64,000 bases of DNA from an uncultured Rhizobiaceae group bacterium (lineage in GTDB: Bacteria > Pseudomonadota > Alphaproteobacteria > Rhizobiales > Rhizobiaceae), in contig CANMVS010000006.1 of assembly GCA_947501445.1 (NCBI GenBank), forward strand, positions 186,001-250,000. Direction: 5' to 3'. The translations under genes were made by a program, and so were the position numbers. The number at the start of each line of letters is the position of its first letter. Within the stretch, counting starts at the first letter, position 1. Shown piece by piece: positions 1 to 64,000 of this stretch. Below the pieces are notes generated by a model. That model ran no database searches. It was not told the origin of the DNA and worked only from the letters and a program-made list of their open reading frames with translations.

Positions 1-96
1 GCCGACAAGAGCCATTGCCACGCCGAGGGGGACATGAAGAATTATGAGTATGAACATCGCCAGGCAGCCAATCACTGCCAGTGTAAGCGGATCCAT
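1..96 (-). CDS. TRAP transporter large permease (DctM family), N-terminal fragment
   Basis: Reading leftward from an ATG at 96, the frame stays open for 32 codons to the window edge and begins MDPLTLAVIGCLAMFILI, a hydrophobic start typical of the large (M) membrane subunit of tripartite ATP-independent periplasmic transporters. An AAAGGAA ribosome binding site lies about 7 bases upstream. It follows the small permease gene by 41 bases, so the two form one operon. The family role is the main ion-coupled permease for organic acids. Substrate unknown; the rest of the gene is outside the window. Confidence 0.8.
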   Translation of the reverse strand, partial: MDPLTLAVIGCLAMFILIILHVPLGVAMALVG

Positions 97-137
97 CAGA
101 TTTCCTTTCGAATGAGAAATGCATTGGCCCGCTATGC

Positions 138-674
138 TCAGGACCTGTAATCGTCGGCCTGTGGTGGCTCTGCTGTTCGTCCTCTGACGGCCAATCCAAT
201 ATCAACCAGCAATACGAAAACCTGAACGACCGCTGCCAGGCAGATACTGCCTGTCGCAAACCACCACCATGGCCAGACTGGCCAGGCCAGGACCCAGGTC
301 CGCTGTCCCGTGTCATACAGATCGGCGGCAAATGGAATGAATTGCCATGCCATCATCACGATGAATGCTGTGGTGCAAAGGCTTGCAAAGGCCTCGAGTA
401 TGAGGCGGCTTCTTCGCCCCAGAGCTGATCCCAGCACGTCAACCGAGATGCTTTGTTTGTTGGCCAGATTCAAAGGGATGCAGGCGGCGATTACGACCGC
501 CATGACAACCGAGCTGACATCATTGACGCCGTTGATGGGGTTGGAAAAGCCCCAACGCAGAACGACATCCAGTGTTGTTAGAATTGCCAAGACCAATAGT
601 CCTGCAAAACCGACAAGTGCCAGAATACGCGCCACAGAAAACAGGTGTTTGAATATTCTTTCTTCTCGCACCAT
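138..674 (-). CDS. TRAP transporter small permease (DctQ family)
   Basis: A 178-residue inner-membrane protein with four hydrophobic segments (roughly residues 8-30, 37-57, 76-98 and 122-146), the usual length and topology of the DctQ subunit that pairs with DctM. I start at the ATG at 674 because GGGGGAAA lies 7 bases before it; an upstream in-frame ATG at 701 has no such site. It is first in an operon with the large permease and divergent from an IclR-family gene; the GTTCACCAGGTGAAC palindrome between them suggests IclR control. A solute-binding subunit is not in the window and may lie to the left. Confidence 0.85.
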   Translation of the reverse strand: MVREERIFKHLFSVARILALVGFAGLLVLAILTTLDVVLRWGFSNPINGVNDVSSVVMAVVIAACIPLNLANKQSISVDVLGSALGRRSRLILEAFASLCTTAFIVMMAWQFIPFAADLYDTGQRTWVLAWPVWPWWWFATGSICLAAVVQVFVLLVDIGLAVRGRTAEPPQADDYRS

Positions 675-761
675 TGTGGATTTCCCCCTGTTCGCTGACA
701 CATGTCATAATGGGCAAATGTTGACCCCTACCCTGATTGATGCAACAAAGGCATGCCATGT

Positions 762-776
762 GTTCACCAGGTGAAC
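762..776. promoter_or_regulatory. Palindromic operator, GTTCACC-A-GGTGAAC
   Basis: A perfect 7-bp inverted repeat with a one-base spacer lies 23 bp before the IclR start (799) and about 90 bp before the divergent TRAP permease gene. The same GTTCAC-N3-GTGAAC core recurs at 3201-3221 before the beta-keto acid cleavage enzyme. The likely binder is the adjacent IclR protein; this is inference from position and symmetry. Confidence 0.6.
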
Positions 777-798
777 GCAATTGTGACTGGTAGGGATA

Positions 799-1578
799 AT
801 GACGTTCAAGAAAATCAGGGCTGTAGAACGAGGGCTGGATGTCCTCATGGCCGTCAATCAGAATAATGCCGCAAGTATTTCGGAATTAGCCGTCGCAACG
901 CGCATTCCACGTCCAACAATTTATCGCATACTTGAAACCCTGCAGGACCAGGGGTTCGTTACGCGAAGTTCAACCGGTGACTGCTGGCGCGCGACCCTCA
1001 AGACAAAGTCTCTGAGTTCAGGCTTTCGCGAGGAGGATTGGGTTGCACAACACGCCGTTCCTCATATGATTCGCCTCGGGAAAACGATCCTCTGGCCGCT
1101 TGATCTGGTGACGTTTCAAGATTTTGAGATGGTGGTTCGGGAGTCTACTCATAGCATCAGCCCATTCTCGATCGACCATGGAGTTGTTGGCCAAAGTCTG
1201 CCACTTTTGGAGACGTCCGGTGGCCGCTGCTACCTGGCATTTTGTAGCGATTCTGAACGCAAACTGATCCTTGACGGAATCAAAAAGACCAACCGCCTGA
1301 AATCAGGTTATCTGCAGAGCACAACTAATCTCAACTTCATGCTCGGCCAGATAAGGGAGCTTGGCATGGGGTTTAGAACAGAGGGATTTCGCAAACACAC
1401 GATGAGCTTATCCGCGCCTATCTGGGCAGAAGACCGGGTCATCGCCTGTCTCACGTTGATCTGGATTGCTTCTGCCATGTCGTTCGAAACAGCCTTGAAG
1501 GAACACTCTGCCAACCTGCTTGATTCAGCAGCACGGATTTCCGGGGAAATATCGTCACGTCAGGCGCAGCCAGGCTGA
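799..1578 (+). CDS. IclR-family transcriptional regulator
   Basis: A 259-residue protein with an N-terminal winged helix-turn-helix (about residues 5-65, containing IPRPTIYRILETL as recognition-helix region) and a C-terminal IclR effector-binding domain (about 80-250). The size matches the family. It is transcribed away from the TRAP permease operon and converges on the GST gene. Effectors of IclR proteins are commonly small carboxylic or aromatic acids; the effector here is unknown. The palindrome at 762-776 in its own promoter and the copy at 3201-3221 suggest that it controls itself, the TRAP operon and the BKACE-GST operon. Confidence 0.88.
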   Translation: MTFKKIRAVERGLDVLMAVNQNNAASISELAVATRIPRPTIYRILETLQDQGFVTRSSTGDCWRATLKTKSLSSGFREEDWVAQHAVPHMIRLGKTILWPLDLVTFQDFEMVVRESTHSISPFSIDHGVVGQSLPLLETSGGRCYLAFCSDSERKLILDGIKKTNRLKSGYLQSTTNLNFMLGQIRELGMGFRTEGFRKHTMSLSAPIWAEDRVIACLTLIWIASAMSFETALKEHSANLLDSAARISGEISSRQAQPG

Positions 1579-1612
1579 CGATCCGCCCCTATGCACTGAA
1601 GCCTCATTATGT

Positions 1613-2221
1613 TTATGGACTATCAAATGCACGGCGAACCGCCGGACGTCTGTGCATCCTGGCAAGAAAACTGGTCAGGTTTGGCGCGAGAGACAGCCCC
1701 TCTCTCTCAGCCCACCGTAAAACATAAAACAGCGCAGCATCGGCTATGCCGAAGTTTCCAAGCAGGTAGGGAGCATCGCCCAACATGCCTGATAGTTCCG
1801 CAAGACCCTTTTCAACCTCCAAATGCCCAAACCTGCGTAAATCACTGGTGCCCTGTTCGTTCAACTGAAATTTCTGAGGCACTTTTACCAGTGTAAACCC
1901 ACGCATGTGTACTGATCCGACAATGAAATCCAGCGCTTCAAGGGTCCTGCTTTGTGTTTCAAGCCTGTCAGGCCATAAACCCGCCGCCTCGAAGCGGCGC
2001 GCCAACCAATAGGCAATGGCTTGAAATTCCGTCAGAACAAGCCCGTCCTTACGCATCAGCGCCGGGACCTTCCCTTTGGGATTTATCGCAAGATAGGTCG
2101 GCTCACGCTGCATACCCTTTGTGACGTGTATGACTTCAACCTCATACTCCGCACCCACCTCTTCCAGAAGAAGCAAAATACCATCGGAACAACTTCCCGG
2201 GGAATGAAACAATGTAAGCAT
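1613..2221 (-). CDS. Glutathione S-transferase family protein
   Basis: A 202-residue cytosolic protein. The thioredoxin-like N-terminal domain starts MLTLFHSPGSCSDG, with Ser/Cys candidates for glutathione activation near residues 8-12, and carries the INPKGKVPAL segment with the conserved cis-proline; the helical C-terminal domain follows. I start at the ATG at 2221 because residues upstream in the open frame do not resemble the family. It begins 13 bp after the beta-keto acid cleavage gene stops, so the two are co-transcribed. Likely role: glutathione-dependent isomerisation or conjugation in the same catabolic route. Exact reaction unknown. Confidence 0.85.
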   Translation of the reverse strand: MLTLFHSPGSCSDGILLLLEEVGAEYEVEVIHVTKGMQREPTYLAINPKGKVPALMRKDGLVLTEFQAIAYWLARRFEAAGLWPDRLETQSRTLEALDFIVGSVHMRGFTLVKVPQKFQLNEQGTSDLRRFGHLEVEKGLAELSGMLGDAPYLLGNFGIADAALFYVLRWAEREGLSLAPNLTSFLARMHRRPAVRRAFDSP

Positions 2222-2234
2222 GACTTTAAAATTC

Positions 2235-3113
2235 CTAACAATTTGGCAAATCAAGCAGTTTGCGTGTATCAGCAGCGTTAAGCAGTTCAACACCAATATC
2301 TCCTGCCATTCGGGCCGCTTTTTGAACCATGGCGGCATTTGAGCCCGCTTTTACACCTTGTGCAAGGTATACAGCGTCCTCCATTCCTATTCTCAGGTTT
2401 CCGCCCGCAATCGCCGACTGGGCGACCATTGGAAACGCCCATCTGCCTGTTGCGAACCCGGTCCAGATTGCCTCATCCGGCAGTTGATTCCTCGCAAATA
2501 GAAGCGTTTCCGGCGAGGGTTGAAAACCGAAATTCACCCCCATCACAATTGAACACAATGGATCAGCAGGCAGCACGCCCTGTTTGATCAGATGATTGAG
2601 AATTGCAATGTCGCCGCTATCGAACAGTTCAATTTCCGGTCGCACACCTGCCCCGGTAATCAAATCGGCCATGGTTGAAATCGACTGAACCGTATTGATG
2701 ACAGCCTCGCTGCCAAAAATCATTGTGTTCAGATCCAGCGTTGCAATGTCAGGCCGAATGTTCAGGATATGCTCAACCCGGCGTTCGGGTCGAAGAAGGT
2801 TGGTTCGAGGCCCGGCGACGGCCGGATCTTCTTCAGAGGGGTGATACCTGCCGCCATTACCGGTCGTCAGATTGATAATCAGGTCAGATGATTCATTGCG
2901 GATGCGTTCCACAACGTCCCGATACAGGTTCGTTTCCATCGACGGCTCTTCAGTTTCCGGGTCGCGAACGTGGATGTGAACGATGGCGGCCCCAGCCTCT
3001 TCGGCCCTCAGGCAGTCATAGGCAATCTGGGTGGGCGTAATGGGTAGATTTTCATTTTGTTTGCGTGACGTGAAATTTCCCACAATCGCACAGGTTAAGA
3101 ATGCTCGTTTCAC
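2235..3113 (-). CDS. Beta-keto acid cleavage enzyme (BKACE/DUF849, 3-keto-5-aminohexanoate cleavage family)
   Basis: About 292 residues. BKACE enzymes are zinc TIM barrels that condense a beta-keto acid with acetyl-CoA, giving acetoacetate and a new acyl-CoA. Visible hallmarks are the metal-ligand motif HIHVRDPETEEPS, NLTTGNGG, RPEIELFDSGD and the closing GGNLRIGMED. Start choice: GTG at 3113 (MKRAFLTCAIVG) with GAGAGG 9 bases upstream; an open frame extends to an ATG at 3176 but without a ribosome binding site or family similarity. It is first in an operon with the GST, with the GTTCAC-N3-GTGAAC palindrome about 90 bp upstream. Substrate not predictable from sequence alone. Confidence 0.85.
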   Translation of the reverse strand: MKRAFLTCAIVGNFTSRKQNENLPITPTQIAYDCLRAEEAGAAIVHIHVRDPETEEPSMETNLYRDVVERIRNESSDLIINLTTGNGGRYHPSEEDPAVAGPRTNLLRPERRVEHILNIRPDIATLDLNTMIFGSEAVINTVQSISTMADLITGAGVRPEIELFDSGDIAILNHLIKQGVLPADPLCSIVMGVNFGFQPSPETLLFARNQLPDEAIWTGFATGRWAFPMVAQSAIAGGNLRIGMEDAVYLAQGVKAGSNAAMVQKAARMAGDIGVELLNAADTRKLLDLPNC

Positions 3114-3200
3114 TGCCACGTACCTCTCAGGACCGTTTCGCGTCTGACTTGAATGAACCGCGTAGACGAATTTCATTCACAGTTTTAGTCCGTAAGGGCC

Positions 3201-3221
3201 TTTGTTCACTCAGTGAACAAA
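3201..3221. promoter_or_regulatory. Palindromic operator, 10-bp arms around a single C
   Basis: TTTGTTCACT and AGTGAACAAA are perfect inverted copies around one C. The core GTTCAC-N3-GTGAAC equals that of 762-776. It lies upstream of the BKACE-GST operon, so the IclR protein encoded at 799 is the natural candidate to bind both sites. Confidence 0.65.
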
Positions 3222-3358
3222 TTGATGTAACCGCAAAGGGTGGCATCCCCCTTCCAAAATTTGAGCCAGCTTGTTTGTGATTGCATATTCATGCGGCGGT
3301 GAACCGCTGTTCGATACAGCACACGAGAAAGAGCCTAACCAGGGCAATCAGAGATCAG

Positions 3359-4789
3359 CTACTTCAATTTGGCTGAATGCCAGACGTTTTTGATGGTCAT
3401 GTAATTATCCAGTCCTTCAGAGCCACCTTCGCGGCCACAGCCACTTGATTTGACGCCGCCGAATGGTGTTTCCGGCATCGAAGCCTCGAGTGTGTTGATG
3501 GACAGATTGCCGACCTCAACCGCGTCCACCATACGGTCAATGTAATCTGCACGATTGGTAAAGGCATAACCGGCCAGACCATAGGGCACTGAATTTGCTT
3601 TTGAAATCGCTTCATCCAGGGACGTGATCCGGTTGATGATGGCAATGGGGCCAAATGGCTCTTCCTGCATGATCCGGGCATCGTCAGGCGCATTCACCAA
3701 TACCGTTGGCTCAAAAAAGTATCCCCTGTGGCCGTAGCGTGCGCCGCCTGTGGCAATATTCGTGCCCTTTGCCCGGGCGTCCTCGACCAATTCACTCAGG
3801 GCCGCTATCCGGCGCTCATTGGCAAGCGGGCCCATTTCCACCGCATCTTCCATGCCGTTGCCGACCACTGTTGCGGCAGCACGCGTCACAAAAGTCGACG
3901 TGAATTCATCAAATATGCGCTCATGCACAAAGAACCGGGTTGGCGACGTGCAAACCTGACCGGCATTGCGCATTTTACGGACCGCGCCCAGGGTTGCTGC
4001 CCTGGCAACATCCGTGTCTTCGCAAACGATCACCGGTGCATGGCCACCCAGTTCCATCAGCACTGATTTCATATGCTGCGAGGCCAACATCGTCAGCTGT
4101 CGTCCGACGGTCGTGGACCCGGTAAACGCCACCAGCCGCACCGGCTCCCGGGGGATGAGGTAGCTGGAAATTTCTTCTGGTTCGCCGAACACCAAATTCA
4201 AAACACCCGGAGGCAGGCCTGCATCTTCAAAGGTACGTGCGATGTGAATTGCACCTGCCGGTGTTTCTTCCGCTGCTTTCAATATGATGGAACATCCAGC
4301 CGCCAACGCTCCACCAATTTTGCGTGCGGGTTGGCTCATCGGGAAATTCCAGGGGGAAAATGCCGCCACAACGCCAATGGGTTGGCGGTGCACTGCAAAC
4401 TTGTTTCCAGCGGCCGCCGGGATAATCCGGCCATAGGTGCGCATGGCTTCACCCGCATCCCATTCAAAGAATTCAGCACCACGGATAACTTCGAGCCGGG
4501 CCTGTTTCAGCGGCTTGCCGTGTTCGAGTGTTATGGAATGGGCAATTTCTTCACACCGTTCACGCATCAGCGTTGCGGCGCGCAGGATCGTGTCAGCCCG
4601 GGCGCGCGGAGCGGTGCGGCTCCAGATATGAAAACCTCTTTCCGCCGCATTCAGCGCATCATCCAGGTCGTCTTTTGACGCACAGGGCAGCCGTCCAAGC
4701 TCTTCCTCTGTTGCCGGGTTTATCACCGGCATATCACGGTTGGTTTTGCGCCATTCGCCTGCGATAAAAAGCCTGAGCTCAGGATACAT
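3359..4789 (-). CDS. NAD(P)-dependent aldehyde dehydrogenase (succinate-semialdehyde dehydrogenase-like)
   Basis: A full-length 476-residue ALDH. Catalytic elements are in place: oxyanion Asn148 in SPWNFP, FTGSTTVGR of the cofactor-binding fold (about 222-230), general base Glu246 in MELGGH and nucleophile Cys280 in GQVCTSP. It oxidises an aldehyde to the acid in the cytosol. Best resemblance is to succinate-semialdehyde and related dehydrogenases, but beside a 3-hydroxyanthranilate dioxygenase an aminomuconate- or other semialdehyde substrate is equally possible. It lies downstream of the aspartate-dehydrogenase-like and LysR genes on the same strand, with its own 106-bp upstream region. Confidence 0.88.
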   Translation of the reverse strand: MYPELRLFIAGEWRKTNRDMPVINPATEEELGRLPCASKDDLDDALNAAERGFHIWSRTAPRARADTILRAATLMRERCEEIAHSITLEHGKPLKQARLEVIRGAEFFEWDAGEAMRTYGRIIPAAAGNKFAVHRQPIGVVAAFSPWNFPMSQPARKIGGALAAGCSIILKAAEETPAGAIHIARTFEDAGLPPGVLNLVFGEPEEISSYLIPREPVRLVAFTGSTTVGRQLTMLASQHMKSVLMELGGHAPVIVCEDTDVARAATLGAVRKMRNAGQVCTSPTRFFVHERIFDEFTSTFVTRAAATVVGNGMEDAVEMGPLANERRIAALSELVEDARAKGTNIATGGARYGHRGYFFEPTVLVNAPDDARIMQEEPFGPIAIINRITSLDEAISKANSVPYGLAGYAFTNRADYIDRMVDAVEVGNLSINTLEASMPETPFGGVKSSGCGREGGSEGLDNYMTIKNVWHSAKLK

Positions 4790-4841
4790 TGAATATGCGT
4801 CTCCTATTTTCGATAGCTACCAGATCACGCAAAGCTGCACA

Positions 4842-4888
4842 TCACTTCAAGTGAATTAGGCGAATACAGATATCAATTTGGCGAATAC
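4842..4888. promoter_or_regulatory. Candidate regulatory region before the aldehyde dehydrogenase
   Basis: The gap between LysR and ALDH holds a perfect palindrome TCACTT-C-AAGTGA (4842-4854) and two direct copies of GGCGAATAC (4859-4867 and 4880-4888) exactly 21 bp apart, i.e. on the same face of the helix. These suggest a separate regulated promoter for the ALDH gene. The binding protein is unknown. Confidence 0.4.
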
Positions 4889-4895
4889 CAGCGAC

Positions 4896-5840
4896 CTACC
4901 TTTGTTGCGCCGCCTCGTGCAAGGCCTGTCTGAACGCACGCCCGGCAGGAGACAGGCTGGTGTCATTACGATAGGAAATACCGATGGGTCCCTGTCCGAA
5001 GGGCACGACCCAGTCGAGTTGTGAAAGATAGCCGTTCCTGATGTCCTGAGCGATCACCTCAGCAGGCATCAATCCGATCAGGTCACGCGACTGTAACAGT
5101 GCTCTATTGGCAAGATAGGATACCGATTCAATGGCAAGCGGCGGCAGATATTGCTGTTCGCCAACAAAGAAGTGGTCAACCTGCCGCCTCAAGGTTGTCT
5201 CAAGCGGCGGCAGTATCCAGCCGTAGGGCTTGATTTGCTCAAATGATACCGACCGCTTGTCGGCCAGAGGATGCAGGTTGCCCACCGTGGCTATGATGCG
5301 ATCTTCAAACAGTTTTTCCTGTTTGATTTTATCACGATGCCGGTGTGACGGCAGTCGCCCGACGACCATGTCAATCTCACCGGACAATAGTGCAGGCATC
5401 AATACTTCATTGGTGCCTTCACTGATTTTGATCGCAACCTTCGGGCGCTCGGCCAGCAAGATATCAATAGCAGCTGGCAGCAAACCGGTTGAGGCGGCGA
5501 GCAATGTCCCCAACACCACACGGCCACTATTGCCTTCATTCAGGTCATCCAGTTCCTGAGCAGCGTTTGAGACCTGTGCGAAGATAAGTTTGCCATGACG
5601 GATCAGGGTTTCACCAAAGACCGTGGGGACAACCCCCCGATTGGTGCGGTTAAACAGTTTGACCTCAAAATCCAGTTCAAGGTCCTGGATCATCTTTGTG
5701 GCGGCAGGCTGGGAGATACAAAGTTCACGCGCTGCGTTCTGGATATTGCCGTGATTGCCAACAGCCACGAGCAATCGCAGTTGCCGAAGCTTCAGCCGGG
5801 TTAATGCACGATCAACAATGCGGGAATGGCGTGCAATCAT
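4896..5840 (-). CDS. LysR-family transcriptional regulator
   Basis: A 314-residue regulator: winged helix-turn-helix at about residues 15-75 (LRQLRLLVAVGNHGNIQNAA, then ISQPAATKMIQDLE) and a periplasmic-binding-protein-like effector domain to the C-terminus. The N-terminal style recalls the PcaQ/GbpR subgroup, which controls aromatic and sugar catabolism. It starts one base after the stop of the aspartate-dehydrogenase-like gene, so it is in that operon. The likely targets are its own operon and the divergent DHDPS-3HAO-TRAP operon, through the 6619-6784 region. Confidence 0.88.
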   Translation of the reverse strand: MIARHSRIVDRALTRLKLRQLRLLVAVGNHGNIQNAARELCISQPAATKMIQDLELDFEVKLFNRTNRGVVPTVFGETLIRHGKLIFAQVSNAAQELDDLNEGNSGRVVLGTLLAASTGLLPAAIDILLAERPKVAIKISEGTNEVLMPALLSGEIDMVVGRLPSHRHRDKIKQEKLFEDRIIATVGNLHPLADKRSVSFEQIKPYGWILPPLETTLRRQVDHFFVGEQQYLPPLAIESVSYLANRALLQSRDLIGLMPAEVIAQDIRNGYLSQLDWVVPFGQGPIGISYRNDTSLSPAGRAFRQALHEAAQQR

Positions 5841-5841
5841 A

Positions 5842-6618
5842 TCAGATCCCTATCGGCTGGATGGTTTGTTCCAGCTTGCTCAACACGCTCATCGCCGCAA
5901 GAGTGGAACTGCGCGGATTGTCCTGCATCGACTGCCCGCTGATTTGAAAGTGGAAGCTACCAAATTCGCCACTGGCTCTGATTTCATGGATGTTTTGTGT
6001 GATATCAGCATCGGCGATCAATTGAACCTGTGTGTCGTCAAAGCCTGCACCGGCGATAGCCACCGCTGCAGCGACATTCGCATTCCTGGGATAGGCCAAT
6101 GCCGCATCGCGGGCGGTGCCTTCAAAATGCGTCCTTGCACCGTGTGTCAGGGCTTCAAGGTCCAGTTGACGTTCCGCCGCTGAACCTTTCCACCCTTCCG
6201 GGGGTTTGCGCCCGATGTATGTGACACTATCCAGCCTTCCAATGCGGGCAGCCTGCAGGCAATCAAGTGCTCCAATGGCACCGCTTGCCAGGTGTAATCT
6301 GGATTTGCCCTGCCGCGCCGCCGTTTCAAGGGCATCATAAACCTGCCGATCTGCCAAAGCACCCAGCGAGACAGTGATCAGGTCGGTTCCGTTTGAAAGA
6401 ATATGGGGTCCGTAGGCCACCAGTGCCGAATGGCCCGCACAATCAATCATCACGTCCAGATCATCAGGCAAATCCTCAACTGATCCCACATGAAGCCCGG
6501 CGGGCCTGGCGGTACGTTCAGGCCGAAGCAGGATCGCTGCAATCGCATGCTCGCCTTTTTCAAGGGCGTCACGGACATAACGCGCAATTGTACCATTTCC
6601 AATCAAACCAATTTTCAT
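5842..6618 (-). CDS. L-aspartate dehydrogenase family protein (DUF108/NadX-like)
   Basis: About 258 residues. An N-terminal Rossmann fold starts MKIGLIGNGTIARYV; the C-terminal domain shows YPRNANVAAAVAIAG and the DNPRSSTLAAMSVL ending characteristic of the aspartate dehydrogenase family, which interconverts aspartate and iminoaspartate/oxaloacetate with NAD(P). Start chosen at the ATG at 6618, preceded by GGAAG at 5 bases; an ATG four codons upstream is possible. NadX feeds quinolinate synthesis, but here the enzyme sits among catabolic genes with LysR, so it may act on another amino acid or imine. First gene of the minus-strand operon, divergent from the DHDPS-family gene. Confidence 0.8.
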   Translation of the reverse strand: MKIGLIGNGTIARYVRDALEKGEHAIAAILLRPERTARPAGLHVGSVEDLPDDLDVMIDCAGHSALVAYGPHILSNGTDLITVSLGALADRQVYDALETAARQGKSRLHLASGAIGALDCLQAARIGRLDSVTYIGRKPPEGWKGSAAERQLDLEALTHGARTHFEGTARDAALAYPRNANVAAAVAIAGAGFDDTQVQLIADADITQNIHEIRASGEFGSFHFQISGQSMQDNPRSSTLAAMSVLSKLEQTIQPIGI

Positions 6619-6646
6619 AACCACTTCCATTGCCTGAAACCAGCCT

Positions 6647-6666
6647 AACCTAAATTGATTTTGGTT
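6647..6666. promoter_or_regulatory. Candidate LysR operator in the divergent promoter
   Basis: AACCTAAAT and ATTTTGGTT form an imperfect palindrome (8 of 9 pairs) around TG, located between the divergent aspartate-dehydrogenase-like and DHDPS-like genes. A tandem ACCAATTG-ACCAATTG lies at 6757-6772, just before the DHDPS-like start. A site in this place suits the LysR protein encoded at 4896. Confidence 0.4.
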
Positions 6667-6784
6667 TGATATAGTTTTTTTTGATAGCCAGTTTAACCGT
6701 TTTTCATTGGTCTTGGCGGCCTGTTGCGCCCTGTTAGGTTGTGTAATTACTGTCTCACCAATTGACCAATTGAAAGTACCGGCG

Positions 6785-7738
6785 ATGAAATATACCAGGC
6801 TCGACGCAAAGGCCTACGCACGTGAAAATATGAAGGGTATCTGGGCGGCGGCACTTAACCCTTTCAACGGTGACATGTCGCTTGATGAAAGCGGGCTCAG
6901 ATCAAACATTCGCCACTGGATTGATGATCTTGATATCCAGGGTTTGTTTGTCGCCGGCAAACAGGGTGAATTTTTCTCAATGAGCCTTGAAGAACGAAAG
7001 CGAAATTTCGAAATCGCGGTGGACGAATGCGATGGCAAAGCCGGCGTTATTGTCTCTGTATCGGACCAGAACATGAAGACCGCACTGGAGCTGGCGCATC
7101 ACGCGCAAAATTGCGGCGCCGACTACATTGTTGTTCACGCACCAGTGCTCAGCTTTGTGCATGATCGCGGCAAGGTTTTGTATCAGTACTACAAGGCATT
7201 TTGTGATGAACTTGATATTGGTATCGCCATGTGGAGCCACCCTGACAGTGGGTATCTGATGCAACCGGAAGAGTGTGCCCGTATTGCTCAGCTGCCCAAT
7301 ATTGTTGCGATCAAATATTCGGTTCCGCGCGAGATGTACGTAAAGCTCCACCATATGATCGGTGATGAGATCCACGTCTCGACATCAGCCGAAGAAGACT
7401 GGCTCGACAATATCGAGGAACTGGGTTGGAAACTCTACCTTTGTTCGTCTCCTCCGTATCAACTGCAAACCGTCAAAGACAAACGAATGCATGAATATAC
7501 GCAGCTCGCATTTGCCGGGAAATTTGATGCGGCACGCAAGGTGCGCGACAGCCTGAACCCAGTGCGCGAGGTGATGAAGAGGACCCGCCCCGCAGGCAAG
7601 CCACAGGCCTTTGGCAAGTATTGGCAGGAGTTGTTGGGTCAGGTTGGCGGGCGGGTACGCCCACCGATGCTGGAGCTGACAGAATCAGAGAAGACCATCA
7701 TTCGTGATGGGTTTGCATCATGTGGCCTGCGTGTGTGA
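6785..7738 (+). CDS. DHDPS/N-acetylneuraminate lyase superfamily aldolase, divergent active site
   Basis: About 317 residues folding as a DapA-type TIM barrel. The Schiff-base lysine is present (K177 in NIVAIKYS). The other catalytic positions differ from DapA: the GTTGE loop is GKQGE (58-62), the YNVP tyrosine position reads MWSHP (149-153), and the TPYY segment reads HAPVLSF. It is therefore very unlikely to make dihydrodipicolinate; a retro-aldol, hydratase-aldolase or lyase step on a catabolic intermediate is more plausible. Start chosen at the ATG at 6785; the open frame extends to 6707 with residues unlike the family. First gene of the plus-strand operon with 3HAO and TRAP genes. Confidence 0.8.
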   Translation: MKYTRLDAKAYARENMKGIWAAALNPFNGDMSLDESGLRSNIRHWIDDLDIQGLFVAGKQGEFFSMSLEERKRNFEIAVDECDGKAGVIVSVSDQNMKTALELAHHAQNCGADYIVVHAPVLSFVHDRGKVLYQYYKAFCDELDIGIAMWSHPDSGYLMQPEECARIAQLPNIVAIKYSVPREMYVKLHHMIGDEIHVSTSAEEDWLDNIEELGWKLYLCSSPPYQLQTVKDKRMHEYTQLAFAGKFDAARKVRDSLNPVREVMKRTRPAGKPQAFGKYWQELLGQVGGRVRPPMLELTESEKTIIRDGFASCGLRV

Positions 7739-7835
7739 GCGCTCGGTCGTGGCTCCAAATGATATAACTAAATCCGATACCTACTTACGGAAGAATTTGT
7801 TGTGGTTATAGGCAAAGCCACACAAGATTTCCTAA

Positions 7836-8393
<558 letters not shown>

Positions 8394-8415
8394 ACCACCT
8401 GGCACAACACAATAA

Positions 8416-9402
<987 letters not shown>

Positions 9403-9422
9403 AATTCATGACATGAAGTACC

Positions 9423-9451
9423 GGGGCGTGGCTCGAACCTGCGCCCCTTTT
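9423..9451 (+). terminator. Hairpin between dctP and dctQ
   Basis: GGGGCG (9423-9428) pairs with CGCCCC (9442-9447), followed by TTTT. In TRAP operons such a structure after the binding-protein gene usually acts as a partial terminator or mRNA 3' stabiliser, allowing more receptor than permease. Confidence 0.45.
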
Positions 9452-9467
9452 ACTTGAAGGAAGGGTT

Positions 9468-10001
9468 ATGCTTTATCGGCTATCAGCGGCCTGGGCGCGG
9501 GTTGAACTGTGGTGTGCAGCCCTGTTTGCGGTGTCAGTGACACTGTTGATCCTTCTCAATGTGGTGACGCGAACGGCTGGCAATGCGCTGTTTTGGGTAG
9601 ATGAACTGGCGATCTATGCCATGGCGTGGATGACTTTCCTTGGCGCGTCAGCGGCCCTGCATCACCGTAGTTCAGTGGCTGTCACATTGCTTCCCGATGC
9701 TGTACCGCACCGCGTCAAAGGCATGATTATCAAAGTCGTGGATATTGTGGTCCTGGCATTTGCCCTTTCAATGCTCTGGTTCTGTTGGCGCTGGTTCATG
9801 CCACTCGAACTTGTCCGCGCAGGTTTTGATACCAGGGCGTTTCAAGGCCAGACGTTCAACTTCATATATGCCGAACCGACGTCGACACTGGGGTTGCCGA
9901 AATACCTGTTCTGGTCAGTGATGTGGCTGTTTGCGCTCGGCGCAACGCTGCATTCCACCATGCACCTGTTCAGCGGGCCTGCACCGAAGGACAAAGCATG
10001 A
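9468..10001 (+). CDS. TRAP transporter small permease (DctQ family)
   Basis: A 177-residue protein with four predicted membrane segments (about 12-35, 45-65, 85-108, 145-165), matching the DctQ subunit. Ribosome binding site AAGGAAGG at 5 bases before the ATG. Its stop overlaps the start of the large permease as ATGA, so translation is coupled. Second member of the second TRAP system in the window, with the receptor at 8428. Confidence 0.9.
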   Translation: MLYRLSAAWARVELWCAALFAVSVTLLILLNVVTRTAGNALFWVDELAIYAMAWMTFLGASAALHHRSSVAVTLLPDAVPHRVKGMIIKVVDIVVLAFALSMLWFCWRWFMPLELVRAGFDTRAFQGQTFNFIYAEPTSTLGLPKYLFWSVMWLFALGATLHSTMHLFSGPAPKDKA

Positions 10002-11257
10002 GCCCCGTCATCTTCCTCTGTGCGCTGTTTTTATCCGTTCCGGTGGCAATTGTGCTTGTGGTCACTGCAATCTGGTACATTTGGGAAAGCGGCAATACCG
10101 TTCTCTACGACAGTTTCATGCAAAAAATGTTTGGCGGTCTTGAAAACTACGGACTTCTGGCAGTGCCGCTTTTCATGCTGACGGGCGAATTGATGAACGA
10201 AGGCGGCATGACCAGACGATTGATCAATATGGCGCGTATTTTCGTTGGCGGCTTTCGCGGCGGATTGGCCTATATCAACCTGCTGTCCAATATGTTCATG
10301 GCCGCCATCATCGGCTCTGCAACCGCACAAATAGCTGTGATGTCGCGGGCCATGGTGCCGGCAATGGAAGAAGAAGGTTATGATAAAGGATTTGCCGCCG
10401 CCACAACGGCTGCCGGCGGCCTGTTGGCGCCGGTCATTCCACCTTCAATGATGTTCGTGATCTATGGGGTTCTGGCTCAGATATCAATTGGCGACATGTT
10501 TATTGCCGGTATCATCCCGGGGCTGCTGCTTTCACTGTCGTTTGTGTTGGTGATCACCCTGATTGGGTTGACCAGGCAGTTTCCCAAGGGCACGTGGATG
10601 TCGCGCAAGGACGCCGGTCGTGCATTGCTCAACGCCCTGCCCGCCCTCCTGATACCCGTCGCAATTATCGGCGGTATCCTGTTTGGCATTGCCACACCAA
10701 CTGAATCAGCGGCCATTGCCTCACTGATTGCCTTCCTGGTCGGGTGGCTGGTCTATGGAGAACTGAAGCCCGGGCACTTGGGTGTGATGTTCAAACGCAC
10801 CGCCGTGAACGCCTCGATGATCATCTTCATGATCGCAGCGGCAAGTGTGTTTGGCTGGGTGATTATCTACGAAGAAGTGCCTCAGAAACTGGCCGCGCTG
10901 ATCACCACGATAACGTCAGATCCGTTCATGTTCCTGTTGATTGTGAACGCAGCCCTGCTGCTGGTTGGAATGGTTATCGACGGAATTGCGGCGATCATCC
11001 TGATCACGCCGATCCTGTTGCCCATTGCCACCGGCTCCTATGACATCAGCCCTTATCAATTCGGTGTCGTGATTTGCCTCAATCTGGTTCTGGGTCTGTT
11101 GACCCCGCCCGTTGGGATAGGCCTTTATATCGCATCATCCATGAGCGACACATCGCCAGGTGCCATCCTGAGGGCCCTTTGGCCGTTCCTTCTGGCTGTT
11201 ACACTCGTTCTGCTTCTGCTTAGTTATTTTGAAAGTTTATCCACGATCCTGATTTAG
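9998..11257 (+). CDS. TRAP transporter large permease (DctM family)
   Basis: A 419-residue, strongly hydrophobic protein beginning MSPVIFLCALFLSVPVAIVLV, with the DctM features GGFRGGLAYINLLSNMFMA and the central GGLLAPVIPPSMMFVIYG segment; about twelve membrane spans. The start is the ATG at 9998, overlapping the DctQ stop by four bases (ATGA), although the open frame runs further upstream. It catalyses the ion-driven uptake step using solute delivered by the DctP receptor. Confidence 0.92.
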   Translation: MSPVIFLCALFLSVPVAIVLVVTAIWYIWESGNTVLYDSFMQKMFGGLENYGLLAVPLFMLTGELMNEGGMTRRLINMARIFVGGFRGGLAYINLLSNMFMAAIIGSATAQIAVMSRAMVPAMEEEGYDKGFAAATTAAGGLLAPVIPPSMMFVIYGVLAQISIGDMFIAGIIPGLLLSLSFVLVITLIGLTRQFPKGTWMSRKDAGRALLNALPALLIPVAIIGGILFGIATPTESAAIASLIAFLVGWLVYGELKPGHLGVMFKRTAVNASMIIFMIAAASVFGWVIIYEEVPQKLAALITTITSDPFMFLLIVNAALLLVGMVIDGIAAIILITPILLPIATGSYDISPYQFGVVICLNLVLGLLTPPVGIGLYIASSMSDTSPGAILRALWPFLLAVTLVLLLLSYFESLSTILI

Positions 11258-11411
11258 ATCTGCAGGCTCAATGGTCTGCCTCGAAGAATTCACAAACAAC
11301 CGATTGGCTTTTGGTCATTTTGACACTGTCCAACCCAATTCGGTCTTGTCGCCGTTTTGCGTGTGCGCTACCCCTTTTGGTTATTAAAACACATCTACAG
11401 GCGCGCATCTT

Positions 11412-12530
11412 ATGGACCATGTTGAATGTATTATTGCCGGCGGCGGTGTTGTCGGATTGGCGATTGCGCGCGCGTTGGCGCTGGCAGGACGCGAAGTCAT
11501 TGTACTGGAGGCTGAAGGTACCTTTGGCTCACAGACCAGCTCACGCAATTCAGAAGTCATCCACGCCGGGATCTACTATGCCGCCGGGTCCTTAAAAGCC
11601 CAATTTTGTGTTGCAGGAAAAAAAGCGCTCTATGCCTATTGTGAGGAACGCAACATTGCGCACCTGAAAACCGGAAAACTCATTGTAGCCTCGCACGAGG
11701 CGGAAGTGGAAAAACTGGCATCCATAAAAGCCCATGCGCAGGCCAACGGTGTTGATGATATTACCGATCTTTCCGCCGAACAGGCGATTGAACTCGAACC
11801 GGCGTTACATTGTGTCGGCGCGCTCTTTTCCCCCTCTACCGGCATTATCGACAGCCATGGCCTGATGCTGTCCATGCTGGGAGAAATTGAAGAATCAGGC
11901 GGTTTCATCGCCTATCGCAGCAAGGTCGTTGCCGTCAGGCCCGAGGCCGGCAGACTGACGGTTACCGTTGACAATGAAGGTGCTGAAACCCTGTTGACCT
12001 GCACGCATTTTATCAATGCAGCCGGTCATGGTGCCTGGGACATCGCCGCCGCAACAGTCGGCCTGGCTGAAAAACACCTGCCGCAACGTCACCTTTCCAA
12101 AGGCAACTATTATGCATTATCGGGCCATGCCAGCCCGTTTGAACACCTGGTATACCCTGTTCCTGCCGATGGTTCGCTTGGCATACATTTTACCCGCGAC
12201 ATTGCCGGACAGGCGCGTTTCGGACCGGATGTGAACTGGTTTGAGGGCACTGAGTTCGATTATTCCGTCATGCAGGGACGCGAACAGGTATTCGAATCAG
12301 CCATTCGCACCTATTGGCCAGGATTGCCCGACAATGCACTGGTGCCTTCCTATTGCGGTGTGCGGCCAAAACTGAATGGACCGGGCACCCCTCCCGCAGA
12401 TTTCATCATTCAGTCCCCGGGTGATACGGGCATCAACGGGCTGATACAGCTTTTTGGCTTTGAATCGCCGGGGCTGACGTCCTGTCTGGCAATCGGCGAC
12501 GCGGTTAATCGCATGGTATCAAAATCGTAA
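11412..12530 (+). CDS. FAD-dependent oxidoreductase, L-2-hydroxyglutarate oxidase (LhgO)-like
   Basis: A 372-residue DAO-fold flavoprotein. N-terminal FAD motif IAGGGVVGLAIARAL (about 8-22) followed by SRNSEVIHAGIYY, a stretch typical of L-2-hydroxyglutarate dehydrogenases/oxidases; the C-terminal LFGFESPGLTSCLAIG completes the FAD site. Expected reaction: oxidation of L-2-hydroxyglutarate or a similar 2-hydroxy/amino acid. It lies 154 bp downstream of the TRAP operon on the same strand, so it may be its last gene or a separate unit. Glycine/D-amino-acid oxidase activity is the alternative. Confidence 0.82.
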   Translation: MDHVECIIAGGGVVGLAIARALALAGREVIVLEAEGTFGSQTSSRNSEVIHAGIYYAAGSLKAQFCVAGKKALYAYCEERNIAHLKTGKLIVASHEAEVEKLASIKAHAQANGVDDITDLSAEQAIELEPALHCVGALFSPSTGIIDSHGLMLSMLGEIEESGGFIAYRSKVVAVRPEAGRLTVTVDNEGAETLLTCTHFINAAGHGAWDIAAATVGLAEKHLPQRHLSKGNYYALSGHASPFEHLVYPVPADGSLGIHFTRDIAGQARFGPDVNWFEGTEFDYSVMQGREQVFESAIRTYWPGLPDNALVPSYCGVRPKLNGPGTPPADFIIQSPGDTGINGLIQLFGFESPGLTSCLAIGDAVNRMVSKS

Positions 12531-12660
12531 CTCAAGACACCGTATCACGGGACCGAATACCGGCCTGCTTGAACTGAATGCCGTTTTGGAATAGGCCACA
12601 GGCCAGAAATAGTATGCCGCATCTGATGCGCAGGCAGTCGAGACCCTATTGGAGAAAATC

Positions 12661-13497
12661 GTGACGCAAAACAAATCGGTCGTTGTGGGGCCCGTAACCT
12701 TTTCCAATGCACTGCCCTTCGTCCTTATTGCTGGCCCGTGCCAGATCGAGAGTGCGGCCCACGCAATGGACATGGCGGCTGAACTTGTGGCGATGACCAA
12801 TGATCTGGGCATTCCGCTTGTCTATAAATCTTCCTATGACAAGGCCAACAGATCCTCCGTCACCGGCCAGCGCGGGGTCGGCATGGAAAATGGCCTGCAG
12901 ATTCTGGCTGACGTCAGATCCAGGTTTGGTTGCCCCGTCATCACCGACATCCATGAACCCCCTCAAGCCAGGATCGCCGCTCAGGCGGTCGATATCCTGC
13001 AGATCCCGGCCTATCTTTGTCGTCAGACCGACCTGCTGGTTGCCGCGGGTGAAACCGGCAAGGCCGTCAACATCAAGAAGGGGCAGTTTCTGGCACCCTG
13101 GGACATGGCCAATGTGGCCGAGAAAGTAGCCTCGACCGGCAATGAAAACCTGATGTTATGCGAACGCGGTACAACCTTCGGCTATAATACGCTGGTGACC
13201 GATTTTCGCGGCTTGCCGGAAATGGCAAAAACCGGTTACCCGGTTGTCTTTGATGCCACCCATTCGGTCCAGCAGCCAGGTGGTAAAGGCAGTTCAACAG
13301 GTGGTCAGCGTGAATATGCACCGGTTTTGGCGAGGGCGGCCCTTACTGTTGGCTGCGCCGCCGTCTTTATCGAGGCACACGACAATCCGGATAAGGCGCC
13401 CTCGGACGGCCCCAACATGATCCCGATGAATGAAATGAAGGCCATGCTGGCAACCCTCAAGGCATTCGATACCCTTGCAAAGCAGCAGGAAACCTAA
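12661..13497 (+). CDS. kdsA: 3-deoxy-8-phosphooctulonate synthase (KDO-8-P synthase)
   Basis: A 278-residue aldolase that condenses phosphoenolpyruvate with arabinose 5-phosphate for lipopolysaccharide inner-core KDO. Family segments are LIAGPCQIES near the N-terminus, YKSSYDKANRSS, ITDIHEP and the GGKGSSTGGQREYAPVLARA closing region. Start GTG at 12661 with GGAGA 6 bases upstream; a TTG at 12649 overlaps that site and is unlikely. Immediately followed by kdsD, with stop TAA and start ATG adjacent. A perfect small palindrome (12618-12630) lies in the leader; significance unclear. Confidence 0.95.
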   Translation: MTQNKSVVVGPVTFSNALPFVLIAGPCQIESAAHAMDMAAELVAMTNDLGIPLVYKSSYDKANRSSVTGQRGVGMENGLQILADVRSRFGCPVITDIHEPPQARIAAQAVDILQIPAYLCRQTDLLVAAGETGKAVNIKKGQFLAPWDMANVAEKVASTGNENLMLCERGTTFGYNTLVTDFRGLPEMAKTGYPVVFDATHSVQQPGGKGSSTGGQREYAPVLARAALTVGCAAVFIEAHDNPDKAPSDGPNMIPMNEMKAMLATLKAFDTLAKQQET

Positions 13498-14472
13498 ATG
13501 TCACCGGACAGAAACATACGCGCCGAAATCATGAAGGCCGCGCGCACGTCACGCGATGGTGTGGACGCGATTGTCACCGGACTGGAAGGTCCCCTGGGCG
13601 ATGCTGTGCTTGAAGCGGTTGAGATTATCGCACAAAAATCCGGCCGGGTGATTTTGACTGGCGTCGGCAAAAGCGGCCACATCGGCGCGAAGGCAGCGGC
13701 CACTTTTGCTTCAACCGGTACACCGGCCATGTTTGTGCATGCAACGGAAGCCAGCCATGGTGATCTGGGGATGATCACCCCTGACGATTGCATCATTGCC
13801 ATCTCATGGTCAGGTGAAACCCGCGAACTATCCGATGTGCTTTACCATGCCAGGCGTTCGGACATCCCCTTGATTGCCATCACATCGGCAGCGGACAGCA
13901 CGCTGGCGCGCAATGCCTCGGTTACTGTCAAATTGCCGCGGGTGGAAGAAGCCTGTCCACTGGGCCTGGCACCCACAACATCCACGCTCATGCAGATGAT
14001 GGCATGCGATACCATAGCGATTGGCCTGCTCGTCAGGCGTGGATTTTCAGAACATGATTTCAAACATTTTCATCCCGGCGGCTCATTGGGTGCAAGCCTG
14101 ACGCTGGTGCGCGACGCCATGCACACGGGCGACGCGTTGCCCCTGATACAATCGGGCAGCACTTTAATGCAGGCCATTGAAGTCATTACAGAAAAGGGCT
14201 TTGGTCTCGTTATCATAACGGATGAAGCTGGCCGTATGTGCGGAGTCGTCACCGACGGTGACCTGCGCCGCAGTGCCCATGTCGATTCAACATCGGCGTT
14301 CGTTGATGATGTGATGACAGTCGGGGGACTGACGGTCGAACCCGACATGCTGCTGGCTTCGGCCCTGAAGACGGTTCAGGACAACCGTGTTGGCGCTCTG
14401 GTTGTTGAAGAAGATGGCCACGCCGTCGGTGTCATTCATGTCCTTGACATGCTGCGTATAGGGGCAGCTTGA
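13498..14472 (+). CDS. kdsD: Arabinose-5-phosphate isomerase (SIS plus CBS pair)
   Basis: A 324-residue cytosolic enzyme converting ribulose 5-phosphate to arabinose 5-phosphate, the partner substrate for KdsA. A SIS sugar-isomerase domain (about 40-175; TGVGKSGHIGAKAAATFAS, ATEASHGDLGMI) precedes two CBS repeats (about 205-320). The ATG follows the kdsA stop without a gap, so the two consecutive KDO steps are co-translated. Length matches the KdsD/KpsF family. Confidence 0.93.
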   Translation: MSPDRNIRAEIMKAARTSRDGVDAIVTGLEGPLGDAVLEAVEIIAQKSGRVILTGVGKSGHIGAKAAATFASTGTPAMFVHATEASHGDLGMITPDDCIIAISWSGETRELSDVLYHARRSDIPLIAITSAADSTLARNASVTVKLPRVEEACPLGLAPTTSTLMQMMACDTIAIGLLVRRGFSEHDFKHFHPGGSLGASLTLVRDAMHTGDALPLIQSGSTLMQAIEVITEKGFGLVIITDEAGRMCGVVTDGDLRRSAHVDSTSAFVDDVMTVGGLTVEPDMLLASALKTVQDNRVGALVVEEDGHAVGVIHVLDMLRIGAA

Positions 14473-14542
14473 GCCAAAACACATTTGCATTGCCAACATG
14501 AACTGATCCGGGTGCATTTGCCTGATCAGATGATTTGCGCAT

Positions 14543-14571
14543 AAAAAAAGGCGGATGCCAAAGCACCCGCC
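14543..14571 (-). terminator. Rho-independent terminator for bioY
   Basis: On the minus strand GGCGGGTGC and GCATCCGCC form a 9-bp stem (one mismatched pair) with a TTTG loop, followed by seven T (14543-14549 read on the minus strand). It lies 25 bp beyond the bioY stop, and between bioY and the convergent kdsD. Confidence 0.8.
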
Positions 14572-14595
14572 CCTTACAAATCCGATATCAGGCCA

Positions 14596-15192
14596 TCAGC
14601 CGCGGATTTTACGCAGGATTGTCCACAAGGCGGGGACAAGTGCCGATGCCAGTGCGACCTTGATGAGGTCAGGCAGGATAAAGGGTGCAACGCCGAACTG
14701 CCAAGATTTTTCCACACCGATTAATGTTGCCAGCCAGGCAAAACCCATTGCCATGATGACAACTTCAGCCATCAGGACTGCAGCAAACATTTTGCCCACG
14801 TGACGGTCCCAGCCACGATCGGCAGCCCAGCCGACAATCGCAGCCGCAACCACGAAACCGGCCAGATAACCGCCAGTTCCACCCATCATGTAGATCAGAC
14901 CAAGACCCTTTTCGGGTGTACCCTGGAAAACCGGCAGACCCATGGCACCTTCGGCCATGTAGAGCAAGAGTGTTGCAACACCGAGACGCATGCCAAAAGT
15001 CGCAGCAATGCCGAAGATAGCCAGGGTCTGCAGAGACATGTCAACGGGGCCAAACACAACCTTTGTTTTGGCTGACAGGGTAAGTAATAGTGTTCCGCCA
15101 ACGGCCAGCAAACAATACCAGGCAAGCCGCAACATCGGATTTTCGGACGCAAGATTTTCCGCCATCGAACGGGTGGGCGCAAAAGATGTCAT
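14596..15192 (-). CDS. bioY: Biotin transporter BioY
   Basis: A 198-residue integral membrane protein with about six hydrophobic spans. Recognisable BioY segments are VDMSLQTLAIFGIAATFGMR, EGAMGLPVFQGTPEKGLG and MGGTGGYLAGFVVAAAIVG. It is the biotin-binding S component of an ECF-type uptake system; many alphaproteobacterial BioY proteins act with or without a dedicated energising module, and none is seen here. Ribosome binding site GGAGAT 8 bases before the ATG. Monocistronic with its own terminator. I found no convincing BioR palindrome in the 142-bp upstream gap. Confidence 0.92.
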   Translation of the reverse strand: MTSFAPTRSMAENLASENPMLRLAWYCLLAVGGTLLLTLSAKTKVVFGPVDMSLQTLAIFGIAATFGMRLGVATLLLYMAEGAMGLPVFQGTPEKGLGLIYMMGGTGGYLAGFVVAAAIVGWAADRGWDRHVGKMFAAVLMAEVVIMAMGFAWLATLIGVEKSWQFGVAPFILPDLIKVALASALVPALWTILRKIRG

Positions 15193-15334
15193 TCATTATC
15201 TCCAGAAAATTTTCAACGGGCGCTGCTCAGTCAATGACACAGGCCAGGCGCTGGTATATTAACTTCATCGTCCGGCCGCAAGCCGGGTATGATACCAAGC
15301 GGCATCAGAAGAAACACAAAGAGACCTCAAAGCC

Positions 15335-16243
15335 ATGGCCGCACTGCAATTTGACACGAATTTTGAACCTGCCCATGGTGAAGCGGTCACCGTTGGGCCA
15401 AATGTGCAGCGCATCACGGCCCCCAACAGCGGGCCGCTGACCTTTGCCGGTACAAACAGCTATATTGTCGGCACAGACACAGTGGCGGTGATTGACCCGG
15501 GCCCGCAGATTGAAAGCCACTATCAGGCATTGGAAACAGCCCTCCAGGGGCGCACTGTGTCACATATTTTCGTAAGCCATACCCACAAGGACCATTCCCC
15601 GCTTGCAAAACGATTGGCTGAACAAACCGGTGGTGTCATGGTCGCCGAGGGCAGGCATCGTTCGGCACGGGCGTTGCATGTTGGCGAAGTCAATCCCCTG
15701 GCGGAAAGTTCCGATATGGATTTCGTGCCGGATATCATGGCCGCAGATGGACAGGTGATTGCCGGTGACGGCTGGAGCCTGCGGACTATTCATACACCCG
15801 GCCATACGGCCAATCATGCATCCTTTGCCCTGGAAGGAGAGGATATCGTCTTTTCAGCCGATCATGTCATGGCATGGGCAACATCCATTGTAGCCCCGCC
15901 AGACGGTTCAATGTCAGATTTCATGATCTCGCTGAACAAGATGCTGGAACGCGAAGACCGTTTCTACCTTCCAGGCCACGGTGGCCCGGTTCTCGAACCG
16001 GCGAAATTTTGTCGCGCCCTGCGCACCCACAGGAAGATGCGTGAGGCCGCAGTGCTGGAACGGCTTCGCAAGGGCGACCGGACGATTAAAGATATGGTCA
16101 AGGTCATTTACCGCGATACGGATGAGAGGCTTCATACGGCCGCCGGGCTGTCTTTGCTGGCCCACCTGGAGGATCTCGTCGCGCGGGATATTGTAGAAAC
16201 GGATGGCACGCCTTCAATCACGGGCAGCTATATTCCCAGATAG
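15335..16243 (+). CDS. Metallo-beta-lactamase-fold hydrolase with C-terminal winged helix
   Basis: A 302-residue protein. The metal-binding HTHKDH motif is near residue 78, with further ligands in TIHTPGHTANH, FSADHVM and LPGHGGPV; the C-terminal 70 residues form the small winged-helix domain found in the LACTB2-like subgroup. LACTB2-type proteins are endoribonucleases or glyoxalase-like thioesterases, and the exact activity here cannot be decided. No clear ribosome binding site. Converges on the DUF1499 gene. The upstream gap is shared with divergent bioY. Confidence 0.85.
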   Translation: MAALQFDTNFEPAHGEAVTVGPNVQRITAPNSGPLTFAGTNSYIVGTDTVAVIDPGPQIESHYQALETALQGRTVSHIFVSHTHKDHSPLAKRLAEQTGGVMVAEGRHRSARALHVGEVNPLAESSDMDFVPDIMAADGQVIAGDGWSLRTIHTPGHTANHASFALEGEDIVFSADHVMAWATSIVAPPDGSMSDFMISLNKMLEREDRFYLPGHGGPVLEPAKFCRALRTHRKMREAAVLERLRKGDRTIKDMVKVIYRDTDERLHTAAGLSLLAHLEDLVARDIVETDGTPSITGSYIPR

Positions 16244-16270
16244 CACAATGTCCCTGATGTTCAGTGCGCA

Positions 16271-17203
16271 TCAGCGCACGGAAAGGCCGACGAGTTCAGC
16301 GTCAAGGGCTGCCAAAAAGGCTGTTATGATCTCGGCATTGGCTCCAAGATCATGCGGGCCAAAACGCGAAACAGATCGCATATCAACAAAGGTGGTTTCC
16401 GCCTCTTCGCTCAACCGGATGCTGACATCAGAGGCAAGACCGGTAATAACCGACCGTGCCTCACCCTGTAGCAGCACCTGAACCGGAACAATGATGATCG
16501 GTTCAATCGTTTCTTCAACACCTGCGAGATTTTCATCATCCGGATCGAGCGGCAAATCGTCCCCGTCGTCGACCTCAATAATGGCAACTGAAGGGGTTTC
16601 ATCCACCGCATCTTCCTCAGACGGTTCAGGTTCCAATACAACTGGGTCAGGCAGCTTGGTCGCTGTGATACGAATACCGCTGTTGTCTGCGACCAGCCGC
16701 ACCGCTTCAAGCACACGATCAAGCGCGCCTTCATATCGCCGGCCGGTAACCTGCGGATAGGCCTCAACCTGTCCGGCAAAGGGTTGCGTATCGGGTGCCT
16801 CGAAATCGGTCGTCCAGTTAACCGGACGGCTGACCGGATCAAGAAACGCCGGCACATCTTCAGTATTGGTTGAAACCTCATAGAGCTGCGGCAGTGTCAC
16901 GATACGAAAACCGACAATACCGGCAGGAATGAGGACGCAAATTGACAGCAGGCAAGCCTTGGCAGACGCCCGCCCACCGCGCGCGCCGACCATCCACAGC
17001 CGAACCATTCCATGACAGGCCAGCAAAAACGCCAGGGCAGCCAATCCCGTGCACAATAGGAAAAGAGCCGTAAAAACATCCGATTGCATAAAGCCAAACC
17101 GATGCAATCCGGCAGAGATCGCGAACAGGGCAAAGGCGAACAGCCCAAAGCGATAGGACCAGGTTGCCGCATGGGAAACCGGACGGTCATAACGTATTTT
17201 CAT
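16271..17203 (-). CDS. DUF1499 domain membrane protein with acidic insertion
   Basis: A 310-residue protein: three N-terminal membrane spans (about 18-35, 42-65, 80-105) followed by a DUF1499 domain (about 145-310) recognised from RYEGALDRVLEAV and the ending VDMRSVSRFGPHDLGANAEII. Between the two conserved halves of DUF1499 lies a strongly acidic, low-complexity stretch (about residues 185-240) rich in Asp, Glu and Pro that is not typical of the core domain. DUF1499 has no assigned biochemical role. Monocistronic by appearance, convergent with the metallo-hydrolase. Confidence 0.75.
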   Translation of the reverse strand: MKIRYDRPVSHAATWSYRFGLFAFALFAISAGLHRFGFMQSDVFTALFLLCTGLAALAFLLACHGMVRLWMVGARGGRASAKACLLSICVLIPAGIVGFRIVTLPQLYEVSTNTEDVPAFLDPVSRPVNWTTDFEAPDTQPFAGQVEAYPQVTGRRYEGALDRVLEAVRLVADNSGIRITATKLPDPVVLEPEPSEEDAVDETPSVAIIEVDDGDDLPLDPDDENLAGVEETIEPIIIVPVQVLLQGEARSVITGLASDVSIRLSEEAETTFVDMRSVSRFGPHDLGANAEIITAFLAALDAELVGLSVR

Positions 17204-17435
17204 GAATCGGCCTGCTGCATGTTCACCCGGAATTCTTCGTTGCGCCTGTCACCCGACAGACCTCAGTGCATATAAAGCATGTTTGCGCAATTCGAAACAT
17301 TGTCGGTTGCACAATTCACTGGCAGGTTCCGGTTCCAATTCTGCGCACAGATCAATCGTTGAATTGGCCGCAATTGTCTCGACAATTGGAACGCTCTCAC
17401 GATAGGTTCCATCATCGGCCAATAGGAATGCTGCC

Positions 17436-18830
17436 ATGAACATCAAACCACCGCTGAGCAACGTTCAACAACGGGATATAGATTCCGTCCTGCACCCCTA
17501 TACACCGCTGCACAAATTGAGCGAAACAGGTGCACTGGTCATCGAACGCGGGCAGGGCGTTTTTATCTATGACACACAGGGCAATGAATATATTGAGGGC
17601 ATGTCCGGTCTCTGGTGTGCCGGCCTGGGGTTTGGCGATGAGGAACTGATCGAAGCTGCGACCCGGCAGTTACAGACATTGCCCTATTATCATCTGTTTG
17701 GCGCCAAGGGTACGGAACCAGCCATTGAACTGGCGGAAAAACTCAAGGAATTGGCTCCGGTTCCGATCTCGAAGGTATTTTTCACCTCGTCCGGTTCCGA
17801 GGCGAATGACACCCAGATCAAGCTGGCCTGGTATTACAACAATGCCCGTGGCAAACCGAACAAAAAGAAGATCATCTCCCGCGTCAAGGCCTATCACGGG
17901 GTGACAATCATGTCAGGTTCTCTCACCGGCCTGCCGGCAAATCACAATGGCTTTGACCTGCCGGTGGATCGGGTGCTGCATGCCGATTGTCCCCACTATT
18001 ATCGTTTTGGATTGCCCGGGGAAACAGAAGAAGATTTCACCACCAGAATGGCAAATTCATTGCGTGAACTTATCGAGCGTGAAGATCCGAATACGATTGC
18101 CGCGATGATTGCTGAACCCATCATGGGCGCAGGCGGTGTCATACCGCCATCCAAAGGCTATTTTGAAGCGATCAAACCGATCCTTGATGAATTTGACATC
18201 ATGTTGATTGCCGATGAGGTGATCAGCGGTTTTGGCCGAACCGGCAACTGGTGGGGTTCCCAGACCTTCAATATGGTGCCGACAACCATATCCGTAGCCA
18301 AACAATTGACCTCCGCCTATGCACCTTTGGGTGCGGTTATGGTTCCGGAAGAAATCTATCAGGGTTATGTGGATCACTCGTCACAACTGGGCACATTTGG
18401 TCACGGCTTCACCTATGGCGGCCACCCGCTGGGCTGTGCATTGGGTGTCAAGGCCATAGAGATCTATCAGCGGCGCGACATTCTGGGGCATGTTCGTACA
18501 TTGATGCCGCTTTTTGAACGACGCATGAAGGCATTGGCCGACCATCCGTTGATCGGCGAAGTGCGCTTGAGCGGTCTGGTGGGCGGCCTGGAGCTCGTAG
18601 CCGACAAGACCAGCAAACGCCCGTTTTCTCCGACACAGGGTGTGGCCGCAAAGGCTGCTTCTCTTCTGGAAAAACGCGGCGTCATTTTGCGTGCGCTCGG
18701 CGATACATTGGCGCTATGTCCGCCGATGATCATCACCGAAGATGAACTCAATACACTTTTTGATCGCCTTGCTCTGGCGCTGGACGATACCGAGCATTAC
18801 GTTAACAAAAACCAGTTGCGCTCCGGGTAA
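17436..18830 (+). CDS. Class III (omega) aminotransferase
   Basis: A 464-residue PLP enzyme. Features are the glycine-rich FTSSGSEANDTQIKLAWYYN, the Tyr/His of KAYHGVTIMSGSLTG, the cofactor aspartate in LIADEVISGFGRTG and the Schiff-base lysine in SVAKQLTSAYAPLGA. It belongs to the subgroup that transfers amino groups from omega-amino acids or amines (beta-alanine, taurine, GABA, putrescine) to pyruvate or similar acceptors. GGAAT 8 bases before the ATG. Flanked by unrelated genes: DUF1499 upstream on the other strand and iorB convergent, so its pathway is not evident from context. Confidence 0.88.
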   Translation: MNIKPPLSNVQQRDIDSVLHPYTPLHKLSETGALVIERGQGVFIYDTQGNEYIEGMSGLWCAGLGFGDEELIEAATRQLQTLPYYHLFGAKGTEPAIELAEKLKELAPVPISKVFFTSSGSEANDTQIKLAWYYNNARGKPNKKKIISRVKAYHGVTIMSGSLTGLPANHNGFDLPVDRVLHADCPHYYRFGLPGETEEDFTTRMANSLRELIEREDPNTIAAMIAEPIMGAGGVIPPSKGYFEAIKPILDEFDIMLIADEVISGFGRTGNWWGSQTFNMVPTTISVAKQLTSAYAPLGAVMVPEEIYQGYVDHSSQLGTFGHGFTYGGHPLGCALGVKAIEIYQRRDILGHVRTLMPLFERRMKALADHPLIGEVRLSGLVGGLELVADKTSKRPFSPTQGVAAKAASLLEKRGVILRALGDTLALCPPMIITEDELNTLFDRLALALDDTEHYVNKNQLRSG

Positions 18831-18867
18831 GATTTGAGGCTGGCCTGATCTCGTGACGAGCCTGGCT

Positions 18868-20415
18868 TCAGTCAAAAGAAGCAATTGTCTGAAGGGCACC
18901 GTCCAGCATGGTGCCTTTTTCATCCTTGAGCGCAGCTTCACGCAAACGCCGCATCCAATCGGCAGCATCCTTGCGGCCCTTGAGCAATTCGAGCCCTGAT
19001 AAAACACGGTCAAATTTTGACTGCGCACGCACGTGGGTATCGCTATAGCCCTTGATCAGACGGCGACAATTCAGAACTTCAACAGCCAGATCATAATCCG
19101 ATGCTGCAGTCGCAAGCGCCAGATCGTACCATTTGCACATATGCGCCTGCTCAACCTGATGGCGCAGCAATTTGCGACGCCAGCGACGCAGACCACCGAT
19201 CAGCCAAAGCATGCCAAATCCGGTCAACCCGTCTGTCCTTACCCGTCTGCCACGATTGATGCGCCGGTCAATCCAGCCGCTCAGTGCCGGACGTGCCTCG
19301 ATATATCGGCCAAGCGCGGCGGGCAGCGTACCGCAAAATTCCTCGATGCGCGGATGAAAATACTCTGTTACGTGCAACAGATTGCCGTCCCGCAAGCCAA
19401 CATCCCGACGCACACGGGCGTCACGCGTCGAACGGGTTTTGAGGTCTGCAACACGGATCATGTCATCATAACAAAGGGCATTGGCAAGATGTTTTGCGGC
19501 GGCAATTGACAGGCGGCAGTCGGCCCCCGCCTTTTCAAGCGCCACGGCCCGATCCAGATGGTTCAGATATTCAACACCATAGGCCAGGTCCTGATAGTCC
19601 ACCACTTTACGCAGGCCACGCGCCGCCATGTCATGCAGTGCCGGATCATAGGCATGAACACGCGCCTCAAGTGTCTGCCATTGTCCCAACAGTTTTGGAG
19701 GCCCCTGCACGTCCGATATGTTTGTTGATGCAGCGGTTTCTTCAGGCATGCCGCCGGGGATTGGTGCATCGTCGCGCGCGTGTTCAAAGGCGCGTTTGAA
19801 GGCCCGCAAGCTGGCCTCAACACCGCGGCCGGAAGCGCGGATTGTTTCTTCATAACTTTCAGCCGAAAATGGCAATTCGCCGGACCCCGCCAGGGCACCA
19901 AACAGGCTGGAGGATATCATTGATCCCGATTCAAGCGCGATTTTGTCCATGTCGAAGGCAATCAGGCGGCGCGCTGAGCTTCCGGCCGCCGCAAGGACTT
20001 CCTGCGAGGGTGCCCGTCCATCACCCGGCGCAATTTTTTCTGAAACAGCAGCAATGCGATGTGTCGATGCAATCAGCACGGTACGATCGGCGGTCACAAA
20101 GCCGCGCAGCACGGCCCGGCCCGCCTCCATCATTTCCGAGGCTATCAGAATATCAACGTCATCCTGGGCCGGAGACAGGGAAAAGACCGGTTGACGCCCA
20201 TGATCAGGGCACATTTCAACATAATAGATCGTGGCACCGGTTCGCTGGGCAACGCCAGCAACCGAGGTTGATTGAACCAGGTAACCATTGCGTTCCGCGA
20301 CATCGACAATCCAGTTGGAAAGCACGCCACCACCCTGCCCGCCGACAGCCAATACAGCCAGCTTGATAATGGTATCCGCATGCGGGTCGTCTTTTTTGAT
20401 AATCGCTTTTTTCAT
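18868..20415 (-). CDS. iorB: Indolepyruvate oxidoreductase subunit beta with DUF6537
   Basis: About 515 residues: an N-terminal 2-oxoacid oxidoreductase gamma/beta-type domain (residues 17-200, with GGQGGGVLSNWIV at 24-36) followed by the long DUF6537 region found in proteobacterial IorB. With IorA it oxidatively decarboxylates arylpyruvates to arylacetyl-CoA. The start is the ATG at 20415, one base after the iorA stop; the open frame extends much further upstream inside iorA but that part is spurious. Last gene of the operon; the stop converges on the aminotransferase gene. Confidence 0.88.
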   Translation of the reverse strand: MKKAIIKKDDPHADTIIKLAVLAVGGQGGGVLSNWIVDVAERNGYLVQSTSVAGVAQRTGATIYYVEMCPDHGRQPVFSLSPAQDDVDILIASEMMEAGRAVLRGFVTADRTVLIASTHRIAAVSEKIAPGDGRAPSQEVLAAAGSSARRLIAFDMDKIALESGSMISSSLFGALAGSGELPFSAESYEETIRASGRGVEASLRAFKRAFEHARDDAPIPGGMPEETAASTNISDVQGPPKLLGQWQTLEARVHAYDPALHDMAARGLRKVVDYQDLAYGVEYLNHLDRAVALEKAGADCRLSIAAAKHLANALCYDDMIRVADLKTRSTRDARVRRDVGLRDGNLLHVTEYFHPRIEEFCGTLPAALGRYIEARPALSGWIDRRINRGRRVRTDGLTGFGMLWLIGGLRRWRRKLLRHQVEQAHMCKWYDLALATAASDYDLAVEVLNCRRLIKGYSDTHVRAQSKFDRVLSGLELLKGRKDAADWMRRLREAALKDEKGTMLDGALQTIASFD

Positions 20416-20416
20416 T

Positions 20417-22570
20417 CTACCGGTCCACAAATGCCAGGCGTCGGCTTTCACGTTTTTGCTGCAGGAACTTAATGACCCGGCGGCGCGTGCGCTCGAGGAA
20501 CTGTCCCCATTTTCCCGGGTTATGGATAACGTCGGCGCGGTAGAATGACGGACACAGTACCGCCGCATCGGCGACTTCACCGCAGTTGCCGCACCCCACA
20601 CAGGTCTCGTCAATATGCGCGACCGGATCATCGCGTAGCGGGTCATCCAGCGACTTGACTGACAGGGACGGACAGCCCGAAAGCCGCATGCAGGCATGAT
20701 CACCGGTGCAGATATCCTCATCAACACCAAATTTTGGCTTGGTCACCTCCTGCCCCTGCTCAATGGCAGCAGCCAGCAACGGCTTTTCCCGGCGTTGCCG
20801 ATTGAGCATGCATTCCGAGGAAGCGACAATCACCTTGGGTCCCGTCTGCGATGTCGTCAGCGCCTCTCGCAGCGTGTCGCGCATGGCATTGACATCATAG
20901 GTACGATCAATCTGGCGTACCCACTCAACACCCATGCCTTTAACCGCATCAGCGATCGGATGTTTGGTCGATTTTGTCCGGTTTGATGCCCGAGACGACA
21001 GGATATCCTGGCCGCCGGTGGCAGCCGAATAGTAGTTGTCGACAATGACAATGACACCATCATTCTGATTGAACACCGCATTACCGATGGAGGATGTCAG
21101 GCCGTTGTGCCAAAAACCACCATCGCCAACAAATGAGATCGAACGGCGCTTGGCATCCGGCGAATTGAACGCAGAAGCTGAGGCAGGTCCAAGACCATAG
21201 CCCATTGTTGTCGCGCCAAGTTCAAACGGCGGCATGATGGAAAACAGGTGGCAGCCGATATCTGACGCGATGTGGTGTTGCCCCAGCTCTTCCTCGATCA
21301 GTTTTGTGGCTGCAAAAATGGGCCGTTCCGGACATCCCGTACAAAATCCGGGCGGGCGCGCCGGAACAACCTTCGCCAGATCGGACACCAGTTCCGCATC
21401 ATCGGGTTGATTTGGCGCGCGAATATGGACGGGCAATCTGTGGGGTGCCGCATCGCGCATGAAAGCAGCCAGGCCGTCAAACATCACCTTGCCGGTATAT
21501 TCACCTGCCATGGGCAATGCGCCCTTGCCCTCAACCCGGGTGCTTCGACCGGCTTTGTGCAGCATGGCTGCAATCGCCTGTTCGATGTAATCGGGCTGGC
21601 CTTCTTCAACGATGAAAACCGCATTCTTGCCTTCGCAAAAATCAAGCACTTCGCTGTCAATGAGCGGATAAACCGCGTTCAATACATAGAGCGGCACATC
21701 CGTTTCACCATAGGTGTCAGCCAGACCCAGACGTTGCAGGCCACGGATGACCGCATTGTACATGCCGCCCTGCATGACAATGCCTATATCTGCATCGCTG
21801 GCTCCGAAAAATTCATTGATCCTGTTGGACTTGATATAGTCGACTGCGGCTGGCCAGCGCTTTTCAATTTTTTCCTTCTCGTGCAGGAATGAGGCTGGCG
21901 GCAGGACAATGCGGTTTGTATCGCGTCGCGGCGAATCCAGTGCTTCGGCCACGGTCATCTGCGGCCTCACATTGTCAGCGGTGGTAAAATGTCCGTGTAC
22001 GTGGCAGCTGCGAATGCGCACCAGCAACATGACCGGTGTATTGGAAACCTCGGAAAGCTCAAAGCCGTGTTCCACAGCGCCGACGATGGAAGGCAGATTG
22101 GGACGCGGGTCCAGCAGCCAGACCTGACTTTTCATGGCAAAAGCGTGGCTGCGCTCCTGCATGATTGAAGACCCCTCACCATAATCCTCGCCCACAATAA
22201 TCAGCGCACCGCCGGTCACACCGCCGGAGGAGAGGTTCGCCAGAGCATCGGACGCGACATTGATACCGACCGTTGACTTAAATGTAACGGCACCGCGGAT
22301 CGGGTAATGGACAGATGCAGCCAGCATCGCCGTTGCTGTGGCCTCGGAGGCGCTGGCCTCAAAATGTACACCCAGTTCACCCAATATGTCCTGCGCATCG
22401 GCAAGAACATCCATCAAATGGCTGATGGGTGCCCCCTGATAACCGCCGACATACCCAACCCCGCACTGCAACAGCGCTTTGGTGATTGCCAGAATACCCT
22501 CGCCTGAAAAATCCTCGCCCGCGCCGAGACGTAATTTCTCAACTTCCTTAACAAAGGACCGCTCGGCCAT
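20417..22570 (-). CDS. iorA: Indolepyruvate oxidoreductase subunit alpha
   Basis: A 717-residue thiamine-diphosphate enzyme. The pyrimidine-domain N-terminus opens GEDFSGEGILAITKALLQCG, the diphosphate-binding motif is GDGGFWHNGLTSSIGNAVFNQ, and the C-terminal ferredoxin-like domain has CTGDHACMRLSGCPS and CVGCGNCGEVADAAVLCP. These serve oxidation of indolepyruvate or other arylpyruvates to arylacetyl-CoA with electron transfer to an acceptor. Directly upstream of iorB (one-base gap), and 68 bp downstream of the MarR gene on the same strand, so possibly under the same control. Intact and of usual length. Confidence 0.92.
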   Translation of the reverse strand: MAERSFVKEVEKLRLGAGEDFSGEGILAITKALLQCGVGYVGGYQGAPISHLMDVLADAQDILGELGVHFEASASEATATAMLAASVHYPIRGAVTFKSTVGINVASDALANLSSGGVTGGALIIVGEDYGEGSSIMQERSHAFAMKSQVWLLDPRPNLPSIVGAVEHGFELSEVSNTPVMLLVRIRSCHVHGHFTTADNVRPQMTVAEALDSPRRDTNRIVLPPASFLHEKEKIEKRWPAAVDYIKSNRINEFFGASDADIGIVMQGGMYNAVIRGLQRLGLADTYGETDVPLYVLNAVYPLIDSEVLDFCEGKNAVFIVEEGQPDYIEQAIAAMLHKAGRSTRVEGKGALPMAGEYTGKVMFDGLAAFMRDAAPHRLPVHIRAPNQPDDAELVSDLAKVVPARPPGFCTGCPERPIFAATKLIEEELGQHHIASDIGCHLFSIMPPFELGATTMGYGLGPASASAFNSPDAKRRSISFVGDGGFWHNGLTSSIGNAVFNQNDGVIVIVDNYYSAATGGQDILSSRASNRTKSTKHPIADAVKGMGVEWVRQIDRTYDVNAMRDTLREALTTSQTGPKVIVASSECMLNRQRREKPLLAAAIEQGQEVTKPKFGVDEDICTGDHACMRLSGCPSLSVKSLDDPLRDDPVAHIDETCVGCGNCGEVADAAVLCPSFYRADVIHNPGKWGQFLERTRRRVIKFLQQKRESRRLAFVDR

Positions 22571-22638
22571 CTAAATCACTCCATCTCAAACTGTGTACGC
22601 AAACCGGCGCAGCGCAGACTTATTCAGAACCCGGACAC

Positions 22639-23121
22639 TCAGATATCGTGCTGGCGAATATTGCCCAGCACCTTTTGCAACGTGGAAATGAAGCCGGCAT
22701 ATTCAGCTTCATCAATGCCCTTGAACATTGCTGCAAAGGCTTCTTCCATTGCCGGCCAGGCTCGGCTGAATTCGGCCCGCCCCTCATTCGTCATGAATAC
22801 ATGCCGCACTCTGCTGTCAGCCTCGGAAGCTTCACGGCGCACCAGGCCTTGCGCCTCCAGGGCGTCCAGCGTGCGGCTCAGGGTTGATTGTTCAATAACC
22901 GTGAAAACCGCAAGGTCACTGATGGTTGCGCCTTCAACCACTGAAAGGACTGCCAGCGCACGGGCCTGCGGCACGCTCAGTCCCTGTTTTTTAAGATCTT
23001 TACGCAGGGTGTTGTTGTAACGCCCCATGATGCGGTTCATCAGATAGGGCGCAAATTGTTGCAGTCCCAACTCGCCGAGTGAGGATCGACCACGTTTTGT
23101 TTCCGGCAATCTTTGATCCAT
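22639..23121 (-). CDS. MarR-family transcriptional regulator
   Basis: A 160-residue winged helix regulator. Family core: LSVPQARALAVLSVVEGATISDLA, the recognition helix in IEQSTLSRTLDALEAQGLV and the wing RREASEADSRVRHVFMT. The ATG at 23121 overlaps the flavoprotein stop as TGATG, so translation is coupled; a GTG one codon upstream is also in frame. MarR proteins usually repress catabolic or efflux operons and release DNA on binding small aromatic compounds. Likely targets are the cyclase-flavoprotein-MarR operon, the divergent flavoprotein-ABC operon and perhaps iorAB. Confidence 0.88.
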   Translation of the reverse strand: MDQRLPETKRGRSSLGELGLQQFAPYLMNRIMGRYNNTLRKDLKKQGLSVPQARALAVLSVVEGATISDLAVFTVIEQSTLSRTLDALEAQGLVRREASEADSRVRHVFMTNEGRAEFSRAWPAMEEAFAAMFKGIDEAEYAGFISTLQKVLGNIRQHDI

Positions 23122-24692
23122 CACAGCTTCTTTCCAAGCAGAAAACCTGAGCCACCACCAAGTCCTGCGCCCGGGTGGGTGGATGCACCGATGTGAAACA
23201 GGTTCTTGACCGAGGTCTCATGGTTGGTGCTGCCCTTGAAGGGACGCCACAGAAAAGATTGATCCAGTGAAGACGATCCGCCGTAGGGATCACCGCCAAC
23301 AAGATTGATATTCATTTTCTCCAGATCGGCTGGCGAATAGGCCCGTCTGGCCAGCACTGTTTTCTTGAAATTGTGAATATGCGCGCTGAGTATTGCGTCA
23401 ACCCGGTCTGCGAAGGCTTCACGCAGAGCTTCGTTCCACTGGCCATCCTTAGGAACGTCCAGTTTGCCGGCTGCATCACCCTTGATAAAACGCGGTGCTT
23501 CGGGCAATTGAACCCACAATATGGCCTTGCCATCCGGACAGCGCGATGGGTCCAGTGCGTGAGGTTGTCCAACGCAGATCGTCGGCACCTGTGGCAACAT
23601 GCCCCGCACGGCTTCGTTACAGGCTTTGGACACACCATCAAGACCCGGTGTCAAATGCAGCAGCGCCACGTCGTCAAGCCCCTCACCTGCCCATTGGGGT
23701 GGACAGTCAAGGGCGTAGTGAATTTGAAAATTGCCTTTGCCATGGCGAAAGCGCCGCACGGATTCTTGTTGTTCCTCCTGAGTGTTTTCACCCAGCAAAC
23801 GTTGATGCAACTGCCCGGGCGCAACAGAACAGATAACCGATTTTGCCGCATCAATGGTTTCGCCGCCAGCAAGGCGAACACCCGTTGCCCTGCCCCCGTC
23901 AATGATCACGGTTTCAACATCGCAGCCTGTTCGGATCGCCCCGCCACGCTCTTCAATAAGCCCCTGGAACGCCTTTAGAAATGTCCCGGCACCGCCTTTG
24001 ACGATTGGCGCGCCCGCAGCCTCAAGCGCAAAGGCGATGACCTTGCTGATCTGCCCGGAGAAAGCCTCTTCAGGGTCAAGCCCGGCATGCAGACACCAGG
24101 GTGCCCAAAGAGCCTGTAGTGTTTCGTCGGAATAATCCGTTTCCAGCCAGCCTCGCGCGGGCGTAACAGCTTCCCCCAGGAAAGCCGCCAACCCGCGCGG
24201 ACCTCGCGCCCACGCCTCACGCGCGAGTAATCTGGCTGTGGCAAAAGACCAGATACGCCCGCCAAGCAGGCCAAACAGCAGGCCTGCATTTTTTTCAATG
24301 TCGCCGACGACCTGGCCATGACGATCACCCGCACCGGGACTGTGTTCATTGAAAGCCGCAATATTGGCGGCCCTATCGGTCGACAGGACCACATGGCGAC
24401 CATCCGGACAAAGAACACCGGTTGGCTTGGCACTATTGCAAAACGCCAGACCGTGGCGTGCCAGATCCGGTCCCAGCTCCTCAAATGCAGGCGATGTAAT
24501 AAACAGAACAAAGGTGGTTGCCATAACGTCATGAACAAAACCGGGCACCGTGATCTCTTCACTTCGAATGCACCCGCCAATGTCATCATTGCGCTCAAGC
24601 AACAGAACCTTTTCACCCTTGCCGGCAAGGATCGATGCACACACGAGTGCATTGATCCCGCTGCCAACGATGATGTGATCAACTTCGCCCAT
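23121..24692 (-). CDS. Phytoene-dehydrogenase-like FAD oxidoreductase (PYROXD2-like)
   Basis: About 523 residues. N-terminal dinucleotide fold IIVGSGINALVCASILAG followed by LLERNDDIGGC; the C-terminal FAD segment is FHIGASTHPGAGLGGGSG. This is the COG1233 group (carotenoid-desaturase-like), which outside carotenoid clusters acts on unknown substrates. Start taken at the ATG at 24692; the frame extends upstream but overlaps the neighbouring gene's coding end. It lies between the cyclase-like gene (18-bp gap) and MarR (overlap). A second paralogue is encoded divergently at 25621. No carotenoid genes are near, so pigment synthesis is unlikely. Confidence 0.83.
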   Translation of the reverse strand: MGEVDHIIVGSGINALVCASILAGKGEKVLLLERNDDIGGCIRSEEITVPGFVHDVMATTFVLFITSPAFEELGPDLARHGLAFCNSAKPTGVLCPDGRHVVLSTDRAANIAAFNEHSPGAGDRHGQVVGDIEKNAGLLFGLLGGRIWSFATARLLAREAWARGPRGLAAFLGEAVTPARGWLETDYSDETLQALWAPWCLHAGLDPEEAFSGQISKVIAFALEAAGAPIVKGGAGTFLKAFQGLIEERGGAIRTGCDVETVIIDGGRATGVRLAGGETIDAAKSVICSVAPGQLHQRLLGENTQEEQQESVRRFRHGKGNFQIHYALDCPPQWAGEGLDDVALLHLTPGLDGVSKACNEAVRGMLPQVPTICVGQPHALDPSRCPDGKAILWVQLPEAPRFIKGDAAGKLDVPKDGQWNEALREAFADRVDAILSAHIHNFKKTVLARRAYSPADLEKMNINLVGGDPYGGSSSLDQSFLWRPFKGSTNHETSVKNLFHIGASTHPGAGLGGGSGFLLGKKL

Positions 24693-24709
24693 CGTTATGT
24701 CCCGTCCAA

Positions 24710-25501
24710 TCAGGCCTTTGGAGCAAGTGCAAGCACACGGCACGGGCTGCCGGTGCCATGCTGAATTTTAAGCGGCGCGGCGATCAAAATCGCACCCTTC
24801 GGCGGCAGACGGTCAAGGTGAGCAAGACTTGCAAGACCATAACGATTGGCCTTGTGCATCAGATTATGCGCCGGAAACGGCAGTTCCATCATGGCGGCCT
24901 GACCTGCGTCGGTGCCGATGGTCTCACTGCCCCAGCCAATCGCGCCGGTGGAAATGATGTACTCAATTGCCTCCGCTGTCGGGCCAGGTGTATGGGGGCC
25001 GGTTTCATCGGCATTCAGGAACGCGTCTTCCGAACCGCTGTGCTTGTACCAGTCAGTGCGCATGACGACCCATTCGCCAGCACCGATCGCGCCATGCTCA
25101 GCTTCCCATGCTTTCACATGATCTGCAGTCAGCAGGAAGTCATTGTCTGCGGCAGATTCCTTTGAGCAATCAATCACATTGACCGGAGCGACAAAATTTT
25201 TCGGAGGAATTGTATCGGTGGTGCCATCAGCAAAGTCCTTGCCGGTAACCCAGTGAATGGGAGCATCAAAATGCGTGCCGGAGTGTTCACCTACTTTAAG
25301 CCAGTTCCATGCCCACCAGGGCCCATTCTCATCATAGGCCGATATTTTGTGAATCTCGATTTTCGGCGTGTCGACAGCCAGTTCCGGCGGCAATTTCAAC
25401 AATGGCGTATCGGGGCCAAGTACACCGGCCAGGTCAATAACTTCAACCTGTCCGGACAGGAGAAGCTCACCTAGCTTCCCAAGCATTTCATTGGAATTCA
25501 T
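24710..25501 (-). CDS. Cyclase family metal-dependent hydrolase (kynurenine formamidase/isatin hydrolase-like)
   Basis: A 263-residue protein of the cyclase (PF04199-type) superfamily, recognised by the metal-ligand signature HSGTHFDAPIHW (about residues 74-85). Members hydrolyse amide or lactam bonds: N-formylkynurenine, isatin and related compounds. The environment (IorAB, two flavoproteins, MarR) fits degradation of an aromatic or indolic compound, but the exact substrate cannot be read from sequence. First gene of the minus-strand operon; GAGGATC upstream of the ATG; divergent from the paralogous flavoprotein with the palindrome at 25567-25578 between them. Confidence 0.85.
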   Translation of the reverse strand: MNSNEMLGKLGELLLSGQVEVIDLAGVLGPDTPLLKLPPELAVDTPKIEIHKISAYDENGPWWAWNWLKVGEHSGTHFDAPIHWVTGKDFADGTTDTIPPKNFVAPVNVIDCSKESAADNDFLLTADHVKAWEAEHGAIGAGEWVVMRTDWYKHSGSEDAFLNADETGPHTPGPTAEAIEYIISTGAIGWGSETIGTDAGQAAMMELPFPAHNLMHKANRYGLASLAHLDRLPPKGAILIAAPLKIQHGTGSPCRVLALAPKA

Positions 25502-25566
25502 GAGCGTCGATCCTCTTTGGTTTTTAACTTGAACTAAATGGTCTGTATTCTTCTACTAGACGAAAA

Positions 25567-25578
25567 CATATGCATATG
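25567..25578. promoter_or_regulatory. Perfect palindrome CATATGCATATG, candidate MarR operator
   Basis: A 12-bp perfect palindrome in the 119-bp AT-rich gap between the divergent cyclase-like and flavoprotein genes. Its size and symmetry suit a MarR-family dimer, and a MarR gene ends the minus-strand operon. Assignment is inference from position. Confidence 0.45.
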
Positions 25579-25620
25579 CAATAAATTCGGCTGAGCATTT
25601 TTTTAAGGACGATAATCGAA

Positions 25621-27195
25621 TTGAGCGAATTTGACGCAATCATAATTGGCGCCGGACACAACAGTCTGGCCTGTGCGGCCCACCTTCTTCACAAGGGGTG
25701 GAGCGTTGCTCTATATGAGAAAAGCGATCAAATCGGCGGTGCGGCAAAGACGATGGAACTCACGCAAAGCGGGTTTCGCCATGATTTTGGTGCGATGAAC
25801 CTCAATTTGTTTGCCGGTTCGCCATTCCATAAAAAATATGCAAATGAGTTGAATTCCCATGGATTGGAGTTCGTGCCGACAACACACTGTTTTGCATCGG
25901 CATTTCCGGACGGACGGTGGCTTGGCGTGAGCACCGATCTGGAAACCACGGCACAGCGCATTGCGTCCTTCAGCGAAAAGGATGCAGCCCAATGGAAAAA
26001 ACTGATCGCCGCCTTTCCACAGGAAGCCGAGCATATCATCAGTGTGCTTGGCTCGCCCATGTCTGTTCGCGCGATGACCGCAGTTGCATGGAAGATCTGG
26101 CGTGCAAAGGGTACGGTCGGCACACTGGCTTTGCTACGTCTTTTGGTTTCTTCGCCGCGCGCGTGGCTTGATGCCAATTTCCAGTCGGATCATGTCAAGG
26201 CAACGCTGGCGACCTGGGGCATGCATCTGGATTTTGCGCCTGATATAGCGGGCGGCGCCGTATTTCCCTATCTGGAATCCATGGCCAATCAGAGTTTTGG
26301 ACTGGTCATCGGCAAGGGTGGCGCAGACACAATGACGAAGGCCCTCGGCGGTATGATCACGGCCAAGGGCGGGACGATCACCACCAACGCTGAAGTCGCC
26401 GAAATCCTGACTGAAAACGGCAAAGCAACCGGTGTGCGGCTGGCAGACGGCACACACCACACGGCACGAAAGGCTGTGATCGCCAATATCGCACCAGGCG
26501 CACTTAACCGGTCGTTGCTGCCCAATGGCACCGGCAACGCCAGTTTTGACACGCAGACAAAGGACTTTCGACACGCGCCCGGCTCCATGATGATACATCT
26601 TGCACTGGATGAATTGCCTGACTGGTCAGCCGGAGAAATGTTGAAACAGTTTGCCTATGTTCATCTTGCACCGTCGCTGGCTGATATGGCGCGTACCTAT
26701 GCGCAGGCCATTGATGGCATTTTGCCCGATACGCCTGTTATTGTTGTCGGCCAGCCGACGGCACTTGACCCATCAAGGGCACCACAGGGTAAACATGTTC
26801 TTTGGGTGCAGGTGCGGGTTTTGCCGGCGCAGGTATCTGCAGATGCAAAAGGACAGATTGAACCGGCTGAATGGGATCAGATCAAGGAACAATATGCAGA
26901 CCGGGTGCTGGCGATCATAGACTCCTATGCACCGGGTCTGACAGCATCCATACGTGCCAGGAGCGTATTTTCGCCCATCGATCTCGAGCGCGAAGACCCC
27001 AATCTCGTCGGGGGCGACCAGATCTGTGGCAGTCATCATCTTTCACAGAACTTTTTCTTTCGCCCCGTGCCGGGTTTTGCCAGATGGAACACACCGGTAA
27101 ACGCCCTGCACCTGATCGGGGCTGCAACGTGGCCCGGTGCCGGTGTCGGCGCCGCCTCCGGCTTCATGCTGGCGCAACAACTGGCTGGGGCATAG
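25621..27195 (+). CDS. Phytoene-dehydrogenase-like FAD oxidoreductase, second paralogue
   Basis: A 524-residue paralogue of the protein at 23121: N-terminal AIIIGAGHNSLACAAHLLHKG and LYEKSDQIGGAAKT, C-terminal LIGAATWPGAGVGAASGF. Both end with a similar VGGD-x3-GS-x2-L-x-Q-x-F block. It starts with TTG at 25621; AAGGA lies about 11 bases upstream. Divergent from the cyclase-like gene and 126 bp upstream of the ABC binding-protein gene on the same strand, so it probably works on the compound imported by that transporter. Exact redox reaction unknown. Confidence 0.83.
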   Translation: MSEFDAIIIGAGHNSLACAAHLLHKGWSVALYEKSDQIGGAAKTMELTQSGFRHDFGAMNLNLFAGSPFHKKYANELNSHGLEFVPTTHCFASAFPDGRWLGVSTDLETTAQRIASFSEKDAAQWKKLIAAFPQEAEHIISVLGSPMSVRAMTAVAWKIWRAKGTVGTLALLRLLVSSPRAWLDANFQSDHVKATLATWGMHLDFAPDIAGGAVFPYLESMANQSFGLVIGKGGADTMTKALGGMITAKGGTITTNAEVAEILTENGKATGVRLADGTHHTARKAVIANIAPGALNRSLLPNGTGNASFDTQTKDFRHAPGSMMIHLALDELPDWSAGEMLKQFAYVHLAPSLADMARTYAQAIDGILPDTPVIVVGQPTALDPSRAPQGKHVLWVQVRVLPAQVSADAKGQIEPAEWDQIKEQYADRVLAIIDSYAPGLTASIRARSVFSPIDLEREDPNLVGGDQICGSHHLSQNFFFRPVPGFARWNTPVNALHLIGAATWPGAGVGAASGFMLAQQLAGA

Positions 27196-27321
27196 TATTG
27201 AGGACTTACTGAGAACTTGAAAATTGGGGCTGCAGCGGCCAGGTCCCGTTTAATTTCGGATTGCATAAATCAAACGCCGCACAAACATTGACAAAAATGT
27301 GGAAAGGACTGGGGAAATCCA

Positions 27322-28851
27322 ATGACTTATACGAGACGAAAAGTACTGGGCTACGGGGCTGCCGCACTGGGTGCTGCCGCCATTGGTCTGCCAACAGGTG
27401 TTCTGGCACAAACCGATGAACTGGTGATTGCCTATAATGTCAATCTGCCGTCATGGGACCCGACAACAGGTCCATCTGCCGTCAACCCAACCATTCAGGG
27501 GCTCTATCAATCGGTATTCGACCAGTTTGTGGCGCAGGAACCGGATCTTGCGTTCGGACCCGGGCTGCTCACACAGTGGGGCTGGAATGAGGACCGCACG
27601 AAAATCATGATGAGTGTGCGTGAAGGCGTCAAATGGCATGATGGTTCACCATTGACCCCGGAAGATATCGTCTGGTCTTTGGAGCGGGCGGCAAAGCCTG
27701 AAACCGGCAATCCCATTCAATTTGTTTGGTCGAAGATCGGTAATTTCTCAATTGAAGGCAATACGATCACGGCAGACGTGCTTTCCTTCGAACCAACCCT
27801 GTTCAAATGGATGTCTTTCCTGACAGGTTATGTTTTGCCGAAAGCCTATTATGAGAAAGTCGGACCGGAAGGGTTTGAAGCTGCCCCCATCGGCACCGGG
27901 CCCTATATGGTCGAAAAATTCGAGCGCAATGCTTTTGTGCGCCTCAAAGCCAATCCGCACTATTGGGGCGAAAAACCAGCCTTTGAAAATGTGACCATCA
28001 AATTTGTCACGGATGCAGCCAGCCGAGTTGCCGAGATTGAATCCGGTGGGGCTGATGTGACACTTGAGGTGCCCTATGAGGAATATGATCGTCTCATTGC
28101 CAAGGACAACCTGTCCGGCTCAGTGACGCCAATTTCGGACATTGGCATGATATTCCTCAACGATATCGAGGTGATGACGGACCCGAATGTCCGGCATGCA
28201 GCGGTCATGGCTGTTGACAAAAAACTCCTGGTTGATCGGCTTCTTCGTGGTTATGGCGTACCAATCGACACATTGGAAACGCCCGATTACACAGCCTACG
28301 ATGCATCTGTGAAGACCGAATATAATCCGGAAAAAGCCAAGGAACTGCTGGCAGCCTCAGGATACTCAACGGACAATCCGGTCAAATTCACCATCCAGAC
28401 CACCAAGGGTTTCAAGCCCAAGGATTACGAAATGATCCAGGCCATTGTCGGCATGTGGCGCAAGGTCGGTATCGAGGCCAATATCGAAGTTTACGAAATT
28501 GCCAAACATTATGAATTGCGTGCGGCCGACAAGCTGGCTCCGGCTGCCTTTTACAATTGGGGCAACGCAATCGGTGATCCAACCACATCGACAGGCTTTG
28601 CCATGTATGGACCAAGCCCGCACTCTGTGTGGGATGGCGAGGATGTGATCAATGCCATCAACCCGTTGTGGGGTGAAATGGATGAGGAAAAACGCATTGC
28701 CGGATGGAAGGCTGTCAGCAAGCTGATCGCTGATAATGCCTATGTGTTACCGCTGATTCAATATGTCCAGCCGGTGGTTCATTCAAACAAGATCAAGGTT
28801 GTGCCTCATGCGTCGGGTGCTTTGCTGCCCGCGCTGATGAAGCCATCCTGA
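27322..28851 (+). CDS. ABC transporter substrate-binding protein, peptide/opine type (SBP_bac_5), Tat-exported
   Basis: A 509-residue periplasmic receptor. The N-terminus has a twin-arginine signal (TYTRRKVLGYGAAALGAAA; cleavage near residue 30 after GVLAQ), then an extracellular SBP type 5 domain with TIKFVTDAASRVAEIESGGADV and VREGVKWHDGSPLTPEDIVWS. Ligands of this family range from peptides to opines and glycosides; here a small amide or modified amino acid is plausible given the neighbouring hydrolase and flavoproteins. Followed by a strong hairpin and the four remaining ABC genes. Confidence 0.9.
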   Translation: MTYTRRKVLGYGAAALGAAAIGLPTGVLAQTDELVIAYNVNLPSWDPTTGPSAVNPTIQGLYQSVFDQFVAQEPDLAFGPGLLTQWGWNEDRTKIMMSVREGVKWHDGSPLTPEDIVWSLERAAKPETGNPIQFVWSKIGNFSIEGNTITADVLSFEPTLFKWMSFLTGYVLPKAYYEKVGPEGFEAAPIGTGPYMVEKFERNAFVRLKANPHYWGEKPAFENVTIKFVTDAASRVAEIESGGADVTLEVPYEEYDRLIAKDNLSGSVTPISDIGMIFLNDIEVMTDPNVRHAAVMAVDKKLLVDRLLRGYGVPIDTLETPDYTAYDASVKTEYNPEKAKELLAASGYSTDNPVKFTIQTTKGFKPKDYEMIQAIVGMWRKVGIEANIEVYEIAKHYELRAADKLAPAAFYNWGNAIGDPTTSTGFAMYGPSPHSVWDGEDVINAINPLWGEMDEEKRIAGWKAVSKLIADNAYVLPLIQYVQPVVHSNKIKVVPHASGALLPALMKPS

Positions 28852-28887
28852 CGCTGGTTTGAAACATAAGCGAACCTTTTACGAACC

Positions 28888-28923
28888 AACAATGCGTCGC
28901 CTGATTTCAGGCGGCGCATTGTT
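28888..28923 (+). terminator. Stem-loop after the binding-protein gene
   Basis: A 14-bp stem (AACAATGCGTCGCC with GGCGGCGCATTGTT, one G-T pair) and an 8-base loop lies between the receptor and permease genes. There is no U tract, so it is more likely an mRNA 3'-stabilising or processing element that raises receptor expression over the membrane parts than a full terminator. Confidence 0.55.
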
Positions 28924-28950
28924 CCTGAAAACTCCGTACCGCGAAATCTC

Positions 28951-29952
28951 ATGCAGCGAATTCTGATACGCCTTTTCACGATGCTCATTACGCTGTTTGG
29001 TGTTGCGGTCGTCGTTTTTATCGTCATACGCATTGCACCGGGTGACCCCATTGCAATGATGCTTCCACCCGGTGCCACCGATGAGGATGTTGCGCGTCTG
29101 CGCGCGCTTTATGGCCTCGACAAGAGCCTGCTGGAACAGTTTTTTGTCTGGTTTGGCGGCATTATTCAGGGCGATTTTGGCACATCCATATCCTTACGGC
29201 AGGACGTATTGGGGTTGGTTTTGAACCGACTTCCGGCAACCCTGGAACTTTCTCTTTTTGCCCTATTGATTGCCCTGTCCATTGGTGGTCCGCTAGCCAT
29301 ATGGGGTGCCCGTGAGCGCGGCACATCAATTGAAGCCGGTATCGACATTGCCAATGGCGCGGCGCTGTCAATTCCGGATTTTCTGTGGGGTCTTGTTCTC
29401 ATCCTGACCTTTGGTGTGCTTATCCCCGTTTTTGGCATTTCAGGGCGCGTATCGCCGCGACTTGACCTGCCTTTCGTCAGTCAGTTTTATCTTTTTGAGA
29501 GCTTTTTTCGCTTGCGCTTTGATCTGACGAAAGACCTGCTCAGCCATATGTTCATGCCGGCACTGGCGCTGGCTCTGCCACTGGCTGCCATCATCTCCCA
29601 ATTGCTCAAGCAATCGCTGAAGGAAGTGATGGATCTGGACTATGTGGTACTGGCCCGGGTCAAGGGATTTTCAGAAACACAGGTCATTTTGCGTGAGGCA
29701 TTGAAAAATGCGGCGTTGCCGACACTGACACTAATCGGCGTGCAATTCACCTTCCTGATCGGCGGCACTGTGATCATTGAGCGGCTCTTTTCCTATGAGG
29801 GGATCGGCAATATGGCCATCGACGCGGTTATCAACCGCGACCTGCCGTTGATACAGGGCATCGTGCTTGTATTTGCTCTGCTGTTTGTGCTGGTAAATCT
29901 GGCGGTCGACATGACCTATACGCTACTCAATCCGAGGCTGCGCAATGCCTAG
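28951..29952 (+). CDS. ABC transporter permease, DppB/GsiC type
   Basis: A 333-residue permease with six hydrophobic spans. N-terminal LFGVAVVVFIVIRIAPGDPI and the cytoplasmic EAA-like loop (near LREALKNAALPTL) identify it as the first membrane subunit of a peptide-type importer. The next gene overlaps its end by 8 bases. It forms the channel with the permease at 29945. Confidence 0.92.
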   Translation: MQRILIRLFTMLITLFGVAVVVFIVIRIAPGDPIAMMLPPGATDEDVARLRALYGLDKSLLEQFFVWFGGIIQGDFGTSISLRQDVLGLVLNRLPATLELSLFALLIALSIGGPLAIWGARERGTSIEAGIDIANGAALSIPDFLWGLVLILTFGVLIPVFGISGRVSPRLDLPFVSQFYLFESFFRLRFDLTKDLLSHMFMPALALALPLAAIISQLLKQSLKEVMDLDYVVLARVKGFSETQVILREALKNAALPTLTLIGVQFTFLIGGTVIIERLFSYEGIGNMAIDAVINRDLPLIQGIVLVFALLFVLVNLAVDMTYTLLNPRLRNA

Positions 29953-30793
29953 CGAACACACTCGACCGCATCGTTTCAATACGCGGCTGTGGCTGGCAGG
30001 GGGCTGGTTGCTGTTTGCACTGGCTCTGGCATTGCTGGCACCGTGGATTGCACCGCATGATCCATTGGCGCAGGACCTGCTTTACGGGCGCCTGCCGCCC
30101 TTCTGGTCGGAAGGCGCCGAGCCGGGGCTATGGCTGGGAACCGACAGTCTGGGACGCGATTTGCTTTCACGACTGATCTATGGTGGCCGCATTGCCTTCA
30201 TGGTGGCTTTTGCAGCAGCAACGGCTGCCTGTCTCGTTGGCTCAACCCTGGGGTTGATCGCCGGTTATTTTGGCGGATGGCCTGATCGCATCATCTCACG
30301 CATTGTCGATATCTGGATGTCATTTCCGCCGGTTCTGTTTGCAATTTTGCTTGTTGCTGTTCTGGGCACCGGTCTGCATTCGGTTATTATCGCCATTGCG
30401 GTTATCGACTGGACACGCTTTTGCCGCGTCATTCGCGCAGAGGCCATGGTTCAATCCCGCATGGACTATGTAGAGAGCGCCCGCATTGCCGGGTTTGGCA
30501 GAATTGGCATCATGATCAAGGAAGTATTGCCCAATGTAATGCCCTCGATCATTGCGCTGCTGTCCCTCGAGATGGGGATCGCCATCATCGTTGAAGCAAT
30601 CCTGTCCTTCGTCAATCTGTCCATTGCGACCGATGACCCGACCTGGGGCGGGCTTATCGCCGAAGGTCGTTTGTCCATACATCAGGCCTGGTGGGTTCTG
30701 GTATTTCCCCTGATTGCCCTGTTTTTGACCGTACTTTCCTTCAGCCAGCTTGGGGAGGGATTGAAACAACGTTTTGATCCGATTTTGCGATGA
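29945..30793 (+). CDS. ABC transporter permease, DppC/GsiD type
   Basis: A 282-residue second membrane subunit. N-terminal LLAPWIAPHDPLAQDL and the GTDSLGRDLLSRLIYGGR block are diagnostic for the DppC group, and an EAA-like loop precedes the last spans. It overlaps the upstream permease by 8 bases and the downstream ATPase by 4 (ATGA), which indicates a tightly coupled operon. Confidence 0.92.
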   Translation: MPSEHTRPHRFNTRLWLAGGWLLFALALALLAPWIAPHDPLAQDLLYGRLPPFWSEGAEPGLWLGTDSLGRDLLSRLIYGGRIAFMVAFAAATAACLVGSTLGLIAGYFGGWPDRIISRIVDIWMSFPPVLFAILLVAVLGTGLHSVIIAIAVIDWTRFCRVIRAEAMVQSRMDYVESARIAGFGRIGIMIKEVLPNVMPSIIALLSLEMGIAIIVEAILSFVNLSIATDDPTWGGLIAEGRLSIHQAWWVLVFPLIALFLTVLSFSQLGEGLKQRFDPILR

Positions 30794-31668
30794 CACCCTG
30801 TTTGACGATTACAAATCTCAGCGCAACGCTTCCCGGAGGTGCGCGGGTCCTGCGCGACGTTTCACTGGACGTAAATCCGGGTGAAGTGCGCGCGCTGGTG
30901 GGCGAGAGTGGCGCTGGAAAAAGCATGATCGGCAAAGCGATCCTCGGTGTGTTGCCGTCAAGTGTCCGTCAGGTCAGTGGTGAAATTTTTCTGGATGGCC
31001 AGGATCTTGGTGCGCTGTCTGCCAGCAAACGGCGCATCCTGGTTGGTGCCAATGTTGCGCTGATCCCTCAGGATCCACTCACAGCGCTCAATCCATCGCG
31101 GCGCATCGGTTCCCAGATGACTGATCAGCTGATCAAAATTCTTGGCTGGAACAGCGCGAAAGCCTATACACGCATTCGCCAGCTTCTGGACGAAGTTCAG
31201 ATACGCGATCGCGAACGGGTGCTGCGCTCCTACCCCCACGAATTGTCGGGCGGCATGCGCCAGCGCGTTCTCATTGCCACGGCATTTGCTGCCGAACCGA
31301 AGCTTATTGTTGCGGACGAGCCAACGACGGCCCTGGACGTGACCGTGCAAAAACAGATCTTGCGGCTGATTGCAACAATGCAGCGCCAGCATGCAACAGC
31401 CATCCTGTTTGTCACCCATGATCTGGGTGTCGTTGCCAAAATCAGCCAGCAGGTCACCGTTTTATATGGTGGCATGATCATTGAACAGGCAGGCGTATCG
31501 GACCTGTTTGCTGATCCTCAACATGCCTATACGCGCGCCCTCTTGCGCGCGACACCGCGATATAATGATCCCGACGCCCGCGTGGAGCCGGTTCAACCGG
31601 ATGTGCTGGCCGGTCTGCAGAATGAGCTTGCGGCAAACGATCATGCCTGGGAGAAGCACCTTGGCTGA
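30790..31668 (+). CDS. ABC transporter ATP-binding protein, DppD type
   Basis: A 292-residue ATPase: Walker A GESGAGKS (about 38-45), signature ELSGGMRQR, Walker [13 protein letters not shown] and H-loop VTHDLGV. The C-terminus is short and lacks the cysteine-containing oligopeptide/dipeptide C-terminal motif seen in many DppD proteins. It energises the importer with the ATPase encoded next, whose TTG start overlaps its stop. Confidence 0.9.
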
Positions 31669-32485
31669 CCCATTGTATTCAATCTGTGACTTGAAGTTGT
31701 CTTTGCCGGATATGGCACGCAAACCACTCTTTGGTCCGGCCCCGAAAATCGAGATATTAAAGGGGCTGAGTTTCGAACTGCCGCGAAATGCGATTACCGG
31801 CATTGTCGGTGAATCCGGTTCCGGCAAATCAACCCTGGGGCGCGCGATGGTCCGTCTGCTGGAACCCACCCATGGTTCGATCAGTTTTGACGGAGACGAT
31901 CTGACGCATCTGACAGAATCGGCACTGAAACCCTATCGCCGCGACCTGCAGATGATATTTCAGGACCCGATGTCTTCGCTCAATCCACGCCGGACAATTG
32001 CAGACATTATCGCTGCGCCTTTGCGGCAATATGGTTTGGTTGACAATCTCCCGCAACAGATAGCGCAGGCATTGGATCGGGTCGGCTTACCGCAAAGTTT
32101 CGCATCACGATACCGCCACGAACTTTCTGGCGGTCAACGCCAAAGGGTTGGTATTGCCCGCGCGCTTGCACTTTCGCCGAAATTCGTTCTGGCCGATGAA
32201 ATTGTGTCAGGCCTTGATGTCTCCACCCAGGCGCAAATCCTCGCGCTGCTTGACCAACTGTGCAGGCAGATGGGGCTGACGATTGCCTTCATCAGCCATG
32301 ATCTTTCCGTCATACGCCGATTGTGCGAGCAGGTGATTGTCCTGCGCAGTGGTGAAATTGTTGAAATGGGCAATACATCCGATGTTTTTGATGCGCCCCG
32401 GCATGACTATACCCGAGAGCTAATTGCAGCCATTCCGCTGCCTGAACCGGATACACATTGGCTTGATATGGAGACCGTGGGCTAG
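31661..32485 (+). CDS. ABC transporter ATP-binding protein, DppF type
   Basis: A 274-residue second ATPase: Walker [10 protein letters not shown], signature [13 protein letters not shown], Walker [13 protein letters not shown] and H-loop ISHDLSV. Start at TTG 31661 ([13 protein letters not shown]), with GGAGAAG upstream and an 8-base overlap with the previous gene; the longer open frame from 31481 is spurious. Its TAG stop (32483-32485) lies inside the left end of a repeat element, so the element supplies the terminator codon. Confidence 0.9.
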
Positions 32486-32586
32486 AGCGTTTCACGTTTT
32501 GTCAGAAACGGGACAATGGTGCCGGCCTTTGATTTTGTTGATGCATTCATGTTTTGCCGATTCCGTCAAAACATGAATTGCTCTAG
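32482..32586 (+). repeat. Intergenic palindromic repeat, copy 1
   Basis: A 105-bp element with inverted ends CTAGAGC / GCTCTAG. From the left end: a small hairpin (CGTTTC with GAAACG), a linker containing CCTTTGATTTTGTTGATG, then a 12-bp perfect hairpin ATTCATGTTTTG / CAAAACATGAAT. In this copy the hairpin carries G-to-T and the paired C-to-A relative to the other copies, a compensatory change. The TAG in the left end is the stop codon of the ABC ATPase gene. Copies 2-5 are at 39092, 42055, 53656 and 63084. Confidence 0.9.
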
Positions 32587-32651
32587 AGAATGCCTCGCAT
32601 TTTGTCTGCGCAGTCTCATTTATCGGCAGCACCATTCGCAAAACATCTGCT

Positions 32652-32665
32652 TGATCAAATGATCA
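32652..32665. promoter_or_regulatory. Operator-like palindrome TGATCAAATGATCA (GntR site 1)
   Basis: TGATCA-AA-TGATCA lies 66 bp before the GntR-family start at 32731. The identical 14 bases occur at 34898-34911 before the kynureninase-like operon. Size and symmetry fit a GntR/FadR-type operator; the GntR protein is the likely binder. Confidence 0.6.
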
Positions 32666-32730
32666 TGCCGCTTGGTTGACAGGTGCCCTGATGAAAGAAT
32701 AGATGCTTTCAAAAATGAAGGACCATAAAA

Positions 32731-33459
32731 TTGGCTGCGGGATTCGAACCGATTGCTGAACGCACCACGGTGCAGGACAGCGTTTATCAACAATTGCGTC
32801 ACGCGCTGATGGTGGGGCGATTTGATCCGGCACAGGTACTAACGATCGCGTCGCTCTCAAAAGCATTCGGCACCAGTAATATGCCGGTGCGCGAGGCGCT
32901 GCGCCGGCTGGCGGCGGAAAACGCGCTGGAAATTGCACAAAACGGATCGGCCCGTGTACCCATTGTCACCCGGGCTCGCCTTGATGATCTGTGCCGTGCC
33001 CGCATTGCAGTAGAGGGTCTGGCCACCGAACTTGGGGCACCCCGGCTTTCGACCCTGGATATCCAGACACTTGAGCAGATCATGACGGATCAAAAGAATA
33101 TCGGTCGTGACGATAGTATCTATGAATTGATCGCCAAGAATCAGGCGTTTCATTTCACCATTTATCGCGCCTCGGGTTCGGAGGTACTGTTTCAACTGAT
33201 TGAAACTTTGTGGCTAAGATATGGCCCTTATATGCGGCTTCTTTCAACCCATGTGGAACCATCAATGCGCGCCGGCACAATGGAACCATCCGGCAGGCAT
33301 CAGGCCATCATCGATGCGTTAAAGGACCGGGACTTCACCAGGGTCCGCGATGAACTTGTTGCAGATATCGAAGCGACCAAACAAACGCTGAGCGTGATCT
33401 GCCCCACTGATGCCGGTATCAAGGCCGTTGATTTTTCCAGTTTTGGCAAAGCGTCCTGA
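32731..33459 (+). CDS. GntR-family regulator, FCD (FadR-type) domain
   Basis: A 242-residue regulator with an N-terminal winged helix-turn-helix (about 10-75; TIASLSKAFGTSNMPVREALRRL) and an all-helical FCD ligand domain with a metal-binding style HFTIYRAS and GRHQAIIDAL. TTG start with AAGGA upstream. It follows the ABC operon and repeat copy 1. Two copies of TGATCAAATGATCA, one in its own promoter and one before the gene at 34931, suggest autoregulation and control of the kynureninase-like/amino-acid-transport operon. Confidence 0.87.
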   Translation: MAAGFEPIAERTTVQDSVYQQLRHALMVGRFDPAQVLTIASLSKAFGTSNMPVREALRRLAAENALEIAQNGSARVPIVTRARLDDLCRARIAVEGLATELGAPRLSTLDIQTLEQIMTDQKNIGRDDSIYELIAKNQAFHFTIYRASGSEVLFQLIETLWLRYGPYMRLLSTHVEPSMRAGTMEPSGRHQAIIDALKDRDFTRVRDELVADIEATKQTLSVICPTDAGIKAVDFSSFGKAS

Positions 33460-33487
33460 TCCAGGTCCTGTTCGGAAAAAATCCGGT

Positions 33488-33652
33488 TTACGATACACGA
33501 CGGAATAAACGCGCACCGACAGCCTGCACCAACCAGTAGGTCCTGCGGCTGAGGGCAGAATCCAGCCAATTGTCCCCGGTACCTGTGTGCATGCTCTCAT
33601 GATGTGGACGATAATCCGGGCGAATATGACTGGTAAAGGAATAGGGGTTCAT
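33488..33652 (-). CDS. Small hypothetical protein, 54 residues
   Basis: An ATG at 33652 is preceded by AAGGAG at 7 bases, one of the best ribosome binding sites in the window, and opens a 54-residue frame beginning MNPYSFTSHIRPDYRPHH and ending in a basic, aromatic tail (LVQAVGARLFRRVS). No family recognised, no signal peptide or obvious membrane span. It is divergent from the GcvA-like LysR gene at 33833, a layout in which the regulator often controls the small gene. The longer frame from 33715 has no ribosome binding site. Confidence 0.55.
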   Translation of the reverse strand: MNPYSFTSHIRPDYRPHHESMHTGTGDNWLDSALSRRTYWLVQAVGARLFRRVS

Positions 33653-33773
33653 GACAATTCTCCTTATCTGGCACGCTTCGTGAACAACCAGCTTTGCCAA
33701 TGAATTCCAAGGCACATTAGAAAACCGATGGTGTAATTATTACTTGGCCTAATCTATCGACCAGCCCTTGGTA

Positions 33774-33816
33774 TTGACAAACGAAAACTCCTCAGGGGAT
33801 ACTTTAGATTATCTAA
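33774..33816 (+). promoter_or_regulatory. Promoter and palindrome before the GcvA-like LysR gene
   Basis: TTGACA (33774-33779) and GATACT (33798-33803) with 18-bp spacing make a sigma-70-like promoter. Overlapping its downstream edge is a perfect palindrome TTAGAT-T-ATCTAA (33804-33816), well placed for autorepression by the LysR protein. GGAGG precedes the start codon. Confidence 0.5.
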
Positions 33817-33832
33817 CTTATGGAGGTGTCCG

Positions 33833-34762
33833 ATGCGATCTGCCTTACCGCCCTTGAACGCACTGCGCGCCTTTGAAGCTGCCGGGCGGCTTGGCAGTAT
33901 GAACGCAGCCGCCGATGAACTCTCGGTAACCCCGGCAGCGATCAGCCATCAGATAAAGACCCTGGAGGAACACTTCGGTTTCGCGCTGTTTTATCGCGAT
34001 ATCCGTGCCATTCGATTGACCGATCGCGGCACAGCGCTGTTGCCCTATCTCACAGACGGCATGAGCCTTTGGAAACAGGGCTGCAACAAAGTGGCGTCAT
34101 TTGATGATGACACCCCGCTGGTCATTTCATCTGCACCTGTCTTTGCCGGCAAATGGCTGGTGCGCCGATTGGCGGATTTCAATGCGATACACCCGGACAT
34201 CACTGTGCGCCTTGATGGCTCATTGTCCATCGCCAATTTTGCTGGTGATGGCGTGGATGCCGCCGTTCGTTTTGGCGCTGGCCCCTACTCTTCATTACAT
34301 GCCGAACAACTGGTCAACGAGGACGTGACGCCGGTCTGTTCACCCGCATTGCTGGACGACGAACACCCATTGCTCAGCCCGAAAGATCTGGCATACCACA
34401 CCCTTATCCATGTGGACTGGCTTGCGGCGGCCGGTATGCAGCCCGATTGGAGCATGTGGCTTAAAACGGCCGGTGCCGGTGATATCGATTGCAGTGGCGG
34501 CCCCGTATTGACCAGCGATTCACTTGCCGTTGAGGCAGCACTCAGCGGTGGTGGCGTGGCGCTTGTCAGTGAATTTCTGGTCAGGCAGGACCTCGAGGCC
34601 GGACGTCTTATAAAGCCATTTGATCTGGTGCTGCCGTCGAACCATTGGTACTGGTTTGTCTGTCCCCATGAAAACATGAACCAGCGCAAGGTGCGCGCCT
34701 TTCGCGATTGGCTAGTGACTGCGGTGAGAGAATGTCCGGCGATTGGTGACGCCGCGTTTTAG
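33833..34762 (+). CDS. LysR-family regulator, GcvA-like
   Basis: A 309-residue regulator. The N-terminal RSALPPLNALRAFEAAGRLG and VTPAAISHQIKTLEEHFG are typical of the GcvA/AmpR-like branch; the rest is a substrate-binding-like effector domain (about 90-300). GGAGG ribosome binding site. It is divergent from the 54-residue gene and upstream of the kynureninase-like operon, though that operon has a different operator (34897). Target unknown. Confidence 0.87.
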   Translation: MRSALPPLNALRAFEAAGRLGSMNAAADELSVTPAAISHQIKTLEEHFGFALFYRDIRAIRLTDRGTALLPYLTDGMSLWKQGCNKVASFDDDTPLVISSAPVFAGKWLVRRLADFNAIHPDITVRLDGSLSIANFAGDGVDAAVRFGAGPYSSLHAEQLVNEDVTPVCSPALLDDEHPLLSPKDLAYHTLIHVDWLAAAGMQPDWSMWLKTAGAGDIDCSGGPVLTSDSLAVEAALSGGGVALVSEFLVRQDLEAGRLIKPFDLVLPSNHWYWFVCPHENMNQRKVRAFRDWLVTAVRECPAIGDAAF

Positions 34763-34896
34763 ATCGCTTCAATGCAAATTCACATAACCATGCTGTGCCA
34801 GCCAGGCGTTCATATTCGTGCGCGCGAAAATTGGAACCAATCTGGTGAAATACGCGTCAATTTGAATGCCCGCCGTGTTGATTTGAATTCCCGTTT

Positions 34897-34912
34897 GTGA
34901 TCAAATGATCAC
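34897..34912. promoter_or_regulatory. Operator-like palindrome GTGATCA-AA-TGATCAC (GntR site 2)
   Basis: A perfect 7-bp inverted repeat with an AA spacer, 19 bp before the start of the kynureninase-like gene, in a place where binding would block transcription or initiation. Its inner 14 bases are identical to 32652-32665 before the GntR gene. Confidence 0.65.
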
Positions 34913-34930
34913 AACATTAAAAGGATCCTC

Positions 34931-36070
34931 ATGTCTGGCTATTTTCTCTACCATTCCATTGGCACCTATCACGGCAAATCAGAACAGATGGCTGAGGAAC
35001 TTGGCCGATTTTCAAGCATGTGGTCGGCTGAAGATGACGGACAATGGCCGGCAGCACTGCAGGCACGCCACCGCTTCATTGAAAGCTGGTCACAGCTGAT
35101 TGACGCGCCAGCAAATTCATTGACCACGACCGAAAACGTGACGACAGCACTCTACAGCATCATGGGCTCGTTGCCGCTGGAGCGGATCAGGGGGCAGCGA
35201 TTTCTCATTGCTGCGGATTGTTTTCCCAGCCTGCATTTTTTGCTGAATAAACTGGCTGATCGGTTTGGCTTCACACTCGACACAGTTTCCATGCGTCCTG
35301 GAGAAACCTGGGTGCGGGACGAAGATTTCATTGACCGCTGGCAGGATGATGTCGGCATCGCACTGCTGACGTTTGTCACCTCAACAGCCTCACATCGCTG
35401 CGATATTGATGTGCTGACGGCCCATGGTCGGCGTATGGGCACCATCATTGGCGCCGATATAACGCAAGGGATTGGTGTTCAGCCCTTTTCGGTTGCAATC
35501 ACGCCTGTGGATTTTGTCATTTCTACATCATTGAAATGGCTTTGCGGGACGCCGGGTGCCGGTATCTTGCAGGTTTCACCTGATCTGATGGCCGATTGCG
35601 CGCCAGAGTTGCGCGGTTGGTTCAGTCAGGAAAATCCATTTTCCTGGGATCTGGAACGCTTTGCCTATGCACCTGATATCCGTCGGTTTGACCACGGCAC
35701 ACCGTCAATCCTTTCAAATATCGCATCACAGCCCGGGCTCGACTGGGTCGCCAGAACCGGCATTGATGCCATACAGGCGCAAAACCTTGTGCTGACGCAA
35801 CGTATTATTGATTGGGCACGCGACCATGATTGGGCAATGGCCTCGCCGGTGGCAGCCTCATCGCGCGGCGGCAGTGTCATGTTGAACCTGCCTGAAACAG
35901 TGAATGTTGAGCATTTACTATCTCAATTGCGTGCGCAGGAACTCTATTGCGATGCACGTGGGCATAGGCTGCGCATTTCACCGGGCATGGTGACGGATGT
36001 TGGTGCAGTCGACAGCCTTTGCAGGCAGTTGGACCAACTGGTTGATTGGAGGGAGAAAAAAGCCTCCTGA
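34931..36070 (+). CDS. Class V PLP enzyme, kynureninase-like
   Basis: A 379-residue fold-type I PLP enzyme. The PLP lysine is in STSLKWLCGTPGAG (about residue 206), and the upstream cofactor aspartate in GADITQGIGVQPF; ENVTTALYSIMGSLP forms the phosphate-binding N-terminal part. Overall pattern is nearest to kynureninase and related class V hydrolases/aminotransferases, but key kynureninase residues cannot be confirmed by eye. First gene of an operon with an amino-acid binding protein, a permease and a second class V enzyme, so it probably acts on the imported amino acid. Operator at 34897 suggests GntR control. Confidence 0.75.
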   Translation: MSGYFLYHSIGTYHGKSEQMAEELGRFSSMWSAEDDGQWPAALQARHRFIESWSQLIDAPANSLTTTENVTTALYSIMGSLPLERIRGQRFLIAADCFPSLHFLLNKLADRFGFTLDTVSMRPGETWVRDEDFIDRWQDDVGIALLTFVTSTASHRCDIDVLTAHGRRMGTIIGADITQGIGVQPFSVAITPVDFVISTSLKWLCGTPGAGILQVSPDLMADCAPELRGWFSQENPFSWDLERFAYAPDIRRFDHGTPSILSNIASQPGLDWVARTGIDAIQAQNLVLTQRIIDWARDHDWAMASPVAASSRGGSVMLNLPETVNVEHLLSQLRAQELYCDARGHRLRISPGMVTDVGAVDSLCRQLDQLVDWREKKAS

Positions 36071-36176
36071 AAACAGGTGTTTGTCAGCCTCGAGTAAAAC
36101 ATATCGTTTCATTTTGAGCCGAGACAACCACCGACAAGGACTACACAAAGTAGCAGTAAAACGAAGGGAAACAGAT

Positions 36177-36968
36177 ATGAAACGTCATTTGGGACTATTG
36201 GCAGCAATTGTTGCCGGGAGTATTGCGTTTGCAGCACCGGCTTTTGCAGATTCCATTGTTTTGGGTGCCTATCCGGCAAATCCCCCGTGGGAATACAAGA
36301 CGGACAATGGAGACTTTGAAGGTTTCGAGGTTGATGTTGCACGCGAAGTTGCAAAACGTCTGGACATGGATCTTGAAATTCAGGATCTGGGTTTTCAGGC
36401 ACTGTTCGCGGCAACTCTGTCCGGTCGCATTGATTTCGCCGTATCCTCAATATCCATCACCAATGATCGCCTGCAAAATCAGTCCTTTACACAGCCCTAT
36501 TATGACAGTGACGGAACGGTTGTCGGCAAGGCGGATTCAAAGGTTGAGACTCTGGAGGACCTCAAGGGCAAGACGATTGGTGTCGTTGCCGGTACGACCG
36601 GTGAAAAATGGGCGAAGGAAAACAAGGACAAATACGGCATTGCCGATGTCAAAAGCTACAATGCCCAGCAGGATCTGTTGCTTGATGTGCAAAACGGCCG
36701 CATCGAAGGCGGAACCGGCGAGATTGCGGGATTTCAATATGCGATGACCAAGATACCTGGTCTTAAAATTCTGGTGCGCATTCCGACCGGCGAGCGCTTT
36801 GCGATGATGACAAAAAAGAACCATCCGCTGGTGGAAAAAGCCAATCAGGCTGTCTCCGATATGAAGGCAGATGGCACCATGGCCGCCATCCACAAGAAGT
36901 GGTTTGGTGTTGATCCGGATGCCGGCACCAGCACCGTAACAGCGATGCCACTGCCAACTGCGCAGTAA
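36177..36968 (+). CDS. Amino-acid ABC transporter substrate-binding protein (family 3)
   Basis: A 263-residue periplasmic protein: signal peptide MKRHLGLLAAIVAGSIAFA with cleavage near residue 24 (AFA-DS), then a type 3 solute-binding domain with YPANPPWEYKTDNGDFEGFEVD and LKGKTIGVVAGTTGEKW. The ATG at 36177 is preceded by AAGGGAAA; the open frame from 35997 overlaps the previous gene and is spurious. Followed by a terminator-like hairpin, then the permease. Ligand expected to be an amino acid or derivative, presumably the substrate of the two PLP enzymes. Confidence 0.9.
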   Translation: MKRHLGLLAAIVAGSIAFAAPAFADSIVLGAYPANPPWEYKTDNGDFEGFEVDVAREVAKRLDMDLEIQDLGFQALFAATLSGRIDFAVSSISITNDRLQNQSFTQPYYDSDGTVVGKADSKVETLEDLKGKTIGVVAGTTGEKWAKENKDKYGIADVKSYNAQQDLLLDVQNGRIEGGTGEIAGFQYAMTKIPGLKILVRIPTGERFAMMTKKNHPLVEKANQAVSDMKADGTMAAIHKKWFGVDPDAGTSTVTAMPLPTAQ

Positions 36969-36978
36969 ATTTCTTTCC

Positions 36979-37011
36979 GGCGCTGGTGCGAAAGCTCCAG
37001 CGCCTGTTTTT
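36979..37011 (+). terminator. Terminator-like hairpin after the binding-protein gene
   Basis: GGCGCTGG (36979-36986) pairs with CCAGCGCC (36997-37004), 10-base loop, followed by TGTTTTT. It would reduce transcription into the permease gene, giving excess receptor, as often seen in ABC importers. Confidence 0.65.
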
Positions 37012-37100
37012 ATCGGGCCGCAACGCCGGTCACAGCAATATTCTCATTGTAGCTGGCCATTCTTGTGAATGCCACGCGAACCCCAGCACGGGCATACCCC

Positions 37101-37775
37101 ATGGAACTCATCAATACATTCTTCAATGGCGAGATCCTGTTGCGATCTTTCCCAATATTATTGCGCGGTCTGCAAAATACGATTTTACTCGGATGTGTCA
37201 GCATTATTTTTGGCAGTCTGGCGGGCCTGTTCATCTGTCTCATGCGGCTCTATGGTCCGCGCCCGGTGCGCCTGATCGCGATATTTTACATCGATGTTTT
37301 CCGTGCCTTGCCCATATTGGTCATCCTGATTCTGATTTACTATGCCCTGCCCTTTCTTGGCATTCGATTTTCCTCCTTCACATCGGCAGCGCTGGCACTT
37401 TCCCTGGTCCTGGCAGCCTTCACAGCCGAAGTCTGTCGCGCCGGCATTGAGAATATTCCCCGCGGTCAATTTGAAGCCGCCGAGGCACTTGGGCTGCCCT
37501 TTTGGATAGCCCTTCGCAAGATCATCTTACCGCAGGCCATAAAGGTCGTTATTCCTCCAATCACCAGCAACTGTGTGTCCGTCTACAAGGATACGGCCCT
37601 TGCATCCGTGGTTGCCATGCCGGATTTGCTGAAACAGGCAACAGACGCACAGGCCATGATGGCCAATCCAACGCCATTGATTGGCGCTGCCATCATCTAT
37701 CTTGCCTTCCTGTGGCCGCTCGTCCGGCTGGTCAGCTTTCTGGAAGAGCGCAGCAAAAAACAACAAACAGCCTGA
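37101..37775 (+). CDS. Amino-acid ABC transporter permease (HisM/GlnP type)
   Basis: About 224 residues, five hydrophobic spans, starting MELINTFFNGEILLRSFP; the EAA loop is EAAEALGLPFWIALRKIILPQAI. A GTG start 12 codons upstream is also possible; neither has a strong ribosome binding site. It pairs with the receptor at 36177. No ATP-binding protein and no second permease lie in the operon, so it probably works as a homodimer with an ATPase encoded elsewhere. Confidence 0.87.
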   Translation: MELINTFFNGEILLRSFPILLRGLQNTILLGCVSIIFGSLAGLFICLMRLYGPRPVRLIAIFYIDVFRALPILVILILIYYALPFLGIRFSSFTSAALALSLVLAAFTAEVCRAGIENIPRGQFEAAEALGLPFWIALRKIILPQAIKVVIPPITSNCVSVYKDTALASVVAMPDLLKQATDAQAMMANPTPLIGAAIIYLAFLWPLVRLVSFLEERSKKQQTA

Positions 37776-37817
37776 TCAGGCCAATAAATTCACTGCCCCT
37801 GTGCAGAAAGTCACGTC

Positions 37818-39095
37818 ATGAACCAGATTAGCCACGCAGACAGCACGCAAGCCGAACCCTTTCCGATTGATCGTGTCAGAGAACAGTTTCCGGCGCTGCA
37901 GCAGGCAGGCGATTTCATATTCCTTGACAACGCTGCCGGCGCGCAGGTTCCACAATGCGTTCTGGATGCCGTACAAACCCATCTGATTGAGTTCAATGTT
38001 CAACGTGGCGGCCGCTATGACCGCAGCCTGCGGGTTGATACGGCCATGGATGAAGCAAGAACAAGCACTGCCCTGCTGATCAACGCCAGCAACCCGGCAG
38101 AAATCTGTTTTGGCATGAATGCCACCAGCTTCATCAGACTTGTCAGCCTTGGCATTGCCCAGATGCTGGATGAGCGCGATGAAATCGTCGTTACGGATAT
38201 GGACCATGATGCCAATATTGCCACCTGGACAGCCCTTGAGAACATGGGAGCCAAAATTGTCTGGTGGCGCATGCGCGACGACGGCAACCTGAATGTTGCG
38301 GATCTGCGTCCGCTTGTTTGCGAACGCACACGGTTGGTGGCCTGTACGGTAGCCGCACACGCACTGGGGTCAATCGTTGACGTAGCCGGTGTCGCCGCCA
38401 TAGCCCATGAAGCAGGCGCTGAAGTATTTCTTGATTGCGTTCACTATGGCCCCCATGCCCTGATGGATGTCCAGGCATGGGACTGTGACTATCTTGTGTG
38501 CTCCGGTTACAAGAATTTTTCTCCGCATATGGGTTTCCTATGGGGGCGTTTTGATGCACTCAAACAGCTGCCAACATTTCGTGAGGAATTCATTCCGGAT
38601 GAACCGCCTTACAAAGTGGAAGCTGGCACATTCATCTATGAGAATGTTTCCGGTCTTAATGCCGCCATTGGCTATCTGGAATCCATCGGCAGGGATTTCC
38701 TGCCACATAACAATAAAACCCGCCGCGAGAACATCGTCAGCGGCATGCAACGCATACGAACCTATGAGAAACAATTGGCAGCGCATATGCTGAACGTTCT
38801 CAAGGACAATGGTGCAACCATCTATGGCATCAGCGAGGCGGAGCGTATCGACCAGCGCGTACCGACGTTCTGTTTCAATATCGCAGACCTGTCGCCACAA
38901 AAGGTGGTCGAGGAAATGGCCCATGCGCAGATCGGTATCCGCGATGGACATATGTACGCCCCCAGACTGATGAAGCGTCTTGGCCTCAGCATGGACCGGG
39001 GTGCAATTCGGGTTTCGCTGCTCCACTACAATACGACGGACGAAATCGATCGCTTCGATGAGGCGTTGAAAAAGATAATTATCAAACTCAGCTAG
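37818..39095 (+). CDS. Class V aminotransferase family, cysteine desulfurase-like
   Basis: A 425-residue fold-type I PLP enzyme with [17 protein letters not shown] at the N-terminus, cofactor aspartate in [11 protein letters not shown] and Schiff-base lysine in [13 protein letters not shown] (about residue 235). It belongs to the cysteine-desulfurase-like subgroup that often lacks the mobile loop cysteine of IscS/SufS, so C-S lyase, deaminase or amine-transfer activity on the imported amino acid is as likely as true desulfuration. Last gene of the operon. Its TAG stop (39093-39095) is part of repeat copy 2. Confidence 0.78.
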
Positions 39096-39196
39096 ACCAT
39101 TTCACGTTTTGTCAGAAACGGGACAACGGTGCCGGCCTTTGATTTTGTTGATGCATTCAGGTTTTGCCGATTCCGTCTAAACCTGAATTGCTCTGA
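39092..39196 (+). repeat. Intergenic palindromic repeat, copy 2
   Basis: Same element as 32482: left end CTAGACC followed by TTTCACGTTTTGTCAG, the linker CCTTTGATTTTGTTGATG and the hairpin ATTCAGGTTTTG / TAAACCTGAAT with one mismatch, right end GCTCTGAG. It fills the whole gap between the convergent genes ending at 39095 and 39199; its left TAG is the stop codon of the plus-strand gene. Confidence 0.9.
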
Positions 39197-39198
39197 GG

Positions 39199-41865
39199 TT
39201 ACGGCTGCTCGCCAATGGCTGCCTGTGCAGCGGCCAGTCTGGCAATTGGCACGCGGAACGGTGAACAGGATACATAATCCAGTCCAATACTCTCACAAAA
39301 GCTGATGGACTGGGGATCGCCGCCGTGTTCACCGCAAATGCCCAACTTGATATCAGGTCGGATTGATCGCCCCTTTTCGCAGCCTATCCGGATCAATTCA
39401 CCAACGCCGTCAATATCAATCGTGACAAAGGGGTCTCTCTCGATGATGCCTTTTTGCTGGTAGGTCATCAGAAAGGAAGACGCATCATCCCGTGAAATCC
39501 CGAATGTCGTCTGAGTCAGATCATTGGTGCCAAAGGAGAAAAACTCCGCCTCTTCGGCTATGCTGTGGGCTCTGATCGCAGCACGCGGCAATTCGATCAT
39601 TGTGCCAACAAGGTAATCAATCCTGTGGCCGCATTCTGCCATGACCTGTTGCGCAACCGCATCGATACGTTGTTTGACGAAACGCAGTTCTTCCATCAGG
39701 CCGACCAGCGGCACCATAATTTCAGGAACCACCGGCTCTCCGGTCGTCCCGGCTGCTTCAACCGCAGCTTCAAAGATTGCCCGTGCCTGCATTTCCGCTA
39801 TCTCGGGATAGGAAACAGCCAATCGACAGCCGCGGTGGCCCAGCATCGGATTGAATTCATGCAGGGCTTCTGTTCGCTCACGCAACTGATCAGCCGGCAA
39901 ATTCATTGCTGATGCCACCTCGACGATCTCAGCATCGTTTTTCGGCAGAAATTCATGCAGCGGCGGATCAAGCAACCGGATGGTAACCGGCGTGCCCTTC
40001 ATGATTTCGAAAAGTTCCACAAAATCAGAGCGTTGCATCGGCAGTAACTTTTCCAATGCCGTTCTGCGCCCGGCCTCGCTATTGGCGAGGATCATTTCCC
40101 GCATGGCGATAATACGCTCGCCCTCAAAGAACATATGCTCCGTGCGGCATAAACCAATCCCCTCGGCACCAAAGGAGCGCGCTGCCCGTGCATCGGCCGG
40201 TGTTTCGGCATTGGTGCGTATTTTCATGCGCCGCAATGCATCAGCCCATTCCATAATGCGGCCGAAATCGCCCGACAATTCCGGTTGCAGCATGGCAACA
40301 CGTCCTTTGAGAACCTGTCCGCTGGATCCATCCACAGTGATAATATCGCCCTTTTTGAGTTCACCGGCGATGGTCAGCAACGTCTGCTTGCGCAAATCAA
40401 CCCGCAGACTGCCAGCGCCCGATACGCAGGGCGTTCCCATACCGCGTGCCACGACTGCGGCATGGCTCGTCATGCCGCCCCGCGTCGTCAAAATGCCGCG
40501 TGCCGCATGCATGCCATGAATATCTTCGGGACTGGTTTCCACGCGGACCAAAATCGCATCACGTCCGGCATCAGCAAGCGCCACAGCTTCCTCAGAGGTA
40601 AAGACAATTTCGCCGGTGGCGGCACCGGGTGATGCTGGTAATCCGCGCCCAATTACATCGCGGGCGGCATGGGGATCGATGGTTGGATGAAGCAATTGGT
40701 CAAGCGATGCCGGATCAATGCGCATCACCGCCTGTTTTTGCGTGATCACCCCGGCATCGGCCATTTCCACGGCGATTTTCAGTGCGGCCTTCGCAGTCCT
40801 TTTGCCGGACCTTGTTTGCAACATCCATAATTTTCCACGCTCAATGGTAAATTCGAGATCCTGCATGTCCTTGTAGTGATCTTCAAGGCGATCGCAGATT
40901 GCTCTGAACTCTGCAAAGGCCTCGGGCATCAGTTTTTCAAGTGAAGGTCTGTCGGAGCCTGCTTCTATGCGTGCGACTTCGGTGATGTTTTGCGGTGTGC
41001 GAATACCCGCCACCACATCCTCGCCCTGTGCATTGACCAGAAACTCGCCATAAAGCTTGTTTTCTCCGGTCGACGGATTGCGGGTAAAGGCAACGCCCGT
41101 CGCCGAGCTATCACCCAGATTTCCGAAAACCATGGCCTGCACATTGACGGCTGTTCCCCATTCCGCAGGAATATTGTGCAATTGGCGGTATGTGACGGCC
41201 CGCGGGTTCATCCAGCTGGCAAACACTGCGCTGATGGATCCCCACAGCTGTTCACTCGGGTCCTGAGGAAAGGGCTCTTCAAGTTCGTCTTCGATTGTCT
41301 GCTTGTAACGCCCGATTATGAGTTTCCACTCATCAGCAGAAATATCGGTATCAAGCTCATGACCGTACTGGGCCTTTTCGTCTTCAAGAATGTCCTCGAA
41401 CATTTCATGATCAAGCCCCATGACAACGTTGCCGTACATCTGAATAAACCGACGGTAGCTGTCATAGGCAAAGCGTGGATCTTCTGCCTCGATCGCCAGC
41501 GCTTCAACAGACTGATCGTTCAAACCAAGGTTGAGAACGGTATCCATCATGCCTGGCATGGAGGCACGCGCGCCGGAACGCACAGATAAAAGCAATGGCT
41601 TTTGTGAATCACCAAAGGTCCGGCCAGTCAGTCTGGAAATATGATCAAGTGCAGCTTCCACCTGGACAAAGAGCTCAGGCGGGTAGGAACGACCATGTTT
41701 GTTGTACCAGCCGCAAATTTCTGCAGCGATGGTCATTCCCGGTGGAACAGGCAGACCAAGATTGCTCATCTCGGCAAGATTGGCACCTTTGCCGCCAAGC
41801 AGATTACGATCTTTGGCGCTGCCCTCTGCCTGGCCGTCGCCGAATGTGAAAACCCACTTGGTCAT
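39199..41865 (-). CDS. ppdK: Pyruvate, phosphate dikinase
   Basis: An 888-residue enzyme interconverting pyruvate, ATP and phosphate with phosphoenolpyruvate, AMP and pyrophosphate. Domains in order: ATP-grasp (MTKWVFTFGDG, NLLGGKGANLAEM), the swivelling phosphohistidine domain (GGMTSHAAVVARGMG, catalytic His) and the PEP/pyruvate barrel (GLCRTEHMFFEG, GTNDLTQTTFG, GICGEHGGDP with the catalytic Cys). Start at the ATG at 41865 with GGAGGGG 4 bases upstream; an ATG four codons earlier is weaker. Full length. Likely gluconeogenic in an organism living on organic acids. Its stop is 2 bp from repeat copy 2. Confidence 0.95.
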   Translation of the reverse strand: MTKWVFTFGDGQAEGSAKDRNLLGGKGANLAEMSNLGLPVPPGMTIAAEICGWYNKHGRSYPPELFVQVEAALDHISRLTGRTFGDSQKPLLLSVRSGARASMPGMMDTVLNLGLNDQSVEALAIEAEDPRFAYDSYRRFIQMYGNVVMGLDHEMFEDILEDEKAQYGHELDTDISADEWKLIIGRYKQTIEDELEEPFPQDPSEQLWGSISAVFASWMNPRAVTYRQLHNIPAEWGTAVNVQAMVFGNLGDSSATGVAFTRNPSTGENKLYGEFLVNAQGEDVVAGIRTPQNITEVARIEAGSDRPSLEKLMPEAFAEFRAICDRLEDHYKDMQDLEFTIERGKLWMLQTRSGKRTAKAALKIAVEMADAGVITQKQAVMRIDPASLDQLLHPTIDPHAARDVIGRGLPASPGAATGEIVFTSEEAVALADAGRDAILVRVETSPEDIHGMHAARGILTTRGGMTSHAAVVARGMGTPCVSGAGSLRVDLRKQTLLTIAGELKKGDIITVDGSSGQVLKGRVAMLQPELSGDFGRIMEWADALRRMKIRTNAETPADARAARSFGAEGIGLCRTEHMFFEGERIIAMREMILANSEAGRRTALEKLLPMQRSDFVELFEIMKGTPVTIRLLDPPLHEFLPKNDAEIVEVASAMNLPADQLRERTEALHEFNPMLGHRGCRLAVSYPEIAEMQARAIFEAAVEAAGTTGEPVVPEIMVPLVGLMEELRFVKQRIDAVAQQVMAECGHRIDYLVGTMIELPRAAIRAHSIAEEAEFFSFGTNDLTQTTFGISRDDASSFLMTYQQKGIIERDPFVTIDIDGVGELIRIGCEKGRSIRPDIKLGICGEHGGDPQSISFCESIGLDYVSCSPFRVPIARLAAAQAAIGEQP

Positions 41866-42054
41866 TTGCCCCTCCAATCAGGCCTGTGTGAGCATCACAT
41901 AACCGATACCTCCCCCGATACGCCATAGGTCAATCGGACAGATTGGTGATTTTATCGATTGAAATTCAAATGATTGGCTCATTACGGGCCAATCAGCCCT
42001 CGCATCACCTCCAACAGGTACAGCAGGGGGCATTCCGGCGGTATCGCGTGGGCA

Positions 42055-42159
42055 TTAGAGCAATTCAGGTTTTGATGGAATCGGCAAAACCTGAATGCGT
42101 CAACAAAATCAAAGGCCAACACCGTTATCCCGTTTCTGACAAAACGTGAAACGGTCTAG
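42055..42159 (-). repeat. Intergenic palindromic repeat, copy 3
   Basis: Same element, on the minus strand: CTAGACC end at 42159 and TTAGAGC end at 42055, with hairpin ATTCAGGTTTTG / CAAAACCTGAAT perfect over 12 bp. It sits between the DUF3179 gene and ppdK, both on the minus strand. The TAG of its CTAGACC end is the stop codon (42156-42158) of the DUF3179 gene. The adjoining stretch to 41866 holds the ppdK leader only. Confidence 0.9.
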
Positions 42160-43547
42160 GTCGGATCAGTTTTGTCCGTATAAAGCTCGCTGTCTATACC
42201 CAGATAACCGTCCCAGGCAAACCAGTAGCTTACATGTCCGGCGATGCGTGCAAGCCGCGCACCATCAGGGCCGATCAGTGCGTCTTCCGTCATTGTCCAG
42301 TCGCCATCAGGTCCTTTGATCGCCGCTTCCCCTGAGGTTTCCGTGAACACCTGATCATCGCGTTCAAAGGCGCGCACAGTTCTGGTCAATGCATCGCCGA
42401 TCAGCACGATATTGCGCCCGCCAATGGAATCATTGATGATCCGGCGCTTGTTGAAGGCCTCGACCGGCCAGGCCTTTGCGGCACCAAAATCGCGTATCCC
42501 AAAAACATAATCCTTGCGCCTGACCGTCGTTTCGTCACGTACAATTGTTGGGAACATCAGTTCCGGACTGGTGAAATAGTCGTTGTAAACAACACCTGAC
42601 CCATAGTCCCGACGATGGCCGGTTTCCACAGAAAGGACCTTCGTCTCCGGGTGGTTTGCCATCCAGTTTGCCCAGGAGGTTATGGTGACCGGGCGGATTT
42701 TGAGCTTCAGTCCGGATTGACGCAGCGGACCACTCACCGGTTCACCGGTAAACTGGTTCCACAAACTGTTGGTTTGCCGATCAAACATCAGTTTGTTGGA
42801 GCGATACAGAAATCCGGAGGAGCCAAAAATCAGTGGCGTGTCACGCCCTTCAACACCCGTTTCAAACAGGATACCGGCACCGCACAAAGTGCAATAGGCA
42901 AGCGCAACCGGAACCCCGCCAATTGTTTCATTGAACATTTCGTGCCAGCCCATGATGCGCAATGGGTAAGCCCTGACATCACCATTGATTTCAACCCCGA
43001 ACACCAGATCGTCGTCCAGTAAATAGGTGGCCTGCGACACGGAGATCAGTTTTGGGTCATCAAGCGATGGAATGCCATCGACCGGCACACCACCCCAGGT
43101 AATTTCCTCAAGTCGAATGTCCAGATTGTTTCGCTGCGCGCGCTCGCCACCCAGAAACTGCATGAAATTGGGATCAATCCGGCGGAATACCTCCAGTTTC
43201 AGGTCGCGATAACTGTCATGAGGGACTACTTCAGGATGAGCCTCCTGCCACAACATGGCATCTTTCCAGCCACCAATGGGCTGACCAGCAAGCTTTGACA
43301 TGGCCGCAGTAATATCGCCACCAAGCGAGCGATAGCGCGAAGCCAGCACCAACGTCGGGATAATATCCGGCTCACCGCGTTCAACCAGTTTGTCCAGCGC
43401 GGCTTCAGCCTCCTGTGGCACGCCGAACAATATTGTTTCGCTATAGGTGCTGACCTGCCGGTCAGACAGGTCTGCAGCAATGGCTTGCGAAGTTACAGTT
43501 GATGCGAACAAGGCCAGAAAGACGAATACGGATGCTGGGGATTTCAT
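42156..43547 (-). CDS. DUF3179 domain exported protein
   Basis: A 463-residue protein with an N-terminal signal peptide (MKSPASVFVFLALFASTVTS, cleavage after QAIAA) and a large DUF3179 region. Diagnostic parts are GDVRAYPLRIMGWHEMFNE, LAYCTLCGAGILFET with its two cysteines, FGSSGFLYRSNKLMFD and SLWNQFTGEPVSG. DUF3179 has no established function. Start taken at the ATG at 43547, preceded by AAGGAACC; the open frame runs on to 43631 with residues that do not fit a signal peptide. The stop lies in repeat copy 3. Confidence 0.82.
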   Translation of the reverse strand: MKSPASVFVFLALFASTVTSQAIAADLSDRQVSTYSETILFGVPQEAEAALDKLVERGEPDIIPTLVLASRYRSLGGDITAAMSKLAGQPIGGWKDAMLWQEAHPEVVPHDSYRDLKLEVFRRIDPNFMQFLGGERAQRNNLDIRLEEITWGGVPVDGIPSLDDPKLISVSQATYLLDDDLVFGVEINGDVRAYPLRIMGWHEMFNETIGGVPVALAYCTLCGAGILFETGVEGRDTPLIFGSSGFLYRSNKLMFDRQTNSLWNQFTGEPVSGPLRQSGLKLKIRPVTITSWANWMANHPETKVLSVETGHRRDYGSGVVYNDYFTSPELMFPTIVRDETTVRRKDYVFGIRDFGAAKAWPVEAFNKRRIINDSIGGRNIVLIGDALTRTVRAFERDDQVFTETSGEAAIKGPDGDWTMTEDALIGPDGARLARIAGHVSYWFAWDGYLGIDSELYTDKTDPT

Positions 43548-43664
43548 GGTGGCAGGTTCCTTCGATGGCTGTAGTCCAACTATACAGGAATAAAATCCGT
43601 GAAAATGTCGCCTCACTGCTATGTGTAGCAAGTTGATCCGCTGTGCAGCGCACCGTGCGGGCGA

Positions 43665-44633
43665 TCAGTCCGGCACCCACGCACCGGTCTTTGCGAGATC
43701 AGGCCAGGCCTCAATCAATTCGCCGGAGACAGGCAAAATGGCGGGTGCGAATACAGTTTTTTCAACAGCAACGTCAATCAGTCGCTCAGCACCCCGGAAT
43801 GCGCTTACGCGCTGTTTGTCCCATATGACGCTCGCGCGGCCCGAAACCAGAACGGCGTCGCCGCTGGCAAAGTCGGCAAAAATAATACCGACCCGTCCGT
43901 CGTCAACAATATTGCCCAATGTGTTGAATATCCGATTGCCCGCAAAATCAGGAAAGGAAATCCTGCTGTTGTTGACCACCTGCACAAAGCCGCGACGGCC
44001 TCCCCGGTGAGAAACATCAATACCGGAGCGCGGATCGTCATTGATGTGCTTCGTCCGCGATGCAATGAAAAAGGTATCGACCCGTTCGATCAACGCCTTC
44101 GCCTCGGTCGAAATGGTTGCGCCGCTGACAATAGTTCCCGGCTGGTCAGCGTTTCGATCACCAGTCAGTTGAATATCACGGGTCTGGATATATTTCGGAC
44201 AATTGCCAAAGCTCTGGTCAACACGCACGGAAAACCCATCTTTGCCAGAGGCTGACACAACGCCGTTCATCCGATTGCGACGGCGCGTCGGCAATTCAAT
44301 GCCCAGCAAGCCGATTTTCACACCGTCATCCACATGGATCCCAAGTGCCTGGGCCAGCAGTGGATAAGATGTGACATCCAGTGATCGATTGTCAGGTGAT
44401 TATATGAAGCCGGGCTTGCCACTCGCAAACGTCGCCCAGGGCTGACCGGCCTCATCGATCATGCCGACAACGACAAAGGGGAGCATTTCGAAGAAATCGC
44501 GGTGCTGGTCCGGCATGAAGGGCCGGACCATGCGATAACCGAACCGGCCGACGGAATCCTTTGAACCATCGCGTTCCTGCACAGCCAGTTCGCCGTCGTG
44601 AAACACGTCATCCGGTTCGAAGAGCCTCGACAT
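43665..44633 (-). pseudogene. Pyridoxamine 5'-phosphate oxidase-like FMN-binding protein interrupted by one in-frame ochre codon
   Basis: One reading frame runs from ATG 44633 to the stop at 43665 (322 codons) except for a single TAA at 44402-44400. The N-terminal 77 residues (FMPDQHRDFFEMLPFVVVG, ATFASGKPGFI) and the following part (SPDNRSLDVTS, GLLGIELPTRRRNRMNG, VDQSFGNCPKYIQ) join to the usual layout of the pyridoxamine-phosphate-oxidase-like family without any frame shift; homologues normally read through with Ser or similar at this point, one base change from TAA. The ATG overlaps the GST stop as TGATG. Either a very recent pseudogene, a sequencing error, or a readthrough case. Confidence 0.8.
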
Positions 44634-45280
44634 CAGCCTGCTTCAGGTTCCGGTGAACGAACCATGCCGACAAATCCGGGCTGAGCCTCAATGCGAGCCA
44701 ACCAGGCATTTATGGCGGGATAGGGTTCAAGACTGATACCGCCCTCGGGCACATGCGCAATATAGGTGTAACCGGCAACGTCGGCGATTGTTATTTGATC
44801 ACCCGTCAGGAACTGTCTGGTAGCCATATGTGGTTCCAGCACCGCGAAGAAATTCTCCGTGCTTGATTTGGCGCTGTCATAGTCCATCGCAATTCCAAAC
44901 AGTTTGATCAGCCTGACGGCGTTGGGCCCGCGGAATACCTCACCAGATGCGACTGACAGCCAACGCTGTACCTGCGATGCGCCAATCGGATCTTCCGGCA
45001 GCCAGGTACCGCCCTGATCATACTTCTTGGCCAGATAGACCAATATGGCAGTTGAATCCGAGATCAACTGACCATTGTCGTCAATCATTGGCACTTGCCC
45101 AAAGGCGTTCAGCTTCAGGAATTCCGGCGCTTTATGCGCGCCGCCCATCAGATCCACATCAATTTTCTCATAGGGTAATTCAAGCAAGGCCAGCATGAGT
45201 TCGACCCGATGCGCATGCCCCGATACCGGCAACCCGTAAAGTTTGATTGGTTTGGCATTGCTTGGAAAATTGCTGTTCAT
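44633..45280 (-). CDS. Glutathione S-transferase family protein
   Basis: About 215 residues: thioredoxin-like N-terminal domain (IKLYGLPVSGHAHRVELML, NAFGQVPMIDDNG, DSTAILVYLAKKY) and an all-helical C-terminal domain (TGDQITIADVAGYTYIAHV). The start at 45280 is preceded by GAGG at 6 bases; a start four codons upstream is possible. It overlaps the next gene (FMN-oxidoreductase-like, interrupted) by TGATG, a pairing that suggests a shared detoxification role. Downstream of a TetR gene, with a long inverted repeat at its promoter. Confidence 0.88.
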   Translation of the reverse strand: MNSNFPSNAKPIKLYGLPVSGHAHRVELMLALLELPYEKIDVDLMGGAHKAPEFLKLNAFGQVPMIDDNGQLISDSTAILVYLAKKYDQGGTWLPEDPIGASQVQRWLSVASGEVFRGPNAVRLIKLFGIAMDYDSAKSSTENFFAVLEPHMATRQFLTGDQITIADVAGYTYIAHVPEGGISLEPYPAINAWLARIEAQPGFVGMVRSPEPEAG

Positions 45281-45294
45281 GATGATCCTCACTC

Positions 45295-45326
45295 ATTTAA
45301 TTATAGAGCGACCTATATAATTAAAT
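45295..45326. promoter_or_regulatory. Inverted repeat before the GST gene, candidate TetR operator
   Basis: ATTTAATTATA (45295-45305) and TATAATTAAAT (45316-45326) are perfect 11-bp inverted copies with a 10-base spacer, starting 15 bp before the GST start. The length and place suit repression by the TetR protein encoded immediately upstream. Confidence 0.6.
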
Positions 45327-45404
45327 GCATCATCCAACAAGTTCCCCGGGCTGTCGAACCAGCCAACGTCACATCAAGATTGTGTGAAAGGTCCTGATAA
45401 CCGC

Positions 45405-45983
45405 TCAGGATACGGCGGCGATGAGGCGCTTGGCCATTCGGCGTGCACGAAGCGCACTTTTTTGATCGCCCAGGACCTGAGCCTGCATGATCGCACCATC
45501 GAACAGCAAATGCAGTTCATACGACATTTCAACAGGTGTTGCGCTGCCAAGTTGCCGGGCTGCATCCTCAAATATCTCAATCATCCGACGTTTGTGTTCA
45601 GCAGCAGCCACATGGGCCGGGTGGGTTGGCTCCTTGAACTCGATAGAGGCTTTCAAAAAATAACACCCGACAAAACCGGTTTGCCTGTCAGCCGTGGTGG
45701 TAATCCATTCATGAAGCACATCAAAAACACACAGAATGCTTTTTTTCGGATCATCACCAGCAGCTTCAATTGCATCGTTGAATGCGTCGAGGAAACGGCC
45801 CGCCCGCCTCTCCAGCGTGGCAACAACAAGTTCCTGCTTGTTGGAGAAATTATTGTACAGGGTCATCGAGGCGACGCCAGCTTCGCTGGTGATCTGATTC
45901 ACGCCGGTCGCAACAAATCCATCCGATTCGAAAAGCTCCTCAGCCGCATTGAGAACAGCGTCTCGCTTATTCGCCCTGCCCAT
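45405..45983 (-). CDS. TetR-family transcriptional regulator
   Basis: A 192-residue repressor: helix-turn-helix at about 8-55 (RDAVLNAAEELFESDGFVATG, then GVASMTLYNNFSNKQELV) and a helical ligand-binding domain. It lies just upstream of the GST operon on the same strand; the 11-bp inverted repeat between them (45295-45326) and a short palindrome in its own leader (46006-46015) suggest control of both. The family commonly senses toxic or aromatic compounds. Confidence 0.88.
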   Translation of the reverse strand: MGRANKRDAVLNAAEELFESDGFVATGVNQITSEAGVASMTLYNNFSNKQELVVATLERRAGRFLDAFNDAIEAAGDDPKKSILCVFDVLHEWITTTADRQTGFVGCYFLKASIEFKEPTHPAHVAAAEHKRRMIEIFEDAARQLGSATPVEMSYELHLLFDGAIMQAQVLGDQKSALRARRMAKRLIAAVS

Positions 45984-46005
45984 AGCACCTGTTTCCCGAA
46001 ATTAA

Positions 46006-46015
46006 ATACATGTAT
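46006..46015. promoter_or_regulatory. Palindrome ATACATGTAT before the TetR gene
   Basis: A perfect 10-bp palindrome 23 bp before the TetR start, in an AT-rich leader. Possible autoregulatory site; its sequence differs from the 45295 repeat, so one of the two may belong to another factor. Confidence 0.35.
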
Positions 46016-46055
46016 CTACAATAGAGCCAACTGCAAGAAATGCAAAGTGCCCGCG

Positions 46056-46829
46056 CTATGCACCGTTCAAAGCCGCCTGTGCCTGCTCACCCAGCCATTG
46101 CGCCATCTGGCGATACGGTACCGGTCCATAGCTGATGCGTGCTACACCAAGTTCAGCCAATCGGGCATTTGAAGGCGCATTTGGCAATGCAATAATATTG
46201 ACGGGCAGTGATGTTGACTGACACATTTTTCCGATCAGTGCTTCATCCAGCAGGCCTGGCACGAAGAAACCACTGGCACCGGCTTTCTCATAGGCATGCG
46301 CGCGTTCAATTGCATCTACCAGCATCGCCTCATTGTGCGTGTCCGGTTTGGCTTTCAAAAATATGTCAGTGCGGGCGTTCACAAAAGCATTGATCCCTTT
46401 TTGCTCACACACCGCACGCGCAGCTTCAATTCGACCGCGCTGAACGTCAGGAGCGTGCAACCCCTCGCCACCGACGATCTGGTCCTCGAAATTGAATCCG
46501 ATGGCACCTGTATCAAGGACCTTGCTTATCGTTACCGCAACCTCTTGTGGTGAAACGCCATATCCACCCTCAATATCCATGGTGACCGGAAGATCCACCG
46601 CATTGATGATGCGTTGAATATTTTGCAGCGCCAATTCAAGCGGCATCTTTTCACCATCACCAAACCCGTTTGCCATGGCAACCGGCGCACTACCGGTCGC
46701 AATGGCCCTGGCACCGGCCTTGGCCACAACAGCCGCACTGCCCGCGTCCCAGACATTGAAAAGAATAACGGGATCGCCTTTTTTGTGAAGCGCTTGAAAA
46801 TTGCCGGCGTGTTCTGTCTGGCTGATCAT
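46056..46829 (-). CDS. Isocitrate lyase/PEP mutase superfamily protein
   Basis: A 257-residue TIM-barrel protein with DPVILFNVWDAGSAAVVAKAGA, the metal-binding PVTMDIEGGYG and GFNFEDQIVGGEG segments. The superfamily contains 2-methylisocitrate lyases, oxaloacetate decarboxylases and phosphonopyruvate-handling enzymes; this short form with an N-terminal LHKKGDP stretch is usually annotated only to superfamily level. Monocistronic between TetR and smc. Exact substrate unknown. Confidence 0.83.
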   Translation of the reverse strand: MISQTEHAGNFQALHKKGDPVILFNVWDAGSAAVVAKAGARAIATGSAPVAMANGFGDGEKMPLELALQNIQRIINAVDLPVTMDIEGGYGVSPQEVAVTISKVLDTGAIGFNFEDQIVGGEGLHAPDVQRGRIEAARAVCEQKGINAFVNARTDIFLKAKPDTHNEAMLVDAIERAHAYEKAGASGFFVPGLLDEALIGKMCQSTSLPVNIIALPNAPSNARLAELGVARISYGPVPYRQMAQWLGEQAQAALNGA

Positions 46830-46897
46830 TGTTCAATTCCTGATTCAATAGACGACATGATATGATGGGTATTGTAATTTATCGCACTATGGCGAAA

Positions 46898-49800
46898 TTA
46901 CACGGCGTCGCGCATCTGTTCGGCAGCTTCCAGGTCCACTGACACCAGTTGTGAGACACCCTGCTCGCCCATGGTTACACCAAACAGGCGGTTCATGCGC
47001 GCCATGGTTATCGGGTTATGCGTGATTATAACAAATCGGGTCTCCGTTGAGAGAGCCATTTCATCCATCAGATTACAAAAGCGCTCCACGTTGTGGTCAT
47101 CCAGCGGAGCGTCAACTTCATCAAGCACACAGATGGGTGCCGGGTTGGTCAGGAAAACTGCAAATATCAGCGCCATGGCCGTTAATGCCTGTTCACCGCC
47201 CGACAGGAGGGTCATCGTCTGTGGTTTTTTACCCGGTGGCCGGGCCAGAATTTCCAGCCCGGCATTCAGCGGATCATCCGATTCAATAAGCTGCAATTCC
47301 GCTGTACCACCGCCAAACAAATGGGTGAACAGGCGTTGGAACTGCTCATTGACCACATCAAATGCCTTTAGCAGCCTTTCGCGACCTTCCTTGTTGAGAT
47401 TCTGGATCGCAACGCGAAGCTTGCCTATTGCATCAATGACATCCTCGCGTTCCACGACAATGGTATCCAGCCTCTCGGAAAGTTCCTTTTGCTCTTCTTC
47501 TGCCCGCAGGTTGACGGCTCCCAGCCGTTCACGCTCAATCTTCAGCCGCTCAAGTTTGCGTTCGACGCCATCGGGATCAGGCAGATTATCTGTCGGCTCG
47601 AGCCCGGTCTGTTTCATGGCCTCATGCGGGCCACACTTGAGCACTTCGCGGATGCGAATTTCTGATTCTGAACGCCGCTCCTTGGCTGCGTGTAGCCGTT
47701 CTTCTGCACGGCCACGCTGCTCACGACTTTGAGAAAGTGTCTCGATTGCCTTGACCGCAATCTGGTCTATCTGCCGCTGCTTTTCCTCCGCAGCGACCAG
47801 AATGTCGCCTGCTTCCTTACGCGCTGTTTCCGCCTTCGACAGCTCACTCATGAGATTTCGACGCTGATGATCAATCTCATCAGGTGCGTCTTCCATCTTG
47901 GCAGCTTCCGTTGTCGCCTCAGACAGCCGTTCTTTCAGTGTTGCAATATGGGCCTGTGCATTACCGACCCTGACGCCCCAGCTTTCACGCTCCTGAGCGA
48001 TTGTGACCAGACGACGCTTTCTGGCTTCATTTTCCCGGGTCAGCCCGTCAAAATTGGCACGCGTTTCCGCAAGCTTACCACGATCGGCAGCGACCTCTGC
48101 ACTCAGGCGTTCAAGCCTTTGTTGCAATTCTCCCAATTCAGGTGCTGACGCCAGAGCGACTTCTGCCTCCTGCAGAACGGTGCCGGCCTCATCGACCTGT
48201 GTCGCCAGTTGATTTTGGGATTCAGTCAGGACCGCACGGCGGCTGGCAAATTGTCCGGCGGCTTTTTCTGCTGCAGAATGCGCCTCCCGCGCGCTCACAA
48301 CAGTTCTTTGGCTTTCACGCAGTTTCTCGCGGGTCACCCGTTGCTGCTCACCACTGGCTTTCAAACTTTCTTCGGATTTCCTGAGCATTTCTTCAGCCAG
48401 TCGCAGGGCTTTCGTTGCCTCAACCGCCTCTGCATCCAGTTCCGCCAGGCGATTTTTCTGTGCCAGTCTCAAAGCCGCCGCTGTTGGAGCATCTGCGCCG
48501 GCCGTAAATCCATCCCAGCGCCATAATGCACCGTCGCGGCTGACCAGCCTTTGACCGGGTTTGAGCAGTGTACGACACCGTTCGCCCTCTTCCACCGAGC
48601 CAACAAGGCCGATTTGTGCCAATCGGCGGGCCAGGGCCGCCGGTGCCGACACATGCGCGGCCAGTGCGACAATGCCCTGTGGCAGCTGCGGGTCATCCAC
48701 GGCTGCCTCAAGCATGCTCCAATGGGCAGGCGCTGCCGGATCATCCGGTTGGTCGAGATCATCGCCAAGAGCCGCCCCCAGGGCTGCCTCATATCCCCGA
48801 TCAACCTTGACCTGCTCAACAACCGGCGGGAAAAGGTCGTTGCCGGTGCTTGCATTGAGCATATTGGTAATCGTGCGCGCTTCAGTCTCGATCCGATTGA
48901 GATTGGAGCGCGCTTCCTGCACCGGCTGGCGGGCAGTAATTTCATTGCGGCGCTCGGCCTCTATCGCCTCTTCAATCGCTGCAAGAGCTGCCTCCACATC
49001 GACAACAACCTGCTCCGCCTGTTCAACCAGTGCCTGCTTTTCAACAGGATCGGGCAACCCGGCTATTTTAAGTGCAATCTGCTCCAGTTCATTTCCAGCA
49101 TCCGAAACCTGCCGCTCAATGCGCTGTTTTCGCTCTGCAGTGTCGCGAATGGTGCGCTCAAGCTGGGAGCGAACAGCGGCAGCTTCCGCCCGTTCTGCAG
49201 TGACTGTGCCCAATGCGGCTTCGCTTTCAGTCAACACAGCCTGCGCCTGCTCAAATGCGCTCTGCGCGTCCACTGACTGCGTGTCTGCCTGGGCCAGTGC
49301 GGTGTTGAGCTCCTTCTCCTCATCGTCGAGACGCTCAACAATTCCTGCATTGTCAGCAACCATGCGTTCCTCGCGCTGAATATCATCGCGCAGCTGGCTC
49401 AGGCGTCGTTCAATCTCGGACTTTCTGTTTTTGATCCGCTCGGCTTCCTCTTCAATTTGCCCACGGGCAATTTGAAGACGCTGCAGCGCCGCAGCGGCCT
49501 TGGCTTCGTTTTCCCGCAACTCAGGCAATTTATGGGCGGAAATGGCTTGCTGTTTTGCTGCTTCCATTTGTGATTGCGCCTGTTGCGCCACCTCATTGGT
49601 TGCACCGGAGAGTTTTGACTCTGCCTCTCTTTCAGCCGTCTTTGCCTCCGTCCAGCGAATATGCAGAAGAGTTGCTTCCGCCTGCCGAATATCTGCAGAG
49701 ATCATTTTAAAGCGATTGGCCTGACGTGATTGTCGTTTGAGGCTTTCAATCTGGCCATCGAGTTCTGACGTAACGTCATCAAGGCGTTCAAGGTTTGTTT

Positions 49801-50362
49801 CCGCTGCCCGCAGGCGCAGTTCAGCCTCATGACGGCGCGAATGCAGCCCTGATATGCCAGCTGCCTCTTCCAGCAATTGACGACGGGCCTGTGGTTTTGC
49901 CTGAATAAGCTCGCCAATGCGGCCCTGCCCGACCATCGATGGCGAACGCGCACCGGTTGAAGCATCTGCAAACAACAATTGCACATCCTTGGCGCGGGCT
50001 TCCTTGCCATTGATGCGATAAACGGAGCCGGATTCGCGTTCGATCCTGCGCGACACCTGCACTTCATCATCATCATTGAATGCTGCCGGCGCGGTGCGGT
50101 CCTCATTATTGAGAAACAGGCCGACCTCTGCCGTATTGCGCGCCGGTCTGTTGCCGGAGCCGGAAAAAATTACATCATCCATGCCCGAGGCACGCATGTT
50201 CTTGTAGGAGTTCTCTCCCATGACCCAACGCATGGCTTCAACAAGATTGGACTTGCCACATCCATTGGGGCCAACAACACCGGTCAGGCCGCGTTCGATG
50301 ACAAATTCTGTGGGTTCCACGAAGGACTTGAAACCAAGAAGGCGCAGTTTGGTGAATTTCAT
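46898..50362 (-). CDS. smc: Chromosome segregation protein SMC
   Basis: About 1154 residues, the size of bacterial SMC. N-terminal MKFTKLRLLGFKSFV with Walker A GPNGCGKS (31-38); two long coiled-coil arms around a hinge near residues 500-640 (ALGAALGDDLDQPDD, GTVRG-like region divergent); C-terminal signature LLSGGEQALTAMALIFAVF and Walker B PICVLDEVDAPLDD. SMC loops and compacts the chromosome as a ring ATPase, usually with ScpAB, which are not in this window. The ATG at 50362 has GAGGGG upstream. Downstream of the DsbA-like gene, separated by a terminator-like hairpin. Confidence 0.95.
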   Translation of the reverse strand: MKFTKLRLLGFKSFVEPTEFVIERGLTGVVGPNGCGKSNLVEAMRWVMGENSYKNMRASGMDDVIFSGSGNRPARNTAEVGLFLNNEDRTAPAAFNDDDEVQVSRRIERESGSVYRINGKEARAKDVQLLFADASTGARSPSMVGQGRIGELIQAKPQARRQLLEEAAGISGLHSRRHEAELRLRAAETNLERLDDVTSELDGQIESLKRQSRQANRFKMISADIRQAEATLLHIRWTEAKTAEREAESKLSGATNEVAQQAQSQMEAAKQQAISAHKLPELRENEAKAAAALQRLQIARGQIEEEAERIKNRKSEIERRLSQLRDDIQREERMVADNAGIVERLDDEEKELNTALAQADTQSVDAQSAFEQAQAVLTESEAALGTVTAERAEAAAVRSQLERTIRDTAERKQRIERQVSDAGNELEQIALKIAGLPDPVEKQALVEQAEQVVVDVEAALAAIEEAIEAERRNEITARQPVQEARSNLNRIETEARTITNMLNASTGNDLFPPVVEQVKVDRGYEAALGAALGDDLDQPDDPAAPAHWSMLEAAVDDPQLPQGIVALAAHVSAPAALARRLAQIGLVGSVEEGERCRTLLKPGQRLVSRDGALWRWDGFTAGADAPTAAALRLAQKNRLAELDAEAVEATKALRLAEEMLRKSEESLKASGEQQRVTREKLRESQRTVVSAREAHSAAEKAAGQFASRRAVLTESQNQLATQVDEAGTVLQEAEVALASAPELGELQQRLERLSAEVAADRGKLAETRANFDGLTRENEARKRRLVTIAQERESWGVRVGNAQAHIATLKERLSEATTEAAKMEDAPDEIDHQRRNLMSELSKAETARKEAGDILVAAEEKQRQIDQIAVKAIETLSQSREQRGRAEERLHAAKERRSESEIRIREVLKCGPHEAMKQTGLEPTDNLPDPDGVERKLERLKIERERLGAVNLRAEEEQKELSERLDTIVVEREDVIDAIGKLRVAIQNLNKEGRERLLKAFDVVNEQFQRLFTHLFGGGTAELQLIESDDPLNAGLEILARPPGKKPQTMTLLSGGEQALTAMALIFAVFLTNPAPICVLDEVDAPLDDHNVERFCNLMDEMALSTETRFVIITHNPITMARMNRLFGVTMGEQGVSQLVSVDLEAAEQMRDAV

Positions 50363-50404
50363 CGACACGCCCCTCGCATCAATGAAATCCGCCACCGCGC
50401 CATC

Positions 50405-50443
50405 AAAAAAGTGGTCACAACGCCAAGCGTCCCGACCACTTTT
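50405..50443 (-). terminator. Hairpin between the DsbA-like gene and smc
   Basis: On the minus strand AAAAGTGGTC and GACCACTTTT form a 10-bp stem with a 17-base loop, continuing into T6. It lies after the DsbA-like stop (50459) and before the smc start (50362), so it probably ends or attenuates the upstream transcript and implies a separate smc promoter or readthrough. Confidence 0.65.
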
Positions 50444-50458
50444 CGTAAATGATCAGGA

Positions 50459-51205
50459 TTACAGCAGGCTATCGATAAGCGCCGACATCCGCTCAACAGA
50501 CATGTTCCCCGAATACCGCTTTCCATTAATCAGAAACGTCGGCGTTGAATTTACACCAAACTCCGTCGCAGCCTTCGTTCTGACCTCATTCACTTCGTCC
50601 ACAAGTTTCTGGTTCGTCAAGCACGCTTCGAAGGACTCCTGTGTAAAACCGGCAAGTTTCGAGATATTAAACAGCGCGGTGCGCGCATCCTGGGCTCTGG
50701 CCCAGTTGCTTTGCTGCTGCATCAACACATCAACCATCGGGAAAAACCGGTCCTGTGGCGCACAACGGGCCAGCATAATTGCTGCTGTCGCGCGTGGATC
50801 GAATGGGAATTCACGGACGATAAACTGGACTTTGCCGGTGTCGACGTAATTGGTGACAATGTCCTTGAAGGTGTTGTTGTGAAAATCCGCACAATGCGGA
50901 CAGGTCATCGACATATATTCGACAATCTTGACGGGTGCGTCGGCGTCGCCCAGATACATTTCCGTCAATGGACCTGCTTTGAGAACTTCAGCCATGTCCA
51001 CATCACCATCAGCGGTTGGCACGTCAACTGCAGCCGTTGTGATCGGATCAATGCTGGTTTCATTCACTGATGAAGCTGATCCGGCGTCGGAAACCTTCGT
51101 TGTATCGCCTCCACTGTCGCTACAGGCAGCGACCAGAAGCGCCAACCCTGCGGTAGCAGCCAATTTGGGGAAGACACGAAAAGAAATATTCTTCGACAGG
51201 GGCAT
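50459..51205 (-). CDS. DsbA-family thiol oxidoreductase, lipoprotein-type N-terminus
   Basis: A 248-residue protein. The N-terminal signal ends in LLVAAC (Cys28), a lipobox, suggesting attachment to a membrane after export. A low-complexity linker (29-80) leads into a thioredoxin-like domain with the redox motif CPHC (102-105) and the cis-proline region STPTFLING. It is expected to introduce or shuffle disulfides in the periplasm. The smc-DsbA-DciA-MutY order is common in Rhizobiales. Confidence 0.9.
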   Translation of the reverse strand: MPLSKNISFRVFPKLAATAGLALLVAACSDSGGDTTKVSDAGSASSVNETSIDPITTAAVDVPTADGDVDMAEVLKAGPLTEMYLGDADAPVKIVEYMSMTCPHCADFHNNTFKDIVTNYVDTGKVQFIVREFPFDPRATAAIMLARCAPQDRFFPMVDVLMQQQSNWARAQDARTALFNISKLAGFTQESFEACLTNQKLVDEVNEVRTKAATEFGVNSTPTFLINGKRYSGNMSVERMSALIDSLL

Positions 51206-51315
51206 ACAGTTGACCTTTCTCGTCGATCAGGTTTGCGATGACAATTCCAATGCGATTGTTAACCGCTCAATTGTGGCAGAACAACCGTTTTGCCCGGATG
51301 ATTATCACAAGATGG

Positions 51316-51810
51316 TTATCTTGAGCGCTGTTGCTTGCCCATTACGCCTTTTCCAAGGCGGATCAGCGCGTCACGCAGTTTTGAATCCTCGATATCATCA
51401 ACAAGGGACGCCAGTTTTTTCTGCCTCTCAGGCGGCAGTTCGGGCTGTTTTCTGACAACACGTGCGCCGCTGCTGACCGGTTTTTGCACTATTTTGATGC
51501 GATCGACCGCCGGAAACCCGAAGACACTGTTCAATCGCTGAACCAATTGATCCTGTGTATGAGACAGAAACACTGCCCGGGCACCCTCACAGGCAATCGT
51601 CAATGTACCCGGCTCAAAGGCATCGCTTTGACTTGCCCGTCGCGGCCACTTGATGTGTTCCGGCCGGGTGCAATCGGCAAAATCCGGCCCCACAACCTCA
51701 TCCCACATACCCAGCAGCATGGAATTGATTCCTGCGCGTTTGGCAAGCACCGGGTCAAGAACGCCATTGGCAACTTCACTTATCTGGATAACACCTTTTC
51801 TGGTGGCCAT
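51316..51810 (-). CDS. dciA: DciA-type replicative helicase loader (DUF721)
   Basis: A 164-residue protein with the DUF721 core (LAKRAGINSMLLGMWDEVVGPDFADCTRPEH and GTLTIACEGARAVFLSHTQDQLVQRLNSVFG), which in bacteria without DnaC/DnaI recruits the DnaB helicase. The C-terminal 60 residues are basic and helical. Divergent from mutY and upstream of the DsbA-like gene. Confidence 0.87.
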   Translation of the reverse strand: MATRKGVIQISEVANGVLDPVLAKRAGINSMLLGMWDEVVGPDFADCTRPEHIKWPRRASQSDAFEPGTLTIACEGARAVFLSHTQDQLVQRLNSVFGFPAVDRIKIVQKPVSSGARVVRKQPELPPERQKKLASLVDDIEDSKLRDALIRLGKGVMGKQQRSR

Positions 51811-51920
51811 GGGGGTCGATTGTCCTGTGAATTATTATCGAAAAGTCCAACCACGTGTTGCCATGGCCGTATTGAAGCTTACAACTCGGTGCCTGATGCC
51901 GCAATGTAAAAGCAGGTGCC

Positions 51921-53024
51921 ATGATCAACAATCCATCTGCCATCAGTGAAAAATTACTCACCTGGTATGATCGCCACCATCGTGTGTTTCCGTGGCGTGT
52001 GGCTCCCGATCAACGGTTGCTCGGCGTTGTTCCCGACCCCTATCATGTGTGGCTGTCGGAAATCATGCTGCAACAGACAACAGTTCAGACGGTCAGACCC
52101 TATTTCCTCAAATTTCTTGCCCAATGGCCAAACGTGAAGGCACTTGCGGCGGCCAACGATAATGACATCATGAAAGCCTGGGCCGGGCTTGGTTATTATT
52201 CACGCGCCAGAAACCTGAAAAAATGCGCCGAGCTCGTGACGTCAGATTTCAATGGGCAATTTCCCGATAACGAAAAAACGCTAAAGACACTGCCCGGTAT
52301 CGGGGATTATACGGCAGCGGCGATAACCGCCATCGGATTTGACACCCACGCCGCTGTCGTTGACGGCAATATTGAGCGGGTTGTTGCCAGGCTGGAGCGG
52401 TTGGAAACCCCTCTGCCTGCTGCCAAGGTACCGATAAAGGCAACAATGCACGCAATTACCCCGACGACAAGACCGGGTGATTTTGCACAGGCAATGATGG
52501 ACCTTGGCGCCACGCTTTGCACGCCAAAGAAGCCGACCTGTTCACTTTGCCCACTGGAAAGCGATTGCAAGGCTGCCCATAGTGATGATGTGGAACGTTT
52601 CCCCCTCAAGCCGCCGCGAAAGGTACGGCCGGTGCGCCGCGGCGCGGCCTATGTGGCCATTACGGCCAATGGGTCAATCTGGCTGCGTCAACGCGCCAAT
52701 TCAGGGTTGCTTGCAGGGATGAGTGAAGTACCGACGAGCGACTGGACAGCGCGCAGGGATGGAGCGTTGGGCATTGAAGCAGCACCTTTCAAAGGAAACT
52801 GGCGAGAAACCGGAACAATCAAACATGTATTCACTCATTTCGAATTGAGGCTTGACGTATACCGACTTGATCTACCTGTAGAAAAACCCTTTGACGGTGG
52901 CTGGTGGTCCTCGCAGGCCGATGTTTTCAGCGAGGCGCTGCCAACGGTCATGAAAAAGGCGATTACCGCGGCTATCGACAAACCGTCCATTCAACAAAAC
53001 CGGCAAGAAGGAACCTTGATTTGA
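51921..53024 (+). CDS. mutY: A/G-specific adenine glycosylase
   Basis: A 367-residue base-excision repair enzyme removing adenine mispaired with 8-oxoguanine. Catalytic Glu47 in SEIML, the helix-hairpin-helix LPGIGDYTAAAI (124-135), catalytic Asp148 in VVDGN and the 4Fe-4S ligands Cys200, 207, 210, 216 are all present; a NUDIX-like recognition domain forms the C-terminal third. The stop overlaps the TTG start of the HAD gene. Confidence 0.95.
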   Translation: MINNPSAISEKLLTWYDRHHRVFPWRVAPDQRLLGVVPDPYHVWLSEIMLQQTTVQTVRPYFLKFLAQWPNVKALAAANDNDIMKAWAGLGYYSRARNLKKCAELVTSDFNGQFPDNEKTLKTLPGIGDYTAAAITAIGFDTHAAVVDGNIERVVARLERLETPLPAAKVPIKATMHAITPTTRPGDFAQAMMDLGATLCTPKKPTCSLCPLESDCKAAHSDDVERFPLKPPRKVRPVRRGAAYVAITANGSIWLRQRANSGLLAGMSEVPTSDWTARRDGALGIEAAPFKGNWRETGTIKHVFTHFELRLDVYRLDLPVEKPFDGGWWSSQADVFSEALPTVMKKAITAAIDKPSIQQNRQEGTLI

Positions 53025-53638
53025 CCCAGGTCGACATTAACCACATCGTTTTCGATATCGGACGCGTGCTATTGCATTATGATCCGGACCTGGCGTTTGC
53101 AACCATCATTCCCGATGCAGGGGACCGCCAGTGGTTTTTTGACAATGTCTGCACCCATGAATGGAATATTGAACAGGATCGCGGCCGCAGCTGGCGTGAG
53201 GCTGAAGACCTGCTGATTGCCGTCCATCCGCAGCATGAATCCAACATAAGAGCCTTCCGGCAGAACTGGCACAGGATGGTGCCCCATGCCTATGAGGGCT
53301 CAGTGGCAACGATGCAGACACTGATCAGACAGGGCCATGATGTTACATTATTGACCAATTTTGCCGCCGATACGTTTACCGAAGCCCGGGATCGATTTGA
53401 ATTTCTCAACGAACCGCGCGGCGCTACCGTATCAGCCGAAGTACGCCTGATGAAACCGGAGCGTGAAATTTACGAAACGCATGTAGCCAAATTTGCACTG
53501 GAACCAGCCGCAACGCTGTTTATTGATGACAGTCCTGCCAATGTCGAAGGCGCCAAAGCGGCCGGTTGGCAATCAATTCTGTTTACCGATCCGGCAAAGC
53601 TCACAATTGACCTGAGAAGCTATGGATTTGACGTTTAG
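53021..53638 (+). CDS. HAD-family phosphatase, YihX-like
   Basis: A 205-residue HAD hydrolase. Motif I is FDIGRVLLHYD (DxG form seen in YihX-type sugar phosphatases), motif II LLTNFAADTF, motif III KPEREIY and motif IV FIDDSPANVEGAKAAGW. The start is the TTG at 53021, overlapping the mutY stop as TTGA, with AAGGAA upstream; the longer frame from 52904 lies within mutY and is spurious. Likely dephosphorylates a sugar phosphate or haloacid-like substrate. Confidence 0.85.
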   Translation: MTQVDINHIVFDIGRVLLHYDPDLAFATIIPDAGDRQWFFDNVCTHEWNIEQDRGRSWREAEDLLIAVHPQHESNIRAFRQNWHRMVPHAYEGSVATMQTLIRQGHDVTLLTNFAADTFTEARDRFEFLNEPRGATVSAEVRLMKPEREIYETHVAKFALEPAATLFIDDSPANVEGAKAAGWQSILFTDPAKLTIDLRSYGFDV

Positions 53639-53655
53639 TGGGTTGTGAACATCCA

Positions 53656-53761
53656 TTGGAACACTTCAGGTTTTAACGAAATCGACAAAACCTGAACGCA
53701 TCAACAAAAATCAAAGACCGACACCGTTGTCCGGTTTCTGATCAAACGTGAAACGGTCTGG
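53656..53761 (-). repeat. Intergenic palindromic repeat, copy 4
   Basis: The most diverged of the plus CTAG-type copies: ends CCAGACC (minus strand, 53761) and TTGGAAC (53656), hairpin TTCAGGTTTTG / TAAAACCTGAA, linker CTTTGATTTTTGTTGATG with one extra T. It lies between the convergent HAD and ccrM genes and does not overlap a stop codon. Confidence 0.85.
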
Positions 53762-53780
53762 CCACCGGCACATGTCATTG

Positions 53781-55057
<1,277 letters not shown>

Positions 55058-55140
55058 TTACACCCTGCGCCATTGTGCAGGCCCGGTGCTTGGTGTATTT
55101 GCCCGGAGAATTTTTTCCTCATTCACCTCAGGACAAGTCC

Positions 55141-55827
55141 ATGGCGAGCTTTGATCTCATCATATTCGATTGCGACGGCGTGCTCGTTGATTCAGAAATT
55201 ATTGCTGCACAGGTTGAATCAAAACTATTGACCCAGGCCGGCTATCCCATCGATGCCACGGATATGGCGGAGCGTTTTGCCGGGATGGACTGGAAATCCA
55301 TTTTGTTTGAGGTGGAAAAAGAGGCCAACATTCCCCTGCAGGCCAGCCTGCTGCTTGAATCGGAAGAGCTGCTGGATGCGAAACTTGCCAAAAGCGTAAA
55401 AGGCATCGCCGGGGTTCAACTGGCCGTCAGCCGGATCAAATTACCGCGCTGCATTTGCTCGAATTCATCGCACAAGCGGCTCGATGCCATGCTGAAGCGA
55501 ACCGGATATTATGATCTGTTTGCACCGCACATCTTCTCCGCTGGAGACGTGGCTGAAAAACGCCCCAAACCGGCACCCGACGTGTTCCTGCATGCGGCCG
55601 CTGCAATGAAAGCCGATCCGAAAAATACCATTGTTGTCGAGGATTCTGTGCATGGTATCGAGGCCGCACGAGCCGCCGGGATGCGCGTCGTCGGATTTAC
55701 GGGTGCATCTCACACCTACCCTGGCCATGCAGATCGGCTTACAGAAGCTGGCGCCGAGACCGTCATCAACCGCCTCGTTGACCTACCACCAGTCGTTGAA
55801 GCTCTGGCAAACTGGCACGATACGTAA
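55141..55827 (+). CDS. HAD-superfamily hydrolase, phosphoglycolate-phosphatase/beta-phosphoglucomutase-like
   Basis: A 228-residue HAD-IA protein: motif I FDCDGVLVDSE with both aspartates, motif II CSNSSHKRL, motif III KRPKPAPDVF and motif IV VVEDSVHGIEAARAAGM. ATG at 55141, preceded by AGGACAAGTCC; the frame from 55075 is spurious. Divergent from ccrM and convergent with the lipoprotein gene. Substrate not predictable; likely a small sugar phosphate. Confidence 0.87.
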   Translation: MASFDLIIFDCDGVLVDSEIIAAQVESKLLTQAGYPIDATDMAERFAGMDWKSILFEVEKEANIPLQASLLLESEELLDAKLAKSVKGIAGVQLAVSRIKLPRCICSNSSHKRLDAMLKRTGYYDLFAPHIFSAGDVAEKRPKPAPDVFLHAAAAMKADPKNTIVVEDSVHGIEAARAAGMRVVGFTGASHTYPGHADRLTEAGAETVINRLVDLPPVVEALANWHDT

Positions 55828-55865
55828 TTCACATCACGCCAGTTAAGTTTTCGTCTGATCCGGGT

Positions 55866-56435
55866 TCAGCTTTTTTTGCCGGGACCTTCGTCAAAACCAA
55901 CAAATATCCTGACTGAGCGCGACGCGGTTATCGGAATAACCACATCCGGCTTGTTAAACAGGAACTGTGTTGTTGGATTGCCCTCGGGAAGTGATGTTTC
56001 AAACTGTGTCAGTTCCGAAAAAATCACCTCGTTGGAGCCTTTTTCAAGCACCGCAACACGAATAGGCAACTTCAAAGGGCCGGCTTTTCCTGCCGGGCCA
56101 GCCAATACACGACCTGCAACAACGACATTGATGGTCAGTTGATCACCGGTAACACTGCATTGACGGGTCGAGTCGGAAATGGATGCCTGATAGGTCACCT
56201 TTTCCCGGTCATCTTCCCCACCACGTGCATATTTGGTGAAATTGGCTGTTCCATCACGCAGTTCAACACGAGGGCAAGAACCCTGTACCACCTTGGCGCC
56301 AAGTTTGGGATCAACATCAGTCTGTTGTTTTTTCTGACCCAGATTGAGTCCGCCAACACCCGAAGAGCTACAACCTGCAACAACGGCTGCAAGTGACAAA
56401 AATACTAAAATACGAACCGAATTCACCGACAACAC
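55866..56435 (-). CDS. Hypothetical lipoprotein
   Basis: A 189-residue protein with a lipoprotein signal (VRILVFLSLAAVVAGC, lipidated Cys22) and a mature domain rich in beta-strand-like segments (GTANFTKYARGGEDDREKVTYQ, TINVVVAGRVLAGPAGKAG, SVRIFVGFDEGPGKK). No enzyme motif. Similar small lipoproteins are conserved beside thrC in related genomes by my recollection, but no function is known to me. Divergent from thrC. Confidence 0.7.
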   Translation of the reverse strand: MLSVNSVRILVFLSLAAVVAGCSSSGVGGLNLGQKKQQTDVDPKLGAKVVQGSCPRVELRDGTANFTKYARGGEDDREKVTYQASISDSTRQCSVTGDQLTINVVVAGRVLAGPAGKAGPLKLPIRVAVLEKGSNEVIFSELTQFETSLPEGNPTTQFLFNKPDVVIPITASRSVRIFVGFDEGPGKKS

Positions 56436-56608
56436 ACCCCGTCCCTAACGATCTTGAATAGCCAGACAAGCTAGAAGCCAAGCTGGACCTTTTTGTGGTA
56501 GCCCAATTTCTGGTCTTTAACGAGTCATTTCGATGTTCTATACCAGCGCGGCAATTCTTCACAACTCCCCAGGCAAATTCGCTGCGGGAAGCACACAGGA
56601 TCAGTCCC

Positions 56609-58006
56609 TTGCAATATGTCTCCACCAGAGGTCAGGCACCCGAGCTCGGTTTCAGTGATGCACTCCTGACCGGCCTTGCCCGCGACGGCGGTCTGTATCT
56701 GCCGGCACAGTGGCCACAATTTTCCAAAAAAGAAATTCGGGCGATGCGCGGCAAATCCTATCAGGACATCGCCTTTCAGATTCTCCTTCCTTTTGTCGAG
56801 GGCGATATAGAGGCTGATGCATTCAAAACAATGATTGACGAAGCCTATGGTACCTTCCGCCATCCGGCGGTTACCCCATTGGTTCAGACAGGCGAGAACA
56901 GTTTTATTCTGGAGCTGTTCCACGGGCCGACACTGGCCTTCAAGGATGTTGCAATGCAATTGCTGTCCCGTCTGATGGACCATGTATTGCGACAGCGCGA
57001 CCAAAGAGCAACCATTGTGGGCGCGACTTCAGGTGACACCGGTGGCGCTGCTGTCGACGCCTTTGCCGGGCGCGACAACACCGATGTGTTCATTCTGTTT
57101 CCTCATAATCGGGTTTCACCGGTGCAACAGCGGCAAATGACCACGTCGGGTGCGGCCAACGTAAAGGCCCTGGCACTGGAGGGAAATTTTGACGATTGCC
57201 AGAACCTGGTGAAAGCCATGTTCAATGACCCGTCATTTCGCGACAAAGTGCAATTGTCAGGGGTCAATTCGATCAACTGGGCACGAATTATGGCTCAGAT
57301 TGTTTACTATTTCACCAGTGCGATTTCCCTTGGTGCCCCTGATCGCAAAGTTTCATTCACCGTACCTACCGGCAATTTCGGCGACATATTTGCAGGTTAC
57401 TGTGCCAAATGCATGGGACTGCCAATTGAAAAGCTTGTCGTTGCAACCAACGACAATGATATTCTTGCCCGAACATTACGCACGGGTCGCTATGAAATGC
57501 GTTCTGTTGTGGCCACAACCTCACCGTCGATGGACATACAGATATCGTCCAACTTTGAGCGCCTTCTGTCGGAATGTCATGACCGCAATTCAGATCAGGT
57601 GCGGCTTTATATGTCAGGCCTAACCCAGTCCGGCGCATTTACGATTGAGCCCGGTGCATTGAAGATGATGCGCAAACATTTTACTGCCGGCAAAGCTACT
57701 CAGAAGCAAACGGCGCAGGCAATTGCTACAATGGTTGAGCAAACGGGCTACGTTCTTGACCCACATACAGCCGCGGGTATTCATGTTTCACAACGTTTTG
57801 AAAAACCGCGCAGCCCCATGATAACACTGGCGACAGCCCATCCCGCCAAGTTTCCGCAAGCGGTTAATTCAGCCTGCGGTATTGACCCCGCCCTCCCGTC
57901 GTGGCTCTGTGATCTTATGGATCGGGAGGAGACATTTGAAATATTGCAGCCTGAACTCAATATAGTTGAGACATACATTGCCCGAAATGCACGTGCTGCA
58001 AATTGA
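56609..58006 (+). CDS. thrC: Threonine synthase
   Basis: A 465-residue PLP enzyme converting O-phosphohomoserine to threonine. Family parts: N-terminal QYVSTRGQAPELGFSDALL, PLP lysine in LAFKDVAMQLL, ATSGDTGGAAVDAFAG and TVPTGNFGDIFAGY. The TTG at 56609 gives the usual N-terminus and has AGGA at 9 bases; the longer frame from 56495 has no family similarity. Stop overlaps a possible upstream TTG of the peptidase gene, so the two are co-transcribed. Confidence 0.93.
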   Translation: MQYVSTRGQAPELGFSDALLTGLARDGGLYLPAQWPQFSKKEIRAMRGKSYQDIAFQILLPFVEGDIEADAFKTMIDEAYGTFRHPAVTPLVQTGENSFILELFHGPTLAFKDVAMQLLSRLMDHVLRQRDQRATIVGATSGDTGGAAVDAFAGRDNTDVFILFPHNRVSPVQQRQMTTSGAANVKALALEGNFDDCQNLVKAMFNDPSFRDKVQLSGVNSINWARIMAQIVYYFTSAISLGAPDRKVSFTVPTGNFGDIFAGYCAKCMGLPIEKLVVATNDNDILARTLRTGRYEMRSVVATTSPSMDIQISSNFERLLSECHDRNSDQVRLYMSGLTQSGAFTIEPGALKMMRKHFTAGKATQKQTAQAIATMVEQTGYVLDPHTAAGIHVSQRFEKPRSPMITLATAHPAKFPQAVNSACGIDPALPSWLCDLMDREETFEILQPELNIVETYIARNARAAN

Positions 58007-58020
58007 AATCGGAATCCAAT

Positions 58021-59316
58021 ATGAGTGTTGAGTGTACCCAGCTTCCAAGCGGGTTGACTGTAGTAACCGAGAATATGCCTCACCTTGAGAGCGCTGCTCT
58101 TGGTGTCTGGATCAAATCCGGGTCGCGTGATGAAACCGAAAACGAACACGGCATAGCCCATCTGCTGGAACATATGGCTTTCAAGGGAACGGCAATACGG
58201 ACCGCCAGACAAATTGCCGAGGAAATTGAAAATGTCGGCGGTGAAGTCAATGCTGCCACGTCCATCGAGACAACATCCTATTATGCCCGCGTGTTGAAAG
58301 ATCACGTACCCCTGGCGATCGATATTCTGGCGGACATATTGACAAATTCTGTCCTGGATGAAGCCGAGCTGCATCGTGAAAAACACGTGATATTGCAGGA
58401 AATCGGCGCTGCGATCGATACGCCGGATGATGTTGTTTTTGACAAATTTTCCGCAACAGCGTTTCGCGACCAGACGATTGGCCGTTCAATTCTGGGCACG
58501 CCTGAAACGGTTCAGTCGTTTACACCGCAGCAAATCCGAAGTTATCTCAATCGCAACTACACAGCCGACAAAATGATCATTGTGGCTGCAGGTGCCGTCG
58601 ATCATGATTCACTCGTGCGCCTTGTCGAGGATCGTTTTGCCGGAATACCGGCAACGACAGACAATCCACTGCCTATCGTTGAAGCCGCCTATAGTGGTGG
58701 TGAATATCGCGAAAAACGCGATCTCATGGACGTGCAATTGCTGATCGGTTTTGAAGGGCGCGCCTATCACGCACGTGATTTTTACGCTTCCCAGATTTTG
58801 GCAAATGTGCTTGGCGGCGGCATGTCATCGCGGCTGTTTCAGGAAGTGCGCGAACATCGGGGCCTGTGTTATTCGGTCTATGCATTGCACTGGGGTTTTT
58901 CGGATACGGGCGTTTTCGGCATTCACGCTGCGACGGGCCAGGAAGACATACCTGAACTTGTTCCGGTTATTCTCAACGAGTTGCACAGGGTTGCCGAAAA
59001 TGTTGATGAATCCGAAATCGAAAGAGCCCGCGCTCAAATTCGCGCCGGACTGCTGATGGCCCATGAAAGCCCGGCAGCACGCGCCAGTCAGGTAGCACGT
59101 CAGATGCTGCTCTACGGCCGCCCTATTCCAAATGACGAACTGATGGATCGGCTCTCCAACATCACACCGCACCGATTGACCGATTTGTCCTCAAGGTTGT
59201 TTTTCGATTCTCCGGTTACCTTGTCAGCCGTCGGCCCCTTGGACAGCCTGATGCCTTTGACAGAATTGGAAGCAGGCCTTTCAGTCAATGCAGCACGCAA
59301 TCGCGCAGCCAGCTAG
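58021..59316 (+). CDS. M16-family zinc peptidase (mitochondrial-processing-peptidase-like)
   Basis: A 431-residue pitrilysin-type peptidase with the inverted zinc motif HLLEH (HGIAHLLEHMAFKG, about 45-60) and the distal glutamate in LDEAELHREKHVILQEI; the second half is the inactive-lobe domain (RGLCYSVYALHWGF). It resembles the M16B peptidases regularly found downstream of thrC in Alphaproteobacteria. ATG at 58021 preceded by GGAAT. Likely processes small or misfolded peptides. Confidence 0.9.
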   Translation: MSVECTQLPSGLTVVTENMPHLESAALGVWIKSGSRDETENEHGIAHLLEHMAFKGTAIRTARQIAEEIENVGGEVNAATSIETTSYYARVLKDHVPLAIDILADILTNSVLDEAELHREKHVILQEIGAAIDTPDDVVFDKFSATAFRDQTIGRSILGTPETVQSFTPQQIRSYLNRNYTADKMIIVAAGAVDHDSLVRLVEDRFAGIPATTDNPLPIVEAAYSGGEYREKRDLMDVQLLIGFEGRAYHARDFYASQILANVLGGGMSSRLFQEVREHRGLCYSVYALHWGFSDTGVFGIHAATGQEDIPELVPVILNELHRVAENVDESEIERARAQIRAGLLMAHESPAARASQVARQMLLYGRPIPNDELMDRLSNITPHRLTDLSSRLFFDSPVTLSAVGPLDSLMPLTELEAGLSVNAARNRAAS

Positions 59317-59406
59317 CAATGTAAATTCCGGCTGATGCATCATGGTCGGATCAACGTGGAAAATTGGTCCGGCATCGCAACTCTGATTCTTGACAGACAC
59401 CAGACC

Positions 59407-60021
59407 ATGTCACCACTTCGACTTCTTTCCAGACGAGAACCGGTACTGCGCCTTGATGGTGACGCGGTCTATTTGCGTTTGCCGAAAAAAAGTGACTACA
59501 AAATTTGGGCCAATGTTCGCGCGACCAGTAAGCGTTTTCTGGAACCGTGGGAGCCAAGCTGGCCGGTCGATGATCTCACCCGGCGTTCATTTCTCAGCAG
59601 AATACAGCGCTATGAGCATGATTTTCAGGATGGGAAGGCCGTACCGCTTTTTCTGTTTCTTGCGGACACCGACCAATTGGTTGGCGGCCTGAATATCAGC
59701 AACATTCGCCGGGCGGCGGCTCAAAGCTGCATGATTGGCTACTGGATGGCTGAAGAAAATGCCGGAAAAGGACTGATGCTGGCTGGATTACGCGCCGCAA
59801 TTCCCTATATCTTTCAAACCTTGCGGTTGCACAGAATTGAAGCTGCTTGTATTCCAGATAACGAACGTTCGGTTCGACTCCTTGAAAAGGCCCATTTCAG
59901 GCACGAGGGCTATCTGAGAGGTTACCTGAAAATAAATGGCAAGTGGCGCGATCATCATCTCTATGCATTGTTGTCTTCTGACAATACCGAAGACGACAGC
60001 CACTCAAAGCCTCGTCAGTAA
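59407..60021 (+). CDS. GNAT-family N-acetyltransferase, RimJ/RimL type
   Basis: About 204 residues with the RimJ-like start LRLDGDAVYLRLPKKSDYKIW and the acetyl-CoA-binding core MIGYWMAEENAGKGLMLAGLRA, ending LHRIEAACIPDNERSVRLLEKAHF. The open frame reaches 59335, but the family-like N-terminus begins near the ATG at 59407; no strong ribosome binding site helps decide. Members acetylate ribosomal protein N-termini or other amines. Third gene of the thrC cluster. Confidence 0.87.
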   Translation: MSPLRLLSRREPVLRLDGDAVYLRLPKKSDYKIWANVRATSKRFLEPWEPSWPVDDLTRRSFLSRIQRYEHDFQDGKAVPLFLFLADTDQLVGGLNISNIRRAAAQSCMIGYWMAEENAGKGLMLAGLRAAIPYIFQTLRLHRIEAACIPDNERSVRLLEKAHFRHEGYLRGYLKINGKWRDHHLYALLSSDNTEDDSHSKPRQ

Positions 60022-60029
60022 CCTGGAAC

Positions 60030-62939
60030 ATGAATAACCACATGCACGGATCTTTCAATCGAAACACTCACTATGTGCGCCAGACCCTCGTCGGTCTGAT
60101 CGCGATGGTGATGCTCATTGTTTGCGCTGCTGCGACATTTGCTGCCGAGCCGGTTCGTATTTCGCGAGACGACACAGCCCTTGATCTGACAGCAACAACT
60201 GAAGTCTATTCCCAGCGCGGGGATGCTTTTCAAACGTCTACCGCACCGGATGCAGACGGCATTGTCAGGCGAATTGAAATTCGTGCCAGCACAGGCAACC
60301 ATAGTGGGGACTGGGCGGTTTTTGCTCTGGCCAATGTTTCTGATGAACAATTGGACCGATTGATCGTGGCGCCGCATTTTCGGCTTGTCAGTTCCGGACT
60401 CTTATGGCCGGATCTTGGATCAGAACGGATTATCTCGATTACACCCAGTGAAGGCTTTGCGCTGGACCGTGTTCCCAGTGACGAGGCTGATGTCTTTCAC
60501 ATCACACTCAATCCCGGTGCCATTGTCACCTTTGTCGCCGAGCTCACGTCGCCCGAGTTGCCACAGATTTATCTATGGGAACCCGAGGCCTATAAGGACA
60601 CTGTCAACTCATTCACATTGTACAAAGGCATCGTGCTCGGTATTGCCGGGCTTCTTGCCGTCTTTTTAACCATCCTGTTTGTCGTCAAGGGAACCTCTGT
60701 CCTGCCGGCTACGGCGGCACTGGCCTGGGCGGTATTGGCTTATATATGCGTTGATTTTGGCTTTCTTTCCAAACTGGTGAGCACAACGCCCACTGATGAA
60801 CGAATATGGCGTGCGGGTACGGAAATAACACTTGCCGCCGGGCTGGTGATTTTTCTGTTCACCTATCTCAACCTTAACCGTTGGCACACGAACCTGAGTT
60901 TTGCGACACTGGCCTGGATCGTCGGATTGGCCATATTGTCGGGTGTTGCGGTTTACGATCCGGCAATAGCAACGGGTATTGCGCGTATCTCATTTGCCGC
61001 AACCGTCATCGCTGGTACCGGCCTTATAGCCTATCTCGGCTTTAATCGTTTTGACCGGGCGATCATGTTGATCCCGACATGGGTTTTGATCATCTGTTGG
61101 CTGTTTGGTGCCTGGCTGACGGTAACCGGCCAGTTGGCCAATGATATTGTCCAGCCTGCTCTTGGCGGAGGGCTTGTACTGATTGTTCTGTTGATCGGGT
61201 TTACGGTCATGCAGCATGCCTTTGCCGGCGGCGCGCATCACAATGGACTTTTCAGCGACCTTGAACGTCAGTCACTGGCATTGACCGGTTCCGGAGACAT
61301 TGTTTGGGACTGGGACGTGCCTCGCGACCGCATCGTGACAATGCCTGATGTGAGCAAGCAGTTGGGGCTTTCGCCCGGCAGTTTGTTTGGTCCTGCCCGT
61401 AACTGGGTGCCGCGTATACATCCGGATGACCGCGATCGTTTCCGCGCGACGCTCGATGTGGTGCTTGAACACCGCCGCGGCCGTATCAATCACCAGTTCA
61501 GAATACGTGCCGAGGACGGCCACTATCACTGGCTTGCCTTGCGTGCGAGACCGGTTGTTGGTTCGGATGGTGAAGTCATCCGTTGTGTGGGCACACTCAT
61601 TGATGTGACCGAGCAGAAAAGTTCGGAAGAACGATTGCTGCATGATGCGGTTCACGACAATCTGACAGGCCTGCCAAATCGTGAATTGTTCGTTGACCGT
61701 CTGGACGCAATCATCGCACTTGCAAGTGCGGAAGATGCAGTGCGACCAACCATCTTCGCAATCGACATAGATCGTTTTAAACACGTCAATGACGAGCTTG
61801 GCATATCGGCCGGCGATACCATACTGCTCACTATCGCCCGTCGCCTGAAACGCCTGCTGAAGCCACAGGATACATTGGCGCGCATCAGCGGCGATCAATT
61901 TGGTTTGATTCTGCTCTCGGAACAGGAGCCTGCGAAAGTTGCAACATTTGCCGAGAACATCAACAAGGCCATCATGGTGCCGATTAATTTTGGCCAGAGG
62001 GAAATTATCCTGACAGCCAGTATCGGGCTGGTGACCTGGGTGGATGAAATGTCTTCGCCGCTTGAACTGGTCAAGGATGCCGAATTGGCCATGTATCAGG
62101 CCAAACGCGTTGGCGGCAACAGGATCGAGCCGTACCGCCCGGCATTTCGGGCATCTGGCGCTGACAGGCTGCAGATCGAATCGGATCTGCGCCGCGCTCT
62201 GGAACGCAAAGAGCTGACGATGGTTTACCAGCCGATTGTTGATATCGAAAGTGCGGAAATTGCCGGTTTCGAAGCGCTGATGCGCTGGGAGCACCCGCGA
62301 AAGGGCAATATTCCACCATCAGAATTTATTCCGGTTGCGGAAAGTTCTGACCTGATCATGGAACTGGGCATGTATGCCCTGCATCAGGCCTGTGAAGACA
62401 TAGCGTCCTGGTACCGGGCACTTGGACAGATTCCGGTATTCATGTCGGTCAATCTTTCAAGCGCTCAACTGCTGCGCAATGACTTGTATTCGGATATTCG
62501 CTCCGTCTTGACGAAGACCGGATGCAAAGCGCAGACGCTGAAGCTTGAACTGACAGAATCCGTCGTGATGCATAATCCGGAGCAGGCAGCGCGGGTATTG
62601 GCACGCCTGAAGGATCTGGGCATACAATTGGCGCTTGATGATTTTGGAACCGGACATTCCTCGCTGTCCTATCTGACGCGTTTTCCCTTTGACACCATCA
62701 AGATCGATCAAACGCTGGTGCGTGCGACCAACGAGAAACAGCTTGTCCTGCTCAGGTCAATCATTGCCATGGCACGCGATCTGGAAATGAATGTTGTGGC
62801 CGAAGGTGTCGAGACCGAAGAGGATGCCGAAGAACTGGCTGATCTGGGTTGTGATTATGCACAGAGCTTTCTCTTCGGACCTCCGATCGGCCCGACATCA
62901 GCACTTAAACTGCTGCGTGAACATTTCCCGCTGATGTAA
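60030..62939 (+). CDS. Membrane-bound PAS-GGDEF-EAL protein, likely c-di-GMP phosphodiesterase
   Basis: A 969-residue protein: N-terminal hydrophobic/signal segment (about 17-38), a periplasmic 7TMR-DISMED2-like region, about seven membrane spans (190-400), a PAS domain (about 415-525, WDWDVPRDRIVTMPDVSKQLG), a GGDEF domain (about 540-690) and an EAL domain (about 715-965). The GGDEF signature at about 618-622 reads SGDQF, so cyclase activity is probably lost, while the EAL motif (EALMRW), ELTES and DDFGTGHSSLSYL are intact, favouring c-di-GMP hydrolysis. Start could be the ATG at 60030 or 60042. Confidence 0.9.
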   Translation: MNNHMHGSFNRNTHYVRQTLVGLIAMVMLIVCAAATFAAEPVRISRDDTALDLTATTEVYSQRGDAFQTSTAPDADGIVRRIEIRASTGNHSGDWAVFALANVSDEQLDRLIVAPHFRLVSSGLLWPDLGSERIISITPSEGFALDRVPSDEADVFHITLNPGAIVTFVAELTSPELPQIYLWEPEAYKDTVNSFTLYKGIVLGIAGLLAVFLTILFVVKGTSVLPATAALAWAVLAYICVDFGFLSKLVSTTPTDERIWRAGTEITLAAGLVIFLFTYLNLNRWHTNLSFATLAWIVGLAILSGVAVYDPAIATGIARISFAATVIAGTGLIAYLGFNRFDRAIMLIPTWVLIICWLFGAWLTVTGQLANDIVQPALGGGLVLIVLLIGFTVMQHAFAGGAHHNGLFSDLERQSLALTGSGDIVWDWDVPRDRIVTMPDVSKQLGLSPGSLFGPARNWVPRIHPDDRDRFRATLDVVLEHRRGRINHQFRIRAEDGHYHWLALRARPVVGSDGEVIRCVGTLIDVTEQKSSEERLLHDAVHDNLTGLPNRELFVDRLDAIIALASAEDAVRPTIFAIDIDRFKHVNDELGISAGDTILLTIARRLKRLLKPQDTLARISGDQFGLILLSEQEPAKVATFAENINKAIMVPINFGQREIILTASIGLVTWVDEMSSPLELVKDAELAMYQAKRVGGNRIEPYRPAFRASGADRLQIESDLRRALERKELTMVYQPIVDIESAEIAGFEALMRWEHPRKGNIPPSEFIPVAESSDLIMELGMYALHQACEDIASWYRALGQIPVFMSVNLSSAQLLRNDLYSDIRSVLTKTGCKAQTLKLELTESVVMHNPEQAARVLARLKDLGIQLALDDFGTGHSSLSYLTRFPFDTIKIDQTLVRATNEKQLVLLRSIIAMARDLEMNVVAEGVETEEDAEELADLGCDYAQSFLFGPPIGPTSALKLLREHFPLM

Positions 62940-63083
62940 GTTTCAGGTTTGCAAATGAGGTGGCACAGCAGTAGTTGACCAATCTGGCACGAAGGTCAAA
63001 TACCTCGAATTCCAAACGTTTAATTTATTCTTACAGCCTATCCCGAAATGCTTGCATTTATACTTATGTAATATTACTGTTTA
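62940..63083. other. Gene-free AT-rich stretch
   Basis: Between the GGDEF-EAL gene and repeat copy 5. I see no open frame with a ribosome binding site, no terminator with a T tract and no recognisable RNA. Confidence 0.6.
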
Positions 63084-63187
63084 CTGGACTGCCTCAGGTT
63101 TTGTCAGAAATGGGACAACGGTGTCCGTATTTGAGTTTGTTGATGCATTCAGGGTTTGCCGATTCCGACAAAACCTGAATTGCTCTA
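63084..63187 (+). repeat. Intergenic palindromic repeat, copy 5
   Basis: Diverged copy: left end CTGGACT, then CTCAGGTTTTGTCAGAAA, linker TTTGAGTTTGTTGATG and hairpin ATTCAGGGTTTG / CAAAACCTGAAT, right end TGCTCTA. It lies in the 349-bp gap between the GGDEF-EAL gene and the MbtH gene, not touching a stop codon. The remaining stretch to 63288 holds only the MbtH leader. Confidence 0.85.
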
Positions 63188-63288
63188 TCGCCGGACAAAT
63201 CCAGAGTCTGGCAACCCGGCCGCAGAACGATCTGATTGAACCGGGCGAGCTTCGTCAGATGTTGCAACGATGACAGGAAACAATCGTA

Positions 63289-63516
63289 ATGGATGATGAA
63301 AAATTCGAGTATACAGTTCTGGTCAATCACGAAGAACAATATTCGCTCTGGCCGACATTCAAGGATATCCCGAATGGCTGGAGTCAGGTTGGTCCTGTTG
63401 GTAAAAAAGCGGAATGTCTGGCCTGGGTCGAAGAGGTGTGGACTGATATTACACCGCTGAGTGTGCGCAAGCGGCTTGAGGAATCCAAAGCCGCCCGCCT
63501 TGCCAAGGCCAATTGA
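63289..63516 (+). CDS. MbtH-family protein (orphan)
   Basis: A 75-residue protein with the complete MbtH pattern: NHEEQYSLWP, PNGWSQVGPVGKKAECLAWV and EEVWTDITPLSVR, including the three conserved tryptophans. MbtH proteins bind and activate adenylation domains of nonribosomal peptide synthetases. No synthetase or siderophore gene is in the window, so this one must serve a partner elsewhere or have another role. AGGAAA before the ATG. Converges on yqgE. Confidence 0.9.
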   Translation: MDDEKFEYTVLVNHEEQYSLWPTFKDIPNGWSQVGPVGKKAECLAWVEEVWTDITPLSVRKRLEESKAARLAKAN

Positions 63517-63545
63517 TCAGGTCCTTTTGCGGTCTGGCAAGCCCT

Positions 63546-64000
63546 TCAGGCTTTGCCACATTCTGTTGACAGCATGGCCGGATCGATACCCATTGATGCA
63601 AATGCGCGATCATATTTGGTATCGAGGTCGCCCTCAAACATTATGTCATTGACCGATGGGCAGGTCAGCCAGCCATTCGCACTGACTTCGTCTTCCAGCT
63701 GCCCCGCATCCCAACCGGAATATCCCAGCAGAAGCGTTGCTCTGCGGGGGCCTTTACCGGCGGCAATAGCGCGCAGAATATCAACCGTTGCGGTCAGGCA
63801 CAGATCGTCTGATATGGGCACCGTTGCATCACTGTGAAAATCATCCGAATGCAATACAAAGCCGCGTCCGGTATCAACGGGACCGCCCGCCAATACACTC
63901 AGATCAACAGCTGACTGTGGTAGAGCGGCAATTTCCTCTGCCCCGATCAACTCAAGTTGAGCAACCAGCTCTGCGAATGATAGAGGCTGACTTCTATTGA
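63546..64000 (-). CDS. YqgE/AlgH family protein (DUF179), N-terminus outside the window
   Basis: The frame stays open from the stop at 63546 past the right edge (about 151 codons in view). DUF179 features are SFAELVAQLELIG, VLAGGPVDTGRGFVLHSDDF and the C-terminal LLLGYSGWDAGQLEDEV. YqgE/AlgH proteins are small, of unclear function, sometimes described as transcriptional regulators. The first in-frame ATG in view (63950) is internal; the true start is to the right of 64000. Confidence 0.9.
   Translation of the reverse strand, partial: NRSQPLSFAELVAQLELIGAEEIAALPQSAVDLSVLAGGPVDTGRGFVLHSDDFHSDATVPISDDLCLTATVDILRAIAAGKGPRRATLLLGYSGWDAGQLEDEVSANGWLTCPSVNDIMFEGDLDTKYDRAFASMGIDPAMLSTECGKA

Follow-up and report, generated by a model that had tools for sequence, protein, structure and literature searches.

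The question raised by this locus is what kind of entity a short two-hairpin repeat is, present five times in a window of 64,000 nucleotides (the whole stretch of DNA analysed), and by what means it came to lie where it does. The five copies of about 105 bp that were predicted from the letters alone are all present, and a covariance model built from them scores them at 108.6-126.9 bits (E 7.1e-25 or better). Five further matches of this model in the window (E 0.0017-0.013) lie opposite these copies on the other strand or beside copy 5 (63140-63249); these weaker matches fall on or near known copies because the elements are palindromes. The internal parts likewise agree with the original prediction, namely, inverted ends, a CGTTTC/GAAACG hairpin, a TTTGATTTTGTTGATG linker, and a 12-bp hairpin. 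Rfam at its gathering threshold recovered no match in the window. The copies and the parts of the first of them are as follows.

32482..32586, plus strand: copy 1, 105 bp, CTAG-hairpin-linker-hairpin-CTAG with both terminal TA intact (covariance model, 122.8 bits)
32483..32484, no strand: left TA of the duplication in copy 1, which with G at 32485, the first core base, forms the TAG stop codon of an ABC-transporter ATPase ORF (31481-32485)
32485..32583, plus strand: core of copy 1, 99 bp (terminal inverted repeats 20/27 in the family consensus)
32487..32511, plus strand: left hairpin of copy 1 (GCGTTT in copy 1, CCGTTT/AAACGG in the consensus)
32512..32542, plus strand: linker of copy 1
32543..32581, plus strand: right (long) hairpin of copy 1, arms ATTCATGTTTTG/CAAAACATGAAT
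32559..32563, plus strand: GATTC (GANTC, a CcrM site) in the right-hairpin loop of copy 1
32584..32585, no strand: right TA of the duplication in copy 1
39092..39196, plus strand: copy 2, whose TAG at 39093-39095 is the stop codon of a cysteine-desulfurase-like ORF (37818-39095); its right TA is TG
42055..42159, minus strand: copy 3, whose TAG at 42158-42156 (minus) is the stop codon of a DUF3179 ORF (43631-42156)
53656..53761, minus strand: copy 4, 106 bp, both TA now CA, about 70 bp downstream of a CcrM-like methyltransferase ORF (53831-55057, minus)
63084..63188, plus strand: copy 5, with a diverged left arm and left TA now TG; the model end is at 63188

Thus, the element supplies the stop codon at three of the five window copies (copies 1, 2, and 3). 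The family core, which encodes no transposase, is 99 bp long, starts with GACCG, and is bounded by imperfect terminal inverted repeats of 27 bp that match at 20 positions in the consensus, a value reached by none of 20,000 mononucleotide shuffles. The ends read TA-GACCGTTTCAC and GAGCAATTC, and the insertion site is Y|TA|R, with TA flanking both sides in many copies. Base counts over 143 distinct copies, mostly high-scoring ones, gave Y as the outer left base in 134 and R as the outer right base in 116, G as the first core base in 137 and C as the last in 131, and TA on the left in 84 and on the right in 89. Both sides carry TA in 58 of 138 copies, and one or both are changed in the remaining 80; the left and right sides differ in 74 of these 80, which argues for decay and not for a different target. 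A search of the fetched loci for longer elements sharing these ends found truncated copies and a single short deletion derivative, and nothing else. We consider it probable that the family is a non-autonomous, TA-targeting mini-transposon with terminal inverted repeats (MITE), or works like one, although the 80 copies with a missing TA count against it. The MITE-like behavior suggested by the original prediction is borne out by the inverted repeats, the TA duplication, the copy number, and the empty sites.

As to copy number, the hundreds per genome that had been guessed from five copies proved correct. The core pattern has 392 matches in the 6.8-Mb host genome (a backward-pattern control has 1), and an unbiased sample of 1.264 Mb holds 110 full copies, which extrapolates to about 600 per genome. 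A profile search of 464 kb gave 59 matches against none in the same DNA reversed, and all 150 candidates that were scored with the covariance model, out of 2,937 first-look candidates in the host genome, matched at E 1.2e-20 or better; the family is therefore not a product of chance. Its presence in related genomes is patchy: among the eight genomes of the genus, two are loaded (392 and 122 core matches), and the other six have 0 or 1. In plasmid searches with host proteins, the best hits were to Shinella and Sinorhizobium, and Hoeflea sp. SAT27 falls in the same family as the host. The TA duplication, the insertion into stop codons, the GANTC loop, and this patchy distribution in the genus are features that the earlier description did not mention.

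Comparisons of sites and alleles fit an element that has moved by transposition. With the element removed, the joined flanks at a pstB-like locus align across the junction with six of seven congeners (73-79%), and those at a sugar-binding-protein-like locus align with four (73-76%). These empty sites are approximate, since the congeners are only about 74% alike in DNA: at the former locus, the gene ends in TGA rather than TAR in all seven congeners, and TA is missing to the right of the host's own copy; at the latter, the congeners' TAA follows A or G in place of Y. For the second and third window copies, congener spacers had diverged too far for an empty site to be recognized. A near-precise empty allele was obtained only for a sister repeat, type C, as a pair of plasmid alleles, one filled (CP022667) and one empty (CP140831), with TA double in the former and single in the latter. 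The stop codon is TAG, supplied by the element, in CP022667 and TAA in CP140831; the empty site reads TTAC, not YTAR, and the neighboring bases differ.

Copies are often placed at gene ends. Among the 110 unbiased copies, 102 lie between ORFs, 7 inside an ORF, and 1 is unclassified, and by spacer type, there are 43 copies in 185 convergent, 49 in 515 tandem, and 10 in 191 divergent spacers. A total of 44 gene ends (42 copies) fall exactly at the element's TA, with none at -3 to -1, and the stop is read as TAG because the core begins with G in both orientations. Special targeting of stop codons, which this spike might suggest, was rejected when judged per available site: in the unbiased 1.264 Mb, 74 gene ends have an element no more than 60 bp away, which lies exactly at the stop in 33, at 4-60 bp in 40, and elsewhere in 1, against available YTAR sites numbering 183 (those without an element) at stops and 169 downstream (33:40 versus 183:169; Fisher p 0.31). 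Smaller or cruder nulls gave 36:41, and 10/37 at 63/423 (p 0.04). Overall, 33 of 216 YTAR stop codons in the sampled DNA carry an element, and for annotation, this means that the repeat supplies the stop codon at 33 of about 1,010 gene ends in the sample (936 plus 74). That the repeats hug gene ends follows from landing at YTAR with the stop rebuilt, and no regulatory role is needed.

The excess in convergent over divergent spacers (43 in 185 versus 10 in 191) would also be expected of an RNA element kept for function, that is, a bidirectional hairpin at 3' ends by which the transcripts of convergent genes are ended, protected, or kept apart. Folded as RNA, the five window copies have z-scores of -1.2 to -4.9, double changes in the stem occupy 25 cells against 6.0 in shuffles, and a Brucella sRNA family of Rfam (RF02600) matches sister elements, albeit below its threshold. 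However, RF02600 gave no match at E 0.5 in the two loci of the present family that were searched, no terminator-like call was made in the two copies scanned (2 and 3), six of the eight genomes of the genus do without the element, and two of five covariation measures do not exceed shuffles. YTAR sites at stops and downstream of them are used evenly, and purging of promoter insertions would explain the gene context equally well. The covarying stem of the original prediction holds between families and is weak within the genome. The paired change in copy 1 (CATG/CATG) had been taken to argue that the structure is selected or copied as a palindrome, a reading that we do not uphold: among 138 copies of 105 nt, the paired form occurs in 4, CATG in the right arm only (left arm CAGG) in 23, and in the left arm only in 1, and as the one-armed variant is thus the commoner, the change in copy 1 does not support either process. 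We regard a retained RNA function as unlikely.

REPs are typically small palindromic repeats located at the 3' ends of genes, and an excess of one orientation (26 to 6) in one 400-kb stretch could likewise fit a REP-like element moved on single-stranded DNA by a Y1 (RAYT) transposase. The other four stretches do not repeat this excess, and a link between orientation and replication was rejected; orientation and the sign of the local GC skew agree in 60 of 110 copies (p 0.39). Y1_Tnp has a single weak match with an internal stop in the host genome, none in the other loaded genome, and 0 to 7 in the six others. Moreover, duplication of TA is characteristic of DDE transposition of double-stranded DNA. 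We consider a RAYT origin highly improbable.

A further alternative is prompted by GATTC, which the consensus displays in the loop of its right hairpin, as do the CIR (CcrM-associated intergenic repeats; Chen and Shapiro 2003), whose mobility is left open where PMC2229807 treats them. The hairpins would then present GANTC to the cell-cycle methyltransferase CcrM, and copies would persist through a regulatory effect of gene-end methylation on transcription or replication. The window contains a CcrM-like gene, and among 14 further elements that were checked, GANTC occupies the same loop in 5 (two each of subfamily B and type D, and one of G348), although it is absent from both type C elements checked. 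The likeness to CIR extends to a length of about 110 bp, two arms and a linker, an intergenic location (102 of 110 copies between ORFs here), abundance, and alphaproteobacterial hosts, with GANTC in the loop of one arm (PMC2229807). Unlike in CIR as described there, where GANTC is conserved in a terminal loop, it survives here in only 19 of 37 copies of the unbiased set and in 104 of the 143 high-scoring ones, and the present family has a TA target and empty sites. In 29 unbiased copies, GANTC is the worst kept of 95 windows of the same shape (0.48 against a mean of 0.71), and it ranks 86th in 138 high-scoring copies; the genome itself avoids GANTC (690 occurrences in 464 kb versus 1,807 expected by composition). 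That GANTC is the worst-kept part of the unbiased copies argues against a role of methylation in this host, and we hold that explanation to be even less likely than an RNA function.

Returning to the mini-transposon, we propose that a DDE transposase acting in trans, perhaps of an IS5-family type that shares with IS711 the use of YTAR, moved the element, and that one or two near-identical sources gave a burst of copies. Insertions in genes and promoters would have been purged and those at gene ends would have stayed, close to neutral, with the element ends and loop decaying after landing; the seven copies inside ORFs count against this account. No IS with element-like ends was found among 34 IS5-type loci of the genus (30 of 50 profile matches given as loci), and a CTAGAGCAATTC motif near an IS5 fragment of a congener was set aside, as it was not shown to be an IS end. 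DDE_3 (IS630) has no match in the host genome; as a control, the same search finds it in 3 of 14 genomes. The search for a full-length, transposase-bearing relative with the same ends thus yielded none in these loci; a transposon that shares the ends and supplies the transposase may have been lost, and hence we say that the element works like a MITE. The DDE_3 result also tells against a driver of the IS630/Tc1 type, unless that driver was lost. This variant, alike in all but the driver, shares the TA target and has a precedent in the 107-bp RUP of pneumococcus, thought to be driven by IS630 (PMC2229807); we view it as possible but doubtful.

Two-hairpin repeats of rhizobia and their relatives (RIME, Bru-RS, and CIR) have been listed since the 1990s, mostly as being of unknown function (PMC2573895). 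RUP, ERIC, and Correia elements are likewise small TA-targeted MITEs, but they occur in other hosts and, as outlined in PMC2229807, have a stem of the 5' end with the 3' end in place of two arms and a linker. The architectural resemblance to RIME and Bru-RS in the original prediction (two hairpins, a linker, and about 105 bp) is sound, for Bru-RS by description. Bru-RS1 and Bru-RS2 of Brucella are a palindromic pair of 103-106 bp and a landing place of IS711, which is 842 bp long, targets YTAR, and duplicates TA (PMC2266754, PMC3163539, and PMC10800456); comparably, an 843-bp IS5-family IS sits in the terminal CTAG of one element here. By eye, RIME1 of Sinorhizobium also nests two palindromes within about 110 bp, with a TTTGA-type linker and a TA at either end, and the trait of two large palindromes in about 108 bp is found here too. 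Its TA is followed by C (by eye), so that no TAG arises, and it has no GANTC. RIME1, presumably 108 bp long and with the chvI-chvG spacer as its type locality, was rejected as the identity of the family: that spacer in S. meliloti Ak57 gave no profile match (best in the locus E 5.4, elsewhere in it). RIME2 we take to be a 109-bp element of NGR234 and S. meliloti. The consensus had no blastn match at 1e-5 in a plasmid collection that includes S. meliloti records, nor at E 1 in phages; the subfamily-B consensus had none in plasmids (E 1), and the exact element pattern had none in viral contigs. Assignment to RIME1, the named family compared by sequence, thus fails. Searches of the open-licence literature showed no description of this exact family and no printed name for type C. 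On sequence grounds, then, this is not RIME1, and it is probably a new family of the known class of rhizobial two-hairpin repeats, with CIR and Bru-RS compared by description.

Relatives in other genera were nonetheless recovered. Type C is a common plasmid repeat of Rhizobium, Sinorhizobium, Shinella, Agrobacterium, and others (507 records, 2,494 places) that shares the ends CTAGAGC...GCTCTAG, a length of 105-106 bp, two hairpins, and, in one pair of alleles, a TA duplication within a stop codon, although our consensus finds none of it by blastn at 1e-5 and it is seen only with model R2 (E 9e-5 to 5e-4). Tentatively, the alphaproteobacterial two-hairpin repeats (RIME, Bru-RS, CIR, type C, and this family) might be one superfamily of YTAR-targeting mini-transposons, in which the G that bounds most of the elements examined here at either end would be an adaptation that rebuilds the stop in either orientation and permits harmless colonization of gene ends. 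The TA duplication, the empty sites, and the per-site rates of use give this class of repeats a testable mechanism.

We found the element family to be a real, large, and patchy set of TA-targeting mini-transposons. All five copies predicted in the window are present, scoring 108.6 to 126.9 bits with a covariance model built from them (R1), and a further five R1 matches (E = 0.0017 to 0.013) fall on the other strand, at or next to these five copies. The original prediction had called for a covariance-model search of the whole genome and had expected hundreds of copies. When 150 of 2,937 first-look candidates in the source genome (6.82 Mb, 110 contigs, with the window at C6:186001-250000) were scored with R1, all 150 matched at E = 1.2e-20 or better, and a 20-base core pattern (≤2 mismatches) recovered 392 places versus 1 for the backward-read pattern. 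A profile search of the first 464 kb gave 59 hits versus 0 in the same DNA reversed. Five stretches picked without regard to score, window included (1.264 Mb), hold 110 full copies (32, 5, 13, 26, and 34), a density that would put some 600 in the whole genome, in line with the expected abundance.

The family is abundant in two of the eight genomes of the genus, at 392 and 122 core matches; the other six have 0 or 1, and an R1 search of these six recovered no match. Model R2 matched 15 of 297 genomes (12 of 109 genera) across Rhizobiaceae and 7 of 297 genomes (5 of 123 genera) order-wide; 13 candidates were scored per genome in both searches, making absences approximate. Given this patchy distribution, the family is probably recent. 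A related subfamily, B, is carried by Hoeflea sp. SAT27, among others, and weak R2 matches are sister families: type C, a repeat of rhizobial plasmids (507 records), type D, whose ends are RIME1-like, and others.

The 138 own copies that measure 105 nt give the consensus C-TA, a 99-bp core, and TA-G. The core starts GACCGTTTCACGTTTTGTCAGAAACGG and its opposite end, read inward, is GAGCAATTCAGGTTTTGACGGAATCGG; these are identical at 20 of 27 positions, a match attained by 0 of 20,000 mononucleotide shuffles. The two hairpins originally described arise because each terminal repeat also folds on itself, and in some folds both ends pair together. Among variants, a ~44-bp derivative (L004:1605-1649), a single hairpin made from both ends, lies directly behind a full copy; a 141-bp relative (L189) has additional internal repeats in its left half; and two loci of a high-GC genome from another family of the order (L294 and L299) retain TTTTGCCGATTCCGTCAAAA in the right arm with a differing left arm.

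The stem had been described as covarying, with the paired change in copy 1 as the argument. When 36 sequences selected from five genomes were aligned, the 22 named pairs formed in 96.8% of cells, versus 93.3% in shuffles; double-change cells number 25 versus 6.0 (standard deviation, 2.0) in shuffles, confined to four adjacent long-stem pairs, and the covariation score is 0.137 versus 0.071. Neither the pairs with a double change (4 versus 3.1) nor further pair types (17 versus 16.0) are in excess, and most stem changes are differences between the own family and subfamily B. Thus, pairing seems to have persisted over long periods, but little can be concluded from copy 1 by itself: the paired CATG/CATG change occurs in 4 of 138 own copies, versus 23 with a right-arm change beside a CAGG left arm and one with a left-arm change only. 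The A at position 92 (29 copies) has no linkage with any other frequent variant at the P < 0.001 level and is suggestive of a second source copy that multiplied with a broken pair.

Target statistics were drawn from 143 distinct own copies, mostly high scoring. The outer base is Y on the left in 134 and R on the right in 116, and TA directly flanks the core in 84 copies on the left and 89 on the right. TA is missing on one or both sides in 80 of 138 copies, and since the two flanks differ in 74 of these 80, non-TA flanks reflect decay of the duplicated TA rather than another target. The 29 unbiased copies of 105 nt depart from consensus at the TA positions in 21 to 31% of cases versus 9.2% inside. 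Scarcity of CTAG (105 occurrences in 464 kb, where trinucleotide frequencies predict 282) may speed this decay.

Copies per spacer in the 1.264-Mb sample are 43/185 convergent, 49/515 tandem, and 10/191 divergent, with 7 of 110 copies inside an open reading frame (ORF) and 1 unclassified. An earlier 37-copy set (19 convergent, 14 tandem, 2 divergent, and 2 inside an ORF) and the 143-copy set (52, 66, 14, and 2, with 9 unclassified) were tallied likewise. Copies in C1:1-400000 are oriented 26 minus versus 6 plus, an excess absent from the four other stretches.

Three window ORFs (31481-32485, 37818-39095, and 43631-42156) end in a TAG made of the element TA and the first core G. With genes taken throughout as greedy ORFs of 100 or more codons, 44 gene ends (42 copies of 143) fall exactly at the element TA and none at the three preceding positions. 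In the unbiased 1.264 Mb, gene ends with an element divide into 33 at the stop codon, 40 at 4 to 60 bp beyond, and 1 elsewhere, and 936 element-free gene ends offer 183 YTAR sites at the stop and 169 at 4 to 60 bp beyond (Fisher P = 0.31); thus, YTAR stop codons are hit like other YTAR sites.

Sites without the element were recovered at three loci. Downstream of a gene that we take to be pstB-like from its C terminus, the own flanks joined with one TA align across the junction in six of seven congeners (73 to 79%, about 300 bp); the gene stops at TGA in all seven and the shown sequence continues without the element. Because the own copy has lost its right TA, this locus documents the empty site but not the TA. 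At a sugar-binding-protein-like gene, the own copy is flanked by TA left and right. Four congeners match across the junction in blastn (four were also aligned), and the congeners' TAA stop, preceded by a base other than Y, is the codon that the element occupies. A type C allele pair, filled in a Rhizobium leguminosarum plasmid and empty in an R. ruizarguesonis plasmid, has a single TA in the empty allele (site TTAC) and a double TA in the filled one, with differing neighboring bases; the ABC-transporter gene ends in TAA in the former and in the element's TAG in the latter.

The family is an addition to the RIME/Bru-RS/CIR class; what is new is evidence at the level of mechanism, on the target, the duplication, the empty alleles, and stop-codon rebuilding, together with the evidence against a methylation reading. 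Identity with RIME1 was rejected: the Sinorhizobium meliloti Ak57 chvI-chvG spacer, presumably the RIME1 type locality, has the same layout but a different sequence. CIR repeats are described (PMC2229807) as two arms and a linker with GANTC in a terminal loop. Our consensus likewise has GATTC in its right loop, but here the site is poorly kept: it ranks worst of 95 same-shape windows in 29 unbiased copies (0.48 versus an average of 0.71) and 86th of 95 in 138 high-scoring copies. Strong selection for keeping GANTC is unlikely, and loop position alone may explain its fast change. GANTC is itself below expectation in C1:1-400000 plus the window (690 versus 1,807 in 464 kb); like CTAG, it is a word introduced by each consensus copy. 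A CcrM-like adenine methyltransferase gene (53831-55057, minus strand; NF050803, 639 bits, cutoff 830) adjoins copy 4.

Rfam RF02600 is a Brucella sRNA (CI27), listed in the table of a review as confirmed by RT-PCR. Type C, type D, the RIME1 spacer, and an element of genome G540 match it at 21 to 39 bits, below the threshold of 59.8, which suggests that RF02600 was probably founded on a two-hairpin repeat of this class.

Loci with a subthreshold RF02600 match
L183
L151:3388-3541
L295
L194
L180

As to a driver, the source genome gave no DDE_3 (IS630) match and one weak Y1 transposase match, with a stop; IS5-family copies are present. One of these (C2, about 146253-147095; 843 bp; ends GGGCC(T/C)GTGGACATT), whose transposase matches as two overlapping pieces, lies TA-duplicated inside an element's terminal CTAG, and a 550-bp degenerate copy on C40 abuts the end of another element; at the remaining two loci examined, no element was detected. 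The arrangement resembles the published case of Brucella IS711 (842 bp, YTAR, TA) with Bru-RS1. This shows that the IS5-family IS and the element share a target taste; shared target does not demonstrate that the IS5-family transposase moves the element, and the IS ends differ from the element's. About 0.8 kb past the 550-bp copy lies a further element in the opposite orientation.
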